DNA of 64,000 nucleotides from Leptolyngbya sp. NIES-2104. GTDB taxonomy: Bacteria > Cyanobacteriota > Cyanobacteriia > Leptolyngbyales > Leptolyngbyaceae. The DNA lies in NCBI RefSeq assembly GCF_001485215.1, contig NZ_BBWW01000001.1, positions 5,022,001 through 5,086,000 of the forward strand. The letters are read 5' to 3'. Both the position numbers and the translations under genes were made by a program. The notes under the pieces were generated by a model. The model ran no database searches, was not told where the DNA came from, and was given only the letters and a program-made list of their open reading frames with translations. Of this stretch, positions 1 through 64,000 are shown piece by piece. Numbering within the stretch: position 1 is the first letter of the stretch; every line of letters starts with the position of its first letter.

Positions 1-794
1 CGGGTGGAACCATTGCGATCGACACGGGCGATCTAAAAATCTCCGACAATGGGCGAATCTCGGTCGATAGTCAGGGAACTGGAGACGGTGGAAGGATTCG
101 GATTGATGCGGGCGATGTGTTACTCGATCGGGGAAACATTGTGGCGAAAACGGAAAGCGGCGAAGGTGGAAACATTTCACTCACAGCACAGAACCTTCTC
201 AGATTGCGGCGTAACAGTCAAATTTCTGCTACTGCAAACGGGACTGGAAACGGTGGCAACATTGATGTCACGGCAAATGGTTTTATTGTGGCAGTTCCGA
301 ATGAGAACAGTGATATTACTGCGAATGCGGTTCGGGGAAGAGGTGGAAACATTCAACTCACAACCCAGGGAATTTTCGGCATCTCTCCGTCTGCTGCTCT
401 GACTGAGCTGAGTGATATCACCGCGAGTTCTGAGTTTGGTTTAGACGGAACTGTGAAATTGACGACATTGCAACCTGAGCCACGTGAGCAAGTCCAAGAG
501 ATCCCCCAGCTTGTGGATACCTCGAATCAGATTGCTCAGACTTGTTCACCTCGATCAAGAGCCAATAGCTTTGTTGTGACTGGAAAAGGAGGTCTTCCGC
601 CTGATCCAACTGAAGCGTTAAATACCACAGAGATTTGGAACAATTCGGGAACTGCAATCGCTTCTACACTACCAGAATCTAGCGAAGTGATTGAAGCAAC
701 GCACTGGGTCAAAAATGCGGATGGCTCGATCGCGCTTGTTGCTGAAAAGACCGTTCAGCCGACGGTTCCAACTTGCGAAGGGGTGAAACCATGA
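1..794 (+). CDS. Two-partner-secretion exoprotein (TpsA), C-terminal part only
   Basis: The frame is open from the window edge and ends at a TGA at 792-794, so the N-terminal secretion domain is outside the window. About 264 residues are visible. The first 130 are short beta-strand repeats rich in Gly-Gly-Asn/Arg-Ile patterns (GDGGRIRID, GNGGNIDV, GRGGNIQL), the usual make-up of beta-helix haemagglutinin-like exoproteins. The tail has a Cys-containing region and a GKGGLPPDP motif that I associate with the C-termini of cyanobacterial filamentous-haemagglutinin-type proteins. Such proteins are exported through a TpsB outer-membrane pore; a TpsB candidate lies at 59689-61401. The stop overlaps the start of the next gene as ATGA, implying an operon. 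No internal Met was chosen because the true start is missing. Confidence 0.8.
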   Translation, partial: GGTIAIDTGDLKISDNGRISVDSQGTGDGGRIRIDAGDVLLDRGNIVAKTESGEGGNISLTAQNLLRLRRNSQISATANGTGNGGNIDVTANGFIVAVPNENSDITANAVRGRGGNIQLTTQGIFGISPSAALTELSDITASSEFGLDGTVKLTTLQPEPREQVQEIPQLVDTSNQIAQTCSPRSRANSFVVTGKGGLPPDPTEALNTTEIWNNSGTAIASTLPESSEVIEATHWVKNADGSIALVAEKTVQPTVPTCEGVKP

Positions 795-3208
795 AGCGAT
801 TTTTAGTGTGCTTTGTCTTGGGTTGGTTGATGGTCTTGGGAATCAATCGATCGACGTTTGGGGTGGTGAAGTCGTTTGAATCGTATCGCTCATCGCATTC
901 ACCCGCCCCGGAATGGAATTCGGGGCTAATCGAACGAAGTCCACTGAAGGGGACTGAAAGCCGAATTGCATCTCTTCAGTCAGTTTCAACTGACTTCGCA
1001 CTGTTAGCCCCGAATTCTATTCCGGGGCGGGTCAAAAACGCAAGCGAAGAGACTGACTACATCTCCCAATCTTTTTCTAACGCTCAAACCCTCGATTCAC
1101 AAGCCCAACAATTTCTAGAACGCGGAGATGCCGAAAGCGCTCTCAAATCCTGGCAACAAGCCGAAATTCTCTATCGAAAAATCGATCGACGAACCGAAGC
1201 ATTAGGCACCCAATTAAATCAAGCCAAAACGCTCCAAACTCTGGGAGCATTTCGCCGCGCCAAATTGCTATTGATGGAGATCCAAACTTCATTAATGCAG
1301 CAACCAAACACCGCTTTGAAAGTCAATGGCTTACTGACACTCGGCAATATCTTGAGATTAGTCGGAGAATTCAAACAATCTCAAGCAGTCTTAGAACAAA
1401 GCTTAGCGATTAGCACTGAACCCGCAGACATTCAATCAGCACAGTTTCACATCGGAAATACACTCCTTGCACAGCAGCAATTAGAAGCAGCTCTTGATCG
1501 ATTTCAACAAGCCGCGAAACAATCAGGTCATGTTCAGATTCCGGCTCAACTCAGACAGATTAAGCTGTTATTGCAGCTCGATCGACATTCTGAAGCAGAA
1601 AAACTCCTGCCAGCAATCCGATCAAATCTCGAATCTCTTCCACTAAAATCTAGTACCATCTACGCCCGAATTGAATTCGCGGAATGTTTGGCTAAATTCA
1701 CTCCCACTTCAGCAGTAGAACAATTCGCGATCGCAATCCATCAATCTCAGAAACTTAGCAATCCGCGCACAGAATCTTATGCGATCGGTCGATTAGCCCA
1801 CCTCTACGAACAAACGAAACAATGGCAAGAAGCACAACAACTCACACAGAGAGCACTAAAGATCTCAGAGCAAATTAACGCGCCTGATATCTTGTATCAA
1901 TGGCAATGGCAATCTGGCAGACTGTGGAATAAATTAGGCGATCGACAATCTGCAACGATCGCTTACACCGACGCAGTTAAAACACTCGAAAGCCTGCGAA
2001 ATGATTTAGTTTCAATCTCGTCTGAGGTGCAGTTTTCATTTCGCGAACAGGTTGAACCTGTGTATCGTGAATTCGTCGATTTGCTACTTCAGCAAAGTTC
2101 TGAGGCGAATTTGATTCAAGCGCGACAGGTGATCGAATCCCTGCAACTCGAAGAACTCAATAACTTTTTCCGAGAAGCTTGTCTGACTGCGGTTGCTCGT
2201 CAGATTGATCAAGTCGATCGAACTGCCGCAATCTTCTATCCGATTATTTTGCACGATCGATTAGAAGTGATTGTTTCCTTACCGAATCAATCTCTAAAAC
2301 ATTATTCAACCACGCTACCTCGTGCAGAGATCGAATCAAGCATTGATCGAATGATTCAATCGATGCGATCGACTTCGTTTGAATCTGAACGATTAACGAT
2401 CGCTCGAAAACTCTACCGCTGGTTGATTCAGCCCGTAGCGAAAGATCTTGAATCTGTTCAGACTTTAGTTTTTGTCCTAGATGGCTCACTTAGAAAGGTT
2501 CCAATCGCGGCATTGCACACCGGAGAGCAGTATCTAGTCGAGAAATATGCGATCGCGGTTACTCCTAGTCTGGAATTGTTCAGCCCTCGACCACTGCCTA
2601 GAGAGAATTTAACCGCATTAGTTGCAGGACTGAGTGAAGCCAATCAAGGAGCAGTCGCGCTACCAGGAGTTCAGCAGGAGGTCATTCAAATTGCCAATAA
2701 AGTCAGTGCAACAGTGCTGAAAAATCAGGCATTTACGAACCAAGCGTTGAAAGAAAAACTCAAAACAAATCCATTCTCGATCGTGCATTTAGCAACCCAC
2801 GGACAATTTAGCTCTTCCGCTGAAAATACTTATATTCAAACTTGGAATGGGCGATTAAACGTTGACGATTTGCGATCGCTCTTAACTCAGCGAGATGTGC
2901 CGGACTCGTTGCCGATCGAACTCTTAGTGTTAAGTGCGTGTCAGACTGCAGAAGGCGACGATCGAGCAGCACTAGGAATTGCAGGGGTCGCCATTCGATC
3001 AGGGGCACGAAGTACACTCGCTTCACTTTGGATGGTCAACGATCGTTCGACTGCAAGCTTTGTGACTCAGTTTTATCAAGGCTTAATTCGCGATCGACTT
3101 TCCAGAGCCGAAGCAGTTCGACAAGCTCAGTTAGCTTTACTCAAAACCCCAGAATATAACCATCCCTATTACTGGGCAGCATTTACGCTGATTGGCAATT
3201 GGTTATGA
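791..3208 (+). CDS. Secreted TPR-CHAT domain protein with a repeat element inserted in frame
   Basis: An 805-residue protein. The start at ATG 791 is preferred over a TTG at 773 because it overlaps the upstream stop as ATGA and gives a clean signal peptide (MKRFLVCFVLGWLMVLG). Residues about 90-400 are helical TPR-like repeats; residues about 490-805 form a CHAT domain, a caspase-fold module. The expected catalytic pair is visible: His670 in HLATHG and Cys717 in LSACQTA. Residues 38-80 or so are encoded by a dispersed palindromic element (901-1032) that keeps the frame open, lying in the linker after the signal peptide. Neighbours are a TpsA exoprotein upstream and DUF928 and CHASE2 genes downstream. 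A role in processing or sensing an exported exoprotein is inference; the fold assignment is firm. Confidence 0.88.
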   Translation: MKRFLVCFVLGWLMVLGINRSTFGVVKSFESYRSSHSPAPEWNSGLIERSPLKGTESRIASLQSVSTDFALLAPNSIPGRVKNASEETDYISQSFSNAQTLDSQAQQFLERGDAESALKSWQQAEILYRKIDRRTEALGTQLNQAKTLQTLGAFRRAKLLLMEIQTSLMQQPNTALKVNGLLTLGNILRLVGEFKQSQAVLEQSLAISTEPADIQSAQFHIGNTLLAQQQLEAALDRFQQAAKQSGHVQIPAQLRQIKLLLQLDRHSEAEKLLPAIRSNLESLPLKSSTIYARIEFAECLAKFTPTSAVEQFAIAIHQSQKLSNPRTESYAIGRLAHLYEQTKQWQEAQQLTQRALKISEQINAPDILYQWQWQSGRLWNKLGDRQSATIAYTDAVKTLESLRNDLVSISSEVQFSFREQVEPVYREFVDLLLQQSSEANLIQARQVIESLQLEELNNFFREACLTAVARQIDQVDRTAAIFYPIILHDRLEVIVSLPNQSLKHYSTTLPRAEIESSIDRMIQSMRSTSFESERLTIARKLYRWLIQPVAKDLESVQTLVFVLDGSLRKVPIAALHTGEQYLVEKYAIAVTPSLELFSPRPLPRENLTALVAGLSEANQGAVALPGVQQEVIQIANKVSATVLKNQAFTNQALKEKLKTNPFSIVHLATHGQFSSSAENTYIQTWNGRLNVDDLRSLLTQRDVPDSLPIELLVLSACQTAEGDDRAALGIAGVAIRSGARSTLASLWMVNDRSTASFVTQFYQGLIRDRLSRAEAVRQAQLALLKTPEYNHPYYWAAFTLIGNWL
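901..1032 (+). repeat. Palindromic element A1, inside the CHAT gene
   Basis: This is a 132-bp copy of element family A. The two ends (ACCCGCCCCGGAATGGAATT at the left and its near-complement ending GGGGCGGGT) form a long outer stem. Two inner hairpins follow: AGTCC...GGACT at about 939-956 with loop TGAA, and AGTCAGT...ACTGACT at about 979-996 with loop TTCA. At 132 bp it is exactly 44 codons long and contains no stop in the reading frame used by the host gene. Close relatives lie between genes at 37875, 41995 and 62877. Confidence 0.85.
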
Positions 3209-3248
3209 AACCGACGCTATCAAACCTAAATTTGGAGAATAAACGACG

Positions 3249-3947
3249 ATGAACTTCAGCACAACTCTAACGACTTTAATCGTGTTCTCTGCGTTATCTG
3301 GTCAAGCTCAAATCGCGCTGGCAAGCGCATTTGATCCTCCTCCTGGACAAGGAGAACCTGGAAGTACAGCGGGGGGTGCTTCTCGTCCTTCTCGACCCAC
3401 TTGTCTTGACTCAGACACGTTTACCGTTTTTGCGCCTAAAACTTATCTTGGCTTAACGACTCAAGCCCGTCCGACCTTCTGGATTTATTTGCCATCTGGT
3501 CGGGCGAAAATGTTGGAGTTTAGTGTTTTCGATCGACAACGCAAAGGAATCTATCAAACTCAAATCGCGATCGAGAACAAAAGCGGACTGGTGAAAATTA
3601 CTTTACCTGAAACCGCACCTGCTTTAAACTTCAATCAGTCGTACAATTGGACAGTTGCTCTAGTCTGTAATTCCAAGCGTCGGACTGAAGATTGGGTGAT
3701 CGGGGGTTGGATTGCGCGGCAAGCTCCAACGGCTGAACTTCAACGAGAATTTAATCTCGCACTGACCGATCTCGATCGCGCTAGGCTCTATGCTCAATCC
3801 CAATTTTGGTATGATGCAATCTCATTGTTGATTACTTCAGATCAGTCAAGTTCTAAAGCCTTTAAAGATCTGTGGTCATCAACGATTCAAGCTGCGGGAT
3901 TAGACACAATTGATAATCCACACACTCAAACAATCGTGAATCGATGA
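3249..3947 (+). CDS. DUF928 family secreted protein
   Basis: A 232-residue protein with an N-terminal signal-like hydrophobic stretch (residues 5-24). The GQGEPGSTAGGASRP segment followed by CLD is what I recognise as the start of the DUF928 domain, which then continues with a beta-rich region containing PTFWIYLP. Function of the family is unknown; members are common in cyanobacteria beside CHAT and exoprotein genes. It lies 40 nt after the CHAT gene and its TGA overlaps the ATG of the CHASE2 kinase, so the three are probably co-transcribed. It probably acts in the periplasm, on the same side of the membrane as the CHASE2 sensor domain. Confidence 0.75.
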   Translation: MNFSTTLTTLIVFSALSGQAQIALASAFDPPPGQGEPGSTAGGASRPSRPTCLDSDTFTVFAPKTYLGLTTQARPTFWIYLPSGRAKMLEFSVFDRQRKGIYQTQIAIENKSGLVKITLPETAPALNFNQSYNWTVALVCNSKRRTEDWVIGGWIARQAPTAELQREFNLALTDLDRARLYAQSQFWYDAISLLITSDQSSSKAFKDLWSSTIQAAGLDTIDNPHTQTIVNR

Positions 3948-6418
3948 TACTGCGATCGAATCGAATTCAATCCTTTCTCAGGGCTTCTAAACTCGGAGCA
4001 ATCGCAGTCGGAATCTCAGGTGCAACGATCGGACTTCAATGGACAGGTGTATTTCAATTGTTAGAGTGGGCAATGCTTGATCAGTGGTTTCGACTGCGCC
4101 CGCTCGAACCGATCGAAGTTCCGATCGTATTTGTCACGATTTCAGAATCTGATCTGTCTCAGCTCCAACGCTTTCCCGTGAGCGATCAAACGTTGTCGAT
4201 CGCCATCGAAACAATCAAGCGTCAGAAGCCAACGGTGATCGGGTTGGATCTCTATCGCAATCTTCCAGTAGCACCAGGGCACGAAAAACTTTTGCAGACG
4301 TTTGCTTCGACTCCGAATCTGATTGGAATTGCCAAAGCGGTCGGAGATGCCAGCGGAGATTCAGTAGAGCCGCCTCCGATTTTGCGCGATCGCGATCAGG
4401 TGGGAAATAGTGATTTGGTGTTAGATGCAGATGGCAAGATTCGTCGGGGTTTAATCTCAATCCAGCGCCAGGGTAGAACGCGACTCGCTTTAGGAACGAA
4501 GTTAGCACTGTTTTATCTCAAGTCAAAAGGGATCGAACCGAAACGGACAGCAAGCGGTGAGGTTCAACTGGGGAAAGCGCTCTACCGCCCAATTTCATCA
4601 AATGTGGGTGGGTATGTTCGGGCGGATGTGGGTGGATTTCAGATTTTGTTGAACTATCTCAGACCCCGGAAGACGATTCCCAGAGTGTCAATCAATGATG
4701 TATTAGAGAATCGAATTTCGCCGGAATTAATGCGCGCTCGCATTGTTCTGATCGGCTCGACCGCTGAGAGTGTGAGCGGCGATCGCTTTTATGTGCCGTA
4801 CTCGATGCAGCCGAAAGAAGCTTGGTTTGGTATGGAGATTCACGCCAATCTGACCGCTCAGTTGATCAGTGGCGCGATCGACGGACGCACTCCGCTTTCA
4901 GAACTACCAGAAGCTTTAGAATGGCTCTGGATTTTGGTTTGGGGCAGTCTTGGGACGGTAATGGGTTGGCGGCTTTATCTTCGTCGGGTTGTGCTGTTAA
5001 TCCCGATTTTCGTCTTACTTCTTGCTGCAACTTCTTATAGCTTGTTCTGGTTGGGCTGGTGGGCGATCGTTGTTTCCCCGTTGGTTGCTTTTATGGCGGC
5101 TGGATCACTCAGTCGAGGTTATTGGGTGTGGCGCCAGTTAAAAGACGCGAATCAAGCTTTAGAACTCAAAGTGTTAGAGCGTACTGAGGAACTTCAGAAC
5201 AAGAACACTGCACTTGAACGAGCGAAACTTGAAGCTGAAGCGGCAAATCAAGCGAAAAGTACATTTTTAGCTTCGATCAGCCACGAGCTACGAACCCCTC
5301 TAACAGCGATTTTAGGATTTAGTGAGCTATTAAAGTACTCAACTCGGCTTAACTTAGAAGAACAGGAAAACATTGCAATTATCAATCGTAGTGGGTTACA
5401 TCTACTGGATTTAATCAATGATGTTTTGGAACTAGCGAAAATTGAAGCGGGATCTGTTCAGGTGGAGTCTGAAAGCACAGATTTGATTGAATTGCTGAGA
5501 ACGGTTGAAAGCGTGATTCGGGGAACTGCGATCGCAAAACATCTCACGTTCCAAACCGACTACGCGCTAGATTTACCGCCTCTAATCAAAACAGATTCTC
5601 GCAAACTCCGTCAGATCTTGATCAATCTCTTGAGTAATGCCGTGAAGTTCACGGGTCAAGGAACAGTGACGCTACAAGTAAGAGCGATCGAGAATCAACT
5701 GACATTCCGAATCATTGATAGTGGAGTAGGCATCGCACCGAAAGAACTCGATCAGCTATTTCAGCCATTTTTCCAAGCGGAAGCCGGACGAAACTTGCAA
5801 AGAGGGACGGGATTAGGATTATCAATCAGTCGGCGATTCGCTCAGTTAATGGGCGGCGAAATTGCAGTCGAAAGCCGTCTTGGGCAGGGAAGTACGTTTA
5901 CAGTGACCCTGCCATTTGAAACCGCGATGGTTGCTCCCACCTCGTTCGATCCGCTCAATTCTGCCTCCAAAACAACCTGGACTCTTTCTCCGGATCAATT
6001 GCAAATCAGGGTATTAATCATTGATGATAGTCCTGAAATTCGTCAATTTCTAGAGCAACTGTTAGAGCGAGTCGGCTTTGACGTGCGATCGACTCGAAGT
6101 GGAGCCGATGGACTCATACAATGGCAGATTTGGCAACCTTCCCTAGCATTAATTGATCTACAGCTACCCGATACAGATGGTTATACGATCGCGCAGCAAA
6201 TTCGCGCTGCGAGTCAACAGCGAGAGATTGACGAATCTACCATTTATGGTGATACGATTCTGATTGCCCTAACTGCAAACGTTTTCCACACCGATCCATC
6301 CGCCATCTACACTGCCGGGTTCGATGATATTGTTTGGAAACCCTTTCGCGAAGCAACACTGCTCACCAAGATGGCTCAGCACTTGGGGATTTGCTATCAG
6401 GATGAAGGGAAATTGTGA
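3944..6418 (+). CDS. CHASE2-domain hybrid sensor histidine kinase
   Basis: An 824-residue membrane sensor. An N-terminal membrane anchor (around residues 15-35) precedes an extracytoplasmic CHASE2 domain (about 40-310) and three closely spaced C-terminal transmembrane segments (about 325-390). A coiled linker leads to the HisKA dimerisation helix with phospho-acceptor His447 in SHELRTPL, then an ATPase domain with N, G1 (DSGVGI) and G2 (GTGLGLSI) boxes. A receiver domain at about 685-815 has phospho-acceptor Asp738 in LIDLQLPDTDG. The ATG overlaps the DUF928 stop (ATGA). The family senses unknown periplasmic cues; here the neighbours suggest envelope or exoprotein status. A REC-PAS protein follows 82 nt downstream as possible partner. 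Confidence 0.9.
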   Translation: MILRSNRIQSFLRASKLGAIAVGISGATIGLQWTGVFQLLEWAMLDQWFRLRPLEPIEVPIVFVTISESDLSQLQRFPVSDQTLSIAIETIKRQKPTVIGLDLYRNLPVAPGHEKLLQTFASTPNLIGIAKAVGDASGDSVEPPPILRDRDQVGNSDLVLDADGKIRRGLISIQRQGRTRLALGTKLALFYLKSKGIEPKRTASGEVQLGKALYRPISSNVGGYVRADVGGFQILLNYLRPRKTIPRVSINDVLENRISPELMRARIVLIGSTAESVSGDRFYVPYSMQPKEAWFGMEIHANLTAQLISGAIDGRTPLSELPEALEWLWILVWGSLGTVMGWRLYLRRVVLLIPIFVLLLAATSYSLFWLGWWAIVVSPLVAFMAAGSLSRGYWVWRQLKDANQALELKVLERTEELQNKNTALERAKLEAEAANQAKSTFLASISHELRTPLTAILGFSELLKYSTRLNLEEQENIAIINRSGLHLLDLINDVLELAKIEAGSVQVESESTDLIELLRTVESVIRGTAIAKHLTFQTDYALDLPPLIKTDSRKLRQILINLLSNAVKFTGQGTVTLQVRAIENQLTFRIIDSGVGIAPKELDQLFQPFFQAEAGRNLQRGTGLGLSISRRFAQLMGGEIAVESRLGQGSTFTVTLPFETAMVAPTSFDPLNSASKTTWTLSPDQLQIRVLIIDDSPEIRQFLEQLLERVGFDVRSTRSGADGLIQWQIWQPSLALIDLQLPDTDGYTIAQQIRAASQQREIDESTIYGDTILIALTANVFHTDPSAIYTAGFDDIVWKPFREATLLTKMAQHLGICYQDEGKL

Positions 6419-6500
6419 ACATCTGAACCGATTTAACTCTTTCCCGTTAAAATAACCTCTAGCATCGCTCAGAACATCAATTTGTGCCCGGTTACCTCTT

Positions 6501-7619
6501 ATGCCTCCGATCCCAGTCTCCTCGCAAGTCCCTGAAACCATTTGCCTGTCACCTGTGACAGATTACTACATTCGCAAACTGATTCAGCAGAATTTTTCTC
6601 AACTGGTATCGCTTCAACCGGCTCAAGGACTGGAGACAGATCTCGGTCGTAGCTCGATCGCACTCTTTAACCGACTCACTTCGCTTCATTCTAATGTGAT
6701 GTCGATCGCGCAAACGCTCGATACTCTAGTGCTTCAACATCAAACGCTACGGACTCAAGGCGGTAGATATCAATCAGAACTCAAGCAAGTCGAAGCACAA
6801 ATCCTTCATTGCTTCGCACTCAAAAGAACTCAGACGATTGCTGAAGCGAAAATATTAGTAATCGATGACACTCCTGAAACATTACGCTTGCTCACAACAA
6901 CGCTCAGTGAACAAGGCTATGCGGTTGAGCAGCTATCGAGTGGAGCAGCGGCACTAAAGCACGTTCGCGATCGACAGCCTGATTTGATCTTGCTTGATGT
7001 GATGATGCCCGGAATCGATGGCTACGAAGTGTGCGAACGATTAAAGCTCGATCCCCAAACCTGTCACATTCCCATCTTGTTTCTTAGTGCAGTCGATGAT
7101 GCGCTAAATAAAGTGAAAGCCTTTGATCTCGGTGGCGTGGATTATGTGACCAAACCGTTTCAGCTTGAAGAAGTGTTAGCCCGAATTGAATATCAACTGA
7201 AACTGTATCAGCGATCGAAACAACAACGAGAAGCAGGACAAACCTATCAAAACTTTTTTGAAAATGCCGTTGAGGGAATGTTCCAAACGACGCTCAACGG
7301 GCGCTTTCTGCGGGCAAATCAAGCATTAGCAGAACGACTCGGCTATGATTCACCGCAAGATTTGATCGATTCAGTGCAAGACATTGCAAGACAGCTTTAC
7401 ACGATTCCGCAACGTCGATCGCAGTTTGTTCTTTACCTTGAACAATACGGACAAACCGAAGAGTTTGAAGCCGAAGTGTTTTGTAAGAATGGCGATCGGA
7501 TTTGGATTCGTGAGAAAGCGCGGGCTGTTCGGGATGCGGAAGGTAATTTGCAGTTTTATGAAGGCACCGTTCAAGATATTACAGAGCAGAAGCGGTTAGA
7601 AGCAGTACAGGGAATTTAG
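6501..7619 (+). CDS. Response regulator with receiver and PAS domains
   Basis: A 372-residue cytoplasmic protein. Residues about 1-110 form a helical N-terminal region without a recognised domain. A receiver domain follows (about 115-235) with acidic pair IDD, phospho-acceptor Asp166 in LLDVMMPGIDG and the conserved Lys in KPF. A PAS domain with a PAC tail covers about 245-365 (FFENAVEGMFQTT, YEGTVQDITEQKR). There is no HTH, kinase or cyclase output, so it may act by protein contact. It is probably part of the operon with the CHASE2 hybrid kinase. The gene ends 4 nt before the stop of the convergent AAA gene. Confidence 0.85.
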   Translation: MPPIPVSSQVPETICLSPVTDYYIRKLIQQNFSQLVSLQPAQGLETDLGRSSIALFNRLTSLHSNVMSIAQTLDTLVLQHQTLRTQGGRYQSELKQVEAQILHCFALKRTQTIAEAKILVIDDTPETLRLLTTTLSEQGYAVEQLSSGAAALKHVRDRQPDLILLDVMMPGIDGYEVCERLKLDPQTCHIPILFLSAVDDALNKVKAFDLGGVDYVTKPFQLEEVLARIEYQLKLYQRSKQQREAGQTYQNFFENAVEGMFQTTLNGRFLRANQALAERLGYDSPQDLIDSVQDIARQLYTIPQRRSQFVLYLEQYGQTEEFEAEVFCKNGDRIWIREKARAVRDAEGNLQFYEGTVQDITEQKRLEAVQGI

Positions 7620-7623
7620 CAGG

Positions 7624-8925
7624 CTACTCCAAATAGTTGCTGAAATACTGCTGATAAAGCGGACAGCGAACAATCAATTGATTGCCCTGTCGCTTAATCA
7701 GTCCTAAACTCTCTAGCTTATACGTTGTAATCGTTCCTAGCGGAGCCGTAACCGTATTAGACAAGATTGCCTTAAACGCATCGATCAGATTCGGATGCTG
7801 TTGAACTCGATTCCACAATCGTTCTAAATCAGTGTGATAGATACCTCTTGGTGTCGGTGCTGCTTCGAGCAATTCTGCGATCGACCAATCCTGCTGAAGC
7901 CAATAAAATGCAACCTGAAGCAAATAGGGATGTCCCCCCACGAGTTCAGTCAATTGATGCCGCTCCTCAGAACTCAATTCTAAACCGTACTGTTGAGCGA
8001 GGGTTTGAACTTGCTCGATGTTCAGTTCGGGAAGCTCGATCGGTAAACCCACGTTGAACGGCGATTGATTTAGCTTCAGCGGCACATACAGTTCAGTATT
8101 GTGCACCACAATCAATCTCAGTTTCTGCCAAGTTCTATTCTGAGCGGCTGACTCGTGCCAAATGCGAAACAACGGTAAAACATCTTGAGCTAATTCAGGA
8201 TATTCAAACAGCAATGTGACTTCATCGAAAATCAGGAGAACTCCAGCCTCAATTCTTGCTAACAAATACATCTGAAAATAAGCATTACAACTCAGCTTAC
8301 TTCCACTTTCTTCATCCCAATACTCGTCTAACTGTGGCTCTAAGTTCAATTGCCGACTTACCAACACACAGAGCCATCGCAAAAAATCATTCAGATTACT
8401 AAACAATCGTCGATCGGCACTCTGCAAATTGAGCACGACCGGAATCAATCCATTTGATTCCGCATAAGCCATCAATCGCAGCACCAACGAGGTTTTACCA
8501 CTCTGCTGGGGTGCTTTAATCCGAACTAATCCACCGGGTTTGAGAATCTCACGATAAGCTAAAGCCTCGATCGCTGATCGCTCGATGTAGAACTTTGAAT
8601 CGATCGACAAAGGACCTCCCGGAAACTCGATCGCGATCGGTGAAGCAATCAAGGGAAAATTTGACAAAGAATTAGCAGGCGAATCTAACTCTGCCAAAAT
8701 CAAGCGGACATTCTTTTTTGTTACCTTGCGTCCCAGTGCATTCGACAAACTCTGCCAAAGCTGAAAGCCAACCTCCTTTACATAGTCATAGTCATAGCCT
8801 GATTCCGTCGCAATCTCGCGATATCGTTTGCCTTCGAGCGATCGCAGAAACACAATTTCCTGAACATAGCTCAATTGATGAGGTGATAAAAGGTCGTTGA
8901 CTATTGAAAGCACCGATTGAGGCAT
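7624..8925 (-). CDS. AAA-like ATPase with N-terminal vWA-MoxR-associated HTH domain
   Basis: A 433-residue protein. ATG 8925 is chosen over an upstream TTG at 8931. Residues 1-80 have an HTH character with YREIATESGYDYDYVKEVG, the pattern of the N-terminal helix-turn-helix seen in vWA-MoxR-associated proteins. Residues about 95-430 form an AAA-like NTPase of the AAA_35 type: Walker A-like SGKTSL in PQQSGKTSLVLR, Walker B LLIFDEV, then winged-helix-like C-terminal segments. These families are linked with STAND-like signalling and conflict systems in cyanobacteria. A related AAA_35 protein is transcribed divergently at 9348. No effector domain is fused to it. Confidence 0.8.
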   Translation of the reverse strand: MPQSVLSIVNDLLSPHQLSYVQEIVFLRSLEGKRYREIATESGYDYDYVKEVGFQLWQSLSNALGRKVTKKNVRLILAELDSPANSLSNFPLIASPIAIEFPGGPLSIDSKFYIERSAIEALAYREILKPGGLVRIKAPQQSGKTSLVLRLMAYAESNGLIPVVLNLQSADRRLFSNLNDFLRWLCVLVSRQLNLEPQLDEYWDEESGSKLSCNAYFQMYLLARIEAGVLLIFDEVTLLFEYPELAQDVLPLFRIWHESAAQNRTWQKLRLIVVHNTELYVPLKLNQSPFNVGLPIELPELNIEQVQTLAQQYGLELSSEERHQLTELVGGHPYLLQVAFYWLQQDWSIAELLEAAPTPRGIYHTDLERLWNRVQQHPNLIDAFKAILSNTVTAPLGTITTYKLESLGLIKRQGNQLIVRCPLYQQYFSNYLE

Positions 8926-9347
8926 GATCAAAGAGAGTTGCTAATCTGTAACGCCGTCACTTGACCTAAATTCTGGATCACTCGCTTTGAGATGTCTAGT
9001 CTTTCTGGTGAAGTTCCTGCTTTTCCTCTGAGTTGAATGATTTAAGGTGCGAATCACCTACTTTTTACCCTACGAATCCCACCTTCGATTTTCGTGATCT
9101 CTAGGCATAATGCTGAGTGTGAATCCATCCTAATTTTGATTCGCCTGCGGAACGAGTTAGATGAGATTGCACTTATTCATTTTCAGGCAGTTGACGAATC
9201 TGCTTTCTGAAATAAGGAAGCAGATTTTTCTGTAGAGTGCGCGATTTAGCGGATTTTGTTTATTTTACTCAGAGAGATGAAGTGTCGAAGCAAATTTTCC
9301 CTTACTGTAGGGATTAAATGATGTGAGTTTTCGGAAGATGGGCTGCA
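8926..9347. other. Divergent intergenic region
   Basis: This 422-nt gap separates two divergent AAA-like genes and must hold both promoters. I see no convincing ORF. The notable element is a strong hairpin with a T-run at 9197-9229 (separate entry). The sequence is A+T rich around 9240-9330. Confidence 0.6.
9197..9229 (+). terminator. Intrinsic-terminator-like hairpin between divergent genes
   Basis: AATCTGCTT (9197-9205) and AAGCAGATT (9218-9226) form a perfect 9-bp stem with a 12-nt loop, followed by a T-run on the plus strand. No coding gene on the plus strand ends upstream. It could end a small RNA or act as an attenuator in the leader of the gene at 9348. Confidence 0.5.
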
Positions 9348-10640
9348 ATGAGTGAGTATGAGTATCAAGTAGGGGGAAGCTTGCGGCAAGATGCACCGAG
9401 TTATATTGCTCGTAAAGCCGATTTTGAGCTTTACTCAGCACTCAAAGCAGGTGAACTTTGCTATGTGTTCAATTCCCGCCAAATGGGTAAATCCAGCTTA
9501 CGAGTGCAAGTAGGACAACAGCTTGAACAGTCTAATGTTCGCTGTGCTTACCTAGATATGACCTGCATCGGAAATGAGCAGGTGACTGCGCTGCAATGGT
9601 ATCGGGGAATTGCCGTTGAACTGCTACGATCGCTCAATCTCTGGCACACGGTTGACTTCAAATCCTGGTGGCACGAGCACGAAGAGATTGCGATCGCTCA
9701 ACGCCTCTGTCTGTTTCTTGAAGAAGTGCTGCTGGCTCAGTTTCCCAATCAGCAAGTCTTAATCTTTGTCGATGAAATTGATAGTACCTTGAGCTTACCG
9801 TTTCCGGTGCACGACTTTTTTGCGTTGATTCGCTACTGTTACGATCGACGCTCGACCCATCCAACCTTCCGCCGTTTGAACTGGGCATTGTTCGGGGTAA
9901 CGACTCCCTCAGAACTAATTCGCGATCGCACTCGAACTCCATTTAACATCGGTCGTGCGGTCAAACTTGAGGGCTTTCAGTTTCATGAAGCCTTGACGCT
10001 AACACAGGGTTTAGTCGGAAAAGTGAGTCAGCCTGCTGCCATTCTCAGAGCAATTCTCGATTGGACAGGAGGACAGCCGTTTCTTACCCAAAAGCTGTGT
10101 CAGAAAGTGGTACAACTCAGTTGGGAAACGCCGAAAGGCAAAATTATTCTACCCCCCGGTACAGAGTCGTTTTGGGTCGCTCAAGTGATTCGGCAACATC
10201 TTATCGAAAACTGGGAGGCACAGGACAATCCGGAGCATTTAAGAACAATTCGCGATCGCATTATACATCATCCTCACGCCGATCAATTGCTCAATCTCTA
10301 CCAGGCGATTCTGCATCAAGAGCATACAACTTGCACCAATTCAATGAATGAAACAGCGCTCATTTTATCGGGTCTAGTTGCAACTTTAGAAGGAAAACTT
10401 CAGGTTAAAAATTACATTTATCGAGAGATTTTTAATCAAACTTGGTTAATCGAACAGTTCAATCAAGTTAACGCTGTGCAGACAATTACTTGTGATTTAA
10501 CCGCAGAAATTGAAGCATTAATTGATCCGAACTGCGATCGCTCAGACTGGCTGAGACAGGCGATTTTAGAGAAACTACAGCGAGAAGGAAAGCTGACAGA
10601 AACCGATTACTGCGAGATCCAGAGCCGAATCAATTTCTAA
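9348..10640 (+). CDS. AAA-like domain (AAA_35) ATPase
   Basis: A 430-residue protein. It opens with the characteristic [21 protein letters not shown] segment of the cyanobacterial AAA_35 family, then a Walker A-like [13 protein letters not shown] at about residues 42-54 and a Walker B-like [10 protein letters not shown] near 138-147. The C-terminal part has winged-helix-like and [11 protein letters not shown] segments also typical of the family. The last 60 residues or so ([19 protein letters not shown] onward) look like an additional helical tail. These ATPases are usually fused to or encoded beside effector or sensor domains; none is obvious here. It is divergent from a second AAA_35 gene. 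Confidence 0.8.
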
Positions 10641-10815
10641 TCGCAAAAGTGGGATCTTTTGCTGTAATTCTGCTAGAAAGTGGGAAAAGAAGGCTATTTC
10701 AAAAACCACTCGACATCACAAGCCAAATTCGTCACAATGCTCCTCAGTAGTTATCACTGAGAGAATAACTCAACCTTTTTTGAATTCATGTTATTCGGGA
10801 GTGCAGCAACTTGTG

Positions 10816-13512
10816 ATGAAGATTCAATCCGCTCAGCGTCCGATTTTTCCTGAATCTCCTTTAGCCGAGGTCAATCTTCCCCGCAACCTTTCAGCATCGA
10901 ATCGTTTTTTATATCGCTTTAAAACCTTCAGCTTCAGAAACCAAGTTGCTACGATCGCGCTTCTGTTCGCAACCCTGCCAACATTAGCGGTGGGAGCGAT
11001 GAGCTATCATTTACTCGATCGTTCGATCACTGCTGCTACCGAAACCCAGCAAACGACTGCAAAACTCGCAAGTCATTCCATTCAAAGCTATCTCAAACAA
11101 CGACAATCAGAACTACAAGCGATCGCGACCTTACCGATTCTAAATGATTCGAGGATTTGGAGTAGTCTATCACAAGAAGATAAAATCGCTGCATTTAATC
11201 GTGCAACTCAGACCTATCAAGCGTTTAGTCATCTCGCAGTCTTTGAACCTAATGGAACAGTCTTGCTGCAATCAAAGCCGCAATCGATTTCCAACCAAGC
11301 GAAAGAATCCTATTTTCAAACAGCACTTAAATCTGACAATGTTAGCCTGAGTGACCCGATCGAGATTGAGGGTCAATCAATTGTTTATTTCAGCGCTCCG
11401 ATCAAAGATGTCGCAAACGGTAAAACGATCGCCGTTGTGAGAGCAACACTTCCAACTCAAACTCTGGTTGATGTTTTTCCTGCAACTTATAGCATTGTCG
11501 ATCGCTCAAATCGTTTCGTCATTGCGTCTGACCAGAATCGCGCTGCAATCACTACATTTTCCGATTCAACCAGTCTAGAAAGCCAGTTTTGGACGAATGA
11601 ACAAACACAACAGCGGCTCTTTCTCACTCAAGTTCCAGTTAAAGCGATCGATCAACTTCCAGCTCTCAATTGGCGATTGATTGTGAGCACAACGGCTGAC
11701 CAGGTTTCGGAACCCTCGCGGCTGTGGTTATTGCTGCTGAGTAGTGGAACTGCGGGAGTGTCAGGACTCTTAGCCATTGTTATCGCTTATCTGATCACAC
11801 ATCGGCTCACGATGATGAAACGTCGCTTACCCAGGCTTTTAGAAGGTGATGTCACAGTCCGAATGAAAACAACTGGTACCGATGAAATTGCATTGCTCGG
11901 TCAAGCGATCGGCCAAATGGCAGAAACACTCTCAACTGCTAATCAAGAACAATCGAATCACGTTCAGCGGCTACAACGATTTCATCAAGCCGCATTCAAC
12001 ATTCGCAATGCACAAGGCTTTGATGAGATTGTTCAAACCGGGGTTCAAGAAGTTCGTCAATTGTTGAAGGTCGATCGTGCAGTCGTGTATCTATTCGATC
12101 AGAATTGGCAAGGCACGATCGTCGCTGAATCTGTCTCATCTGAATTTCCAGCGGCACTCGGTGCGAGAATTGCTGATCCTTGTTTTGCTGAACGCTATAT
12201 CGAGAAATATCAAGCGGGTCGAGTTCACTCGATCGCGAACCTTGAAGAAGCAAATCTCGATCCTTGCTATCGAGGACAGTTAGAACCGTTTCAGGTTAAA
12301 GCAAATCTCGTTGCTCCGATGTTGGTTGAAGGTAAGCTGATGGGGTTGCTTGTTGCTCATCAATGTCGCGCCCCGCGTCAATGGAAAGCTTCAGAAACTG
12401 ATGTATTTGTTCAGGTTGCCTTACATCTTGGGTATGCGATCGAGCAAGTGAATCTAGCAGCAGACCGTGAAACCGCACTTGCTCAAGCTGCTTTAGTCAA
12501 AGAGCGTCAACAGCAAAAAGACCTTCTAAGAACACAACTTCTAGAATTGATGAAGCAAGCTGAGAAAGCTGCCAGCGGTGATTTAACGGTTCGAGCTAGA
12601 GTCAATGACGCGGAAATTGGAACGGTTGCGGATTTCTTCAATGCGATCGTTGAGAACTTGCAGCAGGTTGTTCAACAGGTAAAACAGAGTGTACTTCAGG
12701 TGAATGAGTCGCTGTATCAACATGAAAGCGCTGTACGATCGCTGTCTGAAGATGCGCTAAAACAAGCTGAGGAAACTCATTTAACACTCGATTGTATTGA
12801 TCAGATGGTGAAATCAATTCACACAGTCGCAAATCACGCTCAACAAGCCGCAACGGTGAGTCAAACTGCCGCGCAAACTGCGGAAGCGGGAGAATTTGCG
12901 ATGAGTGAGACGGCTCAAAGTATTGCTGAACTGAGACAATCGATTAGTGAAGCAACCAAGAAAGTAAAGCGACTCGGTGAATCGGCTCAGCAAATCTCAA
13001 AAGCAGTCTTGCTAATTAATCAAATTGAGATGCAAACGAATGTTTTAGCAATCAATGCTGGGATTGAAGCGAGTCGAACCGAGGGCAATCATGGATTTAC
13101 GATGATTGCAGAAGAAGTAAGCGCCTTAGCGGGTCGAGCATCTGCGGCAACCCATGAAATTTCTCAACTGGTGCGAACGATTCAGCAAGAAACGATCGAA
13201 GTCGTAGACGCGATGGAAAAGAGTACGGCTCAAGTCGTGACCGGAACTCAATCGGTAGAATCGGCAAAACAAAGCTTAGAGCAGATTTTGCAGGTGTCGC
13301 ATCAGATTGATCAAATTGTGCATTCGATTTCAGAAGCCACCGTTTCCCAAGTCAGCACCTCGAATACCGTAACGAACTTGATGAATACGATCGCTGAAGT
13401 TGCAAAACATACCTCAAGTTCGTCGCTCGAAGTGTCTAGCTCACTTCGAGAAACGGTCAGTGTTGCCAAGGAGTTAGAAGAATCGGTGCAAACATTTAAG
13501 GTGAGTGTTTAG
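10816..13512 (+). CDS. Methyl-accepting chemotaxis protein with CACHE-like, HAMP and GAF domains
   Basis: ATG 10816 is chosen over a TTG at 10780, giving 898 residues. A transmembrane segment near residues 45-65 is followed by an extracytoplasmic sensor region of the double-CACHE type (about 70-300), a second membrane segment (about 305-330) and HAMP. A GAF domain lies around 400-550 (GFDEIVQTGVQEVRQLLKV, RAVVYLF); cyanobacterial relatives with a conserved Cys bind bilins, and DPCF/DPCYRG here offer candidate cysteines. A second HAMP-like stretch precedes the signalling coiled coil, whose tip is NVLAINAGIEASRTEGNHGF. This arrangement resembles PixJ/TaxD1-type phototaxis receptors, but without cheA or cheW nearby that is inference. 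Confidence 0.88.
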   Translation: MKIQSAQRPIFPESPLAEVNLPRNLSASNRFLYRFKTFSFRNQVATIALLFATLPTLAVGAMSYHLLDRSITAATETQQTTAKLASHSIQSYLKQRQSELQAIATLPILNDSRIWSSLSQEDKIAAFNRATQTYQAFSHLAVFEPNGTVLLQSKPQSISNQAKESYFQTALKSDNVSLSDPIEIEGQSIVYFSAPIKDVANGKTIAVVRATLPTQTLVDVFPATYSIVDRSNRFVIASDQNRAAITTFSDSTSLESQFWTNEQTQQRLFLTQVPVKAIDQLPALNWRLIVSTTADQVSEPSRLWLLLLSSGTAGVSGLLAIVIAYLITHRLTMMKRRLPRLLEGDVTVRMKTTGTDEIALLGQAIGQMAETLSTANQEQSNHVQRLQRFHQAAFNIRNAQGFDEIVQTGVQEVRQLLKVDRAVVYLFDQNWQGTIVAESVSSEFPAALGARIADPCFAERYIEKYQAGRVHSIANLEEANLDPCYRGQLEPFQVKANLVAPMLVEGKLMGLLVAHQCRAPRQWKASETDVFVQVALHLGYAIEQVNLAADRETALAQAALVKERQQQKDLLRTQLLELMKQAEKAASGDLTVRARVNDAEIGTVADFFNAIVENLQQVVQQVKQSVLQVNESLYQHESAVRSLSEDALKQAEETHLTLDCIDQMVKSIHTVANHAQQAATVSQTAAQTAEAGEFAMSETAQSIAELRQSISEATKKVKRLGESAQQISKAVLLINQIEMQTNVLAINAGIEASRTEGNHGFTMIAEEVSALAGRASAATHEISQLVRTIQQETIEVVDAMEKSTAQVVTGTQSVESAKQSLEQILQVSHQIDQIVHSISEATVSQVSTSNTVTNLMNTIAEVAKHTSSSSLEVSSSLRETVSVAKELEESVQTFKVSV

Positions 13513-13769
13513 AGCTTGCCTTCAAATCGGGAATACCAAACGATAGTTCCAACAATATTAACTCCCAGGGCAATTCCTCCAGCAACCCAACCGAGATTTG
13601 GATTATAACTACCTCGACTGAGGGTCGTCATCCATTGATGTGTTTGTTCTGAACCGATCAATCGATCGGCAATAAGAGGAAACAGATACATCAATGCTGC
13701 CCCGACAATCAGCCAGATTGCCATTGAGATCAGGAGAAAAATTGTTTTTGGTAATGATTGACTGCCCAT
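13509..13769 (-). CDS. Small hypothetical two-helix membrane protein
   Basis: An 86-residue protein with two predicted transmembrane segments, about residues 11-32 (IFLLISMAIWLIVGAALMYL) and 58-77 (LGWVAGGIALGVNIVGTIVW). I do not recognise a family. Its TAA shares bases with the stop of the convergent chemoreceptor gene (13509-13512). The ORF has a clean ATG and cyanobacterial codon use. Nothing nearby suggests its function. Confidence 0.6.
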   Translation of the reverse strand: MGSQSLPKTIFLLISMAIWLIVGAALMYLFPLIADRLIGSEQTHQWMTTLSRGSYNPNLGWVAGGIALGVNIVGTIVWYSRFEGKL

Positions 13770-13902
13770 TAATTTCTACGATCGACATCTATCGCTGAGC
13801 GTATCACAGTTATCGAATTCTACAAGCTTCCCTCTCTAAAGAATGAGGGCATCAGAATTGACTTCAACCACGATCGACGGATAGCATTTCTGGAAAGTCG
13901 AT

Positions 13903-14532
13903 ATGACTCAAGCCCCTACTTCTGATCCATTAGTCGATAAAATCGTCGAAACGCAGTACCCGATCGAATCTATTCTCCAAAATCGCTGGAGTCCATTGGC
14001 GTTTTCTGATCGCTTAGTTGAGCCTGAAAAGCTGAGAAGTGTGCTCGAAGCCGCAAGATGGGCAGCTTCTTCGTACAATGAGCAACCGTGGAGCTTTATT
14101 ATCGCCACAAGAGACAATTCGGAGGAATTCGATCGCTTATTGGGTTGTTTAGCGGAAGGCAATCAAGAATGGGCGAAAAGCGCTCCAGTCCTGATGATTT
14201 CGGTTGCGAGGCTCAACTTCGAGCGCAATGGTACAGAAAATCGCCATGCGTTTCATGATGTGGGAGCCGCCGAAGCAAATTTGGCGACTCAAGCGACAGC
14301 ACTTGGACTATATGTTCATCAGATGGCAGGCTTTGATGTTCAGAAAGCGAAAGCGCTCTACAGCATTCCCCAAGGATATGAGCCTGTCGATGCGATCGCG
14401 CTTGGATATCCAGGTGATCCGCACAGCTTACCGGATCGACTTCAGCAACGACTGTCTGCACCTCGATCGAGAAAACTGCTAAAAGAGTTTGTCTTTACCG
14501 GAAACTGGCAGCAGTCTTCGGATCTGATGTAA
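13903..14532 (+). CDS. Nitroreductase family FMN oxidoreductase
   Basis: A 209-residue protein of typical length for the nitroreductase fold. Visible hallmarks are the N-terminal RWSPLAFSDR segment, the FMN-contact region EAARWAASSYNEQPWSFI (about residues 46-63) and the C-terminal ALGYPGDP motif. These enzymes use NAD(P)H to reduce nitro compounds, quinones or unknown physiological substrates in the cytoplasm. It is 33 nt upstream of an FAD-dependent oxidoreductase on the same strand, so the two may be co-transcribed, but they are not an obvious pathway pair. Substrate cannot be told from sequence. Confidence 0.88.
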   Translation: MTQAPTSDPLVDKIVETQYPIESILQNRWSPLAFSDRLVEPEKLRSVLEAARWAASSYNEQPWSFIIATRDNSEEFDRLLGCLAEGNQEWAKSAPVLMISVARLNFERNGTENRHAFHDVGAAEANLATQATALGLYVHQMAGFDVQKAKALYSIPQGYEPVDAIALGYPGDPHSLPDRLQQRLSAPRSRKLLKEFVFTGNWQQSSDLM

Positions 14533-14565
14533 CGTATGCTGTAAGAAAATGCTGGAAGTCGATCG

Positions 14566-16077
14566 ATGAATTCAACTCCGAAAGTGGTTGTCGTGGGTGC
14601 GGGATGGGCTGGTCTAGGAGCGGCTCACCATCTAGCTCAACAAGGATACGCAGTTACGCTACTAGAAGCGGGTGGATATCCGGGTGGACTGGTCGCAGGC
14701 TGGAAAACGGCGCAAGGTCGATCGGTGGAAGCGGGAATTCACGGCTTCTGGTATCCGTATCGCAACATTTTTGCACTGGTCGATCGATTAGGTTTAAAGC
14801 CTTTCACCGATTGGACTCGCTCTTCGCAATATTCCCCAGCAGGCTTGGAAGTTGAGTCACCGATTTTCCAGCAGGAACCTCGACTGCCAACGCCTCTGGG
14901 CACGTTTTTGTACACGCGATTTAAGCGATTGCCACTGAGCGATCGACTGTCTGCGCTGCCGTTGCTGTATGCGGTTGTAGATTTTGATAATTCTGATGAA
15001 GCATGGCGACGATACGATTCAGTCACAGCGCGGGAACTGTTCAAACAATTCGGGGTTTCGGCTCGATTGTACAAAGATTCATTTGAGCCGATGTTACTCG
15101 TGGGATTGTTTGCGCCTGGGGAACAATGTTCAGCCGCCGCAGCCCTCGGAATGTTGTATTACTTTATCCTGGCACATCAACCCGATTTCGATGTGGTTTG
15201 GTGTCGTGGAACAGTAGGAGAGCAGATCTTTCGTCCTTGGGTGGAACAGATTGAGCGATCGGGCGGACGAGTGATGACGCAGCGACGGGTGAGCGATGTG
15301 ATTTTGCAAACTGAAGGTTCAACACCTCACGTGAGCGGAGTTGTCTGCGGTGAGGAAGTGTTTGAGGCGGATGCTGTGATCTTTGCAGTGGGTGTGACTG
15401 GAATGCAGAAGATTGTTAGCAATAGTCCTACACTGCGGCAGTTTCCTGAGTTTTGTAACTTGATGAATTTAAACGCGATCGATGGCTTGGCGACGCGGTT
15501 GTGGTTCGATCGTAAAATTAATGTTCCTTTGCCCTCGAATGCCTGCTTTGGGTTTGATAATACGACGGGCTGGACGTTTTTTGATCTCAATGCGCTCCAT
15601 GATGAATGGAGAAATGAACCTGGTAGCGTGATTGAAGCGGATTTTTATCATGCGAATCAACTGTTACCGATGGATGATGCAGCGATTATTGCGAAAGTTC
15701 AGCGGGATTTAGCGGTCTGTGTGCCTGAGTTTCGGACGGCTAAAGTGATCGATAGTAGTGTAGTCAGACTTGCGAAAGCGGTGACCCATTTTTCACCGGG
15801 AAGCTATCAATCGATGCTGCCTGGAACTACGAGTTTTGGAAATGTCTTTATGAGTGGGGATTGGGTGATTACTCGACATGGTTCTTGGTCGCAGGAGAAA
15901 GCTTACGTTACTGGACTTGAAGCGGCGAATCGTGTGATTAATCAATTCGGTCTTGGTGTGCCTGCTTCGATTATTCCGGTTGAAGCGGATGAACCTCATA
16001 TTAGGCTGGCGCGTGATGCGAATCGTACCGTGAGAGATTTGGCAAGTCGCTTTCTACCGTCTGTGTGGTTGCCTTAG
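14566..16077 (+). CDS. FAD-dependent oxidoreductase of the carotene desaturase/amine oxidase type
   Basis: A 503-residue protein. A Rossmann dinucleotide fold starts at residue 5 or so (VVVVGAGWAGLGAAHHLAQQ) with the GGYPGG motif following, as in phytoene desaturase and related flavin amine oxidases. The C-terminal FAD-binding motif SGDWV is followed by GSWSQEKAYVTGLEAANRV, again typical of carotene-desaturase-like enzymes. It could be a carotenoid desaturase or isomerase relative, but it is not clearly CrtP, CrtQ or CrtH, so no symbol is given. The gene ends in a 4-nt stop overlap with the convergent DUF3037 gene. Confidence 0.82.
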   Translation: MNSTPKVVVVGAGWAGLGAAHHLAQQGYAVTLLEAGGYPGGLVAGWKTAQGRSVEAGIHGFWYPYRNIFALVDRLGLKPFTDWTRSSQYSPAGLEVESPIFQQEPRLPTPLGTFLYTRFKRLPLSDRLSALPLLYAVVDFDNSDEAWRRYDSVTARELFKQFGVSARLYKDSFEPMLLVGLFAPGEQCSAAAALGMLYYFILAHQPDFDVVWCRGTVGEQIFRPWVEQIERSGGRVMTQRRVSDVILQTEGSTPHVSGVVCGEEVFEADAVIFAVGVTGMQKIVSNSPTLRQFPEFCNLMNLNAIDGLATRLWFDRKINVPLPSNACFGFDNTTGWTFFDLNALHDEWRNEPGSVIEADFYHANQLLPMDDAAIIAKVQRDLAVCVPEFRTAKVIDSSVVRLAKAVTHFSPGSYQSMLPGTTSFGNVFMSGDWVITRHGSWSQEKAYVTGLEAANRVINQFGLGVPASIIPVEADEPHIRLARDANRTVRDLASRFLPSVWLP

Positions 16078-16460
16078 TGTCGCACCATCTTATCGAGCAA
16101 ATGTTCTAGAACGGCGGTTAGATCTTCACATAATCCTGTATGTACCCTAGAGGTTTGAATGATGGTGCTGCGGGGTGCCACTAACCAATGAAAGCGTTCT
16201 CGATCGGGTAATTGTCCGATCGCGCCTGCGAGCTTGCCTCCCTCACAAATGATTGGAATTGCTGCTAGATGTTGTTTTAGCATTTCCAAATCGAAGTTCG
16301 GAGCGATCGCGAATAATCGAGCTTCATCGAGTTCAATTCGTGCCTGTAAAAATCTGCGGCTTGCACAAGAAACAATCACCCCGACATTGATAAATTCTTC
16401 GCGCTCAACCTTGGGAACGACGCGAACGATCGCATAATCATAGGTTAAGGGTTCGGGCAC
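16074..16460 (-). CDS. DUF3037 family protein
   Basis: A 128-residue protein starting at GTG 16460, within the end of the HipA-like gene (23-nt overlap). The opening YDYAIVRVVPKVEREEFINVGVIV is the signature of DUF3037, a family of unknown function often encoded directly after a small HipA-like kinase. The overlap suggests translational coupling and a shared role. The stop TAA overlaps the stop of the convergent FAD gene. Confidence 0.82.
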   Translation of the reverse strand: MPEPLTYDYAIVRVVPKVEREEFINVGVIVSCASRRFLQARIELDEARLFAIAPNFDLEMLKQHLAAIPIICEGGKLAGAIGQLPDRERFHWLVAPRSTIIQTSRVHTGLCEDLTAVLEHLLDKMVRH

Positions 16461-17220
16461 GAATCGCCTCCTCTAAGAAAACGTGCGGTTGCTCTAAGCG
16501 AGTGACCAAATACTCAATATACGCGCTCCGATGTCGATCGCTCTGTTCAAACGGCGTATTTTGCACCAACCAACTCTCCGGAATTAAGTCTACAATTTGC
16601 GCGATCGTTTCTGGTGTGAGCTGTTTGATCATGGTTTGCTCGATTGTTTCAAGCTCGGCTGCAAATCGCAGCAGGACATGATCTTTAATGGCTGGAAAGC
16701 GATCGCGACTTCGCTGGAGATAGTTTGTCCAAGTGTGATGAAAATACAATGCTGCTCCGTGATCAATCAGCCATAAATTTCGATGCCACATCAGAAGATT
16801 GGCATTTCGAGGGGTACGATCGACATTGGTAATAAACGCATCGAACCAAACAATCTGAGAAGCAAGATGAGGATCGACAGTTCCAGCGATCGGATCAAAA
16901 GTGACAGAACTGGGTAGATAATCAAGCGCTAGATTTAATCCTGAACTCGATCGAATTAGATCTTGAATTTCAGGATCAGGTTCAGTCCGCGCCAGATCAG
17001 GATTGAGTTCGACAAAGACGATTTCGGGAACAGGTAGCCCCACGACGCGAGCAAGTTCACCGCCAATCAGTTCTGCAATTAAAGATTTTTCTCCTTGACC
17101 CGCCCCCCGAAATTTCAGCACATACATGCCCTCATCATCCGCCTCAACGATCGCAGGAAGCGATCCGCCTTCTCGCAGCGGTGTAACGTATCGGGTGGCG
17201 GTCACTGTTCGCAAATTCAT
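16438..17220 (-). CDS. HipA-like kinase family protein
   Basis: A 260-residue protein, much shorter than E. coli HipA (about 440). It has a kinase-like N-lobe with YVLKFRGAGQGEKSLIAELIGGELARVVGLPVPEIVFVEL, in which the Lys in LKF is the likely ATP-contact residue, and a catalytic region with VWFDAFITNVDRTPRNANLLMW (D-x-x-x-x-N and N-x-x-N-L-L-like) and LWLIDHGAALYF, whose Asp is the expected metal ligand. This small family is typically paired with DUF3037, as here. Whether it acts as a toxin, a regulator or a lipid or small-molecule kinase is unknown. There is no HipB-type HTH antitoxin next to it. Confidence 0.8.
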   Translation of the reverse strand: MNLRTVTATRYVTPLREGGSLPAIVEADDEGMYVLKFRGAGQGEKSLIAELIGGELARVVGLPVPEIVFVELNPDLARTEPDPEIQDLIRSSSGLNLALDYLPSSVTFDPIAGTVDPHLASQIVWFDAFITNVDRTPRNANLLMWHRNLWLIDHGAALYFHHTWTNYLQRSRDRFPAIKDHVLLRFAAELETIEQTMIKQLTPETIAQIVDLIPESWLVQNTPFEQSDRHRSAYIEYLVTRLEQPHVFLEEAIRARTLNL

Positions 17221-17292
17221 AAATGATCGAACCCTGTTTGAGCCAACATTCTGATTGTAATGAATCGTAGATGTGGCATATTGATGGGCAAT

Positions 17293-17883
17293 CTAACATC
17301 GCTCAAATAAATCAAGCCGATATTGTTCTTCACGCTTTCCAAATAAATGTTTGAGATGGGTCGGCGATAGATCAAGAAATGCCTCATGCACTTCATCACC
17401 GCTGAGCGGATAGTCTTTCGCATAAAGTATCCAGTGCACTAGCAATAGATGTCCACCCGGTTCTAGAGCATTCAACATCTGCTGCTGTGCGGTTTTTAAA
17501 TCCTCTAAGCTCAGATAGTAACCCACCTCAGAAATCAGGATTAAATCAAACTGTGCATCGGGAAAGTCTCTTGGAATCTGCATGATCTCGAACTGAACAT
17601 GCGGCAAATGTTGACAGCGCTGAATCGCTCGATCTTGAGCAATTTTAGACACATCGATCGATAAAAGCGAATCTGTTCGAGCCGCGAGTTTTTCCGTTAA
17701 TACCCCGATCGAGCCACCAATTTCAAAAGTCGATCGATATCGCGGTTTGGGCAGTGCTGCGATCGTGGCTGCATATTTCTCCGCCTCATAGTCGCTAGTT
17801 TCAAACTTCCACGGGTCAGGGTCTTCTTGATACAACGCATCGAAGTATTCTGGCTGGAGTGAATGTGGTTGTGATGGGTTCAT
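17293..17883 (-). CDS. SAM-dependent methyltransferase, NodS-like
   Basis: A 196-residue class I methyltransferase. The N-terminal YFDALYQEDPDPWKFETSDYEAEKYAATI is the pattern of the NodS/nodulation-S-like family. The SAM-binding glycine motif is FEIGGSIGVLTEKLA near residues 53-67, and FDLILISEVGYYL forms motif II. NodS N-methylates chitooligosaccharides in rhizobia; here the relatives cluster with PIG-L deacetylase, acyl-CoA dehydrogenase and glycosyltransferase. Its ATG overlaps the PIG-L stop by one base (TGATG read on the minus strand), indicating coupling. The substrate is probably a sugar-linked amine exposed by the deacetylase, which is inference. Confidence 0.85.
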   Translation of the reverse strand: MNPSQPHSLQPEYFDALYQEDPDPWKFETSDYEAEKYAATIAALPKPRYRSTFEIGGSIGVLTEKLAARTDSLLSIDVSKIAQDRAIQRCQHLPHVQFEIMQIPRDFPDAQFDLILISEVGYYLSLEDLKTAQQQMLNALEPGGHLLLVHWILYAKDYPLSGDEVHEAFLDLSPTHLKHLFGKREEQYRLDLFERC

Positions 17884-18614
17884 CAGATTTCCTCAAAAAA
17901 CAGTTCCCAAGGTTGTGCAAAATTGCTGAGCAGTTCAGCGGTGAGTCGAAATCCTTCAGGGTCATCATTGATCAAATCTGTCGTTTGAGAGCGATATTGT
18001 GCGATCGCATTCTGTTTTAATGTTCCGACCTCTGCTGTATCTAATCGCCATCCAATGACTTTCGCAGTTGTCGCGACAGTTCCCCGTTGTTCTGGGTCCC
18101 AATCCCAAATCGGATACTCAATGATGCGGGGGGAAAAAGATAGGCTTTCAATCGCTCGATCAAACAGTTGCCAAGTTGCTCGATGATCTGGGTGAGGATC
18201 ACAGCGCCAAGGTAAAAAAATAGTTGTTGGAACGGTAGCTTGAAGATAAGTTCTCACTTGCACGATCGCCAAATCAATGTGATTCTCAATCAAGCTATCT
18301 GGAAGCCGTAGAAAGCGAACATTTTCTGATTCAACGCCCAAAATCCTCAAAGCATTAATCGTTTCTTGTTCGCGTAACTGACGCAAAATTGGTGCAGGAA
18401 ATTTGCGCGATCGAGGATGCGACATCGTTCCATCACTCACCACTAGAACTTGAACCGGATAGTGATGCGATCGCAATAAAGCAATTGCCCCTCCGCACCC
18501 TAATGTTTCATCATCAGGATGCGGTGCCACAATCAAAACCCGACCCGGATCAATCGTTGCAATTGATTTCAGCGGAAAGGAGGTTGCGGTGGTGAATGCT
18601 GCTAGATCTGCCAT
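17883..18614 (-). CDS. PIG-L family deacetylase
   Basis: A 243-residue protein of the PIG-L/LmbE family of zinc-dependent N-acetylglucosaminyl deacetylases. The metal-binding AHPDDE-type motif is at residues 31-36 (PHPDDETLGCGG) and a second metal-site motif is DPHPDHRATW. It overlaps the start region of the acyl-CoA dehydrogenase-like gene by 13 nt and the methyltransferase by 1 nt. In this context it probably deacetylates a glycosylated or N-acyl intermediate whose freed amine could be methylated by the next enzyme; this step order is inference. There is no signal peptide, so it should be cytoplasmic. Confidence 0.88.
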   Translation of the reverse strand: MADLAAFTTATSFPLKSIATIDPGRVLIVAPHPDDETLGCGGAIALLRSHHYPVQVLVVSDGTMSHPRSRKFPAPILRQLREQETINALRILGVESENVRFLRLPDSLIENHIDLAIVQVRTYLQATVPTTIFLPWRCDPHPDHRATWQLFDRAIESLSFSPRIIEYPIWDWDPEQRGTVATTAKVIGWRLDTAEVGTLKQNAIAQYRSQTTDLINDDPEGFRLTAELLSNFAQPWELFFEEI

Positions 18615-19801
18615 AGTTGATCAACTGAGTCGGAGTGAGACAATACATACTGTCCAACATTCGCGATCGCAGCATCGAACGCAGGTTGTCGCAGATACAG
18701 CGTTAAATCACGATTCATTCGGTCGATCGCAGTTGGGGGAAGCAATCCGCGTGTTCCAACCGATCGCTGCACCAGTTGCATCACATCTAGGCAAATTTGT
18801 TCGATCGCAGTCCGTACCATGTTGGCGTAAGCGATTAGTTTGATTGAATCCGGTTGAACTTGATGCGGCGAACCAGCGAATATCGGCGCATAGTTTGCGA
18901 TCGTTTCTGCTGCACCTTGTAGCCAAAGATTTCCGCTCTCAAGTGCGATCGCCATTTTTCCGAATCGCTCTTCTTGATAGGGATCTTGAGTTCGTTCTAG
19001 ACTGTGCAAAAACTGTCGAGCTTCATCGAATAGCGCTTCGGCTCCTCCTAACTGAACCGCCGCAAATCGAACGACACCTGTCGTTAACCAAGGTTGGCGA
19101 TAGTAATCGTTTGGTTGACCAATCAGCGCGGTTTTCGGAAGTTCAACTCCGGTAAAATCAACTTTATAGCTTGCCGTTGCTCGCATTCCTGACGGCTGCC
19201 ACCAGGACGGATCAGCGATCGTAGCAACTTCATCCATCGGAACAATACACATTTGCCAGCGACCATCGGGTAATGTGCCATTCACAAAAGGTCGATCGAC
19301 ATATCCAGATCCAGAGGCAAACGTTTTACAACCTTCTAACCGATAGTTACCGTTATCGAGTGGAATAATTTTCAAACTGTCTGCATCTTCCGCATTCCAA
19401 ACTCCGAAAATTTTATGTCGATCGCGAACATCTGCCGCATAGCGATCAATTTGATTGGGTGTTCCAAAGGTTTGAATCAGTTGTACTGCATTGACGTGAC
19501 CTTCATAGATTCGCCCGATCGCTAAATTCCCACGTCCAATGATTTTTAGGAGTTTCAATAGTTCATCAGTTGTGTTCGCATCAATGCCTAGCCCCAATCC
19601 ACCCAAAGCGCGATCGAGCGGAACTGCAAGTAATCCTGTAGCAGCAATTTGCTTAAATTCCTCAGCAGGGAAAGCGCCTACGTGATCAATTTTGGCAGCA
19701 TTGTGACTTGCAAATTTTGAAATTTCAGCAGCATGAAACAGTGCGTCTTGAATCGAGGTGAGAGACATTCGGGGAGGAGGAGAAATAGTGCTTTGTTTCA
19801 T
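18602..19801 (-). CDS. Acyl-CoA dehydrogenase family protein
   Basis: ATG 19801 is chosen over a TTG at 19819, giving 399 residues. The protein shows the acyl-CoA dehydrogenase fold: an N-terminal helical region, a middle beta domain with WNAEDADSLKI and GCKTFASGSGYVDRPFV (residues about 140-170) and a C-terminal helical bundle with VRFAAVQLGGAEALFDEARQFL. The family reduces FAD while desaturating acyl thioesters, though many cluster-associated members act on other substrates. It overlaps the PIG-L gene by 13 nt and follows the glycosyltransferase after a mobile element. Its role in the shared pathway is unknown. Confidence 0.82.
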   Translation of the reverse strand: MKQSTISPPPRMSLTSIQDALFHAAEISKFASHNAAKIDHVGAFPAEEFKQIAATGLLAVPLDRALGGLGLGIDANTTDELLKLLKIIGRGNLAIGRIYEGHVNAVQLIQTFGTPNQIDRYAADVRDRHKIFGVWNAEDADSLKIIPLDNGNYRLEGCKTFASGSGYVDRPFVNGTLPDGRWQMCIVPMDEVATIADPSWWQPSGMRATASYKVDFTGVELPKTALIGQPNDYYRQPWLTTGVVRFAAVQLGGAEALFDEARQFLHSLERTQDPYQEERFGKMAIALESGNLWLQGAAETIANYAPIFAGSPHQVQPDSIKLIAYANMVRTAIEQICLDVMQLVQRSVGTRGLLPPTAIDRMNRDLTLYLRQPAFDAAIANVGQYVLSHSDSVDQLWQI

Positions 19802-19833
19802 GATTAGTAGCCTTAACAATAATTCTATTTAAG

Positions 19834-20075
19834 TAAGCAATGACAGTTCAGAGGACATTTGAGAAGTATAAAAAGTCTTTTCGCTTCGATTGCCTCCCGC
19901 CCTGAAATGAATTTCGCGCTACCCGTGGAAAGTCTACTGAAGTAGACTGGGAGCCAGTTTGAGGTTCTTAGTCCATTGAAATGGACTTGCGCCGATTAGC
20001 CCGAAATTCATTTCAGGGCGGGTTGCGGCAACAACGAATACTTTTCAAACATCCTCTAAACAATGACAGTTCAGA
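19834..20075. repeat. Direct repeats flanking element B1
   Basis: TAAGCAATGACAGTTCAGA at 19834-19852 and TAAACAATGACAGTTCAGA at 20057-20075 are 19-base direct repeats with one mismatch. They bracket element B1, overlapping its terminal bases, and look like a duplicated insertion site. Confidence 0.8.
19851..20056. mobile_element. Palindromic MITE-like element B1
   Basis: A 206-bp element with terminal inverted repeats GAGGACATTTGAGAAGTAT and its counterpart ending ACTTTTCAAACATCCTC. Inside are a 25-bp outer stem starting CCCGCCCTGAAATGAATTTC at 19896 and ending GGGCGGG, enclosing AGTCTAC-TGAA-GTAGACT and AGTCCAT-TGAA-ATGGACT hairpins. It carries no ORF of its own and no transposase. It lies between the acyl-CoA dehydrogenase gene and the glycosyltransferase, and supplies the last codons of the latter. 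Confidence 0.85.
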
Positions 20076-21308
20076 AGTGCGAGAAGTCTGTTTAGCGCAA
20101 TGCAATTCGAGTCGGAGCTGTTGAATCGCTTGTTCGATCGAGACTTTTGACCATCGCTGTGACCAAATTTGTTCTTGCTGTTGACGGTGTTCGATCTGCT
20201 CCATCAAGAGTCCGAGGGTTTGCGGTTGAGTAAGTTGTGTTTGCAGCCAATCCGCAGTAATTCCCAACTGTTGAGCCATCGATTGAACTTCGCGATCGCT
20301 CGGTTGATGTCCACAGAGAATCTTTTCCCAAAGCAGTCGGAGTTGATAGCGCGATCGCAATCGTGCTGCAACTTCAGTACCCGATTCGACCAAAAACGGC
20401 TGGTGCTGTTGTCCCATTGCTGTCCAAACACTCAACTGATTTGCTAATCCTAGCTCTGTGCGTCCGATCTGTCGGGCTGAAGTCGTCACACGCACTTTGG
20501 GACTATGCCGAAATCTTGCATTGACTCGCTGCAATGCTTTGTAGAGTGCAACATCTTCGGGAGTTCTCACCAGCGGCATTCCTCCTGCCTGAGCGTAGAT
20601 CTCCGCTGTCACTGCGAAACTTGCACCGTAATGCTGAAAGTGTCTGGGTGCAGGATCATCAGGATTGGGATCAAGATAGCTCTCTAGCTCAGCAATCAGC
20701 GATCGATATCCAACTTCGCGTAAATGACAAGCTCTCGTATAGGGTGCTAACTGAGCAAGTCCAACCGGATCAAGCATAATTCTGCCCCCGACCGCATCTG
20801 CACCGTTTGCAATCTCTTCTAAGATTGCAGCGATCCAGGTGGAACTTACTCGCGAATCTCCATCGGTCGAAGCAATCACACCGCGTTTTCGTCCGAGTTG
20901 GCTCAGGCGGCGATGTGCTTCATTCATCAACAGTTGCCGAACGCGACCGATATAAGCCTCTTGAGGTGGAAGTGTTCTTTCAACGATGTGTAAATTCAGA
21001 TCTGAGTGATGTTCAGCGAAGCGATGAGCGATCGCAGCAGACGCATCACTACAATTGTTTGCCAGCAGAATGATTTCGTAGCGATCGCGCTCAAAAACAT
21101 AACCGTTGAGATCAGTTTGCTTAGCTAAAGCGCTCAATGTTGTCGCTAACGTTGCTGCTTCATTCCGAACAGGAACAATGATGCAGACTTCGCACTGAGG
21201 CAAAGGTGGCGTATGAACCAGAAAATCTTCCGAAGCTGAAACTACATGAGCATCAACCGCTTTGATAGGGCTAGTTTGCATCGGTGTGGTTGCTCCAGCC
21301 AGAGACAT
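20013..21308 (-). CDS. Glycosyltransferase family 2
   Basis: A 431-residue GT-A fold glycosyltransferase. The N-terminal nucleotide-sugar region is CEVCIIVPVRNEAATLATTLSAL (about residues 39-61); metal-binding residues are probably in ASTDGDSRVSSTWI, a D-x-D-like motif, and the acceptor region has TPEDVALYKALQ. There is no clear membrane segment. It heads the deacetylase/methyltransferase cluster. The final residues (FRGCLKSIRCCRNPP) are encoded by mobile element B1. In the undisturbed site the frame would have ended ...SELSLLT, so the tail was altered but the catalytic domain is intact. Confidence 0.85.
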   Translation of the reverse strand: MSLAGATTPMQTSPIKAVDAHVVSASEDFLVHTPPLPQCEVCIIVPVRNEAATLATTLSALAKQTDLNGYVFERDRYEIILLANNCSDASAAIAHRFAEHHSDLNLHIVERTLPPQEAYIGRVRQLLMNEAHRRLSQLGRKRGVIASTDGDSRVSSTWIAAILEEIANGADAVGGRIMLDPVGLAQLAPYTRACHLREVGYRSLIAELESYLDPNPDDPAPRHFQHYGASFAVTAEIYAQAGGMPLVRTPEDVALYKALQRVNARFRHSPKVRVTTSARQIGRTELGLANQLSVWTAMGQQHQPFLVESGTEVAARLRSRYQLRLLWEKILCGHQPSDREVQSMAQQLGITADWLQTQLTQPQTLGLLMEQIEHRQQQEQIWSQRWSKVSIEQAIQQLRLELHCAKQTSRTSELSLFRGCLKSIRCCRNPP

Positions 21309-21372
21309 ATAGAGGGATGCTCGATCGCCAAAATAATCGGTAGGCTTGATTCATTGAAACGCCACATGTAAA

Positions 21373-21437
21373 GTTCTCTCAGTAGAGACAATTGTGTAGT
21401 TTTTCTTAAAGATCTGAGATCCATCGACTGAGAGAAC
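21373..21437. repeat. Spaced inverted repeat upstream of the glycosyltransferase
   Basis: GTTCTCTCAGT (21373-21383) and ACTGAGAGAAC (21427-21437) are a perfect 11-bp inverted repeat with a 43-nt spacer, 65 nt upstream of the glycosyltransferase start. It could be an operator or an RNA stem in the leader. A related half, CTGACTGAGAGAAACTG, occurs near 21929. Confidence 0.5.
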
Positions 21438-21499
21438 CTCAAAGGCTGGAATGTCTCTCGCAAGATAGAATTTTTGACTTTCTACGCAATTTGATCATA

Positions 21500-21537
21500 A
21501 AAGTGACCGCCTGTAACAATACACAAGCGGTCACTTT
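21500..21537 (-). terminator. Intrinsic terminator of the GlsB-like gene
   Basis: AAAGTGACCGC and GCGGTCACTTT form a perfect 11-bp stem with a 16-nt loop, 51 nt after the stop of the minus-strand GlsB-like gene. Read on the minus strand it ends in ACTTTTATG, a modest T-tract. Confidence 0.7.
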
Positions 21538-21588
21538 GCTTAATCATAATGAGTTGGCATAGTCAGATTAGATCAATCTGTTAAACCG

Positions 21589-21861
21589 TTAGTAAGCACC
21601 ACGGCGAGTTACTGCATAGTAGATAAACAGGGCAACCAGCGCACCCAAAACTGCAACTACAATTCCACCGATGCTCAAGCCTGTTGAAGCCAATGCAAAG
21701 GTTCCAGTGGTCAAGAAGCTATAGAGCGTTCCACCCACGAATGCACCGATTACGCCTAAGATCAGGGTACCGAAGATACCGCCGCCTTGACGACCAGGGT
21801 AGATAGCTTTTGCGATCGCACCTGCAATTAATCCCAACACAATCCACGCAAGAATATTCAT
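21589..21861 (-). CDS. GlsB/YeaQ/YmgE family stress-response membrane protein
   Basis: A 90-residue hydrophobic protein with three membrane segments (about residues 2-18, 28-47 and 56-80). The glycine-rich patterns LGLIAGAIAKAIYPGRQGGG and GTLILGVIGAFVGG are typical of the family once called transglycosylase-associated proteins. Members are small inner-membrane proteins induced by acid or general stress; no biochemical function is established. It stands alone and is followed by a strong hairpin terminator. Confidence 0.88.
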   Translation of the reverse strand: MNILAWIVLGLIAGAIAKAIYPGRQGGGIFGTLILGVIGAFVGGTLYSFLTTGTFALASTGLSIGGIVVAVLGALVALFIYYAVTRRGAY

Positions 21862-22200
21862 TGTCTTATCTCCGTTTGTTGTTTCTGTGTTTCTGAATAA
21901 ACAGTGAACTATAGACGGTGAACCGCTCTGACTGAGAGAAACTGAATGTTGCTCACTGCGGTTGCTCGATGTGTTTAGAATAACGGCTTGGTTTTGTGTT
22001 TGCGATCCATCTCTAGATCAGATTCAGCCTTAGTCGAAAAGAAGACATTGATGACACGTAAGCCTTCCTTTCGGCTGAGTCAGGATAGGTGAGATCCAAG
22101 AACAGCACTGGAATCCCTCGTTTCATTACTTCTTGAGAGAGTTATGCTTATTTATTAAGATATGTTAGAAGATTAAAGATAATTCCTACTTCTAATAGCC
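21862..22200. other. Intergenic region without a recognised gene
   Basis: This 339-nt gap separates the divergent GlsB-like gene and a response regulator. No ORF with recognisable content was found. It should contain both promoters. An AT-rich stretch at 22141-22190 is the likely promoter area for the regulator; no motif is clear enough to call. Confidence 0.5.
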
Positions 22201-22647
22201 ATGTTTAAAATTGCGATCGTTGACGATAACGAAACTTGGTGTTTTGTTCTAGCTAATTTTCTGCAACAAGAAGGCTTAGCTGTAGAAACATTCTCTGATG
22301 CTCGTAAATTTTTAGCTGTCGCAGCACAGTTTGATTTAGCTCTGGTCGATTTTTCGATGCCCGCTCCCATCTATCGACCTGAAATCGACGGTGCTATCTT
22401 AATCGAGCAGATCAAAACACAGATTGAAAATCCTCCAACTCTACTATTGATTTCCAGTTTCTTTACACCGGACATGGTTCAGCACAGTCAAGCGATTTGT
22501 GAACATGCTGATGCCTGTTTGAGTAAAAGTCTGGGGTTGGAAGGACTCCTTGCTGAACTACAAAAATGGATTCCTCAGAAAGAGCAGATCGACCTTCAGA
22601 GACGTGACTTCTCTCTTATGGTAGACGACAGTAAAACCAACCTCTGA
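22201..22647 (+). CDS. Stand-alone response regulator receiver protein
   Basis: A 148-residue protein consisting of one receiver domain (about residues 1-125). The acidic pair is VDDN near 8-11 and the phospho-acceptor is Asp50 in ALVDFSMP. The loop after Asp50 is longer than usual (SMPAPIYRPEIDGA), so it is a slightly atypical receiver. There is no output domain. The large hybrid kinase gene begins 121 nt downstream on the same strand and is a plausible partner. Confidence 0.85.
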   Translation: MFKIAIVDDNETWCFVLANFLQQEGLAVETFSDARKFLAVAAQFDLALVDFSMPAPIYRPEIDGAILIEQIKTQIENPPTLLLISSFFTPDMVQHSQAICEHADACLSKSLGLEGLLAELQKWIPQKEQIDLQRRDFSLMVDDSKTNL

Positions 22648-22768
22648 TAAATGTAGCAAAAGCTTCCTATCGATAGGGTTGGAATTGTACATCGACCCGC
22701 AAACTTTAGTAGGATTAAACATGACAATCTTGGAACTTTGACGTTTTTACTGCAAGGATGAAGTCTCG

Positions 22769-25700
22769 ATGACCGATAGCTTTCAAAATACTCCTGTTGT
22801 ATCCAACGATTGTCTGTTCTATAACTTTACTGGGGCTGTCACTGAAGCATCCTTGCTGCAAGGTCAAGAGGTTAGTCAGCAGATTTTAGATAACAGCGAT
22901 GACTGTATCAAGCTGCTAGACTTATCAGGACAGCTCTTGTTCATGAATAGCGGTGGACAAGCATTACTGGGGATTCGAGATTTCACGCCGCTGATGAATA
23001 CAGCATGGGTAGACTTTTGGCAGGGAGAAGATCGGCAATCGGTAGAGAAGGCGATCGCCATTGCAAGATCAGGCGGAGTCTGTAGTTTTCAGGGTTATTG
23101 TCCGACTCAAGACGGCACACCAAAGTGGTGGGATGTGAAAGTTAGCCCGATTCGGAACACAGCGGGTCAAGTCGAACGATTGCTGTGTATTTCACGAGAC
23201 ATTACCCAGCGTAAACAGATCGAGCTTGAACGCCAACAGGCAGAAGAGCGCCTCTCTGCGATTTTTTCACGCGCCGCTGTTGGACTGTCCGAAATTTCGC
23301 TCGATGGCAAGTTTCAGCAAGTCAATGATGAGCTTTGTCGAATTTTAGGTCGATCGCGATCGGAAATTTTGGCAGTCGGTGTAATCGATGTCACGTATCC
23401 CGAAGACATTGCAAAAAGCTTGGAGCAGCTTCAGCATTTAGTAGCAACTGGGGAAAAAATCTCACTCGATAAGCGCTATGTTCACCCCGATGGAACGATC
23501 GCTTGGGCAAATAGTAGTTTGACTCGCTTGGATGATGAGCAGGGGCTTCCACGGGCAGTTTTAGCAGTGACAGTCGATATTAGCGATCGTGTTCGCGTCG
23601 AAGAAGAACGCCAACAAGCGGAAGCGATTATTCGTCGTGCGGCTGAACTCAATGCGTTCCGGGTGTCGCTAGCAGATGCGCTCCGTCCTTTGGCAAATCC
23701 GGTCGAAATTCAGGAAACGGCAAGTCGAATTCTCGGTCAATATCTGGGCTTGAATCGGGTGGTTTACTTCGAGGTGCAGGATGACGACTATTTAGTTGAG
23801 CGGGATTATGTTAATGGAGTGAGATCGATCGCGGGTCGATATCCAATGTGTTCATTCGGCGAGGAGCTTTTAGTAGAATTTCGTCAAGGACACTCGATCG
23901 CTTCGTCTGATGTTGCCTCTGATTCGACGCTTTCCGCAGCGCAGCGATCGATCTATGCAGCGGTTCAAAATGCGGCTCATATTGGCATTCCATTGATTAA
24001 AGATGGTGAGTTTGTCGCGGGTCTTGCAATCCACAATGCGACACCGCGAACTTGGACATCGGATGAGATTGCGTTAGTAGAAGAAGTGGCAGAGCGAACT
24101 TGGGCAGCGGTTGAACGAGCGCGTGCGGAAGCAAATTTGCGAAAATCAGAAGAGAAGTATCGGACTTTGTTTGAATCGATCGATGAAGGATTTGCCGTTT
24201 GTGAACTGATTTTCGATGCTCACGGCAAGCCTTGTGATTATCGATTTTTACAAGTCAATCCAGCATTTGCCCAACTCACAGGACTCTCAGAAGCCGAGGG
24301 CAAAACAGCGCGGGAACTCGTGCCCAATATCGATGAAGATCCGTGGATTGAGATCTATGGAAATGTGGTGTCGTCTAGAGAATCGGTGCGAGTTGAGCAA
24401 CAATCGATCGCGCTAAATCGCTGGTTTGACGTGAATGCGTTTTGTGTGGATGATCTTCAGCCGCATCGCTTTGGATTGCTGTTTAGTGAGATTAGCGATC
24501 GTAAACGGATCGAAGCGGCTTTACGAGATAGTGAAGTACAGACTCGAAACATTCTCGATAGTATCAGTGACGGCTTCTTTGCGCTCGATGATCAGTGGCG
24601 GTTTACCTATGTCAATCAAGCAGCGGAACTGCTCACAGGTCGGCTTGTGAGCGAAATATTGGGGAGTAGCTTTTGGGACGAATTTCCTAGTGTGATTGGG
24701 ACTGAATTTGAAGTACTCCATCTGCGGGCAATGCACGATCGCGTTTCTGGATCGGTGACTGCGTTTTATCCTGATCACGATCGCTGGTATGAGGTGAGTA
24801 GCTATCCCGCCGAAAACGGCATCATAATTTATTTTCGGAATGTGAGCGATTTGAAGCGGGCAGAAGTCGAAAGAGAGCGATTATTGCAGCGAGAGCAAGC
24901 TGCGCGACAAGAAGCAGAACGTGCCAATCGCATCAAAGATGAGTTTTTAGCGGTGCTGTCTCATGAACTGAGAACACCCCTCAATCCGATTTTAGGTTGG
25001 ACAAGGATGCTGCAAACCGGGCGATTAGATGCGGTGAGAAGTCAAGAGGCATTAAATACGATCGAGCGAAATGCAAAACTTCAAGCTCAATTAGTCGAAG
25101 ATCTGCTTGATCTGTCTCGAATTCTACGCGGCAAGCTGGCTCTGAACATTTCTCACCTTAACTTAGTGCTCCCGATTCGATCTGCGATCGAGACGGTTCG
25201 ATTTGCAGCCGAAGCAAAACAACTCCAGATTCACACAATTCTCGATCCGAATGTTCCATCTATCTCAGGTGATGCGTCTCGATTGCAGCAAGTCGTCTGG
25301 AATTTGCTTTCAAATTCGGTGAAGTTTACAGATGCTGGCGGACGGATTGAAGTGCGATTAACACAAGTTGGTTCAATGGCTCAAATCACCGTGAGTGATA
25401 CAGGTCGAGGCATTTCACCTGAATTTTTACCGCATGTGTTTGAGCATTTCCGGCAAGAAGATGGATCAACGACGCGGCAATTTGGCGGGTTAGGATTGGG
25501 ACTTGCGATCGTGCGCCAAATCACGGAGCTACATGGTGGAAATGTTCGAGCAGAAAGTTTGGGCGAGAATCAAGGCGCAACTTTTACAGTTGAGTTACCG
25601 ATTGTTCAGCAAAAATGCTCTGAATCGATTGAAATGAGTCAATCCCCAGTCACTGACATTCACTTAGATAACATTCATATTTTGCTAGTCGATGATGATA

Positions 25701-26044
25701 CAGATACCCGTCACCTTCAGACTTTTGTGTTGGAACAAAGTGGTGCAAAGGTAACGGCTGTTGCTTCTGGAATTGAAGTTTTGCAAGCCTTGGATCAGGT
25801 CAAACCACATATTCTAGTCAGTGATATTGGAATGCCTGAGATGGATGGTTATCAGTTGATGGAGCAGATTCGATCGAGATTTGCCGAACAAGGCGGAACC
25901 ATTCATGCGATCGCGCTTACTGCGTATGCAGGGGAACTCGATCAACAGAGAGCACGACAAGCTGGATTTCAGGCTTATTTAACAAAACCTGTGGAACCGG
26001 AAACGTTGGTTAATGCGATCGTTCATCTGCTGGAACCGCATTAG
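22769..26044 (+). CDS. Multi-PAS/GAF hybrid sensor histidine kinase
   Basis: A 1091-residue soluble sensor kinase with no membrane segment. Order: PAS-PAC (about residues 33-150), PAS-PAC (about 160-280), GAF (about 300-455), PAS (about 465-575), PAS (about 590-700), HisKA with phospho-acceptor His732 in SHELRTPLNPILGW, HATPase with DTGRGI and GLGLGLAI boxes, and a C-terminal receiver with Asp1019 in VSDIGMPEMDG. The GAF domain lacks an obvious chromophore Cys-His pair, so bilin binding cannot be claimed. The gene stops exactly where the convergent glycogen debranching enzyme gene stops (no intervening base). Confidence 0.92.
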   Translation: MTDSFQNTPVVSNDCLFYNFTGAVTEASLLQGQEVSQQILDNSDDCIKLLDLSGQLLFMNSGGQALLGIRDFTPLMNTAWVDFWQGEDRQSVEKAIAIARSGGVCSFQGYCPTQDGTPKWWDVKVSPIRNTAGQVERLLCISRDITQRKQIELERQQAEERLSAIFSRAAVGLSEISLDGKFQQVNDELCRILGRSRSEILAVGVIDVTYPEDIAKSLEQLQHLVATGEKISLDKRYVHPDGTIAWANSSLTRLDDEQGLPRAVLAVTVDISDRVRVEEERQQAEAIIRRAAELNAFRVSLADALRPLANPVEIQETASRILGQYLGLNRVVYFEVQDDDYLVERDYVNGVRSIAGRYPMCSFGEELLVEFRQGHSIASSDVASDSTLSAAQRSIYAAVQNAAHIGIPLIKDGEFVAGLAIHNATPRTWTSDEIALVEEVAERTWAAVERARAEANLRKSEEKYRTLFESIDEGFAVCELIFDAHGKPCDYRFLQVNPAFAQLTGLSEAEGKTARELVPNIDEDPWIEIYGNVVSSRESVRVEQQSIALNRWFDVNAFCVDDLQPHRFGLLFSEISDRKRIEAALRDSEVQTRNILDSISDGFFALDDQWRFTYVNQAAELLTGRLVSEILGSSFWDEFPSVIGTEFEVLHLRAMHDRVSGSVTAFYPDHDRWYEVSSYPAENGIIIYFRNVSDLKRAEVERERLLQREQAARQEAERANRIKDEFLAVLSHELRTPLNPILGWTRMLQTGRLDAVRSQEALNTIERNAKLQAQLVEDLLDLSRILRGKLALNISHLNLVLPIRSAIETVRFAAEAKQLQIHTILDPNVPSISGDASRLQQVVWNLLSNSVKFTDAGGRIEVRLTQVGSMAQITVSDTGRGISPEFLPHVFEHFRQEDGSTTRQFGGLGLGLAIVRQITELHGGNVRAESLGENQGATFTVELPIVQQKCSESIEMSQSPVTDIHLDNIHILLVDDDTDTRHLQTFVLEQSGAKVTAVASGIEVLQALDQVKPHILVSDIGMPEMDGYQLMEQIRSRFAEQGGTIHAIALTAYAGELDQQRARQAGFQAYLTKPVEPETLVNAIVHLLEPH

Positions 26045-28012
26045 TTAACCGATCGACATCCAAGCTCTCAGCACTTCCGCCACTGTCCAAGCCTGCGCGA
26101 TACATCCATGCGGCTTCATCGGTGCATCACCATCAAAAATCTCGCTGAGGCTTCCTAGTCCTCGATCTCGTAAATGATTCGCCATCGGTTCAAGAAATTC
26201 TCTCGCTTTTGCTGGATCGTTGTACACCCGATAATGTGCGATCGCATACGCCCCCATCAACCAACCCCAAGCCGTCCCCTGATGGTAAGCTCCATCGCGT
26301 TGCAGCGGATCGCCTTCGTATCGTCCCCGATAGTTGCTATCACGCGGATCAAGCGATCGTAACCCGTAAGAGGTGAGCAGCGATCGAGAACACGCATCAA
26401 CCACCCCCTTTTGCTGGTTTTGATTCAGTGGACTTTCTGGAAGTGAGACAGTGAAAATCTGATTCGGACGCAGAGAAGCATCATTGCCATCAGGCGTGTC
26501 GAGAACATCGTAACAGTAGCCCGTATCGGCATTCCAGAAGCGTTCAAATCGGGCTAGAACTCGTTCCGCCATCGCATCATATTCGCGATAAGGTTTGCCA
26601 ATCCGACGGGCGAACTTAGCAATGATACGGAGCGCGTTGTACCAGAGTGCATTGACTTCGATCGGTTTACCAATCCGAGGAGTCACAACCCAATCACCAA
26701 CCTTGGCATCCATCCAGGTCAATTGTGTTCCGGGTTCTCCGGCATAGAGTAAACCATCGGCAGAATCTAAGTGAATGTTGTAGCGAGTTCCACGACAATG
26801 CCAATCGATGATTTCTGCCAACATGGGAAATAAATCATCGAGAACATCATGATCATCAGTGGCGTTGTAATAATCGAGAATCGCAACAAAATACCATAAG
26901 GTAGCATCAACGGTATTGTATTCGGGAATGATTCCAGCATCAGGAAAACGATTCGGTAGCATTCCTCGATCGAGATATTGAGCAAACGTGTAGAGAATCG
27001 ATCGAGCAATTTCAACTCGTCCAGTCGAGAGCGTCAATCCGGTTAAGCTAATCATCGTATCCCGTCCCCAATCGCTAAACCAGGGATAGCCCGCAATGAT
27101 CGTTTTACCATTAGGCGGACGATTGACGATGAATTGATCCGCAGCTAATACGAGTTGACGAATCCAAGGTGGGGAGGTTTCAACCTGTTTCACGCGATCG
27201 AGTCGCCAACAATCGAATAATCGCTGTTCGTGATTGCGCTGCGATCGAAGTGCGGTTTCTCCATGTAAATTTGGATTCGCTTCGGTGCTGGTGACAAATG
27301 TAAGAGATTGTCCGGGGTAAAGCGTGTCTTGAAAAGTGGCGATGTGGAGATGATCTTCTCGATCGCTTAGTCCTCGTTCTCGTTCTGTTGCTAAATCGAA
27401 TCCATAGTACCAATCGTGCGTTGGAGTAACTGTTGCCCCACGACAGAAGAGATAAAACGGAGTTGCTTCAGGATAAGCGGAAACTTGCAAACCATGATCG
27501 ATCGTTTCAGTTTCCATCTTCCAGCCATTGCCCGAAGTACTACCGTGATAGTCCCGATAGTTTACAAATACTTTGAACGTTAGTGTTAGTGGCTGTGTTG
27601 CTCGTTGTAGTTGATAATGCACATAGGTTGTATTTTCTCCCTGTTGCATCCAAATTCGTTTTTCTAAAATCGCATCGCTGCAAGCATAGCGCCACACTGG
27701 AACCGTTCCTTCGAGAAAAAAGCGCTCAATATGGCGATATCCATGCGGTCCGACAATTCCATCTGCCCAGCGATTTGTGCTGAGGGGGTAGACATCTTCC
27801 CCGTAGCGAATCGATTCATCGAGCTTCGTGGTGAGGAGTGTTCGATCGAGCGGCGGTTTCAAAGCGGCGATCAAGAGTCCGTGATAACGACGAGTAAGCA
27901 GACCCGCGATCGTCCCAGAAGCGAATCCCCCAATTCCGTTTGTGACCAGCCATTCTCGCGTTTCGGAGGTTGGCAGGATGCCACAGGTTTCCCGCCCAAA
28001 ATCAATCACCAT
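26045..28012 (-). CDS. Amylo-alpha-1,6-glucosidase (glycogen debranching enzyme)
   Basis: A 655-residue protein of the archaeal/cyanobacterial type of debranching enzyme. An N-terminal glycogen-binding domain (EWLVTNGIGGFASGTIAGLLTRRYHGLLIAA at residues 20-50) precedes a GH133-like (alpha/alpha)6 catalytic domain with YPWFSDWGRDTMISLTGL and DATLWYFVAILDYYNAT; candidate acidic residues are the Asp in DWGRD and Asp in VDATLW. Family members hydrolyse alpha-1,6 branch points in glycogen. It is cytoplasmic and monocistronic as far as can be seen, lying back-to-back with the sensor kinase. Confidence 0.9.
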   Translation of the reverse strand: MVIDFGRETCGILPTSETREWLVTNGIGGFASGTIAGLLTRRYHGLLIAALKPPLDRTLLTTKLDESIRYGEDVYPLSTNRWADGIVGPHGYRHIERFFLEGTVPVWRYACSDAILEKRIWMQQGENTTYVHYQLQRATQPLTLTFKVFVNYRDYHGSTSGNGWKMETETIDHGLQVSAYPEATPFYLFCRGATVTPTHDWYYGFDLATERERGLSDREDHLHIATFQDTLYPGQSLTFVTSTEANPNLHGETALRSQRNHEQRLFDCWRLDRVKQVETSPPWIRQLVLAADQFIVNRPPNGKTIIAGYPWFSDWGRDTMISLTGLTLSTGRVEIARSILYTFAQYLDRGMLPNRFPDAGIIPEYNTVDATLWYFVAILDYYNATDDHDVLDDLFPMLAEIIDWHCRGTRYNIHLDSADGLLYAGEPGTQLTWMDAKVGDWVVTPRIGKPIEVNALWYNALRIIAKFARRIGKPYREYDAMAERVLARFERFWNADTGYCYDVLDTPDGNDASLRPNQIFTVSLPESPLNQNQQKGVVDACSRSLLTSYGLRSLDPRDSNYRGRYEGDPLQRDGAYHQGTAWGWLMGAYAIAHYRVYNDPAKAREFLEPMANHLRDRGLGSLSEIFDGDAPMKPHGCIAQAWTVAEVLRAWMSIG

Positions 28013-28171
28013 AAAAAAAATCCAGCCAGTCTACTGATTCTAGAAGACTGACACACCCACGATCGCTTTTTTGCCATAAGAACTTCAGATTCACCGGAGA
28101 GTCAATCTTGAGAATTAGGTAATTTTTTTGATTGCGATCTAAACTCAGACAAAACTTTGGGGAGATCGAAA

Positions 28172-28915
28172 GTGACGCAGATTCTTTTTGTCACAGACTT
28201 AGACCATACGCTGGTGGGCGATGACTTTGCACACGAGGAACTCAATGAATGGCTGTTAAAGGCAAGAGAAACGGGAAGCAAAATCGTTTATTCCACAGGT
28301 CGATCGCTGATTCGATATCGAGAACTCGCGGCTGAAGCTCCTTTATTTGAGCCGGATTTGCTGATTGCATCGGTCGGAACCGCGATTTATTCTCGGCTTG
28401 AGGGTGAACCGGATGCGGGATGGCAGGAGAAATTAAAGACGGGATGGAATCGCGATCGTGTCATGGCAGTGACCGCCCATTTCTCGGATCTCGTTCCTCA
28501 AGCGGATTCTGAACAAAGCGCTTTTAAAGTGAGTTTCTTTTTGACCGAAGAAGTGGCGATTTGGCTCCTTCCGCAGTTGGAGACTTTACTAAAGCAACAA
28601 GGTTTAGATGTGCAATTGCTCTACAGCAGTGGACGCGATTTAGACATTTTGCCGCGTCATGCCAATAAAGGATCGGCTTTAACCTTCGTGCGTCAAACGT
28701 TGGGATTTGAGCCAAATCAAACGATCGTCTGTGGCGATTCTGGAAACGATATTGCGCTGTTTGCGGCTGGCTCCGAACTTGGAATCATTGTCGGCAATGC
28801 TCAACCCGAATTATTGTCCTGGCATCGCGATCATCCGACTCCGAATCATTACTTGGCGAAATCTCATTGTGCGGCTGGCATTCTAGAGGGGCTACAATAC
28901 TTCGGCTTTCGCTAA
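28172..28915 (+). CDS. spp: Sucrose-phosphate phosphatase
   Basis: GTG 28172 is chosen over a TTG at 28157 because GGGGAGA lies 7-13 nt before it, giving 247 residues. It is an HAD-superfamily enzyme of the sucrose-phosphatase type: motif I is DLDHTLVGDD with catalytic Asp9 and Asp11; a Lys-containing segment follows; and motif IV is VCGDSGNDIALF. It dephosphorylates sucrose-6-phosphate, the last step of sucrose synthesis, used by cyanobacteria as an osmolyte. Length matches the family. It precedes ruvA by only 9 nt, so the two are probably one transcript, although unrelated in function. A glucosylglycerol- or mannosylglycerate-phosphatase relative is less likely. Confidence 0.85.
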   Translation: MTQILFVTDLDHTLVGDDFAHEELNEWLLKARETGSKIVYSTGRSLIRYRELAAEAPLFEPDLLIASVGTAIYSRLEGEPDAGWQEKLKTGWNRDRVMAVTAHFSDLVPQADSEQSAFKVSFFLTEEVAIWLLPQLETLLKQQGLDVQLLYSSGRDLDILPRHANKGSALTFVRQTLGFEPNQTIVCGDSGNDIALFAAGSELGIIVGNAQPELLSWHRDHPTPNHYLAKSHCAAGILEGLQYFGFR

Positions 28916-28924
28916 AATGAAGAA

Positions 28925-29548
28925 ATGATAGGTTATCTCAAAGGCACGATCGCATCGATTCAAAAGACGAACAATCGCGTCACCTTGACGTTAGAGGTGA
29001 ATCAGATTGGCTATGATTTGCAGGTGGTGCCCCGTTTACTACAATCGCTTCCGTCAGAAGGCGAAGAAGCGCAGATTTTCACGCATTTGAATGTGCGCGA
29101 AGATCAGGTGACTTTATTTGGATTTGGATCAGCCGCCGAGCGCGACCTGTTTCGCCAGTTAATTAGCGTGAGTGGAATTGGTCCTCAGTTGGGCGTGGCA
29201 CTGCTCGATACCTTAGGCTTGCAGGACTTGGTGCAAGCGATCGTGTCGGGTAACACGCGCTTACTGTCTCGTACTCCTGGTGTCGGTGCAAAAACAGCAG
29301 AACGAATTGCCCTAGAACTAAAGACGAAACTAGCCGAATGGCGGCAACAGTCCGGTATTGTGGTGACTCCGGGTGCAGGTCCCGCTGCGAACATTCTCGA
29401 AGATGTGGAAATGACGTTGTTAGCCTTGGGCTATACGGATCAAGAGATTACCCAAGCGCTTCAAGCCGTCGGACAAAATACAGCATTGTCAAAATCGGGA
29501 GATACTGAGGCTTGGATTCGACAGGCGATCGCATGGTTGAGTCAGTAA
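28925..29548 (+). CDS. ruvA: Holliday junction branch migration protein RuvA
   Basis: A 207-residue protein with all three RuvA domains: an N-terminal OB fold (MIGYLKGTIASIQ...), paired helix-hairpin-helix motifs (SVSGIGPQLGVALLD and TPGVGAKTAERIALELK) and a C-terminal three-helix domain that contacts RuvB (DVEMTLLALGYTDQEITQAL). RuvA tetramers hold Holliday junctions for RuvB-driven branch migration. It is the second gene after spp; no ruvB or ruvC is nearby, which is common in cyanobacteria. Confidence 0.96.
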   Translation: MIGYLKGTIASIQKTNNRVTLTLEVNQIGYDLQVVPRLLQSLPSEGEEAQIFTHLNVREDQVTLFGFGSAAERDLFRQLISVSGIGPQLGVALLDTLGLQDLVQAIVSGNTRLLSRTPGVGAKTAERIALELKTKLAEWRQQSGIVVTPGAGPAANILEDVEMTLLALGYTDQEITQALQAVGQNTALSKSGDTEAWIRQAIAWLSQ

Positions 29549-29718
29549 TGACGTGCGACTCCAAGCTTTAAATTCTTTAATTTTTATTCAACATAATTTT
29601 CTGTAAATACCCGTATATTGAATCCAGCACAAAGGCGAGAATGTTTTTTCGTCTGCATGAGTTGTGCGGGTTTGAGAACTAAAGTGTTTAGACGGCTCTC
29701 ATCAATAGGAGTAACGCA

Positions 29719-30327
29719 ATGAATCGATCGACGATCGCAGCTTCCGCCCTGGTACTCGGTTTAGGCATGGTACCGATGGCATCTCTGTCTGCCTTGGCAA
29801 CCCCAATCCAAATTAGTCAAGCCATTAAGCAACCGCTACCCCCCACTTCTGCACCTGTTAAAACGCCTGCACCCGTTTTGCAGTTTGGATTACAAGATGG
29901 CGCACCCTTAAAGCTCAAATTCAAGCGAACGATTTCATCGAAAGACTCGAATCTGGGAGAGGTAGTTGATTTTGAAGTTGCTGAAGATGTCTTGGTTGGA
30001 AATCGGGTTGTGATTGCGAAAGGCGCACCTGCTAAAGGCAAAGTGACGAAAGTGCGCGGTGCTGGGATGTTGGGTCGAAAAGGAAAGTTAGAAATTGCTG
30101 TTGAAGAAGTGACGCTGGTTACGGGTGAAAGAGTCGCGATTCGGGGCAGTCAGCAAGCGGGTGGGGGACATGCAGGCGGCATTATTGCGGTCGCGGCGGT
30201 GATCAATCCGCTGGCACTGCTCTTTAAGGGAAAACAGGCAGTGTATGAGGCGGGAACAGAGGTTCCTGCGTTTGTGGATGGTAATTTTGCGCTGAATCAG
30301 GCGAGGTTTAAAGCGATCAAGAAATAG
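29719..30327 (+). CDS. Conserved secreted protein of unknown function
   Basis: A 202-residue protein beginning at ATG 29719, preceded by AGGAG. Residues 1-28 form a signal peptide (SALVLGLGMVPMASLSALA). After a Pro-rich linker the body is beta-rich: LKLKFKRTISSKDSNLGEVVDFEVAEDVLVGNRVVIAKGAPAKGKV resembles the small beta-barrel modules in secreted or cell-surface proteins of many bacteria. A hydrophobic glycine-rich segment (GGHAGGIIAVAAVINPLALLF) follows. I do not recognise a named family. It ends before a palindromic repeat that separates it from convergent dnaG. Confidence 0.7.
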   Translation: MNRSTIAASALVLGLGMVPMASLSALATPIQISQAIKQPLPPTSAPVKTPAPVLQFGLQDGAPLKLKFKRTISSKDSNLGEVVDFEVAEDVLVGNRVVIAKGAPAKGKVTKVRGAGMLGRKGKLEIAVEEVTLVTGERVAIRGSQQAGGGHAGGIIAVAAVINPLALLFKGKQAVYEAGTEVPAFVDGNFALNQARFKAIKK

Positions 30328-30346
30328 CGATCGGCTTTAATGCACC

Positions 30347-30399
30347 TGTGGGGTAGGTGTCCTTACCTGCCCGGACGGGCAAGATGCCCGTTCCACACC
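30347..30399. repeat. Palindromic repeat C1
   Basis: Outer TGTGG/CCACA arms enclose two hairpins, AGGTGTCCTTACCT and CGGGCAAGATGCCCG (a 6-bp stem with loop AGA). It sits between convergent genes and may serve as a bidirectional terminator. A related copy at 51023-51289 is interrupted by element B2. Confidence 0.7.
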
Positions 30400-30402
30400 A
30401 CA

Positions 30403-32307
30403 TTAATCAACCGCAATCGGGGATTGCACCAAATCAACAAAACTCACCTGACGTAATCGATCGAGTTCTGCAATCCGCTGTTTCTCAACGTACGCTTTTT
30501 GCTGATAGAACTGTCCGAGATCCGGTGTTGTACTCAGATCCGTTTTTTCCCAAAGATCAAGGAAATGCCGATAGCGCTTTTCACACATTACCCGTTCAAT
30601 TCCCGCTGTTGCCGATCGAATCACTAACGGTGCTCTGAGAATATCGCGCTTCGTTTTTTCATCGAGTTCAAACAGCGAAAACACCTGAGACATTTCACGT
30701 GGAAAATCGTGAGTGCGATCGCGCAATGCCTCAAATAAGTCACCATCAAGATTGTCCTGCTCGATGTCGCAGATTTGCCGCCACAGGAATCGATGATGTG
30801 ACAGGCTGAATTCTAGATCTTGGGCATCGATCGCGGTTCTCAGTTGGGCGCGAAATTCGGGTGCGTGAAGATAGAGCCGCAATAACTGAGATTCACATTC
30901 TTCGAGTAGATTACGATCGCTGGGAGTTTGCCATTTCTGCGATCGACCATGCCACCGCTGCCCTCGAACTTGGAGCCGTAAATTCTCTTCGATTTGCTGC
31001 GTTAATCGACTGTTCCCCTGGCTCAGAAGCTCTGCACAGTAATGAATGTAGTGGGTTCTGAGTGAAGGGTTAGGCAGATTACCAAGCAGAGATACGATCG
31101 CCATTACTGCTTGTTGGAATTGATCAGATTGCTTTAGGTCTTGATTGAGGATCGCTTGTTCAATCTGCCAATCGAGCCACAATGGAGAACGATCGAGTAA
31201 GTTGTGATAGTCCTGTGCAGGATGATTCTTGAGATAGTCATCTGGATCTTTGCCATCGGGAATGTTCAGAATCCGAAGCTGAACTTCTCCTTGGTAAGCG
31301 AGATTTGCAATTTCTCCGATCGCTCTTTCTGCTGCTTGAACTCCCGCACGATCGGCATCAAAGTTAAAGACAACTCGCTTCGATTCGGTGTAGCGCAGTA
31401 GCTGTTTCACTTGCGCCACACTGAGAGCCGTTCCGAGAGAAGCAACTGTGTTGGTAATGCCAGCGGCGTGAAGTGCAATCACATCAAAATAGCCTTCAAC
31501 CACAATGGCTTGATCTTGTTTCGCGATCGCGCTTTTTGCTTTGTCCAATCCAAACAGCGTCTTTCCTTTATCAAACAAATCGGTTTCAGGAGAGTTCAAA
31601 TACTTCGGCTGTTCCTCGCCTAAAGTCCGTCCACCAAAGCCAATCACGCGACCTTGCGAATCATGGATTGGAACCATCAAACGGTTACGGAAGCGATCGT
31701 AATACCCTTCTCCCGATTTGCGCGGAATTAACAATCCGGCTTTCTCGACCATTGCAACCGGGTAGCGTTTTTGCTCGACTAAATACTTACAAAGCGTTTC
31801 CCAACCTGCGGGAGCGTAACCGAGTTGGAACTGTTGGATGGTGTCGGAAGAAAGTTTGCGATCGCGTTTCAAGTATGTCAATGCTTCCGCACCTTGAGAT
31901 TGCTGCAACGCATGTTCATAAAATTTCGCTGTAATCGCCAGAATTTCGTATAGTTGCTCTCTAACCGATTGTTGCCGCTGGAACTCTTGACGGTCTTCTG
32001 CTTGCAGCGTTTGAACTGGAACTTGATATTTATTTGCTAAATCGAGAACAACTTCGCTAAAGTTGCGTTTGCCTAACTCCATGAGAAACTTGATCGTATT
32101 CCCACCTGCACTGCAACTAAAGCAGTAGTAAAACTGTTTGCTGGGACTGACCGAAAAGCTCGGAGATTTGTCATCATGAAACGGACACAAGCCCACAAAA
32201 TCTTTGCCCTGTTTCTTCAAGACAACATGTTCCGAAACAACGTCTACAATATCCGCACGTTGTTTGACTTGCTCGATCGTATCCGGGTGCAGGCGTGGAA
32301 CGTTCAT
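30403..32307 (-). CDS. dnaG: DNA primase DnaG
   Basis: ATG 32307 is chosen over a TTG at 32313, giving 634 residues, normal for DnaG. The N-terminal CHC2 zinc finger has ligands Cys41, His44, Cys62 and Cys65 (LCPFHDDKSP and YYCFSC). The RNA-polymerase core with TOPRIM follows (about 110-370), showing YDRFRNRLMVPIHD, VVEGYFDVI with the catalytic Glu, and FDADRAG. A C-terminal DnaB-binding helicase-interaction region covers about 430-634. It synthesises RNA primers at the fork. Essential and well conserved; no neighbours from the macromolecular-synthesis operon. Confidence 0.97.
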   Translation of the reverse strand: MNVPRLHPDTIEQVKQRADIVDVVSEHVVLKKQGKDFVGLCPFHDDKSPSFSVSPSKQFYYCFSCSAGGNTIKFLMELGKRNFSEVVLDLANKYQVPVQTLQAEDRQEFQRQQSVREQLYEILAITAKFYEHALQQSQGAEALTYLKRDRKLSSDTIQQFQLGYAPAGWETLCKYLVEQKRYPVAMVEKAGLLIPRKSGEGYYDRFRNRLMVPIHDSQGRVIGFGGRTLGEEQPKYLNSPETDLFDKGKTLFGLDKAKSAIAKQDQAIVVEGYFDVIALHAAGITNTVASLGTALSVAQVKQLLRYTESKRVVFNFDADRAGVQAAERAIGEIANLAYQGEVQLRILNIPDGKDPDDYLKNHPAQDYHNLLDRSPLWLDWQIEQAILNQDLKQSDQFQQAVMAIVSLLGNLPNPSLRTHYIHYCAELLSQGNSRLTQQIEENLRLQVRGQRWHGRSQKWQTPSDRNLLEECESQLLRLYLHAPEFRAQLRTAIDAQDLEFSLSHHRFLWRQICDIEQDNLDGDLFEALRDRTHDFPREMSQVFSLFELDEKTKRDILRAPLVIRSATAGIERVMCEKRYRHFLDLWEKTDLSTTPDLGQFYQQKAYVEKQRIAELDRLRQVSFVDLVQSPIAVD

Positions 32308-32441
32308 GATCAACCTTCGGCTGGTACACCTATTCTAGCGAGAGAATGAAATTCTTGGAAACGCTGTAAATAGGTTTTGCTTTGTTCATTCTACGCTATC
32401 CCTAGCGTTTGTCCAGCAAGTTTAGCACTCAGGAATTTTTC

Positions 32442-33044
32442 ATGCAACTCACGATCACCAGACTCCAAGCGCAAATCCAATTCATCGTTGAAATCGATAA
32501 GCTGAAACACGTTTTACGGCAGACGCTACTGATGGACAAATCCAGACGTGAAAACGATGCAGAGCATTCTTGGCACCTAGCGATGATGGCGATCGTTCTT
32601 TCCGAATATGCTGATCCGCAAGTTAATTTACTGCGCGTTCTCAAAATGGTACTAATTCACGATTTAGTTGAGATCGATGCGGGAGATACCTTTTGTTACG
32701 ACGCGATCGCAGTTCAAGATCAAAGCGATCGAGAACAAAAAGCCGCTGATCGATTGTTTGGAATGCTGCCGGAGAATTTAGAACAGGAATTGCGATCGCT
32801 CTGGGAAGAATTCGATGCGAAGGAAACCTTAGATGCACAGTTCGCGACGGCACTCGATCGACTTCAACCGCTACTGCACAATTACTATACCCAAGGCGGC
32901 ACTTGGAAAATGGCGAATGTGACGGAAGCGCAGGTGAGAAAACGAATGGCTCCGGTGTTGATCGGTTCTTCGGTGCTGGGTGAGTTTGTAGAGGAGTTGA
33001 TTCAGGATGCGATTCGGAAAGGATTTATTTTGCAGTTTGATTAA
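32442..33044 (+). CDS. HD-domain phosphohydrolase (YfbR/HDDC2-like)
   Basis: ATG 32442 is chosen over an upstream start at 32409, with CAGGAA as a possible ribosome site, giving 200 residues. The HD metal-binding pattern is visible: His42 in AEHSWH, His73-Asp74 in LIHDLVEIDAGD and a downstream Asp in TALDRLQP. HDDC2/YfbR relatives are deoxynucleoside 5'-monophosphatases; substrate is not provable here. It is cytoplasmic and probably monocistronic, divergent from dnaG. Confidence 0.85.
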   Translation: MQLTITRLQAQIQFIVEIDKLKHVLRQTLLMDKSRRENDAEHSWHLAMMAIVLSEYADPQVNLLRVLKMVLIHDLVEIDAGDTFCYDAIAVQDQSDREQKAADRLFGMLPENLEQELRSLWEEFDAKETLDAQFATALDRLQPLLHNYYTQGGTWKMANVTEAQVRKRMAPVLIGSSVLGEFVEELIQDAIRKGFILQFD

Positions 33045-33143
33045 CGCTAGTTCGACAAGTCTTTCCACTTCGATTCCGTCTCGCCCCGAATTCCATTCCG
33101 AGGCGGGAGTGAACGAAGCGGGGGATTTCAAAATACGCTAGTT
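33044..33143. repeat. Half-copy of palindromic element A with flanking direct repeats
   Basis: CGCCCCGAATTCCATTCC followed by GAGGCGGG (about 33082-33107) is a single right-hand arm of element family A, without the left arm. The 9-base sequence ACGCTAGTT occurs at both edges (33044-33052 and 33135-33143), which may mark the old insertion site. Confidence 0.6.
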
Positions 33144-33148
33144 TCCCG

Positions 33149-33192
33149 ATCGCACAATTAAATTTGAAGAATCGCACAATTAAATTTGAAGA
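33149..33192. repeat. Tandem duplication of 22 bp
   Basis: ATCGCACAATTAAATTTGAA followed by GA is repeated exactly twice, head to tail (33149-33170 and 33171-33192), just downstream of the SagB-like gene's stop. No function is apparent. Confidence 0.9.
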
Positions 33193-33213
33193 TAACAGTC
33201 ATAACTCGATCGT

Positions 33214-34752
33214 TCATCGCTGTCTCGAACGCGAAGCGCGGTGCAAGCATCGACCTAATGCCGTAATATACAAAACCGCTTCATCCTGTGGAATTCCCAA
33301 CACTTCATTCACTTGATCATCAAAAAATCCACCAATTCCACTTGCACCTAGTCCCAGATGACTTGCGGCTAAGTTCATGCGCTGTCCTAAATGTCCCGCA
33401 TCCATGTGTAGATAACGGTAAACTCGATCGCCATACTGCTCGATCGCATTTCTCAAATCTGCGGTGTGAAACACGATCGCACTCGCATCCCGCCCTAAAT
33501 CCTGTCCTAAACACAGAAAATGCAGTTCACGCCGGAAGTTCTTAAATCTGATCTGACGTAGTTCCTGAGCTTTGGGAGCGTAGTAATAGCAACCATCTTC
33601 GAGATCAGTCACACCCGAAACCGCGACAAAGGTTTCAACTAGGTTCAGATCGAAGTAATCGGGAGAACGATCGAGGTTTTGCTCGATGTAGTGCTGCGGT
33701 TGATAAGCGAAATCTAAAACGGCTTTGAGTTCACCGATCGGTAAAGGCTCACCGCTAAACGCACGAGTCGATCGACGATGAATCATCGTTTGTTCGAGTC
33801 CATGCAAATCGTGCTCCCAATCGATCGGATCACAGAAAGTCGAAACCCTGTGACAGAACGGAAAATTAAACTTATCCGAATGTTCCGCAGCTTCGGGAAC
33901 TTTCCAATTGACTTTCGCATTTGGATTGTGCGGAATCTGGGTTGCTTGATGAAAATAGCTCAACAAGCCGCCATCGGGAATTCTCGGATAGTCTAGTTTG
34001 GGTGCCGTTGGCAGTGCGGTTCGAGCAAGGGGAAGATTTTCGCGAATCTGGGTTAAATCTGCGATCGGTAACACTGCGATCGCGCCTTCTTGCTCTGGAT
34101 CAAAATAAAGCAATTGATTGAGTGCTTCATCGGCAAATCCACCAATCAGATGAGAGCGAAAATCCGTCATCGCACAAGCTAACTCAATGTTGCCGATCAA
34201 ATGTCCGGTATCAAGAAAAATTCGGCGGTAGGCTCGATCTTGGTAGCGCCATACTGATCGGAAAAACACCGCAGAAACCACGATCGCCAATTGCGTATCT
34301 TCTAAAACCGGATTCCAAAGACAGGCTGACTGTAGTGAAGTCCAAACATCCGATTCCCAGAAATTTAGCAGCGTGTGAGTTCTCGCTTGATAATTGTAGA
34401 GTCCTGCCGGAAGCTCCGGAGTGCCACGAGAAATTAAATATACTTCAGCCGGGTATAGCCCACCCGCAGACGGAGACGATCGCAGATAATGCGGTTCGCC
34501 ACTCGTTGGAATCGCGCCCGTCAGCCCATAGCTACAAACCAACAGCTTAGAGAGCCGCTGCCACCAACCATCGCGGTTTGGATCTTCACTGAGATACGGC
34601 TTGAGATCGATCGACGTGCCAAACTTGTACGACTTGAACGGGATCGGCTGTTCTTCCCAGTTCAGCGCTTGGCTCTTGGCGTGAATCGTTTCCGGGTCGT
34701 ATTTGGTGCGTTCGTGATAATGTTCAGCGATCGACACTTGCAAATCCGGCAT
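33214..34752 (-). CDS. SagB/ThcOx family dehydrogenase with two nitroreductase-like domains
   Basis: A 512-residue protein with two related nitroreductase-fold halves. The first half (about residues 80-250) shows PTSGEPHYLRSSPSAGGLYPAEVYLI, the FMN-binding region of SagB-type enzymes, and RRIFLDTGHLIGN. The second (about 320-505) shows HRRSTRAFSGEPLP and YRYLHMDAGHLGQRMNLAASHLGLGASGIGGF. SagB enzymes oxidise azolines to azoles in RiPP toxins. No precursor peptide or YcaO cyclodehydratase gene is visible nearby, so this is probably an orphan dehydrogenase of unknown substrate. Confidence 0.85.
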   Translation of the reverse strand: MPDLQVSIAEHYHERTKYDPETIHAKSQALNWEEQPIPFKSYKFGTSIDLKPYLSEDPNRDGWWQRLSKLLVCSYGLTGAIPTSGEPHYLRSSPSAGGLYPAEVYLISRGTPELPAGLYNYQARTHTLLNFWESDVWTSLQSACLWNPVLEDTQLAIVVSAVFFRSVWRYQDRAYRRIFLDTGHLIGNIELACAMTDFRSHLIGGFADEALNQLLYFDPEQEGAIAVLPIADLTQIRENLPLARTALPTAPKLDYPRIPDGGLLSYFHQATQIPHNPNAKVNWKVPEAAEHSDKFNFPFCHRVSTFCDPIDWEHDLHGLEQTMIHRRSTRAFSGEPLPIGELKAVLDFAYQPQHYIEQNLDRSPDYFDLNLVETFVAVSGVTDLEDGCYYYAPKAQELRQIRFKNFRRELHFLCLGQDLGRDASAIVFHTADLRNAIEQYGDRVYRYLHMDAGHLGQRMNLAASHLGLGASGIGGFFDDQVNEVLGIPQDEAVLYITALGRCLHRASRSRQR

Positions 34753-34975
34753 AATTCTTGTTTAGGCTGCGTACTATCTTTTGATATTGACATGAGAATG
34801 GATTGGGGGCTAGACATCCACACAACAATTTTTGAAGTAATTTTTGAAGCAATAGAGGCACATTGACGCACTGTATTCTCTTTAAGTTCAGCAGATTTTT
34901 ACCTGATCCCTAAAGAAAACATTAAGTATCTTTAACTCTTTCCCATTCTTCTTTACGTTTCTACATAGGTGAAGT

Positions 34976-35536
34976 GTGAGACAGGCGGATTTTAGGACGA
35001 AGATGAACACGATCGCGGCTAAAACTTTGATCGCCAGATACAACCAGGGAGAACGAAATTTTGAAAATCATAACTTAGAACAAGCCGATTTTTTTGAAGC
35101 GATGTTAGCAAACATTAACTTGGCTGGGTGTTGCCTCAATCAGGCTTATCTCCCTTACGCCAATTTACGACAAGCAAATTTGAGCACCGCACAGTTAGAG
35201 AGTGCAGAACTCAGTGATGCTCAACTGCATCAAGCGAATTTTACTAATGCTAATTTAGAGCGGGCAGCTTTGCTCAGAGCCGATTTGAGCTTAGCAAACT
35301 TCAGTGGAGCGAATTTAAGTGAAGCAAACTTGAGCGGAGCAAATTTAGTCAATGCAAATCTGAGCAATGCCGATTTGAGCAATGCTGATTTAAGCCGTGC
35401 GAACTTACGGCAAGCGAATTTGCAGGGTGCGAATCTCAGCGGGGCAAATTTAGCGCGATCGACTGATTTGGACTTAACCGGCGCGATCGTTGATGCGTTT
35501 ACCATTTACCCCGATGGACATCGCCAAAGTGATTAA
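34976..35536 (+). CDS. Pentapeptide repeat protein
   Basis: A 186-residue protein starting at GTG 34976; an in-frame ATG at 35003 is an alternative. From about residue 33 onward it consists of A(N/D)LXX pentapeptides (ANLSGANLSEANLSGANL), about 25 turns, predicting a right-handed quadrilateral beta-helix. Such proteins are abundant in cyanobacteria; functions vary and are mostly unknown. There is no signal peptide or added domain. The TAA stop overlaps the TAA of the convergent SH3-domain gene. Confidence 0.88.
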   Translation: MRQADFRTKMNTIAAKTLIARYNQGERNFENHNLEQADFFEAMLANINLAGCCLNQAYLPYANLRQANLSTAQLESAELSDAQLHQANFTNANLERAALLRADLSLANFSGANLSEANLSGANLVNANLSNADLSNADLSRANLRQANLQGANLSGANLARSTDLDLTGAIVDAFTIYPDGHRQSD

Positions 35537-36378
35537 TCTCCAGTCACAAAGGCTTGCATTTTCCATTCGCCGCCTTCTTTGCCAAAGATCACTCGATAGC
35601 CCACTGGACTGTAAGCATACCGACTCGCAACAAATCCACGCCGATCGCCCGATAAAATTACAGGTGTCCAACCGTTCGGATTATCAAGCCGGAAGGTTTC
35701 GGATTTCTCTTGCTCAGAGGCGTTCTGAAAAGTGGTGGTGTCGTACTTCACGATCTCATTGGTCAACGTGGCGATCGCAGGAGAATTCCCGTCAGGACGC
35801 GATCGCACATTGACATTCTGACCGACGACCACAATCGCAGAAAACGCATCCAGATCAGTAGAACTAGGCTTTAATGCACTTTGGAATTGTTGAAACACAG
35901 TCGGGCAGGAATAGCCGCTGGCTTCTTGAGAACAGCCTAAAGCGAGGGCTTTTTCGAGCGATGTCCAAAACGAAGATTTGGGATTTTCGGGATTGAGATA
36001 GTTGATCGTCCGTTGTGCTCCAAAGCTGAATTTTGTCTGTGGAGTGACAATGCTGCGAATGTATTTCGCATCGCGATCGCGTACCGCTTGCTTTGTACGA
36101 TCGAGGAACTTCACAAATTCGGGAGACTGCACCGATTCGTCTACTAACGCGATCGGTAATCGAGCCGGATCAGGACTCGGAGCAGTGGAAACCGGAGGAT
36201 TCAGTTTCTCGATCGTTGCAGGTGGAGTTGAAACGGTCGGCTGAGGCTGTTCAACTTGCGGAGCAGCGCTTTGAGGTTCGGGACGAAGATAAGAGACAGC
36301 CGCGATCGTAGAACTCACAGCAGCGGTCAAAACGACGACTCCAGACAAAATCAAGGCTTTGGTTTTCATATGCGTCAT
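35533..36378 (-). CDS. Membrane-anchored SH3-domain protein
   Basis: A 281-residue protein; ATG 36369 (MKTKALIL) is an equally good start. Residues about 6-28 form a signal anchor, followed by a Pro-rich linker (38-75). A helical domain (about 80-170) contains a possible disulphide pair (GCSQEASGYSC). The C-terminal region (about 185-270) contains a bacterial SH3-like module with VGQNVNVRSRPDGNSPAI and RRGFVASRY. Such modules often bind cell-wall peptides. It is therefore probably periplasmic and envelope-associated; family function unknown. Confidence 0.78.
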   Translation of the reverse strand: MTHMKTKALILSGVVVLTAAVSSTIAAVSYLRPEPQSAAPQVEQPQPTVSTPPATIEKLNPPVSTAPSPDPARLPIALVDESVQSPEFVKFLDRTKQAVRDRDAKYIRSIVTPQTKFSFGAQRTINYLNPENPKSSFWTSLEKALALGCSQEASGYSCPTVFQQFQSALKPSSTDLDAFSAIVVVGQNVNVRSRPDGNSPAIATLTNEIVKYDTTTFQNASEQEKSETFRLDNPNGWTPVILSGDRRGFVASRYAYSPVGYRVIFGKEGGEWKMQAFVTGD

Positions 36379-36478
36379 TGCCTGGACTGAGACGAATTAG
36401 GCAATGTCCTCTTATAAAATAGATTCACGCACAGATTGAATGTTTCCGGATGTCTTGTTAACGAACGATTTGAGTGTA

Positions 36479-37816
36479 TTAATCACCGCCTGGCTCAACG
36501 AGTTTACCAATGTTAAAATCGATGCGTACCCACCCTTTGAGGTGATGTAAATTATTGAGCAGTAACAATGGAATCTGCCAATGATGCACCATCAGAAACG
36601 GGATCGGATCAGAGGTTTGCAGAATGGCATCTTTTCCGCTCAGGATCGTCTGTAAACGGTGTTGCAATCGATCAAAGGTGATTAGTCTCCAAACTTCGTG
36701 ATAAGTCCAGTAAGTCGGCTTACTCGTTGGCAGGGGTTGAATCGGTTCTACGGTTAAGGGTTCACCTAAGTAAGCATTGGCAACTTCGGGATGATTGTAG
36801 AACATCGTGATTGCAGAATGGGTTCGGGGATTACATTCGATCGCATAAACTTCACCCGTCGAACGTTCAATAAAATCAAATGAAATCTGTCCAGAAAGGT
36901 TCAATGCTTCGACGAATGTTGTGATCCAAGCTTGAATTGCAGCATGTTCTACTTGCTCATAGTTCACCTGAAACGCCGAAGATTTTGCACAACAATGCAA
37001 TCGCACTTTACCATCGCGCACAGTGCTATGGGTGCAGTACTCTTGCCCAGTAATGAACTCTTGTAAGATCCAAGGATTCTCATCACTAATCGGCAAAGTT
37101 GCTAAGTGTGCTGCCATTGCTTCTTTTGATTCTAATGGATACTTAGTCATATCCAATCGATGCACCGAATTGTAAGCAATGCTTTTGAGAATGTATTGGC
37201 TTGAGTCAAACTCGAAATCGAGAACTTGCTGCGGATTCGTGATTTGATAGGTTTTCGGAGCCGTGAGATTTAGCGATCGAGCTTTTTGACTCAGTTCAAA
37301 TTTATCATCTAGTAGCTGTGTGATCCCCACATCAAAATGGAATACCTCACAGTATTTCGACAATTCCGGTTTTGCTAATGAACAATAGTAGCTCTCAACT
37401 GGGCTAGTAACTGGAACAAAGAAATCAATGTTTTCCCGCTGCACAATCTCAACTAAGGCGTTGATAAATGCTTCTGAGTTTTGCTTAGGTGCGGGAACAG
37501 TGTAAAAGCGATCGACTGCATTTGAAAATCGATGTCCTGTGAGCCAATATTTCTCGGTTTCAACTAGGACGACAGAATGACCCGCAGCGTGAAACGATCG
37601 AGCAAGCTGTAAAGCTTTCGTCATCTTGCCGCCTGTAATCAGGATGCGTTTCGGAGCGTTAGATTTAGGAGTGGTCGATTTCTGAAATTGTCCGATTAGA
37701 AAGGCGATGAGCACGATCGTTAAATTAATCGGCAGCGCGATCAATAATGCTGTGAGCGTCAGTATATTTTGTAATGCTGCGATGAGCTTAGATGGAAGAG
37801 ACTTAGAATTTAGCAT
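36479..37816 (-). CDS. mysC: ATP-grasp ligase MysC (mycosporine-glycine synthase)
   Basis: ATG 37816 gives 445 residues. A longer frame starting at 37966 is rejected because its first 50 residues are encoded by mobile-element sequence. After an N-terminal hydrophobic segment (about residues 10-45), the protein has a pre-ATP-grasp domain (KRILITGGKMTKALQLARSFHAAGH) and an ATP-grasp core (YILKSIAYNSVHRLD, ISFDFIERSTGEVYAIECNPRTHSAI). MysC joins glycine to 4-deoxygadusol to make mycosporine-glycine. It lies 202 nt after mysB, with element A3 in the gap. No mysD or mysE gene is visible downstream. Confidence 0.88.
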   Translation of the reverse strand: MLNSKSLPSKLIAALQNILTLTALLIALPINLTIVLIAFLIGQFQKSTTPKSNAPKRILITGGKMTKALQLARSFHAAGHSVVLVETEKYWLTGHRFSNAVDRFYTVPAPKQNSEAFINALVEIVQRENIDFFVPVTSPVESYYCSLAKPELSKYCEVFHFDVGITQLLDDKFELSQKARSLNLTAPKTYQITNPQQVLDFEFDSSQYILKSIAYNSVHRLDMTKYPLESKEAMAAHLATLPISDENPWILQEFITGQEYCTHSTVRDGKVRLHCCAKSSAFQVNYEQVEHAAIQAWITTFVEALNLSGQISFDFIERSTGEVYAIECNPRTHSAITMFYNHPEVANAYLGEPLTVEPIQPLPTSKPTYWTYHEVWRLITFDRLQHRLQTILSGKDAILQTSDPIPFLMVHHWQIPLLLLNNLHHLKGWVRIDFNIGKLVEPGGD

Positions 37817-37874
37817 GGTAAAACAGCCGTAGATGGAGGCTTTTCGTTTGAAGGCTTCTCGTTCGTTGCAGCAG

Positions 37875-37997
37875 CCCGCCCCGGAATGGAATTCGGGGCT
37901 AGTAGAACGAAGTCCACTAAAGGGGACTGGTGTTTCAGGTTCTTTAGTCCTGAAGGGACTTCGCACTGTTAGCCCCGAATTCTATTCTGGGGCGGGT
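37875..37997. repeat. Palindromic element A3 between mysB and mysC
   Basis: A 123-bp family A element starting CCCGCCCCGGAATGGAATTC and ending GGGGCGGGT, with inner hairpins AGTCC...GGACT (loop TAAA) and AGTCC-TGAA-GGGACT. It occupies most of the 202-nt gap inside the mys operon. Its minus-strand reading creates an artificial N-terminal extension of mysC. Confidence 0.85.
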
Positions 37998-38018
37998 GAG
38001 CAACGAAGCAAACATCTC

Positions 38019-38831
38019 CTAAACTCGTCGAATCAATGTCACCCCATCACGCAATGGAACTAACACCTGTTCAACCCGTTCATCCTCTGCCACCACTCGA
38101 TTAAACTCTGCGATCGCAGCTCCATTCGTCGATCGCTCACTCAGATAAGGCTGTCCCTGAAGCAGCGTATTATCCACACAGATAAACCCATCCGGTGCTA
38201 ATAACCCTTCATCAAGCAGCAATTGAAAGTATTGAACATACTCCCGCTTATCCGCATCGATGAACACGAAATCAAACGATTCACCTTGATCGGCGAGTTG
38301 TTTGAGAGTCTCGATCGCAGGCGCTAACCGAATCTGAATTTTTGATCCATGCAGAGACTGATCAAAGAGATTCTGAGCAAAACTCGCAACATAATCATCA
38401 ACCTCACACGCTACCAGAATTCCATCATTCGGTAATGCTTCCGCCATTGCTAACGCGGAATACCCGGTAAACATTCCAATATCGAGAATGCGACGGGCAC
38501 GAGTCATGTGAACTAACATTTTAAGGAACTGTCCTTCCACATGACCCGACAGCATTTCTTGCTCTAAATGGCGGACGGTTTCACCATCAGAAAAACGCTG
38601 ATCCCAAGGTTCGCGCTGTGTTTTTTGGGCGATCGCTTTCAAATCTTTCGATTCAGACGTTGTACAAGCATTCACATACTCTTCCAGCCCGATCGCTAAA
38701 TCTAAAGCTTTCTGCACTGATTCAGTGGCATCTTCTGAATGTTGCAATTGCTCGATCGCGGTTTGCAAATGAGCGGTCAAAATTCCAAGCGGTGTAATCG
38801 GACGAGCGACAGGCGGCGTAATCGTTGTCAT
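38019..38831 (-). CDS. mysB: O-methyltransferase MysB (4-deoxygadusol synthesis)
   Basis: A 270-residue class I methyltransferase of the catechol/caffeoyl-CoA O-methyltransferase type: RRILDIGMFTGYSALAMAEALP (motif I), FDFVFIDADKREYVQYFQLLLDEGLLAPDG (metal-binding Asp cluster) and VDNTLLQG. Its ATG touches the mysA stop (TAGATG), so the two are coupled. MysB methylates the cyclised product of MysA to give 4-deoxygadusol, the core of mycosporines. Context with MysA and MysC makes the assignment secure. Confidence 0.92.
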   Translation of the reverse strand: MTTITPPVARPITPLGILTAHLQTAIEQLQHSEDATESVQKALDLAIGLEEYVNACTTSESKDLKAIAQKTQREPWDQRFSDGETVRHLEQEMLSGHVEGQFLKMLVHMTRARRILDIGMFTGYSALAMAEALPNDGILVACEVDDYVASFAQNLFDQSLHGSKIQIRLAPAIETLKQLADQGESFDFVFIDADKREYVQYFQLLLDEGLLAPDGFICVDNTLLQGQPYLSERSTNGAAIAEFNRVVAEDERVEQVLVPLRDGVTLIRRV

Positions 38832-40061
38832 CTAGTTCGCGCTCCCGATCAGTTCACTGCTACCCACATAGGCATCAATTCCTGCACCAGCACGCGGATA
38901 GTCCGCACACAGGCGTTTGTGATCTGCGATCGCGCTTTCCAACTCTTCACGAGTCAAATCATTCACAAAGTAGCAAGTTCCAATCGGGCGCGGCATTGCG
39001 GCTCTTAAGAATCCATCGCGGGTCAGCATGATCGATTGTGTTGCTTTCCACATCAGATCAATTTCCATCAACGGGTGATCTAATGCAAGTCCCAAACGAC
39101 TCATCAAACCGAGAATACGATCGCGATCGAGTGCTGAAATGTAGCCGCGTTTTTCAGCGATCGTGGCTGAAATTGCCATGTCAATGTTCACCGCATGACC
39201 GTGTAACAGTGGAATTTGGGGAGCGAGTTCGAGCGTCGGACTCCAAGTATGACCGTAAGCAATCACTCGATCGAGCATCAATTCATGCAGATTCGGAGCT
39301 TCTAACTCCAGCATGGTCTTGATCGATTCGTAGTTTACTCGATGTCCAATTTGCTTCAATTCAGCATCATTGCCAACGAATCCAAAATGGTTGTAAAGCA
39401 ACTCCTCACCATGCTGTTCCAATAAGTTGAAAACTTCCTCATTGGAAACAACAGCAATTTTCACCAACTCCGCCATACCATTTCGGATTTGATCAACCGG
39501 CAATGTTTTGAGAAATGAAAAGTCGAGAATCACCTGTTTTGGTGGATGATATGCCCCCAAGCGATTCTTCAATTTGCCGTGATTCACTGCAACTTTGATC
39601 GCCACACCTGCATCAATTAATCCGATCAAAGTAGACGGAACTCGGATGTAATTTGTGCTTCTTCGATACGCAGAACAGGCGAAGCCCGCCACATCTAAAA
39701 CCAGTCCACCCCCAATCACCAGAACTGGTTCCTTGCGCTTCAAATTAAAGTCGCAAAACGCATCCGTAATCTTCAGAAACGTGTCGATCGTTTTTGTAGG
39801 TTCCGTAATCTCGATCGCAAATACGGTTAAATCAATTTCATAGTATTCAAAATAAGATCGAAGCTGGTCGCCATAGAGTCGATCGACATTGTGATCGACC
39901 ACGGCTAAACAACGCCCCAGAGTGCGATAATTGTCTGCCAATCCTGAATTACCGACTTCAAATAACCCTTCAATCAGATCCAAATTAAACTCGATCTTTT
40001 CGTATCCTTCCAAATGGAATGATTGATCCGTTACTTCTACTTTTGCCTGAACAGAACTCAT
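38832..40061 (-). CDS. mysA: Sedoheptulose-7-phosphate cyclase MysA (desmethyl-4-deoxygadusol synthase)
   Basis: ATG 40061, preceded by GGAAAG, gives 409 residues, the usual length; a longer frame at 40097 is rejected. It is a dehydroquinate-synthase-like cyclase: NAD-binding [40 protein letters not shown], metal-site residues in [10 protein letters not shown] and [13 protein letters not shown]. The N-terminus [14 protein letters not shown] matches cyanobacterial DDGS enzymes as I remember them. It converts sedoheptulose 7-phosphate to desmethyl-4-deoxygadusol, first step to UV-absorbing mycosporines. It leads the minus-strand mysA-mysB-mysC operon; the divergent neighbour is a gamma-glutamyltransferase gene. 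Confidence 0.94.
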
Positions 40062-40329
40062 AGCTTTCTTTCCGTAAATTGTCCAAATTGCCAACACAAA
40101 CTCGCTCGTAAATCACATTACGAACTACGTCAATAAATTAGTAAATCTCTAAGTTTGTGTTAGAAACCGCAACCGACTAAATAAGATCAACCGAATCGAC
40201 TTGGCGGACTCCCAAAACATGAAGTGCCGTGAAATTTGAATCATGTATTAGCCGCACCGTAAACTATCAGTAGAGTAATAATCTGCCCGATCGCTTAACA
40301 GTGCCTAAAGGAGTAGAAAGGAGTACGTC

Positions 40330-41955
40330 TTGAAGACTAATTCTGAAGAAAGATTTTCTATCGCAGAACAGATTGACCGTTATCCTTACGCTGCAAAGCG
40401 TTACGTCGTAATGGGAACCCAAGGAGCAGTCGCGACGAGTCAACCTTTAGCAACGTTAGCAGGAATACAAATGCTGTTAGCAGGTGGCAACGCGATCGAT
40501 GCTGCGGTTGCGACTGCGATCGCGCTCACGGTCGTCGAACCCACCTCAAATGGCATTGGCTCTGATGCTTTCGCGCTCGTTTGGGATGGAAAACTTCACA
40601 GCTTAAATGCCTCCGGTCGAAGTCCGCAGAATTTACCAATCCAAAGCTTTCTCGATGCGCCAAAGATGCCCAATTTAGGCTGGGGAACGGTGACGGTTCC
40701 CGGTGCAGTTTCAGCGTGGATCGCGCTGTCTAAGCGTTGGGGAAAGCTCCCGTTTGAACAATTGTTTGAACCTGCAATTCGTTACGCGGAACAAGGCTTT
40801 CCCGTGTCTCCTGAAACTGCAAGAGCTTGGAAACGAGCCGAACAGATTTTTACTAAACTCTCTGGAGCCGAATTTCAACCGTTTCAATCTGTGTTTTTTC
40901 CAACAGGTCGCGCTCCTCGTGCGGGCGAAGTTTGGAACAGTCCGAATCATGCGAAAACATTACGATCGATTGCTCAATCTCAAGGCGAATCCTTTTATCG
41001 AGGCGAACTCGCAGACGCAATCGCACAATTCGCAGAACAGACCGGAGGATTTCTCGATCGCACTGATTTAGCGAATCATCAATGTGATTGGGTTGATCCG
41101 ATTTCAACAAACTATCGAGGTGTTACCGTTTGGGAAACGCCACCCAACACACACGGTATTGCTACCTTAATTGCATTGAACATTCTAGAAGGCTTTGAAC
41201 TATCAAAATACCCGCGTGATTCAGTGGAGAGCTTTCATCTGCAAATTGAAGCGATGAAATTAGCGTTTGTGGAAGTCGATCGACATGTTGGTGATCCGCG
41301 ATCGATGCGCGTTTCTCACACTGATTTACTCGATAAAGCTTATGCCGCCAAAAGAAGACAATTGATCACTAATACAGCATTATCTACTATCACTTCAGGA
41401 CTTCCGAAAGGTGGAACAGTCTATTTAGCAGCAGCAGACCAAGATCTGATGGTATCATTTATTCAATCGAACTATGCTGGCTTTGGTAGTGGAATTCTCA
41501 TTCCGGGTACAGGAATTGCACTACAAAATCGTGCTAGTAACTTCTCAACTGAAGCAGGACATCCAAATCAAGTTGCACCTGGCAAACGTCCTTATCACAC
41601 GATTATCCCAGGATTTCTAAGCATCGAAGATCAGCCGATTGGTGCTTTCGGTGTAATGGGTGGCTTTATGCAGCCTCAAGGACATTTACAGATGGTCGTG
41701 AACTTGGTGGACTATGGCATGAATCCGCAAACTGCTCTAGATGCTCCTCGCTGGCGATGGGTTGCAAACAATCAGGTACTTTTAGAGCGATCGATTTCTT
41801 CTGATATTGCGATCGCACTTTCCGATCGACACCATGCCATTCAAATGACTGCTGAACCCAGCGCTTTCGGTCGAGGACAAGTCATTCTCAAAGACAACAA
41901 TGTTTTGATTGCAGGGTCAGAATCGAGAGCGGATGGATGTGCGATCGCGCTTTAG
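40330..41955 (+). CDS. Gamma-glutamyltransferase family protein
   Basis: A 541-residue protein starting at TTG 40330. The TTG is supported by a strong AAAGGAG about 8 nt upstream; the next ATG is inside the conserved N-terminus. Hallmarks are GAVATSQPLATLAGIQMLLAGGNAIDAAVATAIALTVVEP at residues about 30-70 and SNGIGSDAFALVW. The autoprocessing site is probably before Thr363 in PKGGTVYLAAAD, giving large and small chains. There is no evident signal peptide, so it may be cytoplasmic, like the YwrD-type. Substrate (glutathione or another gamma-glutamyl compound) is unproven. Element A4 follows the stop directly. Confidence 0.88.
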   Translation: MKTNSEERFSIAEQIDRYPYAAKRYVVMGTQGAVATSQPLATLAGIQMLLAGGNAIDAAVATAIALTVVEPTSNGIGSDAFALVWDGKLHSLNASGRSPQNLPIQSFLDAPKMPNLGWGTVTVPGAVSAWIALSKRWGKLPFEQLFEPAIRYAEQGFPVSPETARAWKRAEQIFTKLSGAEFQPFQSVFFPTGRAPRAGEVWNSPNHAKTLRSIAQSQGESFYRGELADAIAQFAEQTGGFLDRTDLANHQCDWVDPISTNYRGVTVWETPPNTHGIATLIALNILEGFELSKYPRDSVESFHLQIEAMKLAFVEVDRHVGDPRSMRVSHTDLLDKAYAAKRRQLITNTALSTITSGLPKGGTVYLAAADQDLMVSFIQSNYAGFGSGILIPGTGIALQNRASNFSTEAGHPNQVAPGKRPYHTIIPGFLSIEDQPIGAFGVMGGFMQPQGHLQMVVNLVDYGMNPQTALDAPRWRWVANNQVLLERSISSDIAIALSDRHHAIQMTAEPSAFGRGQVILKDNNVLIAGSESRADGCAIAL

Positions 41956-41960
41956 TTCTA

Positions 41961-42159
41961 GGGTGTGTTTCAGAACTCTTTGCTTCGTTCATGTCCGCCC
42001 CGGAATGGAATTCGGGGCTAACAGTGCGAAGTCAGTTGAAACTGACTGAAGATGCTGGATTTGGCTGTTAGTCCCCTTTAGTGGACTTCGTTTGATTAGC
42101 CCCGAATTCCATTCTGGGGCGAGTGAGCAACGAGAGCGAGAAGGCTTTAAAACACACTC
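41961..42159. mobile_element. Palindromic MITE-like element A4
   Basis: Family A element with outer ends GGGTGTGTTT and AAAACACACTC, and a core at 41995-42123 (CCGCCCCGGAATGGAATTCG ... CCATTCTGGGGCG). Inner hairpins are AGTCAGT-TGAA-ACTGACT (42031-42048) and AGTCC...GGACT (about 42070-42087). It fills the gap between two convergent genes and its last bases reach the muramidase stop codon. Confidence 0.82.
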
Positions 42160-43508
42160 TAAGCCGCATTTCGCCAATAGTTATAAGCTTCTGCTAGCTT
42201 TTCATCATAGCGATTCACTCGGTAGCTTTCACCGTTATACCGCAGTGCAAATCCTGCCCAATCGCGGTTAATCAAAAAGCGATCGAGCCGATTGCTCTTA
42301 ATAAAATTGAACATTGCCGTGAGTTGTTTCCCTTCGCTCTCGTGCATATCCCGCACAAAAGATTCCACATCACGATAGCCCGCAGCACCATGATTAAAGC
42401 CCATAATTTGTCCCAGTCCCCAAGAAGCCGATTTCAATGCTCCGGCTCGATTCAAATTCGAGGCTCGATAGATTCGATCCCATTCTCCCGCCCCACCGAT
42501 ATAAAGGGCACGATTCCAAACAGGGCTTGAAATATCACCGTCACTCTCATCGAACTGTCCATTGGTAAACTCTGAAAACCAATGAGCTTCAAACAAAATC
42601 TTCGGTCTACCATCGCGCAAGAATCCTGATCCAGCAGCTTCTACATCAACCACGGCGCGAACTGCCGCCACTTCACAGCCAATCGATCGAGCAACATCAA
42701 TAAAATTTTGGGATGTCAACTGTCGAATTGGACGAGTCACCGGAATTCGAGGAATCGCAGGCTCTAGTAGCATCAGTGCCGCGATCGGGGATAGCTCATT
42801 CGAGTTGAATCCATACGCTCTAGAGAACTCAACATATCCCGCCTGAGTTCGACCGCCCCAAAGTCCGTCGATCGGACCCGGATTGTGTCCCATTGCGTCT
42901 AATCCTTGCTGAATTTGGCGCGTGAGACGTTGGTCGGCTGAGATTCGGCTCATTTGCCAGGTGAAGACATCCGACGCGATCGGGCGTAATCCAGTTGGAA
43001 TGGCTTGAGTCGGCGGAGCAAATCGAGGTCCAGACGGGGCTGGAGTTGGGGTTGCAGTAACGGGTGGACGCGGCGTTGGAGTGGGTGCTGGGGTTGGGGT
43101 TGCAGTAGCAGGTGGGCGTGGTGTGGGAGTGGGTGCCGGGGTTGGGGTTGCAGTAACGGGTGGACGAGGTGTAGGGGTTGGTGTGGCGGGAGGTTGAGCA
43201 ATTGTGGGAGGTGTCGGGGTAGGGACTGGAGTCGGTCGTGGGGGTGGGGTTGGCGTAGTGGGACGAGGTTGGATTCCGAGCAACACTTGAGCCGCACGGG
43301 GACTGATTACATCTGCTTGTAGTCGATTTCGGGTTGCAAAGGCAGTAAAAGCGCTTTGAGTTCGGTTGCCCCAAATACCGTCTACAAGTCCCGGTTGAAA
43401 TCCTAATGAAGTGAGTCGCTGCTGAACTTCTCTCGTTAAGTTCTGATTGTTGCGAACAGTCGTTAGTGCGACGATCGCAGTTCCTGATGCAATAGTATTC
43501 AGATTCAT
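42159..43508 (-). CDS. N-acetylmuramidase with two peptidoglycan-binding domains
   Basis: A 449-residue protein. Two peptidoglycan-binding-1 domains (about residues 18-80 and 185-250; both with GxxPGxxDGxWGxRTQ) are separated by a Pro/Thr-rich linker built from PTPTP repeats. The C-terminal domain (about 265-449) is the N-acetylmuramidase (PF11860) found in phage endolysins: probable catalytic Glu in VDVEAAGSGF, then KILFEAHWFSEFT and SASWGLGQIMGFNH. It should cleave peptidoglycan glycan strands. There is no signal peptide, which is odd for a cell-wall enzyme unless it relies on a phage-like or other release route. No phage genes adjoin it. Confidence 0.88.
   Translation of the reverse strand: MNLNTIASGTAIVALTTVRNNQNLTREVQQRLTSLGFQPGLVDGIWGNRTQSAFTAFATRNRLQADVISPRAAQVLLGIQPRPTTPTPPPRPTPVPTPTPPTIAQPPATPTPTPRPPVTATPTPAPTPTPRPPATATPTPAPTPTPRPPVTATPTPAPSGPRFAPPTQAIPTGLRPIASDVFTWQMSRISADQRLTRQIQQGLDAMGHNPGPIDGLWGGRTQAGYVEFSRAYGFNSNELSPIAALMLLEPAIPRIPVTRPIRQLTSQNFIDVARSIGCEVAAVRAVVDVEAAGSGFLRDGRPKILFEAHWFSEFTNGQFDESDGDISSPVWNRALYIGGAGEWDRIYRASNLNRAGALKSASWGLGQIMGFNHGAAGYRDVESFVRDMHESEGKQLTAMFNFIKSNRLDRFLINRDWAGFALRYNGESYRVNRYDEKLAEAYNYWRNAA
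43038..43200. repeat. 48-bp tandem repeat in the muramidase linker
   Basis: Units starting GTAACGGGTGGACG or variants begin at 43057, 43105 and 43153, spaced exactly 48 bp (16 codons), with a partial unit before. They encode the PTPAPTPTPRPP linker. This is a coding minisatellite that can change length in frame. Confidence 0.85.
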
Positions 43509-43634
43509 AAGATTTCACCCCACGCTATTAGCACTCTAGATTGTAGGCACGTTTCTCTTCTTTTCTTTAGAAGATTCTACGTATTTTCCAGAATTGCTAT
43601 ACAAACTGTTACGACGCTACCCAGAGAGTGTTCT

Positions 43635-43751
43635 CTATTCTCTAGGTTTGCTAGCTAAGATCCGCCAAGTGACGAATACGGTGATTGCCACAAAGCTCCA
43701 AAATACAACCGCATCCTGCCAGTTTTGCAAAAATCCAATGTGATCGCTCAT
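43635..43751 (-). CDS. Possible 38-residue single-helix membrane protein
   Basis: An ATG at 43751 overlaps the mnmD TGA (43748-43750) as ATGA, and the frame runs 38 codons to TAG. The peptide starts MSDHIGFLQNWQD, continues with a hydrophobic stretch (VVFWSFVAITVFVTW) and ends RILASKPRE: one predicted transmembrane helix with a basic C-terminal side. The stop-start overlap suggests coupled translation with mnmD. I do not recognise it. Its size resembles small accessory subunits of thylakoid complexes, but that is only a size comparison. Confidence 0.5.
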   Translation of the reverse strand: MSDHIGFLQNWQDAVVFWSFVAITVFVTWRILASKPRE

Positions 43752-44611
43752 TTAATGTTCCACCGTCTGCGCCAACTTGAGGTTGATTCTACCGTGCTCG
43801 ATCGCTGTTCTTGTTCATGTCGTTCTAAAATTTCTTCGGCTGCGTCGTGCAAAGTACGATCGCGATAAGGAATTGCCGCACGAGTATTCAAATGCTCTTG
43901 TTCCATCTGCGATAAAGGTTGCAAAGTTTCAGCACTCCAAGCCGCGATCGTGCCTTGCGCCCAGTCATGCGGCAGGTGCAATTCTCCGAGCGGAATCGTT
44001 CCAATCTGTAATCCTGCTTCGATCAATGCAGTGCGAACCGATGCCGATCGCGAATAAGTTGCAAGCTTGCCATCGGGTGCAAGACATTGAGCTACAAGCT
44101 TAAAAAATTCCACCGTCCAAAGCTGAGGACAGCGACGCGGTGAGAATGGATCAAAGAAAATTGCATCTGCTTGAAAGTGATTTAACTGTTGAATGGTTTG
44201 TCTCGCATCTCCGATTAGCAATTGTGCTTTGAGGTGATTGTCTTGATAAGAATGCTGTTTAGCAAGGGATTCTAGAACGGTTTGAACATCAGTTGACCAG
44301 TGTTGTAGAAGTGGTGCAGCACCGATCGGAACAGTTGGATCAAGTTCTAAGCCATAAATTTCGATGTTGCAGGTTGGATTAATTTTGCGAATCACCTCGA
44401 TCGCTGCTGCGGTGTTATATCCCAATCCGTAGCAAACATCTAAGAGTTTAATTTCAGATTGCTTTGCTCTTTGCTGTAAGTCGATCGCGTCTGAGAATTT
44501 TTGAAAGGCTTCTGTTTTCGCGCCTTGGTAGCTGTGAAATGCTTCTCCAAATTCTTCAGAAAAGAATGTATAAGACCCGTCACGCGTTAATTGTGGAATC
44601 CAATCTGGCAT
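43748..44611 (-). CDS. mnmD: tRNA 5-methylaminomethyl-2-thiouridine methyltransferase, MnmD-type
   Basis: A 287-residue protein of the MnmD (DUF752) family. It begins WIPQLTRDGSYTFFSEEFGEAFHSYQGAKTEA, a segment characteristic of the methyltransferase half of E. coli MnmC. The SAM-binding motif is LLDVCYGLGYNTAAA, followed by IYGLELD and the catalytic-region ADAIFFDPFSPRRCPQLW. It completes mnm5(s2)U at the tRNA wobble position. The FAD oxidase half of MnmC is absent, as in many cyanobacteria and plants. A tiny ORF is coupled to its stop. Confidence 0.88.
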   Translation of the reverse strand: MPDWIPQLTRDGSYTFFSEEFGEAFHSYQGAKTEAFQKFSDAIDLQQRAKQSEIKLLDVCYGLGYNTAAAIEVIRKINPTCNIEIYGLELDPTVPIGAAPLLQHWSTDVQTVLESLAKQHSYQDNHLKAQLLIGDARQTIQQLNHFQADAIFFDPFSPRRCPQLWTVEFFKLVAQCLAPDGKLATYSRSASVRTALIEAGLQIGTIPLGELHLPHDWAQGTIAAWSAETLQPLSQMEQEHLNTRAAIPYRDRTLHDAAEEILERHEQEQRSSTVESTSSWRRRWNIK

Positions 44612-44666
44612 ACATACTCAATAGCGCTTGCTTTATTCTAGAAGTAGCGTTAGTAAAAATAGAACT

Positions 44667-44939
44667 GTGTTTAAAGTTGTAACTCGTGATGTCGATCGAG
44701 AGTTCGATCGCTGGATTGATGCCCTCGAATTTGCGAAATCCCTGATGCCTCAGTGCAAATGGTTTCAGGATGTGCGGATTTTCGAGAAAGGAAATCTAGT
44801 CTGGGTGTATAGTCGATCGCATAAATTTCCACAGTTTGTGGGTGCGGGAGTATACGATCGACTCGCGAAACGATTTCTACTAGAGACCGCTGTAGACGAA
44901 GGTTTGATCGACATGAAAGAGGAACCCACAGAAGAATGA
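44667..44939 (+). CDS. Small conserved hypothetical protein
   Basis: GTG 44667 is the likely start, giving 91 residues; the frame is open from 44628. The protein reads FKVVTRDVDREFDRWIDALEFAKSL at the start, a mixed alpha/beta fold, and ends in an acidic tail (DMKEEPTEE). It contains WFQDVRIFEKGNLVWVYSRSHKFPQFVG. I do not know a domain name. It ends 13 nt before the stop of convergent desB. Confidence 0.55.
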   Translation: MFKVVTRDVDREFDRWIDALEFAKSLMPQCKWFQDVRIFEKGNLVWVYSRSHKFPQFVGAGVYDRLAKRFLLETAVDEGLIDMKEEPTEE

Positions 44940-44952
44940 GTTCCCCTAAGCA

Positions 44953-46014
44953 TTACCGAACGTGAGGCGATTGATAGTAAATCTTTGATCCATTATCTGC
45001 CACAAAATGACAGGCAAAATAGGATTTAAAGAAGCTCTTCGAGATCGGCTCATTCGATTTCCGATAGTACCCACCCAAGACAGGTTTAATCGCTTCTGTC
45101 GCTTCTCTCAATCGATAGTGCGGCATATTCGAGAAAATGTGATGTGCAACATGAGTACCAATATCATGATGAATCGGATTAAAAATTCCGTAATCACGAT
45201 CGATAGTAGACAATGCACCTTTGAGGAAGTACCAATCTTCACCCCGATACCAAGGAATATCATCTTCGGTATGGTGCAAAAATGTCACCAAATCCAACCA
45301 AATCACAAATACAACATATCCACCGAGATAGTACTTTAGCAGAAACAGAAATCCGAATTGGAACGTTAATGCTGCTAAGAATCCAACCATTGCAAGCAAA
45401 CAAACTGTACTCACAATAATGTCATTGCGCTCGGATGGCTTAAACAGTGGGCTACTCGGCATAAAGTGAGAGCCTTGTTTCCCAGGCGATCGACGAAATA
45501 GATACAGCGGGTAAGCAATCAGCGGCAAATAGAACCGCATCAGCTTTTCTAAAAATCCCATTTCTGCATATTTCGCTTCTGTCACCGGATACCAACTCTC
45601 ATCAGTATCAATGTTGCCAGTATTCGCGTGGTGCGTCCGGTGGCTAATTCTCCAACCATGAAACGGGACCAAAATCGGAGAATGCGACAAATGACCGATC
45701 AAATTATTCAACCATTTGTGTTTGGAAAATGAGCCATGTCCGCAGTCATGCCCAACCACAAATAAAGCCCAGAACATCGTGCCCTGAGCAAACCAGAAAA
45801 TCGGAAAAAACAACCAGGAATCGAGATAAGCCGCGATCGCAATTAATCCTGCAATGATGCTGATATCAAGAAAGAAATAAAAGAGCGATCGAGCAGTGTT
45901 CGGTTCAAAACAGCGATCGGGAATTGCTGATCGAACATCTTTGAGCGTAAAGGGTAGCTCCTCACGGGTATAAACGTCTGCAACCGGGGTAGACGGGTTC
46001 GGATAAACTTGCAC
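44953..46014 (-). CDS. desB: Acyl-lipid omega-3 (Delta-15) fatty acid desaturase
   Basis: A 353-residue integral membrane desaturase starting at GTG 46014. Three His boxes are visible: HDCGH at 89-93, HRTHH at 125-129 and HVAHH at 288-292. Four or more membrane helices lie around 45-85 and 200-240. The GHDCGHGSFSKHKWLN segment and overall length match the omega-3 desaturases (DesB) rather than DesA. It introduces the omega-3 double bond into membrane glycerolipids, typically on cold shift, using ferredoxin as electron donor. It lies alone, convergent with a small hypothetical gene. Confidence 0.9.
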   Translation of the reverse strand: MQVYPNPSTPVADVYTREELPFTLKDVRSAIPDRCFEPNTARSLFYFFLDISIIAGLIAIAAYLDSWLFFPIFWFAQGTMFWALFVVGHDCGHGSFSKHKWLNNLIGHLSHSPILVPFHGWRISHRTHHANTGNIDTDESWYPVTEAKYAEMGFLEKLMRFYLPLIAYPLYLFRRSPGKQGSHFMPSSPLFKPSERNDIIVSTVCLLAMVGFLAALTFQFGFLFLLKYYLGGYVVFVIWLDLVTFLHHTEDDIPWYRGEDWYFLKGALSTIDRDYGIFNPIHHDIGTHVAHHIFSNMPHYRLREATEAIKPVLGGYYRKSNEPISKSFFKSYFACHFVADNGSKIYYQSPHVR

Positions 46015-46156
46015 GTAATTCTTCTAGCGAAACGATATGTAGCCCGGTCATTTTACCGTTTCATTGCAGCAAGTGTAACAGTATGTTTCGAGAATCGAAA
46101 TTAGGACTCAGATTTACCAGGTATAGTTGAAATGACTGTAGCTCTGGCAAAACGCG

Positions 46157-46423
46157 ATGAACTTTTACACAATGGTTTTGAAACGTAGCTCAGATTACTG
46201 GGTTGCGCTCTGTCTTGAAAATGGAATTGTTGGGCAAGGTGAAACGCAAAATCAAGCGATCGACAAACTGAAAGAAGCGATTGATTCCTTCCAGTCTGTC
46301 TACGAAACTGAGCCAAACATTTATCTCTCACCTGTCCCAATTCAAGAACTGCACGAATTCTTGGCATTAGAAACAAACGAGCCACCAACAGAAAGCTACG
46401 AACTACGTGCGGTTTATGCCTAA
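46157..46423 (+). CDS. hicB: HicB-family antitoxin
   Basis: An 88-residue protein with a partial RNase-H-like fold: YTMVLKRSSDYWVALCLENGIVGQGETQNQAIDKLKEAIDSF is the typical HicB N-terminal sequence. There is no clear C-terminal DNA-binding domain. HicB binds and neutralises the HicA mRNA interferase. The stop overlaps the hicA start by 8 nt. Here hicB precedes hicA, the reverse of the classical order, and its partner is frameshifted. Confidence 0.85.
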   Translation: MNFYTMVLKRSSDYWVALCLENGIVGQGETQNQAIDKLKEAIDSFQSVYETEPNIYLSPVPIQELHEFLALETNEPPTESYELRAVYA

Positions 46424-46654
46424 AAATGTTCCGTCACTCAAGCCAAAGCAGTTAATCAAAATCTTAGAGCGTTCGGGCTGTGTATTTCATCGCGAGGGCA
46501 AAGGCGATCATCGGCTTTATGCCGTGAGCTTGAAGAAGAAACTAGAATTGTGCCGATCGATATGGGAGCGAAAGAAATGTCTCCGGCATACGTTCTGAGA
46601 ATCCTTCGGCAATTTGGCTTTACGGATGAGGAGATTGAAGAGATGATTCGTTAG
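46416..46654 (+). pseudogene. hicA: HicA-family toxin with a frameshift
   Basis: The first frame from ATG 46416 encodes VPSLKPKQLIKILERSGCVFHREGKGDHRLYA, including the active-site His of HicA in the GDHR segment. After codon 36 or so the HicA sequence continues in another frame: ELEEETRIVPIDMGAKEM, then SPAYVLRILRQFGFTDEEIEEMIR to TAG at 46652-46654. The total length, 239 bp, is one base short of 80 codons. A single lost base near 46526-46529 (TATGCCGTGAGCTT, where TATGCCCGTGAGCTT would fit) explains it. As read, a 61-residue product with a foreign tail results, probably inactive; an assembly error is the alternative. Confidence 0.85.
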
Positions 46655-46871
46655 CTCGATCGAACACCACAATAAATTCCCGATCCGGCATCACCTGACG
46701 CAACACTCGTAGATGTCCATCTGCATCAGTGCGAGTCCGAAACCGTCCGACAATAGTACGCTGCATATTCGGAAGCAGGCAGACGATCGCCCAATTCGTC
46801 AAATATCGCTCTTGATAAGTTCTCGCACGATCGTTCGCCGCAGAATCATCAAACTCAGCGTTGTATGGCAT
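46620..46871 (-). CDS. Small hypothetical protein
   Basis: An 83-residue ORF with a clean ATG, overlapping the end of hicA by 35 nt in the opposite direction. It has a plausible soluble composition: NWAIVCLLPNMQRTIVGRFRTRTDADGHLRVLRQVMPDREFIVVFD resembles small cyanobacterial hypothetical proteins of about this size. I do not recognise a family. Confidence 0.5.
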   Translation of the reverse strand: MPYNAEFDDSAANDRARTYQERYLTNWAIVCLLPNMQRTIVGRFRTRTDADGHLRVLRQVMPDREFIVVFDRANESSLQSPHP

Positions 46872-47039
46872 GATTTATTTACCTCAATTTGGGGTGACGC
46901 GATCGATATCTCTTGGCAGGGTTCGCGATCGCGCATCAACTATTGATTCACTTAAATAGCTTATCAGGCTACGAGTGATGATTCAAGGTTCAACCCAAAG
47001 AAAGTTTGGAAGCCTTCATTTTTTGAGCAGTGTGAATTC

Positions 47040-47261
47040 GTGGGAAAGATTCGTTGGCGATTACGGGTGGTCATGGCAGACCGAAAAATGACCAATAAAA
47101 CACTGGCTCAAATGATGAACATGAACCCAGTGAGTATTTCAAAATTGAAGAATGCCGATGATATGCCAGCGATCGGTGGTGAAACACTCGCAAAACTTTG
47201 TGATGCCCTTAATTGCACCCCTGCCGATCTAATCCAATACGTCCCCGATTCAGACGAGTAA
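47040..47261 (+). CDS. Cro/CI-type (XRE) helix-turn-helix regulator
   Basis: A 73-residue protein starting at GTG 47040. Almost the whole length is one HTH: KIRWRLRVVMADRKMTNKTLAQMMNMNPVSISKLKNADDMPAIGGETLAKLCDALNCTPADLIQYVPD, the shape of the YozG/HTH_26 single-domain regulators. It may control its own transcription or that of neighbours. It lies 386 bp after the hicBA pair but is not evidently linked to it. Confidence 0.85.
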   Translation: MGKIRWRLRVVMADRKMTNKTLAQMMNMNPVSISKLKNADDMPAIGGETLAKLCDALNCTPADLIQYVPDSDE

Positions 47262-47269
47262 TCTAAACT

Positions 47270-47503
47270 CTTCAGTCCCCTTCAGCGGACTTCGCACCGT
47301 TAGCCCCGAATTCCATTCCGGGGCGGGTTCGCAACGAGAGCGAAAAAGCACGATCGACCTAAATCTCAACTTACGATCGTGTTTCCTCACAAATCGCTTT
47401 CATCCCCGAATTCCATTCCGGGGCGAGTTCGCAACGAGAGCAAAAAAGCACGATCGACCTAAATCCCAACTTACGATCGCGTTTCCTCACAAATCGCCTT
47501 CAT
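47270..47503. repeat. Element-A remnant and 100-bp tandem duplication
   Basis: A right-hand arm of palindromic element A (about 47270-47327) is followed by two head-to-tail 100-bp units, 47304-47403 and 47404-47503, which differ at five positions by my count. Each unit begins CCCCGAATTCCATTCCGGGG and ends ...CTCACAAATCGCYTTCAT. Unit 2 includes the last codons and stop of the nuclease-like gene (47471), so unit 1 carries a detached copy of that 3' end. Confidence 0.88.
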
Positions 47504-48118
47504 CACCTGCAACAACTGCTCCACCTGATCGGGATACAACATATTAAACGTCGGAAACAGCGTATAAGGCGGCGGCTCTCCCTGCTCGATCCGCACAAAC
47601 TGATAATTCAATCCATTCGTCGTTAATCCCCACACAGCTTGCTGTTGCTCCAATCCCGTGAAAGCATACGTCAAAAGCTGCGGTAGTCCTTCTGAAGCCT
47701 CTAAGCTGCTATTCTTTGCCTCAACAATCAGCACCCAAAACACATTCATCTCGCGCTGATCTCGCATCCGTTTCGCAGCGAGAATATCCATTCGCCCTTT
47801 AATCAGCGTGTCTTCATCCTCGACCTCAATGCTAGAAATTCCCACTTCTAAATCAAGCCGAATTCTAGGATTATGAAATCCTGCAAGCCACATCAAAGGC
47901 GACAGAAATAAATACTGAATCTGACCTTCAAGAATCTTGCCTTCCCCGTAATAGGTAATAAAATTCTCTCGAATCTGTGTTAGCTTCTGGCGTTCTGATT
48001 CGGTTAATTCTTCCAACGTCAATAGAGAGGTGAGTTTCTGACCCACACGAAGTTGCAGTTTCAGAAGTCGATGAACTTGGTCTAGAGTCAAATTACTGGC
48101 ATCAAGCGCGATCGTCAT
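47471..48118 (-). CDS. PD-(D/E)XK nuclease-like protein
   Basis: A 215-residue protein. A core resembling restriction-endonuclease-like folds is visible: GRMDILAAKR followed by FWVLIVEAKNSSL, matching the D...ExK catalytic pattern (Asp in RMD, Glu and Lys in VEAK). The N-terminal third is helical (LTLDQVHRLLKLQLRVGQKLTSLLTLEELTESERQKL). Relatives are often labelled as restriction subunit R-like in cyanobacteria. There is no methyltransferase or specificity gene beside it, so a complete restriction system is not present. Its 3' end is duplicated downstream. Confidence 0.65.
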   Translation of the reverse strand: MTIALDASNLTLDQVHRLLKLQLRVGQKLTSLLTLEELTESERQKLTQIRENFITYYGEGKILEGQIQYLFLSPLMWLAGFHNPRIRLDLEVGISSIEVEDEDTLIKGRMDILAAKRMRDQREMNVFWVLIVEAKNSSLEASEGLPQLLTYAFTGLEQQQAVWGLTTNGLNYQFVRIEQGEPPPYTLFPTFNMLYPDQVEQLLQVMKAICEETRS

Positions 48119-48153
48119 TTTTCAATCCCGATTCATCCTCAAATCATATCGCA

Positions 48154-48183
48154 CAAAAAAACCGGGAGAATTCCCCCGGTTTC
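48154..48183 (-). terminator. Intrinsic terminator of petH
   Basis: On the minus strand, AACCGGG...CCCGGTTTTTTT forms a GC-rich hairpin with a seven-base T-run, 23 nt after the petH stop and just before the nuclease-like gene. Confidence 0.85.
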
Positions 48184-48205
48184 GCTTCAATTCAAAACAT
48201 CGAAA

Positions 48206-49955
<1,750 letters not shown>

Positions 49956-50966
49956 ATGACCAGTAAGCCAGACCGCGTGGTTCTGATTGGCGTTGCCGGA
50001 GACTCCGGATGCGGAAAATCCACGTTTCTGCGCCGAATCACAGATCTGTTTGGGGAAGATTTCGTCACTGTGATCTGCCTGGATGATTACCACAGTCTGG
50101 ATCGGAAACAGCGCAAAGAAACGGGCATCACCGCACTCAATCCGAAGGCGAATAATTTCGACCTGATGTATGAGCAAATCAAAGCGCTCAAGAACGGAGA
50201 AACGATCGATAAGCCGATTTACAACCACGAAACCGGAATGATCGATCCGCCCGAAAAGGTGGAGCCGAATCATATTGTCGTGATCGAGGGCTTACATCCG
50301 CTCTATGACCAGCGTGTTCGTGATTTGATCGATTTCAGCGTCTATCTCGACATCAGCGATGAAGTCAAAATTGCCTGGAAGATTCAGCGGGATATGGCTG
50401 AACGCGGTCACAGCTACGAAGATGTTTTAGCGCAAATCAATTCGCGTAAGCCTGACTTTGATGCCTACATCGATCCGCAAAAAGAATTCGCGGATGTGGT
50501 GATTCAAGTGCTGCCGACGCAGTTGATTAAAGACGACAAAGAACGGAAAGTGCTGCGCGTTCAAATGATTCAGCGCGACGGCATCGAAGGGTATGATCCG
50601 GTTTACCTGTTTGATGAAGGATCAACGATCGATTGGACTCCGTGTGGTCGTAAGCTCACCTGTTCGTATCCCGGCATCAGAATGCACTACGGACCCGATG
50701 TGTACTACAAGCATGGTGTTTCCGTCCTCGAAGTCGATGGTCAATTCGACAAGCTCGAAGAAGTGATCTACATCGAGCAGCATTTGAGCAAAACTTCAGC
50801 GAAATACAACGGTGAAGTGACTGAACTCTTGCTGCAACACCGTGAGTATCCCGGTTCTAACAACGGTACGGGCTTGTTCCAGGTGTTGACGGGCTTGAAG
50901 ATGCGGGCGACCTATGAGCGCTTGACCAATCAAGTTGGCGCAGCAAAAATTCCTGCGAAGGTCTAG
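49956..50966 (+). CDS. prk: Phosphoribulokinase
   Basis: A 336-residue protein with AGAGGA upstream of its ATG. The P-loop is GVAGDSGCGKST at residues 12-23, with Cys19 in it. A second Cys, in VICLDDYHSL, is the other residue of the thioredoxin/CP12-regulated pair in this family. KPIYNHETG and VIEGLHPL follow as substrate and Walker B regions. It phosphorylates ribulose 5-phosphate to RuBP in the Calvin cycle. It is followed by a clear terminator, so it is monocistronic. Placement opposite petH pairs NADPH production with carbon fixation. Confidence 0.97.
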   Translation: MTSKPDRVVLIGVAGDSGCGKSTFLRRITDLFGEDFVTVICLDDYHSLDRKQRKETGITALNPKANNFDLMYEQIKALKNGETIDKPIYNHETGMIDPPEKVEPNHIVVIEGLHPLYDQRVRDLIDFSVYLDISDEVKIAWKIQRDMAERGHSYEDVLAQINSRKPDFDAYIDPQKEFADVVIQVLPTQLIKDDKERKVLRVQMIQRDGIEGYDPVYLFDEGSTIDWTPCGRKLTCSYPGIRMHYGPDVYYKHGVSVLEVDGQFDKLEEVIYIEQHLSKTSAKYNGEVTELLLQHREYPGSNNGTGLFQVLTGLKMRATYERLTNQVGAAKIPAKV

Positions 50967-50990
50967 AGCCGGATTGTAAAAGGATTGAAG

Positions 50991-51015
50991 GGAGGTGCGA
51001 TCGTACCTCCTTTTT
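50991..51015 (+). terminator. Intrinsic terminator of prk
   Basis: GGAGGT (50991-50996) and ACCTCC (51005-51010) pair around GCGATCGT and are followed by TTTTT. It begins 25 nt after the prk stop. Confidence 0.85.
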
Positions 51016-51022
51016 CATCCCA

Positions 51023-51289
51023 AGGTGGTGCAGGCATCTTGCCTGCTCTTGGAGGGTGTTGAAGAAATATAAAAGGCTCCTTCGCTACGTTCTGCTCCCG
51101 CCCTGAAATGAATTTCGGGCTAATGGTGGAAAGTCTACTGAAGTAGACTCAGAGCTAGTTTCAGGTTCTTAGTTCTTTTCAAAGGACTTTCGTCGATTAG
51201 CCCGAAATTCATTTCAGGGTGGGAATTGCAACGAACGACAACTTTTCAAACATCCTCCTGGGTTTGGGCGGACAAGCTGTCCACCCCAG
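51023..51289. repeat. Palindromic repeat C2, split by element B2
   Basis: The left part (51023-51051) has the hairpin GCAGGCATCTTGCCTGC; the right part (51258-51289) has CTGGG...CCCAG arms around GGACAAGCTGTCC. Joined together the two resemble C1 at 30347, which shares GGCATCTTGCC in reverse orientation. Element B2 lies exactly between the two parts. Confidence 0.65.
51052..51257. mobile_element. Palindromic MITE-like element B2
   Basis: A 206-bp element with left end GAGGGTGTTGAAGAAATAT and right end ACTTTTCAAACATCCTC. Its outer stem starts CCCGCCCTGAAATGAATTTC near 51098, enclosing AGTCTAC-TGAA-GTAGACT and AGTTCTT-TTCA-AAGGACT hairpins. It has no ORF of its own and interrupts repeat C2. 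Together with the prk terminator it fills the 515-nt gap after prk. Confidence 0.85.
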
Positions 51290-51481
51290 ATTAGAAATCA
51301 ATTGGTAGAGTTAATCGATCGTATTAATTCTGCTTGGGATCACCTGATATTACTGACCCCGGTTTCACTTATAATGATTCCCTAAGAATCAGCCATTTAA
51401 CATACTGTACCTATCCGTTGAGCCAGTTCTTCCGGTGGTTCGCAAGCTGTAATTCTATAAATTCGTTGAGGTAATGGCGCG

Positions 51482-52201
51482 ATGGCAACCAGCCGTGGAA
51501 ATCAAACCAGTCGTAGGGCAAATAATCGACGCACTGCGGCAAAGGTGACAGAAACACCAGAAAACGCGGCACCGACTGCGACCGAATCCCCCGCAGCAGA
51601 ACCCACTCCGGAAGCTTCAACTCCAGAGGCGATCGGGCAACCGTTACCGACTTTGACATCCAAGCCGAATCAACCAGAGAAAGCCGAGCAACCAGAAGCG
51701 TTGCCGGTTTTGGAAGTTGACCCCGTTTCGGAAACTAATTCTTCCACCGTATCCACAGAATCAACCCCAGAGGAACCTCTCATGAGTAATTCAGAAGTGA
51801 TTGAAGCGACGGCAACCCCCGTAGAAAACAATGGGAGCGCACTTGAGATCATTAGCCTCTCTTCTATCAATCGTCCGGTGATGTCAGATGATTTTGAAGT
51901 GGCAGGCACGATTCAATCGGCGGGAATTCGCCCGATCGAAGCGAGCCACATGGAAGTCTACGGCACGATTATGAATGGTCGTCCGGTGTCATCGAGCAAT
52001 CTGAAAGTGGCTGAAATGCTTCCGGGAAACCGTCCGATCTTTTACAGTGATTTTCATTCGGTTGAAGGCTCAGAAACGTTTGGGCGACCTGTGATGCTGA
52101 GTGAACCCGGATTACTTGCTGCGGCGCAACACATGGGAGGTCGTCCCGTTTTTTCTAACGACATCGATGATGCGGCGAATTTGATGGGCTTCATCGATTA
52201 A
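51482..52201 (+). CDS. Hypothetical protein with six RP(V/I) repeats
   Basis: A 239-residue protein. Residues 1-125 are low-complexity, rich in Thr, Pro, Glu and Ala, and probably disordered, with a basic start (SRGNQTSRRANNRR). From residue 131 it has six degenerate repeats of 17-19 residues, each beginning Arg-Pro-Val/Ile, at 131, 150, 167, 184, 202 and 221, for example RPVSSSNLKVAEMLPGN. There is no signal peptide or membrane helix. I do not recognise a named domain. A hairpin terminator follows and valS lies 121 nt downstream. Confidence 0.75.
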   Translation: MATSRGNQTSRRANNRRTAAKVTETPENAAPTATESPAAEPTPEASTPEAIGQPLPTLTSKPNQPEKAEQPEALPVLEVDPVSETNSSTVSTESTPEEPLMSNSEVIEATATPVENNGSALEIISLSSINRPVMSDDFEVAGTIQSAGIRPIEASHMEVYGTIMNGRPVSSSNLKVAEMLPGNRPIFYSDFHSVEGSETFGRPVMLSEPGLLAAAQHMGGRPVFSNDIDDAANLMGFID

Positions 52202-52226
52202 GAATTTAGGCTCGATTCAAGGTTGT

Positions 52227-52256
52227 GGGTGCTTCTGAGAAGGAGTGCCCATTTTT
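52227..52256 (+). terminator. Intrinsic terminator after the RP-repeat protein gene
   Basis: GGGTGCTTC and GGAGTGCCC pair over nine positions with GU wobbles around a TGAGAA loop, followed by ATTTTTA. It begins 25 nt after the stop at 52201. Confidence 0.65.
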
Positions 52257-52322
52257 ATCGGCATCTCACGCAGAGAACCGTTTATCATAAGCTAAATGTC
52301 CCCAACCTTCTAGAAACTTCTC

Positions 52323-55300
52323 ATGACTGCCACTCTTCCCACTCAATACAACGCCGCCACGACTGAAGCAAAATGGCAGAAGTTTTGGGAGGAGAATCAG
52401 GTCTTTAAGGCTGATCCGAATCAAGCTGGTGAGCCGTATTGTGTAGTGATTCCGCCGCCCAATGTCACGGGTAGTTTGCACATGGGTCATGCCTTTGAGA
52501 GTTCGCTGATCGATGTGTTGATTCGGTATCAGCGGATGTTGGGCAAAAATACGCTGTGGTTGCCAGGAACGGATCACGCCAGTATTGCGGTGCAGACGAT
52601 TTTAGAGCGGCAACTCAAAGCGGAAGGGAAAACCCGTGATGATTTGGGACGGGAACAGTTTTTAGAACGCGCTTGGAAATGGAAAGCGGAATCGGGCGGC
52701 ACGATCGTGAATCAACTCCGTCGCTTAGGGGTATCAGTGGATTGGTCGCGTGAACGGTTCACGATGGATGAAGGACTATCCGCTGCGGTGTTAGATGCCT
52801 TTGTCAAACTGCACGATGAAGGGCTGATTTATCGCGGTAATTATTTGGTCAACTGGTGTCCGGCGAGTCAGTCCGCTGTATCGGATCTCGAAGTTGAGAA
52901 TAAAGAAGTAGACGGAAATCTGTGGCATTTTCGCTATCCGATCATGGGCGAGGATGGCTTTATCGAAGTGGCAACGACTCGACCGGAAACGATGTTGGGT
53001 GATACAGCGGTCGCAGTGAATCCGAATGACGATCGCTATAAACATCTGATCGGCAAAACCCTAATGTTGCCGCTCGTTTACCGCGAAATTCCGATCATCG
53101 GTGACGAGCACGTTGATCCGAGTTTTGGAACAGGTTGCGTGAAGGTGACACCCGCACACGATCTGAACGATTTCGAGATGGGTCAGCGTCATAAGTTGCC
53201 GTCGATCAATGTGATGAACAAAGACGGCACGATGAACGAGAACGCTGGAGAATTCCAGGGACAAGACCGCTTTGTGGCGCGGAAAAACCTGGTCAAGAAG
53301 ATGGAAGAAGAAGGCTGTCTGGTCAAAGTCGAGCCTTATAAACATACGGTTCCGTACAGCGATCGCGGAAAAGTGCCGATCGAACCGCTTTTATCGACTC
53401 AATGGTTTGTCAAAATCAAACCGCTGTCTGATTTTGCTCTTGCCTCTTTAGATGAGCAAACTTCTCCAAAATTCGTGCCGGAACGCTGGACAAAAGTGTA
53501 TCGCGATTGGCTCGTGAGCTTGAAAGATTGGTGTATCTCGCGGCAATTGTGGTGGGGGCATCAAATTCCGGCTTGGTATGCGATTAGTGAAACGAACGGC
53601 GAAATTACCGATTACACGCCGTTTATCGTGGCGCGATCGCAAGAAGAAGCGCGAAAAAAAGCGATCGAGCAATTTGGCGAAAATGTCCAAATCGAACAAG
53701 ATCCAGATGTTCTCGACACTTGGTTCTCATCGGGATTGTGGCCCTTTTCCACACTAGGCTGGTCAGATACCGAAGCCGAAGATTACAAGCGCTACTATCC
53801 GACTGCAACGCTAGTAACCGGATTCGATATCATCTTCTTCTGGGTTGCCCGCATGACGATGATGGCGGGACACTTCACCGGACAAATGCCGTTTAAGGAT
53901 GTCTACATCCACGGATTAGTGCGGGATGAGAACAATAAAAAGATGTCGAAATCAGCGAATAACGGCATCGATCCGCTGATTTTGATTGATAAATATGGAA
54001 CCGATGCGCTGAGATATACCTTAATCCGAGAGGTCACTGGAGCGGGTCAGGATATTCGGATGGCGTACGATCGCAAAACCGACGAATCCGAAACCGTCGA
54101 AACCTCACGCAATTTCACTAACAAACTATGGAATGCGTCGCGGTTTGTAATGCTGAATTTGGATGGAAAAACACCTGCTCAATTAGGTGAACCAAACAAC
54201 TTGGAATTAAGCGATCGCTGGATTCTCTCCAAGTTCAATCAACTCGCTCAAGAGGTGCGAAATTACCTCGATAACTATGGATTCGGTGAAGCCTCAAAGA
54301 GTCTCTACGAATTCATCTGGGGCGATTTTTGCGATCAATACATTGAACTTGTCAAATCGCGCCTACAAGATCCCAATGCTCCGACTCGTCTCGCCGCCCA
54401 GCAAACTCTCGCTCATGTGTTGGAAGGAACGCTCAAACTCCTGCATCCTTTCATGCCGCACATCACCGAAGAGATTTGGCACACCCTGACCCAAACCCCT
54501 GAAATCGATCGCAATTCACTTGCGCTCCAGAGTTATCCAATCCCCAATACAACCCTGATCGATCCGAATCTAGAACAACAGTTTGAGTTAATTCTCAACA
54601 CGATTCGCACGATTCGGAACCTCAGAGCGAGTGCCGAAATCAAACCGGGTGCAAGAATCCGAGTCGCGCTCTCGACTGAGGACGATCGAGAAAAGCAGAC
54701 GCTGATTCGAGGTCAGTCCTATATCAAGGACATGGCGCGGGTCGAAACGTTGTCGATCGCAGGCACAAACGAAACTCCGAAACCGACAAACGACGCAGAA
54801 CAGCCCGTTCTAGCGATCGCACTTGATACCGCTGGCAACTTCATCGGCAAACATCAAAAGATCCTCCTCTCGCTGCTGCTCATTGGCTCGATCCTGTTCG
54901 CGCTCAAAGTCGCGTCCGTTGTCCTTGATTCGGTTCAAGAAGTTCCACTTCTTGCATCGTTGCTGGAAATCGTGGGAATCGTTTACACTATCTGGTTTGC
55001 GAAAACGCGGCTGTGGGATACAAGCGATCGACAAACTTTCCTCAAGCAAGTTGATCAGTTTAAAGCCGAGGTCATTGGAGAACCGAAACCACTCGCGATT
55101 GCACCCGTTCAAACCGAGCCTGTTGATGATGCTCAAACGATCGTCGGAGTCACTGGAACCGTCAGAATTTCGATTCCACTCGCCGGATTGATCGACCTTG
55201 AAGCGCTCAAAGCTAAGACTGAGCGGGATTTGAAGAAAGTTGAGGCAGAGATTCAGGCGCTCAGCGGTCGATTGAATAATCCGAAATTCGTCGATAAAGC

Positions 55301-55391
55301 GCCGCCTGACGTGGTGCAATCGACGCGAGATGCTTTGGCAGAAGCAGAAAAGCAGGCAGAAATTCTGAAATCGAAGCTCGATCGCCTATAA
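52323..55391 (+). CDS. valS: Valyl-tRNA synthetase with CAAD membrane domain
   Basis: A 1022-residue class I synthetase. HMGH (HIGH motif) is at 53-56 and KMSKS at 540-544; an editing domain lies between them (CP1, with [17 protein letters not shown]), and the anticodon-binding region covers about 630-800. Between this and the C-terminal coiled coil (about 945-1022) is an insertion of about 100 residues containing two predicted transmembrane helices (about 845-905: [20 protein letters not shown] and [20 protein letters not shown]). This is the cyanobacterial CAAD domain, known in some cyanobacterial aminoacyl-tRNA synthetases to anchor them to thylakoids. It is therefore a membrane-bound synthetase. 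Confidence 0.95.
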
Positions 55392-55417
55392 GTTTATCAA
55401 TTCTTAATTTTGTCATC

Positions 55418-55447
55418 AGAGATGCTGGATTTTGGCATCTCTTTTTT
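55418..55447 (+). terminator. Intrinsic terminator of valS
   Basis: AGAGATGC (55418-55425) and GCATCTCT (55435-55442) form a perfect 8-bp stem followed by a T-run, 27 nt after the valS stop. Confidence 0.9.
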
Positions 55448-55709
55448 GTAATTGTATGAGGGAACCGCCTCAATGATTCCGATAGAAAACGAAGAGGCTA
55501 TACTGTCTTGATAGGTACGTACAATAGGGCGCAACCGGATAAAAACCGAAGCCGTTCGATCGTAGTACAGATCAGGTCAGTGCATCTACGGGCGATAGAA
55601 CAGGGATACAACGGTATATGTTGTCAAAACTCTTGGACAGCCAGCGAAACTGTCCTGTAAATGCCCCTGATCATCGTTCCCACCGAGACGACATCGAGAG
55701 AAAAAGTTA
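55448..55709. other. Intergenic region after valS
   Basis: No ORF is convincing in this 262-nt stretch between the valS terminator and the next gene. It should contain the promoter of the coiled-coil protein gene; I see nothing else definite. Confidence 0.5.
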
Positions 55710-56168
55710 ATGCTGCACTTGGCGCAAGTTCAAAAAAAAGGCTATCTAGGCAAGGCAGGATTGCGCTTACTGGCTGCTCAAAAGTCAGAGCACATTTGGA
55801 CGAAACTACCTGAAGAGGAAACGGTACTTTCCGCTGAGGCAAATGCTTACAGTGATGGACTGCTCGTGCTGGTCGAAATCTCCAGCAGCAATCAGATTTT
55901 AGATATTCGCGAAGCCAAAGATTGGGTGATGGACTTGGTGCAGTGCTACTTGACGTATGGGTTTACGCCTAGCTCGTTGCAGCAGGAGAAAGAGCGCTCA
56001 GAACAGTGGCGGCAGTCATTGACGCTAGAACAGCAAGAATTAGCGCGAACAAAGATCGAACTTGAGGCACGCCGAGAACAAATCCAAGAACTCGAAGAAG
56101 AACTCAAAAGCGAGAAGAAACAGCTAGAGATGCTGATGTCGCAGGTGAAATCTCAGAACCAGGATTAG
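55710..56168 (+). CDS. Conserved hypothetical coiled-coil protein
   Basis: A 152-residue protein. Residues 1-90 form a compact alpha/beta part (HLAQVQKKGYLGKAGLRLLAAQKSEHIWTKLPEEETVLS...), and residues 95-150 are a long charged coiled coil (RTKIELEARREQIQELEEELKSEKKQLEMLM). I recognise this pattern from unnamed cyanobacterial proteins but know no function. The stop overlaps that of the convergent O-antigen-ligase-like gene by 4 nt. Confidence 0.7.
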   Translation: MLHLAQVQKKGYLGKAGLRLLAAQKSEHIWTKLPEEETVLSAEANAYSDGLLVLVEISSSNQILDIREAKDWVMDLVQCYLTYGFTPSSLQQEKERSEQWRQSLTLEQQELARTKIELEARREQIQELEEELKSEKKQLEMLMSQVKSQNQD

Positions 56169-57394
56169 TCCTGCATTTTCCAAATTCCTGCCAGCAGTAT
56201 CCAGCCCATGAGATTAATCCGGGCATCAAACAGCGGCACATCTAAGAAGCTGAATAAGGTGCAGGCAAAGAACGCGATCGAGAACGTGAAATAGATGCGC
56301 TGATGTTGCGATTGGAGTTTGCGCCAAGTGAATACACTTTGAGCCAAAATCCAGCCGACTAATCCGTATAGCATCAAGGCTGCGGGCAGTCCGGTTTCAG
56401 AAGACAGCATGAAAAAGAGATTGTGCGGATGACCCATCCAAAGCTGCATTTGCTCGGTATACAGTTTTGAAAAGCTGCGGAATCCCCAGCCTGTCAACGG
56501 TCGCTGTTCGGTCATCGACCAGGCAAATTTCCACTGAGTCGATCGCAGTTGATTCACCGGACGATCACTGTACATTTGATCGTTCAATCGCGCCCAAAAA
56601 AATCGCGGGACAATCACTCGAAGCGGTGCAGCGATCGGTTCTGGAGCAAATGCGGCTCCTGCCATTAAGCCCGCAATTCCGACAACACCTGCAACGATTT
56701 TTTTCCACCCGTGATACAGCGCAAACGCTAAACCAGCCAGAAGCGAGATCGCCCAAACATTTCGAGAATTCGTCAAAATTAAGCCGATCGCATTCAAGCA
56801 AAAGATCGCGCCTAGAATTCGCTGACGTTGATCAATCCATAACCCTAGATTGAGAATGAATACGATCGCGTAATAGCTTGCCAGTACATTCGCGTAAGTG
56901 AAGACCGAAGACATTCGCCCTAACGGTTCTCCACCAGGACTAATTGTTAATTCAATCAATCCCCACAAAATCGAAGGCGATCCCCCAACGTTGAAAAATA
57001 ATTGCACCAATCCAATCAGCGTGACCGGGATCGAGGTCAGTACCCAAATCCAAGCGATTTGCGTTAACTGTTTGGGTGATCGAATCAGTTCACTTAATCC
57101 AGCAAACGTCACAAAGAACGGCAGAAAATTGAACAAACCGAGAAAAGCATTGGTGCGATCGAGGGCAAATCCCGCTGCCACAATCATCACCAATCCCAAG
57201 ACCGCAAATCCTCGATTCACTGGTTCACGACTGAGACTAGAGAACCGTTGCTGCCAGATATCGAGCGCTGCCACTAGAACTGGAGTACAGCCCAAGAATG
57301 CACTAAACGGCATCAGAAATAATCCAAATTGAACCAGAATCCAGGGGCGTTGTAGCGACGGATCAGGATGAGATTGCAGGCGCAGCGTCTTCAT
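56165..57394 (-). CDS. O-antigen ligase family membrane protein
   Basis: A 409-residue polytopic membrane protein with about 10-12 hydrophobic segments and the Wzy/WaaL-like central motif: RSTQWKFAWSMTEQRPLTGWGFRSFSKLY, followed by HPHNLFFMLSSETGLPAALML, where the His pair is typical of O-antigen ligase/polymerase (PF04932) proteins. Family members polymerise or transfer surface polysaccharides, or in cyanobacteria have other envelope or transport roles. A mobile element lies directly before its start codon (57392-57394), so its promoter may have been replaced or moved. Confidence 0.85.
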   Translation of the reverse strand: MKTLRLQSHPDPSLQRPWILVQFGLFLMPFSAFLGCTPVLVAALDIWQQRFSSLSREPVNRGFAVLGLVMIVAAGFALDRTNAFLGLFNFLPFFVTFAGLSELIRSPKQLTQIAWIWVLTSIPVTLIGLVQLFFNVGGSPSILWGLIELTISPGGEPLGRMSSVFTYANVLASYYAIVFILNLGLWIDQRQRILGAIFCLNAIGLILTNSRNVWAISLLAGLAFALYHGWKKIVAGVVGIAGLMAGAAFAPEPIAAPLRVIVPRFFWARLNDQMYSDRPVNQLRSTQWKFAWSMTEQRPLTGWGFRSFSKLYTEQMQLWMGHPHNLFFMLSSETGLPAALMLYGLVGWILAQSVFTWRKLQSQHQRIYFTFSIAFFACTLFSFLDVPLFDARINLMGWILLAGIWKMQD

Positions 57395-57396
57395 TA

Positions 57397-57603
57397 GAGG
57401 GTGCTTGAAAAGTATAGAAAGTCTCTTCGCTTCGATTGCCTCCCGCCCTGAAATGAATTTCGGGCTAATGGTGGAAAGTCTACTGAAGTAGACTGGGAGG
57501 CAGTTTCAAGTTCTTAGTCCATTTCAATGGACTTGCGCCGATTAGCCCGAAATTCATTTCAGGGCGGGGCGTTGCAACGAACGACAACTTTTCAAACATC
57601 CTC
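57397..57603. mobile_element. Palindromic MITE-like element B3
   Basis: A 207-bp element from GAGGGTGCTTGAAAAGT to ACTTTTCAAACATCCTC. TTA is present on both sides (57394-57396 and 57604-57606), a possible 3-bp target duplication. The inner structure is a 25-bp outer stem, AGTCTAC-TGAA-GTAGACT and AGTCCAT-TTCA-ATGGACT. It exactly fills the space between the start codon of the O-antigen-ligase-like gene and the stop codon of the YaaW-like gene. Confidence 0.88.
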
Positions 57604-58482
57604 TTAAACGGGTTCAAAGCAGTCCGATCGCGTTAACCGAATTTGAGCCAAAGCGAAAATGATTGGAATCACGCGCCCGTAATTTGTGGCGATCGCTCTC
57701 CAGCCCAAATCTGCCAGAAACCAAGTCCACAATGCCGATCCCAAAAAGGCAAACGCTGCACGAGTCGCCCCATATCGCGCCGTTGCCATCGTCATCCCTC
57801 GTTTTGCTAATTGCAGCGAAACCTGAGTTTGAATCTGAGTTGCAGCGACAATTCCACCTTGTGCGATCGCTTGTTGTGCCATTTGATAACGTGCAAAGTG
57901 CAGGGCAAACTGTCGCGCAATCTGTTCTAGCAAAAGAGGCTGTAGTAGGGTATTCACCGCTAAGGCACCTCCGCCTTTAGCCACGAGCGACATCGGATTC
58001 TTCTGCAAAGACAGCGGTAATTCTTCAGCAAGACCCGTATCGATCAGCGCATTTTTCACTCGTCGGGTCAAAGCGGTTTGCTCGGACACAGGAAGTTGCT
58101 TCCAGGCGCGGTTTAATAGACTGAGGAAGATTTCAGCTTCTAAATCGGTCGTAGACATTGATCCCGTGTAGGGCAATTTCAGATAGCGGCAGACTTGGAT
58201 CAGAATTTGGCGGTAGCTCACTTGTCCGGTTCTACGGCGGAGGACTGTGATACCATCGGCTGCGAGGAAGCGGAATCGCTCATCGATCGCATCGAGCCAG
58301 TCTTCCCGCGATTGGCTTTGTAGATCGATCGGGTCAGTCGCGTTGACGTAATCCAGCGGGTTGAACTTCGGACGAAATAGAATTTCTGTCAGTTCGCGTA
58401 GTTCATCATCTGTCGCCAATTCCAAAGCGGCTCTAAACTCATCCACTGGTGGTCTTCCTCCCGATGCTGCTTCCAGATTCAT
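57604..58482 (-). CDS. YaaW-like family protein
   Basis: ATG 58482 gives 292 residues; a GTG at 58503 is a less likely start. The N-terminal DEFRAALELATDDELRELTEILF and the following segment (DWLDAIDERFRFLAADGITVLRRRTGQVSYRQILIQVC) match what I remember of YaaW/DUF3944-type proteins, in part called ubiquinol-cytochrome c chaperone-like. The C-terminal half has a glycine-rich region and a membrane-like helix (ARYGATRAAFAFLGSALWTWFLADLGW). Function is unknown. Its TAA stop forms one edge of element B3, so it is otherwise intact. Confidence 0.7.
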   Translation of the reverse strand: MNLEAASGGRPPVDEFRAALELATDDELRELTEILFRPKFNPLDYVNATDPIDLQSQSREDWLDAIDERFRFLAADGITVLRRRTGQVSYRQILIQVCRYLKLPYTGSMSTTDLEAEIFLSLLNRAWKQLPVSEQTALTRRVKNALIDTGLAEELPLSLQKNPMSLVAKGGGALAVNTLLQPLLLEQIARQFALHFARYQMAQQAIAQGGIVAATQIQTQVSLQLAKRGMTMATARYGATRAAFAFLGSALWTWFLADLGWRAIATNYGRVIPIIFALAQIRLTRSDCFEPV

Positions 58483-58537
58483 TCTACATAAGCTAGACGA
58501 CACATCGGATATTACTTGTTTCAGGATTTCTCAAAGT

Positions 58538-59581
58538 ATGCTCGATTCCCAATTTGATATCGCGATCGTGGGTGCCGGGATGTCCGGTTTAACCTGTGCT
58601 CAGATGCTCCACCAAGCAGGCTATAAGGTGGTTGTGATCGACAAGTCCCGTGGTTTGGGTGGAAGAATGGCAACTCGCCGTTTGCAGGGAACGCACGCGG
58701 ATCATGGCGTTTGTTATCTCAAGCCAAAATCCGCTGAGTTTCAGGACTTGTTGAATCAGTTGGTCGATCGCAAAATCATTCGCGTCTGGACGGATACGAT
58801 TCACGAATTGGATGAAGGCAGAATTCAACCGCCACAAAAGCGAGCTTCGTGTTACGCGGCGATGAATGGGATTACGATGATCGCGAAATTCCTCTCGATC
58901 GGCTTAACGCTGAGATTGAACCATCGAGTCGAACGCATCGAAGAGCAGAACGGCTGGAATCTTTACTGTGAATCGGGCGAAGTGATTTCAGCGAGTGCGG
59001 TGATTGTGGCGATTCCGGCTCCACAGGCGGCGATGTTGTGTGGAACGTATATTGAGCGGTTGACCTCGATCGAGTATTCGCCGTGTATTAGTGCGATCGC
59101 GGTTTATCCGACCGAGCGACAGGCGGATGTGGAACGATTGGATTGGAAAGCGATCGTGTGTCTGGCAGATTCAGATTTAGGCTGGATTGGTATTGATAGC
59201 ACAAAGCAATTGAATCCGGGACAACCTGCGATCGTGATTCAAAGTAATGCAACGTTTGCCGCACAACATTTAGAAGATCTTGATTTGCAGCAAGTCGGAG
59301 AGCAATTGTTAAAACGGGCGGCAGAAGTAGCAGAACCGTGGTTTACCAGTCCGGAGGTGCTGCAAGTTCATCGCTGGCGGTATGCGTTTCCGATTAATCC
59401 TGTTTCTGAAAAATTCTTAGCTGCGACGACTTCTAATCCGATGATTTGCACCGGGGATTGGTGTGGTGGAAATCGGGTTGAGAATGCGTTTCATGCTGGG
59501 CTTGCGACTGCGAATCATTTAAACGGGCAACTCAGCAACCAGCCGCTACCTAAACAGTTTTGGACACAAATTAGTGGGTAA
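58538..59581 (+). CDS. Renalase-like NAD(P)/FAD-dependent oxidoreductase
   Basis: ATG 58538 gives 347 residues; a longer frame from 58361 lies over the divergent gene and is rejected. An FAD-binding Rossmann motif (DIAIVGAGMSGLTCAQML at 7-24) and GLGGRMATRRL near 39-49 are the hallmarks of renalase-like amine oxidases, which oxidise or epimerise NAD(P)H isomers in animals. The C-terminus has FAD-contact GDWCGGNRVENAFHAGLATAN. Only 55 nt separate it from the divergent YaaW-like start, so the promoters must overlap. Substrate unknown. Confidence 0.85.
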   Translation: MLDSQFDIAIVGAGMSGLTCAQMLHQAGYKVVVIDKSRGLGGRMATRRLQGTHADHGVCYLKPKSAEFQDLLNQLVDRKIIRVWTDTIHELDEGRIQPPQKRASCYAAMNGITMIAKFLSIGLTLRLNHRVERIEEQNGWNLYCESGEVISASAVIVAIPAPQAAMLCGTYIERLTSIEYSPCISAIAVYPTERQADVERLDWKAIVCLADSDLGWIGIDSTKQLNPGQPAIVIQSNATFAAQHLEDLDLQQVGEQLLKRAAEVAEPWFTSPEVLQVHRWRYAFPINPVSEKFLAATTSNPMICTGDWCGGNRVENAFHAGLATANHLNGQLSNQPLPKQFWTQISG

Positions 59582-59688
59582 TTTCTCTAAATTTTGAATT
59601 TCCCTAATGGATAATCGCAGACCTGTGATTTAACTATACAAGGGCGTGGTTTCTTATGCTCTAACGTGTTATGGACGGGTAGTACAAA

Positions 59689-61401
59689 ATGGTTTTCCGA
59701 TCGCTGTTTCAAGCTGTTCTACTGTTCGGTATTTTTGCCCCGGTTGCTTCGGTGGCTCAGCCCGTTGTGCCAATTCCGCCTCAAGATTTGCCGCGCCCTT
59801 TACCGCCGCAACCTTCCCCAGAGCCGCAAATTCCAACCCCGCTTCCGCCTCCGGATCAATTGCTGCCTCAGCCCATTACGCCGCCTTCAACGATCGAGAC
59901 TCCAGGCAATATTCCCGATACGATCCAGGTCAAACAGTTTGATGTGGTCGGTAGTACAGTATTTAGCGCGAAAGATTTTGAGCCGATCACAAAGCCGTAT
60001 CTGAATCGAAATGTTTCGTTTGCGGAATTATTGCAATTACGATCGGCGATCGCTGAACTTTATATCAAAAATGGATATGTCACGTCTGCTGCGGTATTGC
60101 CGCCTCAAGTGCTCACCGGGGGCGTAGTCAAAATTCAAGTGATCGAAGGCTCGATCGAGCAAATCAATGTAATTGGCACGCGTCGCCTGAATCCGGCTTA
60201 TATTCGGAGCCGCATCGGGCTTTCTGTGCAAGCGCCGTTAAATGTAAATCGCTTGCTCGAAGGCTTACGACTTTTGCAACTCGATCCGCTGATCGCTTCG
60301 ATTTCAGCCGATTTGCAGGCGGGAACCCGTCCTGGAACCAGTGTTTTACAAGTGACGATTACGGAAGCGAAAACATTCTCGGTGACTCCAACGCTCGATA
60401 ATGCTCGATCGCCGAGTGTTGGATCGTTCCGTCGCCAACTTGAACTGTCACAGGCGAATTTACTCGGTTTAGGAGATGGGCTGAGAGCGAGTTATACCAA
60501 TACTGACGGCAGTAATGGAGTTGATTTGAGCTATACGGTGCCGCTCAATCCCCGAAATGGAACGTTACGGCTTGCGTATGGCAGTACTCGGAGCCGAGTG
60601 ATTGAATCGCCGTTTGACGTTTTGGATATTCAGGCGCGATCTCGCTACTACGAATTGACGTTTCGCCAGCCGATCGTGCAGCGTCCGACCAATGAATTTA
60701 CGTTAGGGCTAACGTTCTCGCGTCAAGAAAGTGAGACAGAATTAGGTATCGATAATATTGGTCCGTTTCGGTTGTCGCCGGGAGCCGATGAGCAAGGTCG
60801 AACGAGAATTTCAGCGCTGCGATTTTTTCAGGAATATGTACAGCGTAGTGAGCGACAAGTTTTCGCCGCTCGATCGCAGTTTAGTTTTGGTTTGGGCTTG
60901 TTCGATGCGACGATCAATGATCAGGCTCCTGATAGTCAGTTTTTTACATGGCGCGGACAAGCTCAATGGACAAGGCTGTTAGCGCGGGATTCATTATTGT
61001 TAGTGCGGGGCGATTTGCAGTTAAGCGATCGTACTTTAGTGCCGTTAGAACAGATCGGTATCGGCGGCGTGGATACGGTTCGCGGCTATCGGCAAGATGC
61101 GCTCCTGACCGATAACGGATTCTTGTTCTCATCGGAAGTGCGGTTGCCGATTTTGCGATCGGGACGTGCTTTAGTTCAAGTCACACCTTTTATCGATGTG
61201 GGAACCGCTTGGAATCGCAGCGGGGCGAATCCAAATCCAAATACTTTGGTCGGGGCGGGATTCGGATTTTTGTGGCAGCAAGGGGATGATTTTTCAGCGC
61301 GGATTGATTTTGGATTTCCGCTGGTGTCGATCGAGGGCGAAAGACGCAGCTTGCAAGAAAAGGGCATTTATTTCTCGATCCGCTATAGTCCATCGTTCTA
61401 G
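59689..61401 (+). CDS. TpsB outer-membrane transporter (ShlB/FhaC/HecB family)
   Basis: A 570-residue protein with signal peptide (residues 1-23), a Pro-rich linker (about 25-75), POTRA domains (about 80-230, with VKQFDVVGSTVFSAKDFEPITKPYLNR and IEQINVIGTRRLNPAYIRSRIG) and a 16-strand beta-barrel (about 240-570) including the VRGYRQDALLTDNGFLFSSEVRLPI motif and a C-terminal aromatic residue (Phe570). It exports a TpsA exoprotein across the outer membrane. The only TpsA candidate in the window is the partial gene at its left end, 59 kb away; linkage is inference. Confidence 0.93.
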   Translation: MVFRSLFQAVLLFGIFAPVASVAQPVVPIPPQDLPRPLPPQPSPEPQIPTPLPPPDQLLPQPITPPSTIETPGNIPDTIQVKQFDVVGSTVFSAKDFEPITKPYLNRNVSFAELLQLRSAIAELYIKNGYVTSAAVLPPQVLTGGVVKIQVIEGSIEQINVIGTRRLNPAYIRSRIGLSVQAPLNVNRLLEGLRLLQLDPLIASISADLQAGTRPGTSVLQVTITEAKTFSVTPTLDNARSPSVGSFRRQLELSQANLLGLGDGLRASYTNTDGSNGVDLSYTVPLNPRNGTLRLAYGSTRSRVIESPFDVLDIQARSRYYELTFRQPIVQRPTNEFTLGLTFSRQESETELGIDNIGPFRLSPGADEQGRTRISALRFFQEYVQRSERQVFAARSQFSFGLGLFDATINDQAPDSQFFTWRGQAQWTRLLARDSLLLVRGDLQLSDRTLVPLEQIGIGGVDTVRGYRQDALLTDNGFLFSSEVRLPILRSGRALVQVTPFIDVGTAWNRSGANPNPNTLVGAGFGFLWQQGDDFSARIDFGFPLVSIEGERRSLQEKGIYFSIRYSPSF

Positions 61402-61443
61402 ATTTGGTGCGACACTAGATCAGATTTGGCGGACGGTTGGGAC

Positions 61444-62607
61444 ATGGTGCAAGACAGTCAGAAAGAGCGATCTTGGTTTTATTGGTTTACGGTGCCGATT
61501 TATCCGTATAGCCAACGCCGTACGATTCGACGGGAAGTAGTCAAAGACTCGGTTTGGGTCTTTGAGCAGCTTCAAGGCGTTTTCTATGTGGTTACACCGA
61601 TTCGGATGACCGTTGTAAAACTCGATGCGGGTGGGCTTTTGGTGTATGCGCCTGTGGCTCCGACGATCGAGTGTTTGCGATTGCTAAATGAAATTGTTTC
61701 CGTTCACGGAGATGTTCAATACATCATTTTTCCAACTGCTTCCGGTTTGGAACATAAAGCATTTGTGCCGCCGTTCGCTCGAAAGTATCCGAATGCTCAA
61801 ATTTATATTGCACCGGATCAATGGAGTTACCCGGTTAATCTGCCGTTGTCGTGGTTAGGATTTCCCAAGCATCGGACGCATTTACTCGATGGTCGATCAA
61901 TTCCGTTTGGCGATCAGTTTGAATACGCGAAACTCGGTCCAATTCGGTTGGGATTAGGACCGTTTGAGGAAATTGCGTTATTCGATCGACGTTCTAAAAC
62001 GCTGCTCGTTACGGATTCTGTCCTTTCCGTTCCAGAAGTCGCGCCCGAAATTATCCAGATCGATCCGTATCCTTTGCTGTTTCACGCTCGCGAGTCTGGA
62101 ACCGAGCAGATTGAAGATACTGAAGCAAATCGCCGCAAAGGATGGCAGCGAGTCGCATTGTTCACGTTTTATTTTCGTCCTAGCGGGTTGGATATCGCTG
62201 ATTTAATCCCATCGGTGCGAGAAGTGGTTAAAGCACCGGATCGATCGAAGAAAGCCTTTTTCGGCTGGTATCCGTTTCATTGGAAATTGGGCTGGCAGCG
62301 ATCGTTTGAGGCGTTACGAAAACATCGATTGATCGTGGCTCCGATTTTGCAGCGATTGATTCTAAATCGTGAACCGCAGATCGTGATTGATTGGGCAGAA
62401 AAGGTTGCGAGTTGGGACTTTGAGCGGATTATTCCTTGTCACTTGGATGCCCCGATCGATGCTAATTCTCAGGAGTTTCGCGCTGCATTCAGTTTTTTAG
62501 AAAAGGATGGCAGAGCTTTACCGGATGAAGACTTTGAACTTTTGAAAGAGATTGAGAAAGGCTTGATCAAAACGAAAGTAACTCCACCTGCGAAAGAGAA
62601 GTTGTAA
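61444..62607 (+). CDS. DUF4336 domain protein
   Basis: ATG 61444 gives 387 residues; an upstream TTG at 61426 is possible. The DUF4336 pattern is clear: VFEQLQGVFYVVTPIRMTVVKLDAGGLLVYAPVAPTIECLRLL, GDVQYIIFPTASGLEHKAFVPPFARKYPNAQIYIAPDQWSYPVNLPL and later ALFDRRSKTLLVTDSVLSVP. The arrangement resembles a degenerate metallo-beta-lactamase fold, with His in GLEHK and C-terminal IIPCHLD as possible metal ligands; that is inference. It follows tpsB by 42 nt and may be co-transcribed. Its TAA is the left edge of element B4. Confidence 0.85.
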   Translation: MVQDSQKERSWFYWFTVPIYPYSQRRTIRREVVKDSVWVFEQLQGVFYVVTPIRMTVVKLDAGGLLVYAPVAPTIECLRLLNEIVSVHGDVQYIIFPTASGLEHKAFVPPFARKYPNAQIYIAPDQWSYPVNLPLSWLGFPKHRTHLLDGRSIPFGDQFEYAKLGPIRLGLGPFEEIALFDRRSKTLLVTDSVLSVPEVAPEIIQIDPYPLLFHARESGTEQIEDTEANRRKGWQRVALFTFYFRPSGLDIADLIPSVREVVKAPDRSKKAFFGWYPFHWKLGWQRSFEALRKHRLIVAPILQRLILNREPQIVIDWAEKVASWDFERIIPCHLDAPIDANSQEFRAAFSFLEKDGRALPDEDFELLKEIEKGLIKTKVTPPAKEKL

Positions 62608-62818
62608 GAGGGTGTTTGAAAAGTATAAAAAGTCTCTTCGCTTCGATTGCATCCCGCCCGGAGCTAAACCTCTGGGCTAATCAGCGCAACCCTGCTAAAG
62701 CAGGCTCAAGCGCAAGTTCTGCGGCTCTTAGTCCCGTTCAGGGGGCTTTCCTCGGTCAGCCCGGAGGTTCAGCTCCGGGCGGGTGAATGCAACAAACGAC
62801 GACTTTTCAAACACCCTC
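62608..62818. mobile_element. Palindromic MITE-like element B4 with a divergent core
   Basis: The termini are those of family B (GAGGGTGTTTGAAAAGTATA ... ACTTTTCAAACACCCTC), 211 bp in all, with TAA on both sides (62605-62607 and 62819-62821). The core differs: CCCGCCCGGAGCTAAACCTC pairs with its complement ending GAGCTCCGGGCGGG-like sequence, enclosing CCTGC-TAAA-GCAGG and AGTCCCG-TTCA-GGGGGCT. The pairing is kept although the bases differ from B1-B3. Confidence 0.85.
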
Positions 62819-63133
62819 TAACTAAGCGTGAATTTGGTGGTTTTTTTCGGCTTTGTTACTCACCCGCTTCGTTGTCAGCCCGCTCCGGAATAAAATTCGG
62901 GGCTAACAGTGCGAAGTCCCTTCAGGACTGCAAGCCTTGTAATGATTCGCATTCAACCCCCTTCAGTGGGTTTCGCACGATCAGCCCCGAATTTTATTCC
63001 GGGGCGAGTCAGCATCGAAGCGGAAAGATTTATCGAATTCACACTATCTCGCAATACTCGATCGAATTCGTATCCTCTGCAACGTCCTGCAAAGAAAGCG
63101 CTATCATAGCCTTTGTCATAACACCGAACGGCT
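62819..63133. other. Intergenic region with element A6
   Basis: This 315-nt gap before secD holds a family A palindromic element (62877-63009, separate entry). The rest, about 60 nt before and 125 nt after the element, shows no gene; it must contain the secD promoter or leader. Confidence 0.6.
62877..63009. repeat. Palindromic element A6 upstream of secD
   Basis: A 133-bp family A element starting CAGCCCGCTCCGGAATAAAA and ending TTATTCCGGGGCGAGT. The inner hairpins are weaker: AGTCC-CTTCA-GGACT (62915-62929) and CCCCCTTCAGTGGG. It lies 58 nt right of element B4, so two element families sit side by side. Confidence 0.82.
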
Positions 63134-64000
63134 ATGGGACGGCAGCGAGGATTACTTCTATTAATTTTAGTGTTGGTGCTTGGCTCGATCTATATCATCT
63201 TTGATCAGCGCCATTTTCCAGCATTATTGGGCTTGGATTTACGCGGTGGATCGCAAATCACGATTCAGGTTAAGCCTACCGCAGAAATACAGAAAATTAC
63301 ATCACAGCAGCTAGAAGATGTACAGCGGGTGATCGAAGGTCGGATTAACGGTTTGGGCGTATCGGAACCCCTCGTGCAAACAGCGGGCGAAGATCAGATT
63401 CTCGTTCAGTTGCCGGGTGTCAACGATCCAGAACAGGCTGAGCGAGTTTTGGGCGGTACAGCACAGCTTGATTTTCGGGCACAAAAGGCGGGAACCGAAG
63501 CAAGACTTCCGATCGAACAATCAATCCGTCAAGATCTCCTCAAGAAACAGGACGAACTCCGTAAATCTGGGGACGAAAAAGCGATCGCTGAAAATCAAGC
63601 GGCAATCAAACGCAGCAATGATGCGATCGCGTCTCTGTTCGATCCGCCTGCGCTCGTGGGTAAGAACCTGAAAAATGCTTTTCCTGAATCCGCTCCAGGC
63701 TCGAACTCGTTTAGCGTCGGATTGCAATTCGATCAAGAAGGCGGCGAGAAATTTGCTCAACTGACGAAAACTTTGGCGGGAACAGGTCGATCGCTCGGAA
63801 TTTTTCTCGATAACGGTTTGATCAGCTTTCCAAGCGTTGGAGCCGAATTTGCTCAAACCGGAATTACAGGTGGCGGGGCGACGATCACGGGACGATTTAC
63901 CGCTCAAGAAGCGACCGATTTAGCCGTACAGCTTCGCGGTGGTGCTTTACCGCTTCCGGTTGAAGTCGTAGAAAACCGAACCGTCGGCGCAACCCTCGGA
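63134..64000 (+). CDS. secD: Protein translocase subunit SecD (partial at window end)
   Basis: The frame starts at ATG 63134 and is open to the edge (289 codons). Residues 6-22 form the first transmembrane helix (LLLLILVLVLGSIYIIF), followed by the D1 signature LLGLDLRGGSQITIQV and the periplasmic P1 domain with IQKITSQQLEDVQRVIEGRINGLGVSEPLVQ and DQILVQLPGV. The later GQLRGGALPLP-type segment (QLRGGALPLPVEVVENRTVGATLG) precedes the missing membrane domain. SecD works with SecF to drive late stages of protein export through SecYEG using the proton gradient. secF is expected just outside the window. Confidence 0.95.
   Translation, partial: MGRQRGLLLLILVLVLGSIYIIFDQRHFPALLGLDLRGGSQITIQVKPTAEIQKITSQQLEDVQRVIEGRINGLGVSEPLVQTAGEDQILVQLPGVNDPEQAERVLGGTAQLDFRAQKAGTEARLPIEQSIRQDLLKKQDELRKSGDEKAIAENQAAIKRSNDAIASLFDPPALVGKNLKNAFPESAPGSNSFSVGLQFDQEGGEKFAQLTKTLAGTGRSLGIFLDNGLISFPSVGAEFAQTGITGGGATITGRFTAQEATDLAVQLRGGALPLPVEVVENRTVGATLG

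Follow-up and report, generated by a model that had tools for sequence, protein, structure and literature searches.

The window, by which we mean the whole stretch of 64,000 nucleotides of Leptolyngbya sp. NIES-2104 DNA that was analysed, holds eight full copies and two remnants of a dispersed element whose core consists of an outer stem and two hairpins. A sequence-only reading had counted at least eight full or near-full copies and two remnants (33082 and 47270), and this was borne out both by a covariance model, which detects the eight full cores and, weakly, the two remnants, and by nhmmer, which recovers nine of the ten copies and misses that at 33080. The copies are as follows.

902..1031, + strand: A core, in frame within a CHAT/TPR protein gene (791-3208); ends unrecognisable (covariance model)
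19851..20056, + strand: B element (MITE), TIR1 ends; core 19896-20022; flanking triplets TCA/TAA
33080..33107, strand not given: single outer-arm remnant, weak (E 0.3, covariance model)
37875..37996, + strand: A core, hairpin 2 short; one end weakly TIR3-like
41959..42161, - strand: A element, TIR2 ends; core 41994-42123
47214..47327, strand not given: half-copy remnant, weak (E 0.005, covariance model)
51052..51257, + strand: B element, TIR1 ends; core 51097-51223; flanking triplets TTG/CTG
57397..57603, + strand: B element, TIR1 ends; TTA target duplication; core 57442-57568; empty site in relatives
62608..62818, + strand: B4 element, a third core type on TIR1 ends; core 62653-62783
62879..63008, - strand: A core, both ends scored TIR3

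The B4 element has a TAA duplication at the stop codon of the gene at 61426-62607. An arm of the remnant at 47214..47327 recurs at 47404, within a 100-base tandem duplication. Extrapolation from 400 kb gives about 220-240 full copies per genome. Most copies are intergenic, and the copy at 901 is the only one shown within a real gene. Rickettsia palindromic elements occur inside genes, and the 901 copy likewise lies in frame in a protein gene, although here this holds for that copy only. Beyond the own genome, core matches are found in g1 and, as strong matches, in g5, with weaker ones elsewhere.

The elements extend past their cores, the B copies spanning about 207 bp between terminal repeats of 17 bp. 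These TIR1 ends are common to the B copies and an IS5-type element that encodes a DDE-type transposase of 263 aa (PF13340, PF01609, NF033580). There are seven copies of the IS5-type element in the genome, with identical transposase protein, and all seven were read as having GAGGGTG ends and matching 3-base flanks. The TIR1 pattern gave 75 forward and 72 reverse matches (control 0 and 0). Among the 42 copies with both TIR1 ends, identical flanking triplets were found in 26 (TAA 17, TTA 7, TCA 2) and were lacking in 16. At the site of the 57397 copy the flanking genes are adjacent in all five same-genus genomes searched, and the junctions of the empty site were read in three of them. The shared ends, the duplication of a TNA triplet and this one empty orthologous site show that the B elements are MITEs of the IS5-type insertion sequence. 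It had been suggested that the fold may be what a transposase recognises. This is not supported, as the 17-bp ends of the B copies are shared with a DDE-type IS5 element, and relatives of such elements act on double-stranded ends. A plasmid search with one B region (from 19821) returned a single match, in Nostoc, at query 566-1377, outside the element's own part.

Like IS5-family MITEs, the elements are short and geneless, share terminal repeats with an insertion sequence, duplicate their target, occur in many copies and have a stable fold; unlike in those MITEs, the interior is common to elements with unrelated ends. A single A core occurs with three end types that are unrelated to one another, and three cores share a single end type. 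Comparison of A elements with TIR1 and TIR2 ends gives 85% likeness in the core but 0.43 in the end, against 0.41 for random 20-mers; for A and B cores that both have TIR1 ends, the figures are 69% and 0.77. Where both ends were scored, 12 A copies are T2/T2 and 8 are T3/T3, and the two rarer core/end combinations comprise only 2 A copies and 1 B copy. Judged from these similarities, cores and ends appear to assort independently, and this is the less ordinary result. Searches with the end patterns and the PF13340 family revealed no autonomous element with TIR2 or TIR3 ends. As candidate parents, end pairs 3.1 kb and 4.3 kb apart were rejected; they enclose a gene for a TPS-domain protein and purine-synthesis-like genes. 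In the literature searched, the five element strings occur in no paper, and Leptolyngbya, insertion sequence and MITE occur together in none; the papers on Leptolyngbya repetitive sequences appeared, from their abstracts, unrelated to these elements. A review of prokaryotic MITEs, in the sections available, cites Nezha as a cyanobacterial MITE (PMC10969869).

The elements also resemble REPINs, which a tyrosine transposase mobilises in single-stranded form by recognising their hairpins. According to the available part of one account (PMC3116915), REPINs are likewise inverted doublets of small, locally palindromic arms, lie at gene ends, can adopt an alternative clover fold and commonly show compensatory hairpin changes, which contradicts the earlier view that known MITEs seldom show such covariation. 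The elements differ from the REPINs so described in their IS5-type ends (on the B elements), their duplicated targets and the scarcity of solo arms, with six outside model matches in 986 kb. Furthermore, no intact RAYT/Y1 gene was found in the genome, its one Y1 transposase match being partial, with an in-frame stop, and neither the 20 kb nor the locus around that match (L087, L215) contains a core. We therefore rejected a REPIN identity, and movement of this kind is highly improbable.

The fold was assessed on 97 distinct own-genome cores, obtained from 98 of the 99 full copies after omission of one truncated copy. With the three-stem layout, standard pairs fill 96.6% of 3927 cells, compared with 90.9% in shuffles, and both-sided change is seen in 18 of 42 pairs, a value matched by none of 500 shuffles. 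Further pair types, one of five measures, were not above shuffles (199/500 as high). The rival fold, one long hairpin in which hairpin 1 pairs with hairpin 2, was rejected since it leaves 80.2% paired, with a covariation (0.065) equal to shuffled. By energy, the long-hairpin form equals or beats the two-hairpin form in the eight copies of the window. By pairing and covariation, the shared architecture of the sequence-only reading fits better, but the limits of the element are wider than the core, and each outer arm is a short inverted repeat by itself. In the relatives, the two outer arms within one copy are often unlike, yet each can still fold on itself. The assignment of AGTCAGT/ACTGACT to hairpin 1 was correct for the copy at 41961, but in the 901 copy the same sequence is the second hairpin, and the copy at 62877 carries AGTCC/GGACT. 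Hairpin 1 of the A copies is also imperfect, with column pair 45/52 unpaired in 48 of 97 rows (A·G in 46 cells). Its four-G form persists in 42 of the 49 own A copies and, among the 50 copies from relatives, in 18, with a three-G form in a further 12; the hairpin 1 sequence is conserved across genera. The uncorrected A·G mismatch argues against fast correction everywhere and suggests a constraint on sequence.

The covariation is genuine yet narrow, being clear in hairpin 2 and weaker in hairpin 1. Of the 28 pairs that could be tested against a tree-based null, 2 remain significant after correction, and both belong to hairpin 2; the power of the paired-count statistic is low where a pair changed only once between subfamilies, and a single tree is a rough null because the copies recombine. 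Of 142 copies, 141 and 131 form hairpin 2 pairs 5 and 6, respectively, where independent evolution gives 68 and 57. For the pair counts and the own-half permutation tests, 7 of 149 copies were dropped (parse failure or truncation), and 4 of 54 relatives' copies were duplicates and were removed. In hairpin 2, a half matches its partner in the same copy far better than a half from another copy (z -9.5 in own A, -4.7 in own B and -11.7 in relatives). The halves of hairpin 1 likewise agree better within a copy than between copies, both in own A copies and in relatives (0 of 2000 permutations in either set), but its pairs fail to beat the tree-based null (for pair 5, in 142 copies, 202 of 1000 simulations were as high). 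In B copies the hairpin 1 z is positive (+6.6), an effect of loop letters that were counted with the halves and have flipped in some of the copies. The outer arms hardly favour their own partner (z -1.9, -2.0 and -1.3 in own A, own B and relatives). The earlier claim that pairing is kept as stem bases change therefore holds clearly for hairpin 2, whereas most variation in the outer stem and in hairpin 1 consists of differences fixed between subfamilies (outer-stem pairs 8/136, 10/134, 20/124 and 22/123).

Such covariation could mean that the core acts as a folded RNA, for example as a 3'-end stabiliser or regulator. A preference for gene ends would agree with this, as 41 of 81 copies lie between convergent genes and 3 between divergent genes, which account for 22% and 24% of intergenic bases, respectively. 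However, the same bias would result if insertions in genes and promoters were removed by purifying selection, and this counts against the RNA reading. The orientation to flanking tandem genes is the same in 16 cases and opposite in 21 (p 0.51), the covariance model scores both strands, and Rfam gave no match at the gathering cut-off in the window. Nor is a wobble bias clear, since G-T wobbles, with 18 distinct column/type cases in 78 cells, are roughly as frequent as A-C mismatches, with 22 cases in 54 cells. A role as RNA is accordingly quite unlikely; of the interpretation first proposed, the retention of pairing despite sequence change is upheld, clearly so in hairpin 2, but selection on a folded RNA is not.

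Alternatively, selection may act on the small hairpins as DNA structures or as sites of protein binding, in cruciform or single-stranded form, for instance by a host factor, and hairpin 2 would covary because its fold is needed. The pair counts and own-copy preference of hairpin 2 and the conservation of hairpin 1 across genera would fit such selection. The fixed mismatch tolerated in hairpin 1 and the near-indifference of the outer arms to their partners fit it poorly, no factor is known here, and the hairpins bear marks of copying at the DNA level, so that we consider it doubtful. These marks are flipped loops and inverted units. The hairpin 1 loop is flipped in 5 of 48 B copies (5 parsimony changes), and the hairpin 2 loop is flipped in 9, normal in 28 and otherwise in 11 of the 48, with 18 changes among the three states. 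The asymmetric hairpin 1 is found inverted in the hairpin 2 slot in five copies (1 own, 4 relatives) and inverted within its own slot in one, and outer arms are also flipped in some copies. Template switching at short inverted repeats yields arm homogenisation and spacer inversion (PMC8604942; PMC8794818, as far as the available text goes), and both are seen here, with the difference that our events are deduced from dispersed copies rather than from parent and offspring. The recurrent loop flips, the inverted hairpins and the lack of a clear wobble bias or an orientation bias favour DNA template switching over RNA selection. Template switching, that is, slips in DNA copying, accounts for the hairpin 2 covariation at least as well as a folded-RNA role. 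Copying of inverted repeats as units, named beforehand as the refuting case, fits much of these data.

We therefore propose, with a probability of about 0.6, that these are non-autonomous mini-transposons (MITEs) that carry a hairpin core along, with arms matched by DNA template switching and core/end mixtures formed by recombination. The IS5-type transposase would move the B elements in trans, binding the terminal repeats as double-stranded DNA, and the A elements with TIR2 and TIR3 ends would be moved by other transposases. The hairpin core would be a passenger. During replication its single strand would fold, and the polymerase could switch template and copy one arm into the other, producing changes on both sides of a pair, loops in flipped orientation and whole inverted hairpins. 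The core/end mixtures may arise when dispersed copies recombine or undergo gene conversion via the shared core. It is not obvious why a passenger core should be retained across genera, which argues against this part of the proposal. Tentatively, the core may instead be a lasting cassette that outlives its transposons, passing between end sets by conversion or recombination and spread by several unrelated transposases through at least three genera; the mismatched, conserved hairpin 1 would then be a site with a function of its own, and template switching would renew the fold of hairpin 2.

Compensatory changes are often regarded as proving that an RNA is functional. The roughly 150 dispersed copies of this one element allow a direct comparison of selection on a fold with DNA template switching, since RNA selection does not predict the marks that flips and inversions leave. 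If the exchange of ends on a shared core is borne out, it would show how a mini-transposon can persist after its transposase is lost.

Each element carries a three-stem core (outer stem, hairpin 1 and hairpin 2) of type A, B or B4. The covariance model recovered eight full cores and two remnants in the window, where the sequence-only reading had listed at least eight full or near-full copies and two remnants. In 20 evenly spaced stretches totalling 400 kb of the 6.39-Mb, five-contig host genome, it found 14 full and two partial copies, and nhmmer found 15, which extrapolates to a genome total of approximately 220 to 240. A sample of 986 kb, chosen partly around known copies, yielded 99 full cores, of which 49 were A, 48 were B and 2 were B4. 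The words CGATCG and GCGATCGC occur 345 and 56 times in the window, respectively. The relatives that an exact-pattern scan picked out, Phormidesmis priestleyi BC1401, Phormidium tanganyikae FI6-MK23, FACHB-63 and LEGE 13415, are cyanobacteria of Phormidesmis/Leptolyngbya type. At E ≤0.001, an A-element DNA query matched all seven other genomes of the genus and 9 of 27 other genomes of the family (two at 1e-16 or better, most weakly), and none of the 23 genomes from other families.

The B elements are MITEs. Their termini read GAGGRTGTTTGAAAAGT; with at most one mismatch allowed, this pattern matched 147 times genome-wide and a control pattern not once. A 0.9-kb element bounded by B-type ends encodes a 263-aa transposase with profile matches to DUF4096, DDE_Tnp_1 and the NCBI model for IS5-family transposases. 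This partner IS is present in seven copies with identical protein, all with B-type ends and matching 3-base flanks, and similar ends flank another IS, whose transposase is 44% identical. Stretches L128 and L129 contain additional IS5-like elements, the ends of which are related or different (GAGGACGTTTGAGAAGTAG; CTAGAGGGTGTTATGCACTTT). The flanking triplets were identical in 26 of the 42 copies in which both TIR1 ends (the first of three terminal-repeat types) were located, and in seven of the 42 the triplet serves as stop codon for an open frame 80 or more codons long. The insertion at 57397, a B copy, was absent from all five same-genus genomes searched, in which the flanking genes are spaced by 1, -3, 13, 19 and 24 bases, and its empty-site junctions were read in three same-genus genomes. 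Shortened TIR1 elements of 55 and 82 bp, lacking the hairpin core, were also found:
L062:8304-8358, shortened TIR1 element
L063:9863-9944, shortened TIR1 element
L064:9188-9269, shortened TIR1 element
L065:4043-4124, shortened TIR1 element
Mobile mini-elements are the ordinary explanation for these repeats.

Among copies away from piece ends, only 2 of 93 fall within an ORF of 90 aa or more, though such ORFs make up 79% of the sequence. By flanking genes, 81 placed copies were convergent (41), tandem (37) or divergent (3), the corresponding shares of intergenic bases being 22%, 54% and 24%. The 901 copy is an A core in frame within the gene for a CHAT-domain TPR protein:
791-3208, CHAT/TPR protein gene, in which the in-frame A core splits a signal-peptide-like N-terminus from the body
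Orthologues in genomes G003 and G004 begin with the same N-terminus and continue straight into the remainder of the protein, the insert being absent. Elsewhere in the window, 47304-47503 is a 100-base tandem duplication at 95% identity with one outer arm inside it, and 43036-43257 carries a 48-base direct repeat four times within a minus-strand ORF.

Across 97 distinct host cores, the three-stem structure exceeded shuffled and slid versions on most measures; a rival fold pairing hairpin 1 with hairpin 2 did no better than shuffles. A single A/B split accounts for much of the covariation signal. Under a tree-based null, with changes placed independently on the branches, 5 of 28 testable pairs reached p <0.05. 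Two of them, both in hairpin 2, had the lowest attainable p of 1/601. At p=0.0033, the best outer-stem pair missed the corrected limit of 0.0018. Of 142 copies from the host and its relatives, 141 were paired at hairpin-2 pair 5 and 131 at hairpin-2 pair 6 (expected 68 and 57), a level that none of 1000 simulations reached; hairpin-1 pair 5 was not significant. On a hairpin-free tree, hairpin-2 pairs 6 and 5 required 41 and 14 changes, which are upper bounds since copies recombine. A swap test ranked the stems as the tree did: hairpin 2 was strong everywhere, hairpin 1 was weaker yet significant among relatives and host A copies, the local arms had a modest effect confined to relatives, and the outer stem was barely above swapped. 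The proposal that pairing persists through sequence change is clearly supported for hairpin 2 and more weakly for hairpin 1.

Selection on folded RNA, one of the roles first suggested for these elements, would be expected to leave wobbles in excess of A-C mismatches, to favour one orientation and to make one strand score better. Wobbles filled 78 cells (18 distinct cases) against 54 (22) for A-C mismatches, orientation showed no preferred direction (16 vs 21 copies), and both strands scored, the chosen one higher, as is to be expected of a covariance model built on it; the suggestion was not supported. Template switching should leave flipped loops and inverted units; both were seen repeatedly among the copies, and a published study describes products of this kind at short inverted repeats (PMC8604942). 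Switching is an incomplete account, since 42 of 49 host A copies and 18 of 50 copies from relatives retain an A·G mismatch in hairpin 1, whose sequence may itself be under constraint. The covariation signal is real but narrow, and its best interpretation is DNA-level upkeep of short inverted repeats.

Cores and ends assort independently, a conserved core being joined to several unrelated ends. Ends were scored over the 99 copies with a cut-off that shuffled ends passed in 11 of 594 tests. The 49 A cores had TIR2 (12), TIR3 (8) or TIR1 (2) at both ends, two different types (2), a single recognised end (16) or none (9). TIR1 bounded 39 of the 48 B cores on both sides, the remainder having TIR2 (1), a TIR3/TIR1 mixture (1), a single recognised end (6) or none (1), and both B4 copies had TIR1. 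Few copies stand behind each rare combination, among them A cores with TIR1, whose cores resemble A-TIR2 cores (0.85) as closely as these resemble each other (0.86) and whose ends do so at 0.43, against 0.41 for random 20-mers, and the B core with TIR2 ends, which has 0.87 likeness to the remaining B cores. Where A and B share TIR1, core likeness is 0.69 and end likeness 0.77. The same three end types recur in 50 distinct relatives' copies (TIR1 at both ends 15, TIR3 4, TIR2 3, a TIR2/TIR3 mixture 1, a single recognised end 12, none 15). On A cores in stretches L041 (G000:C1:1091557) and L111, GAGCATTTCGTTCATCGCATTCA is a possible fourth end type. It is the independent assortment of cores and ends that is worth following up.
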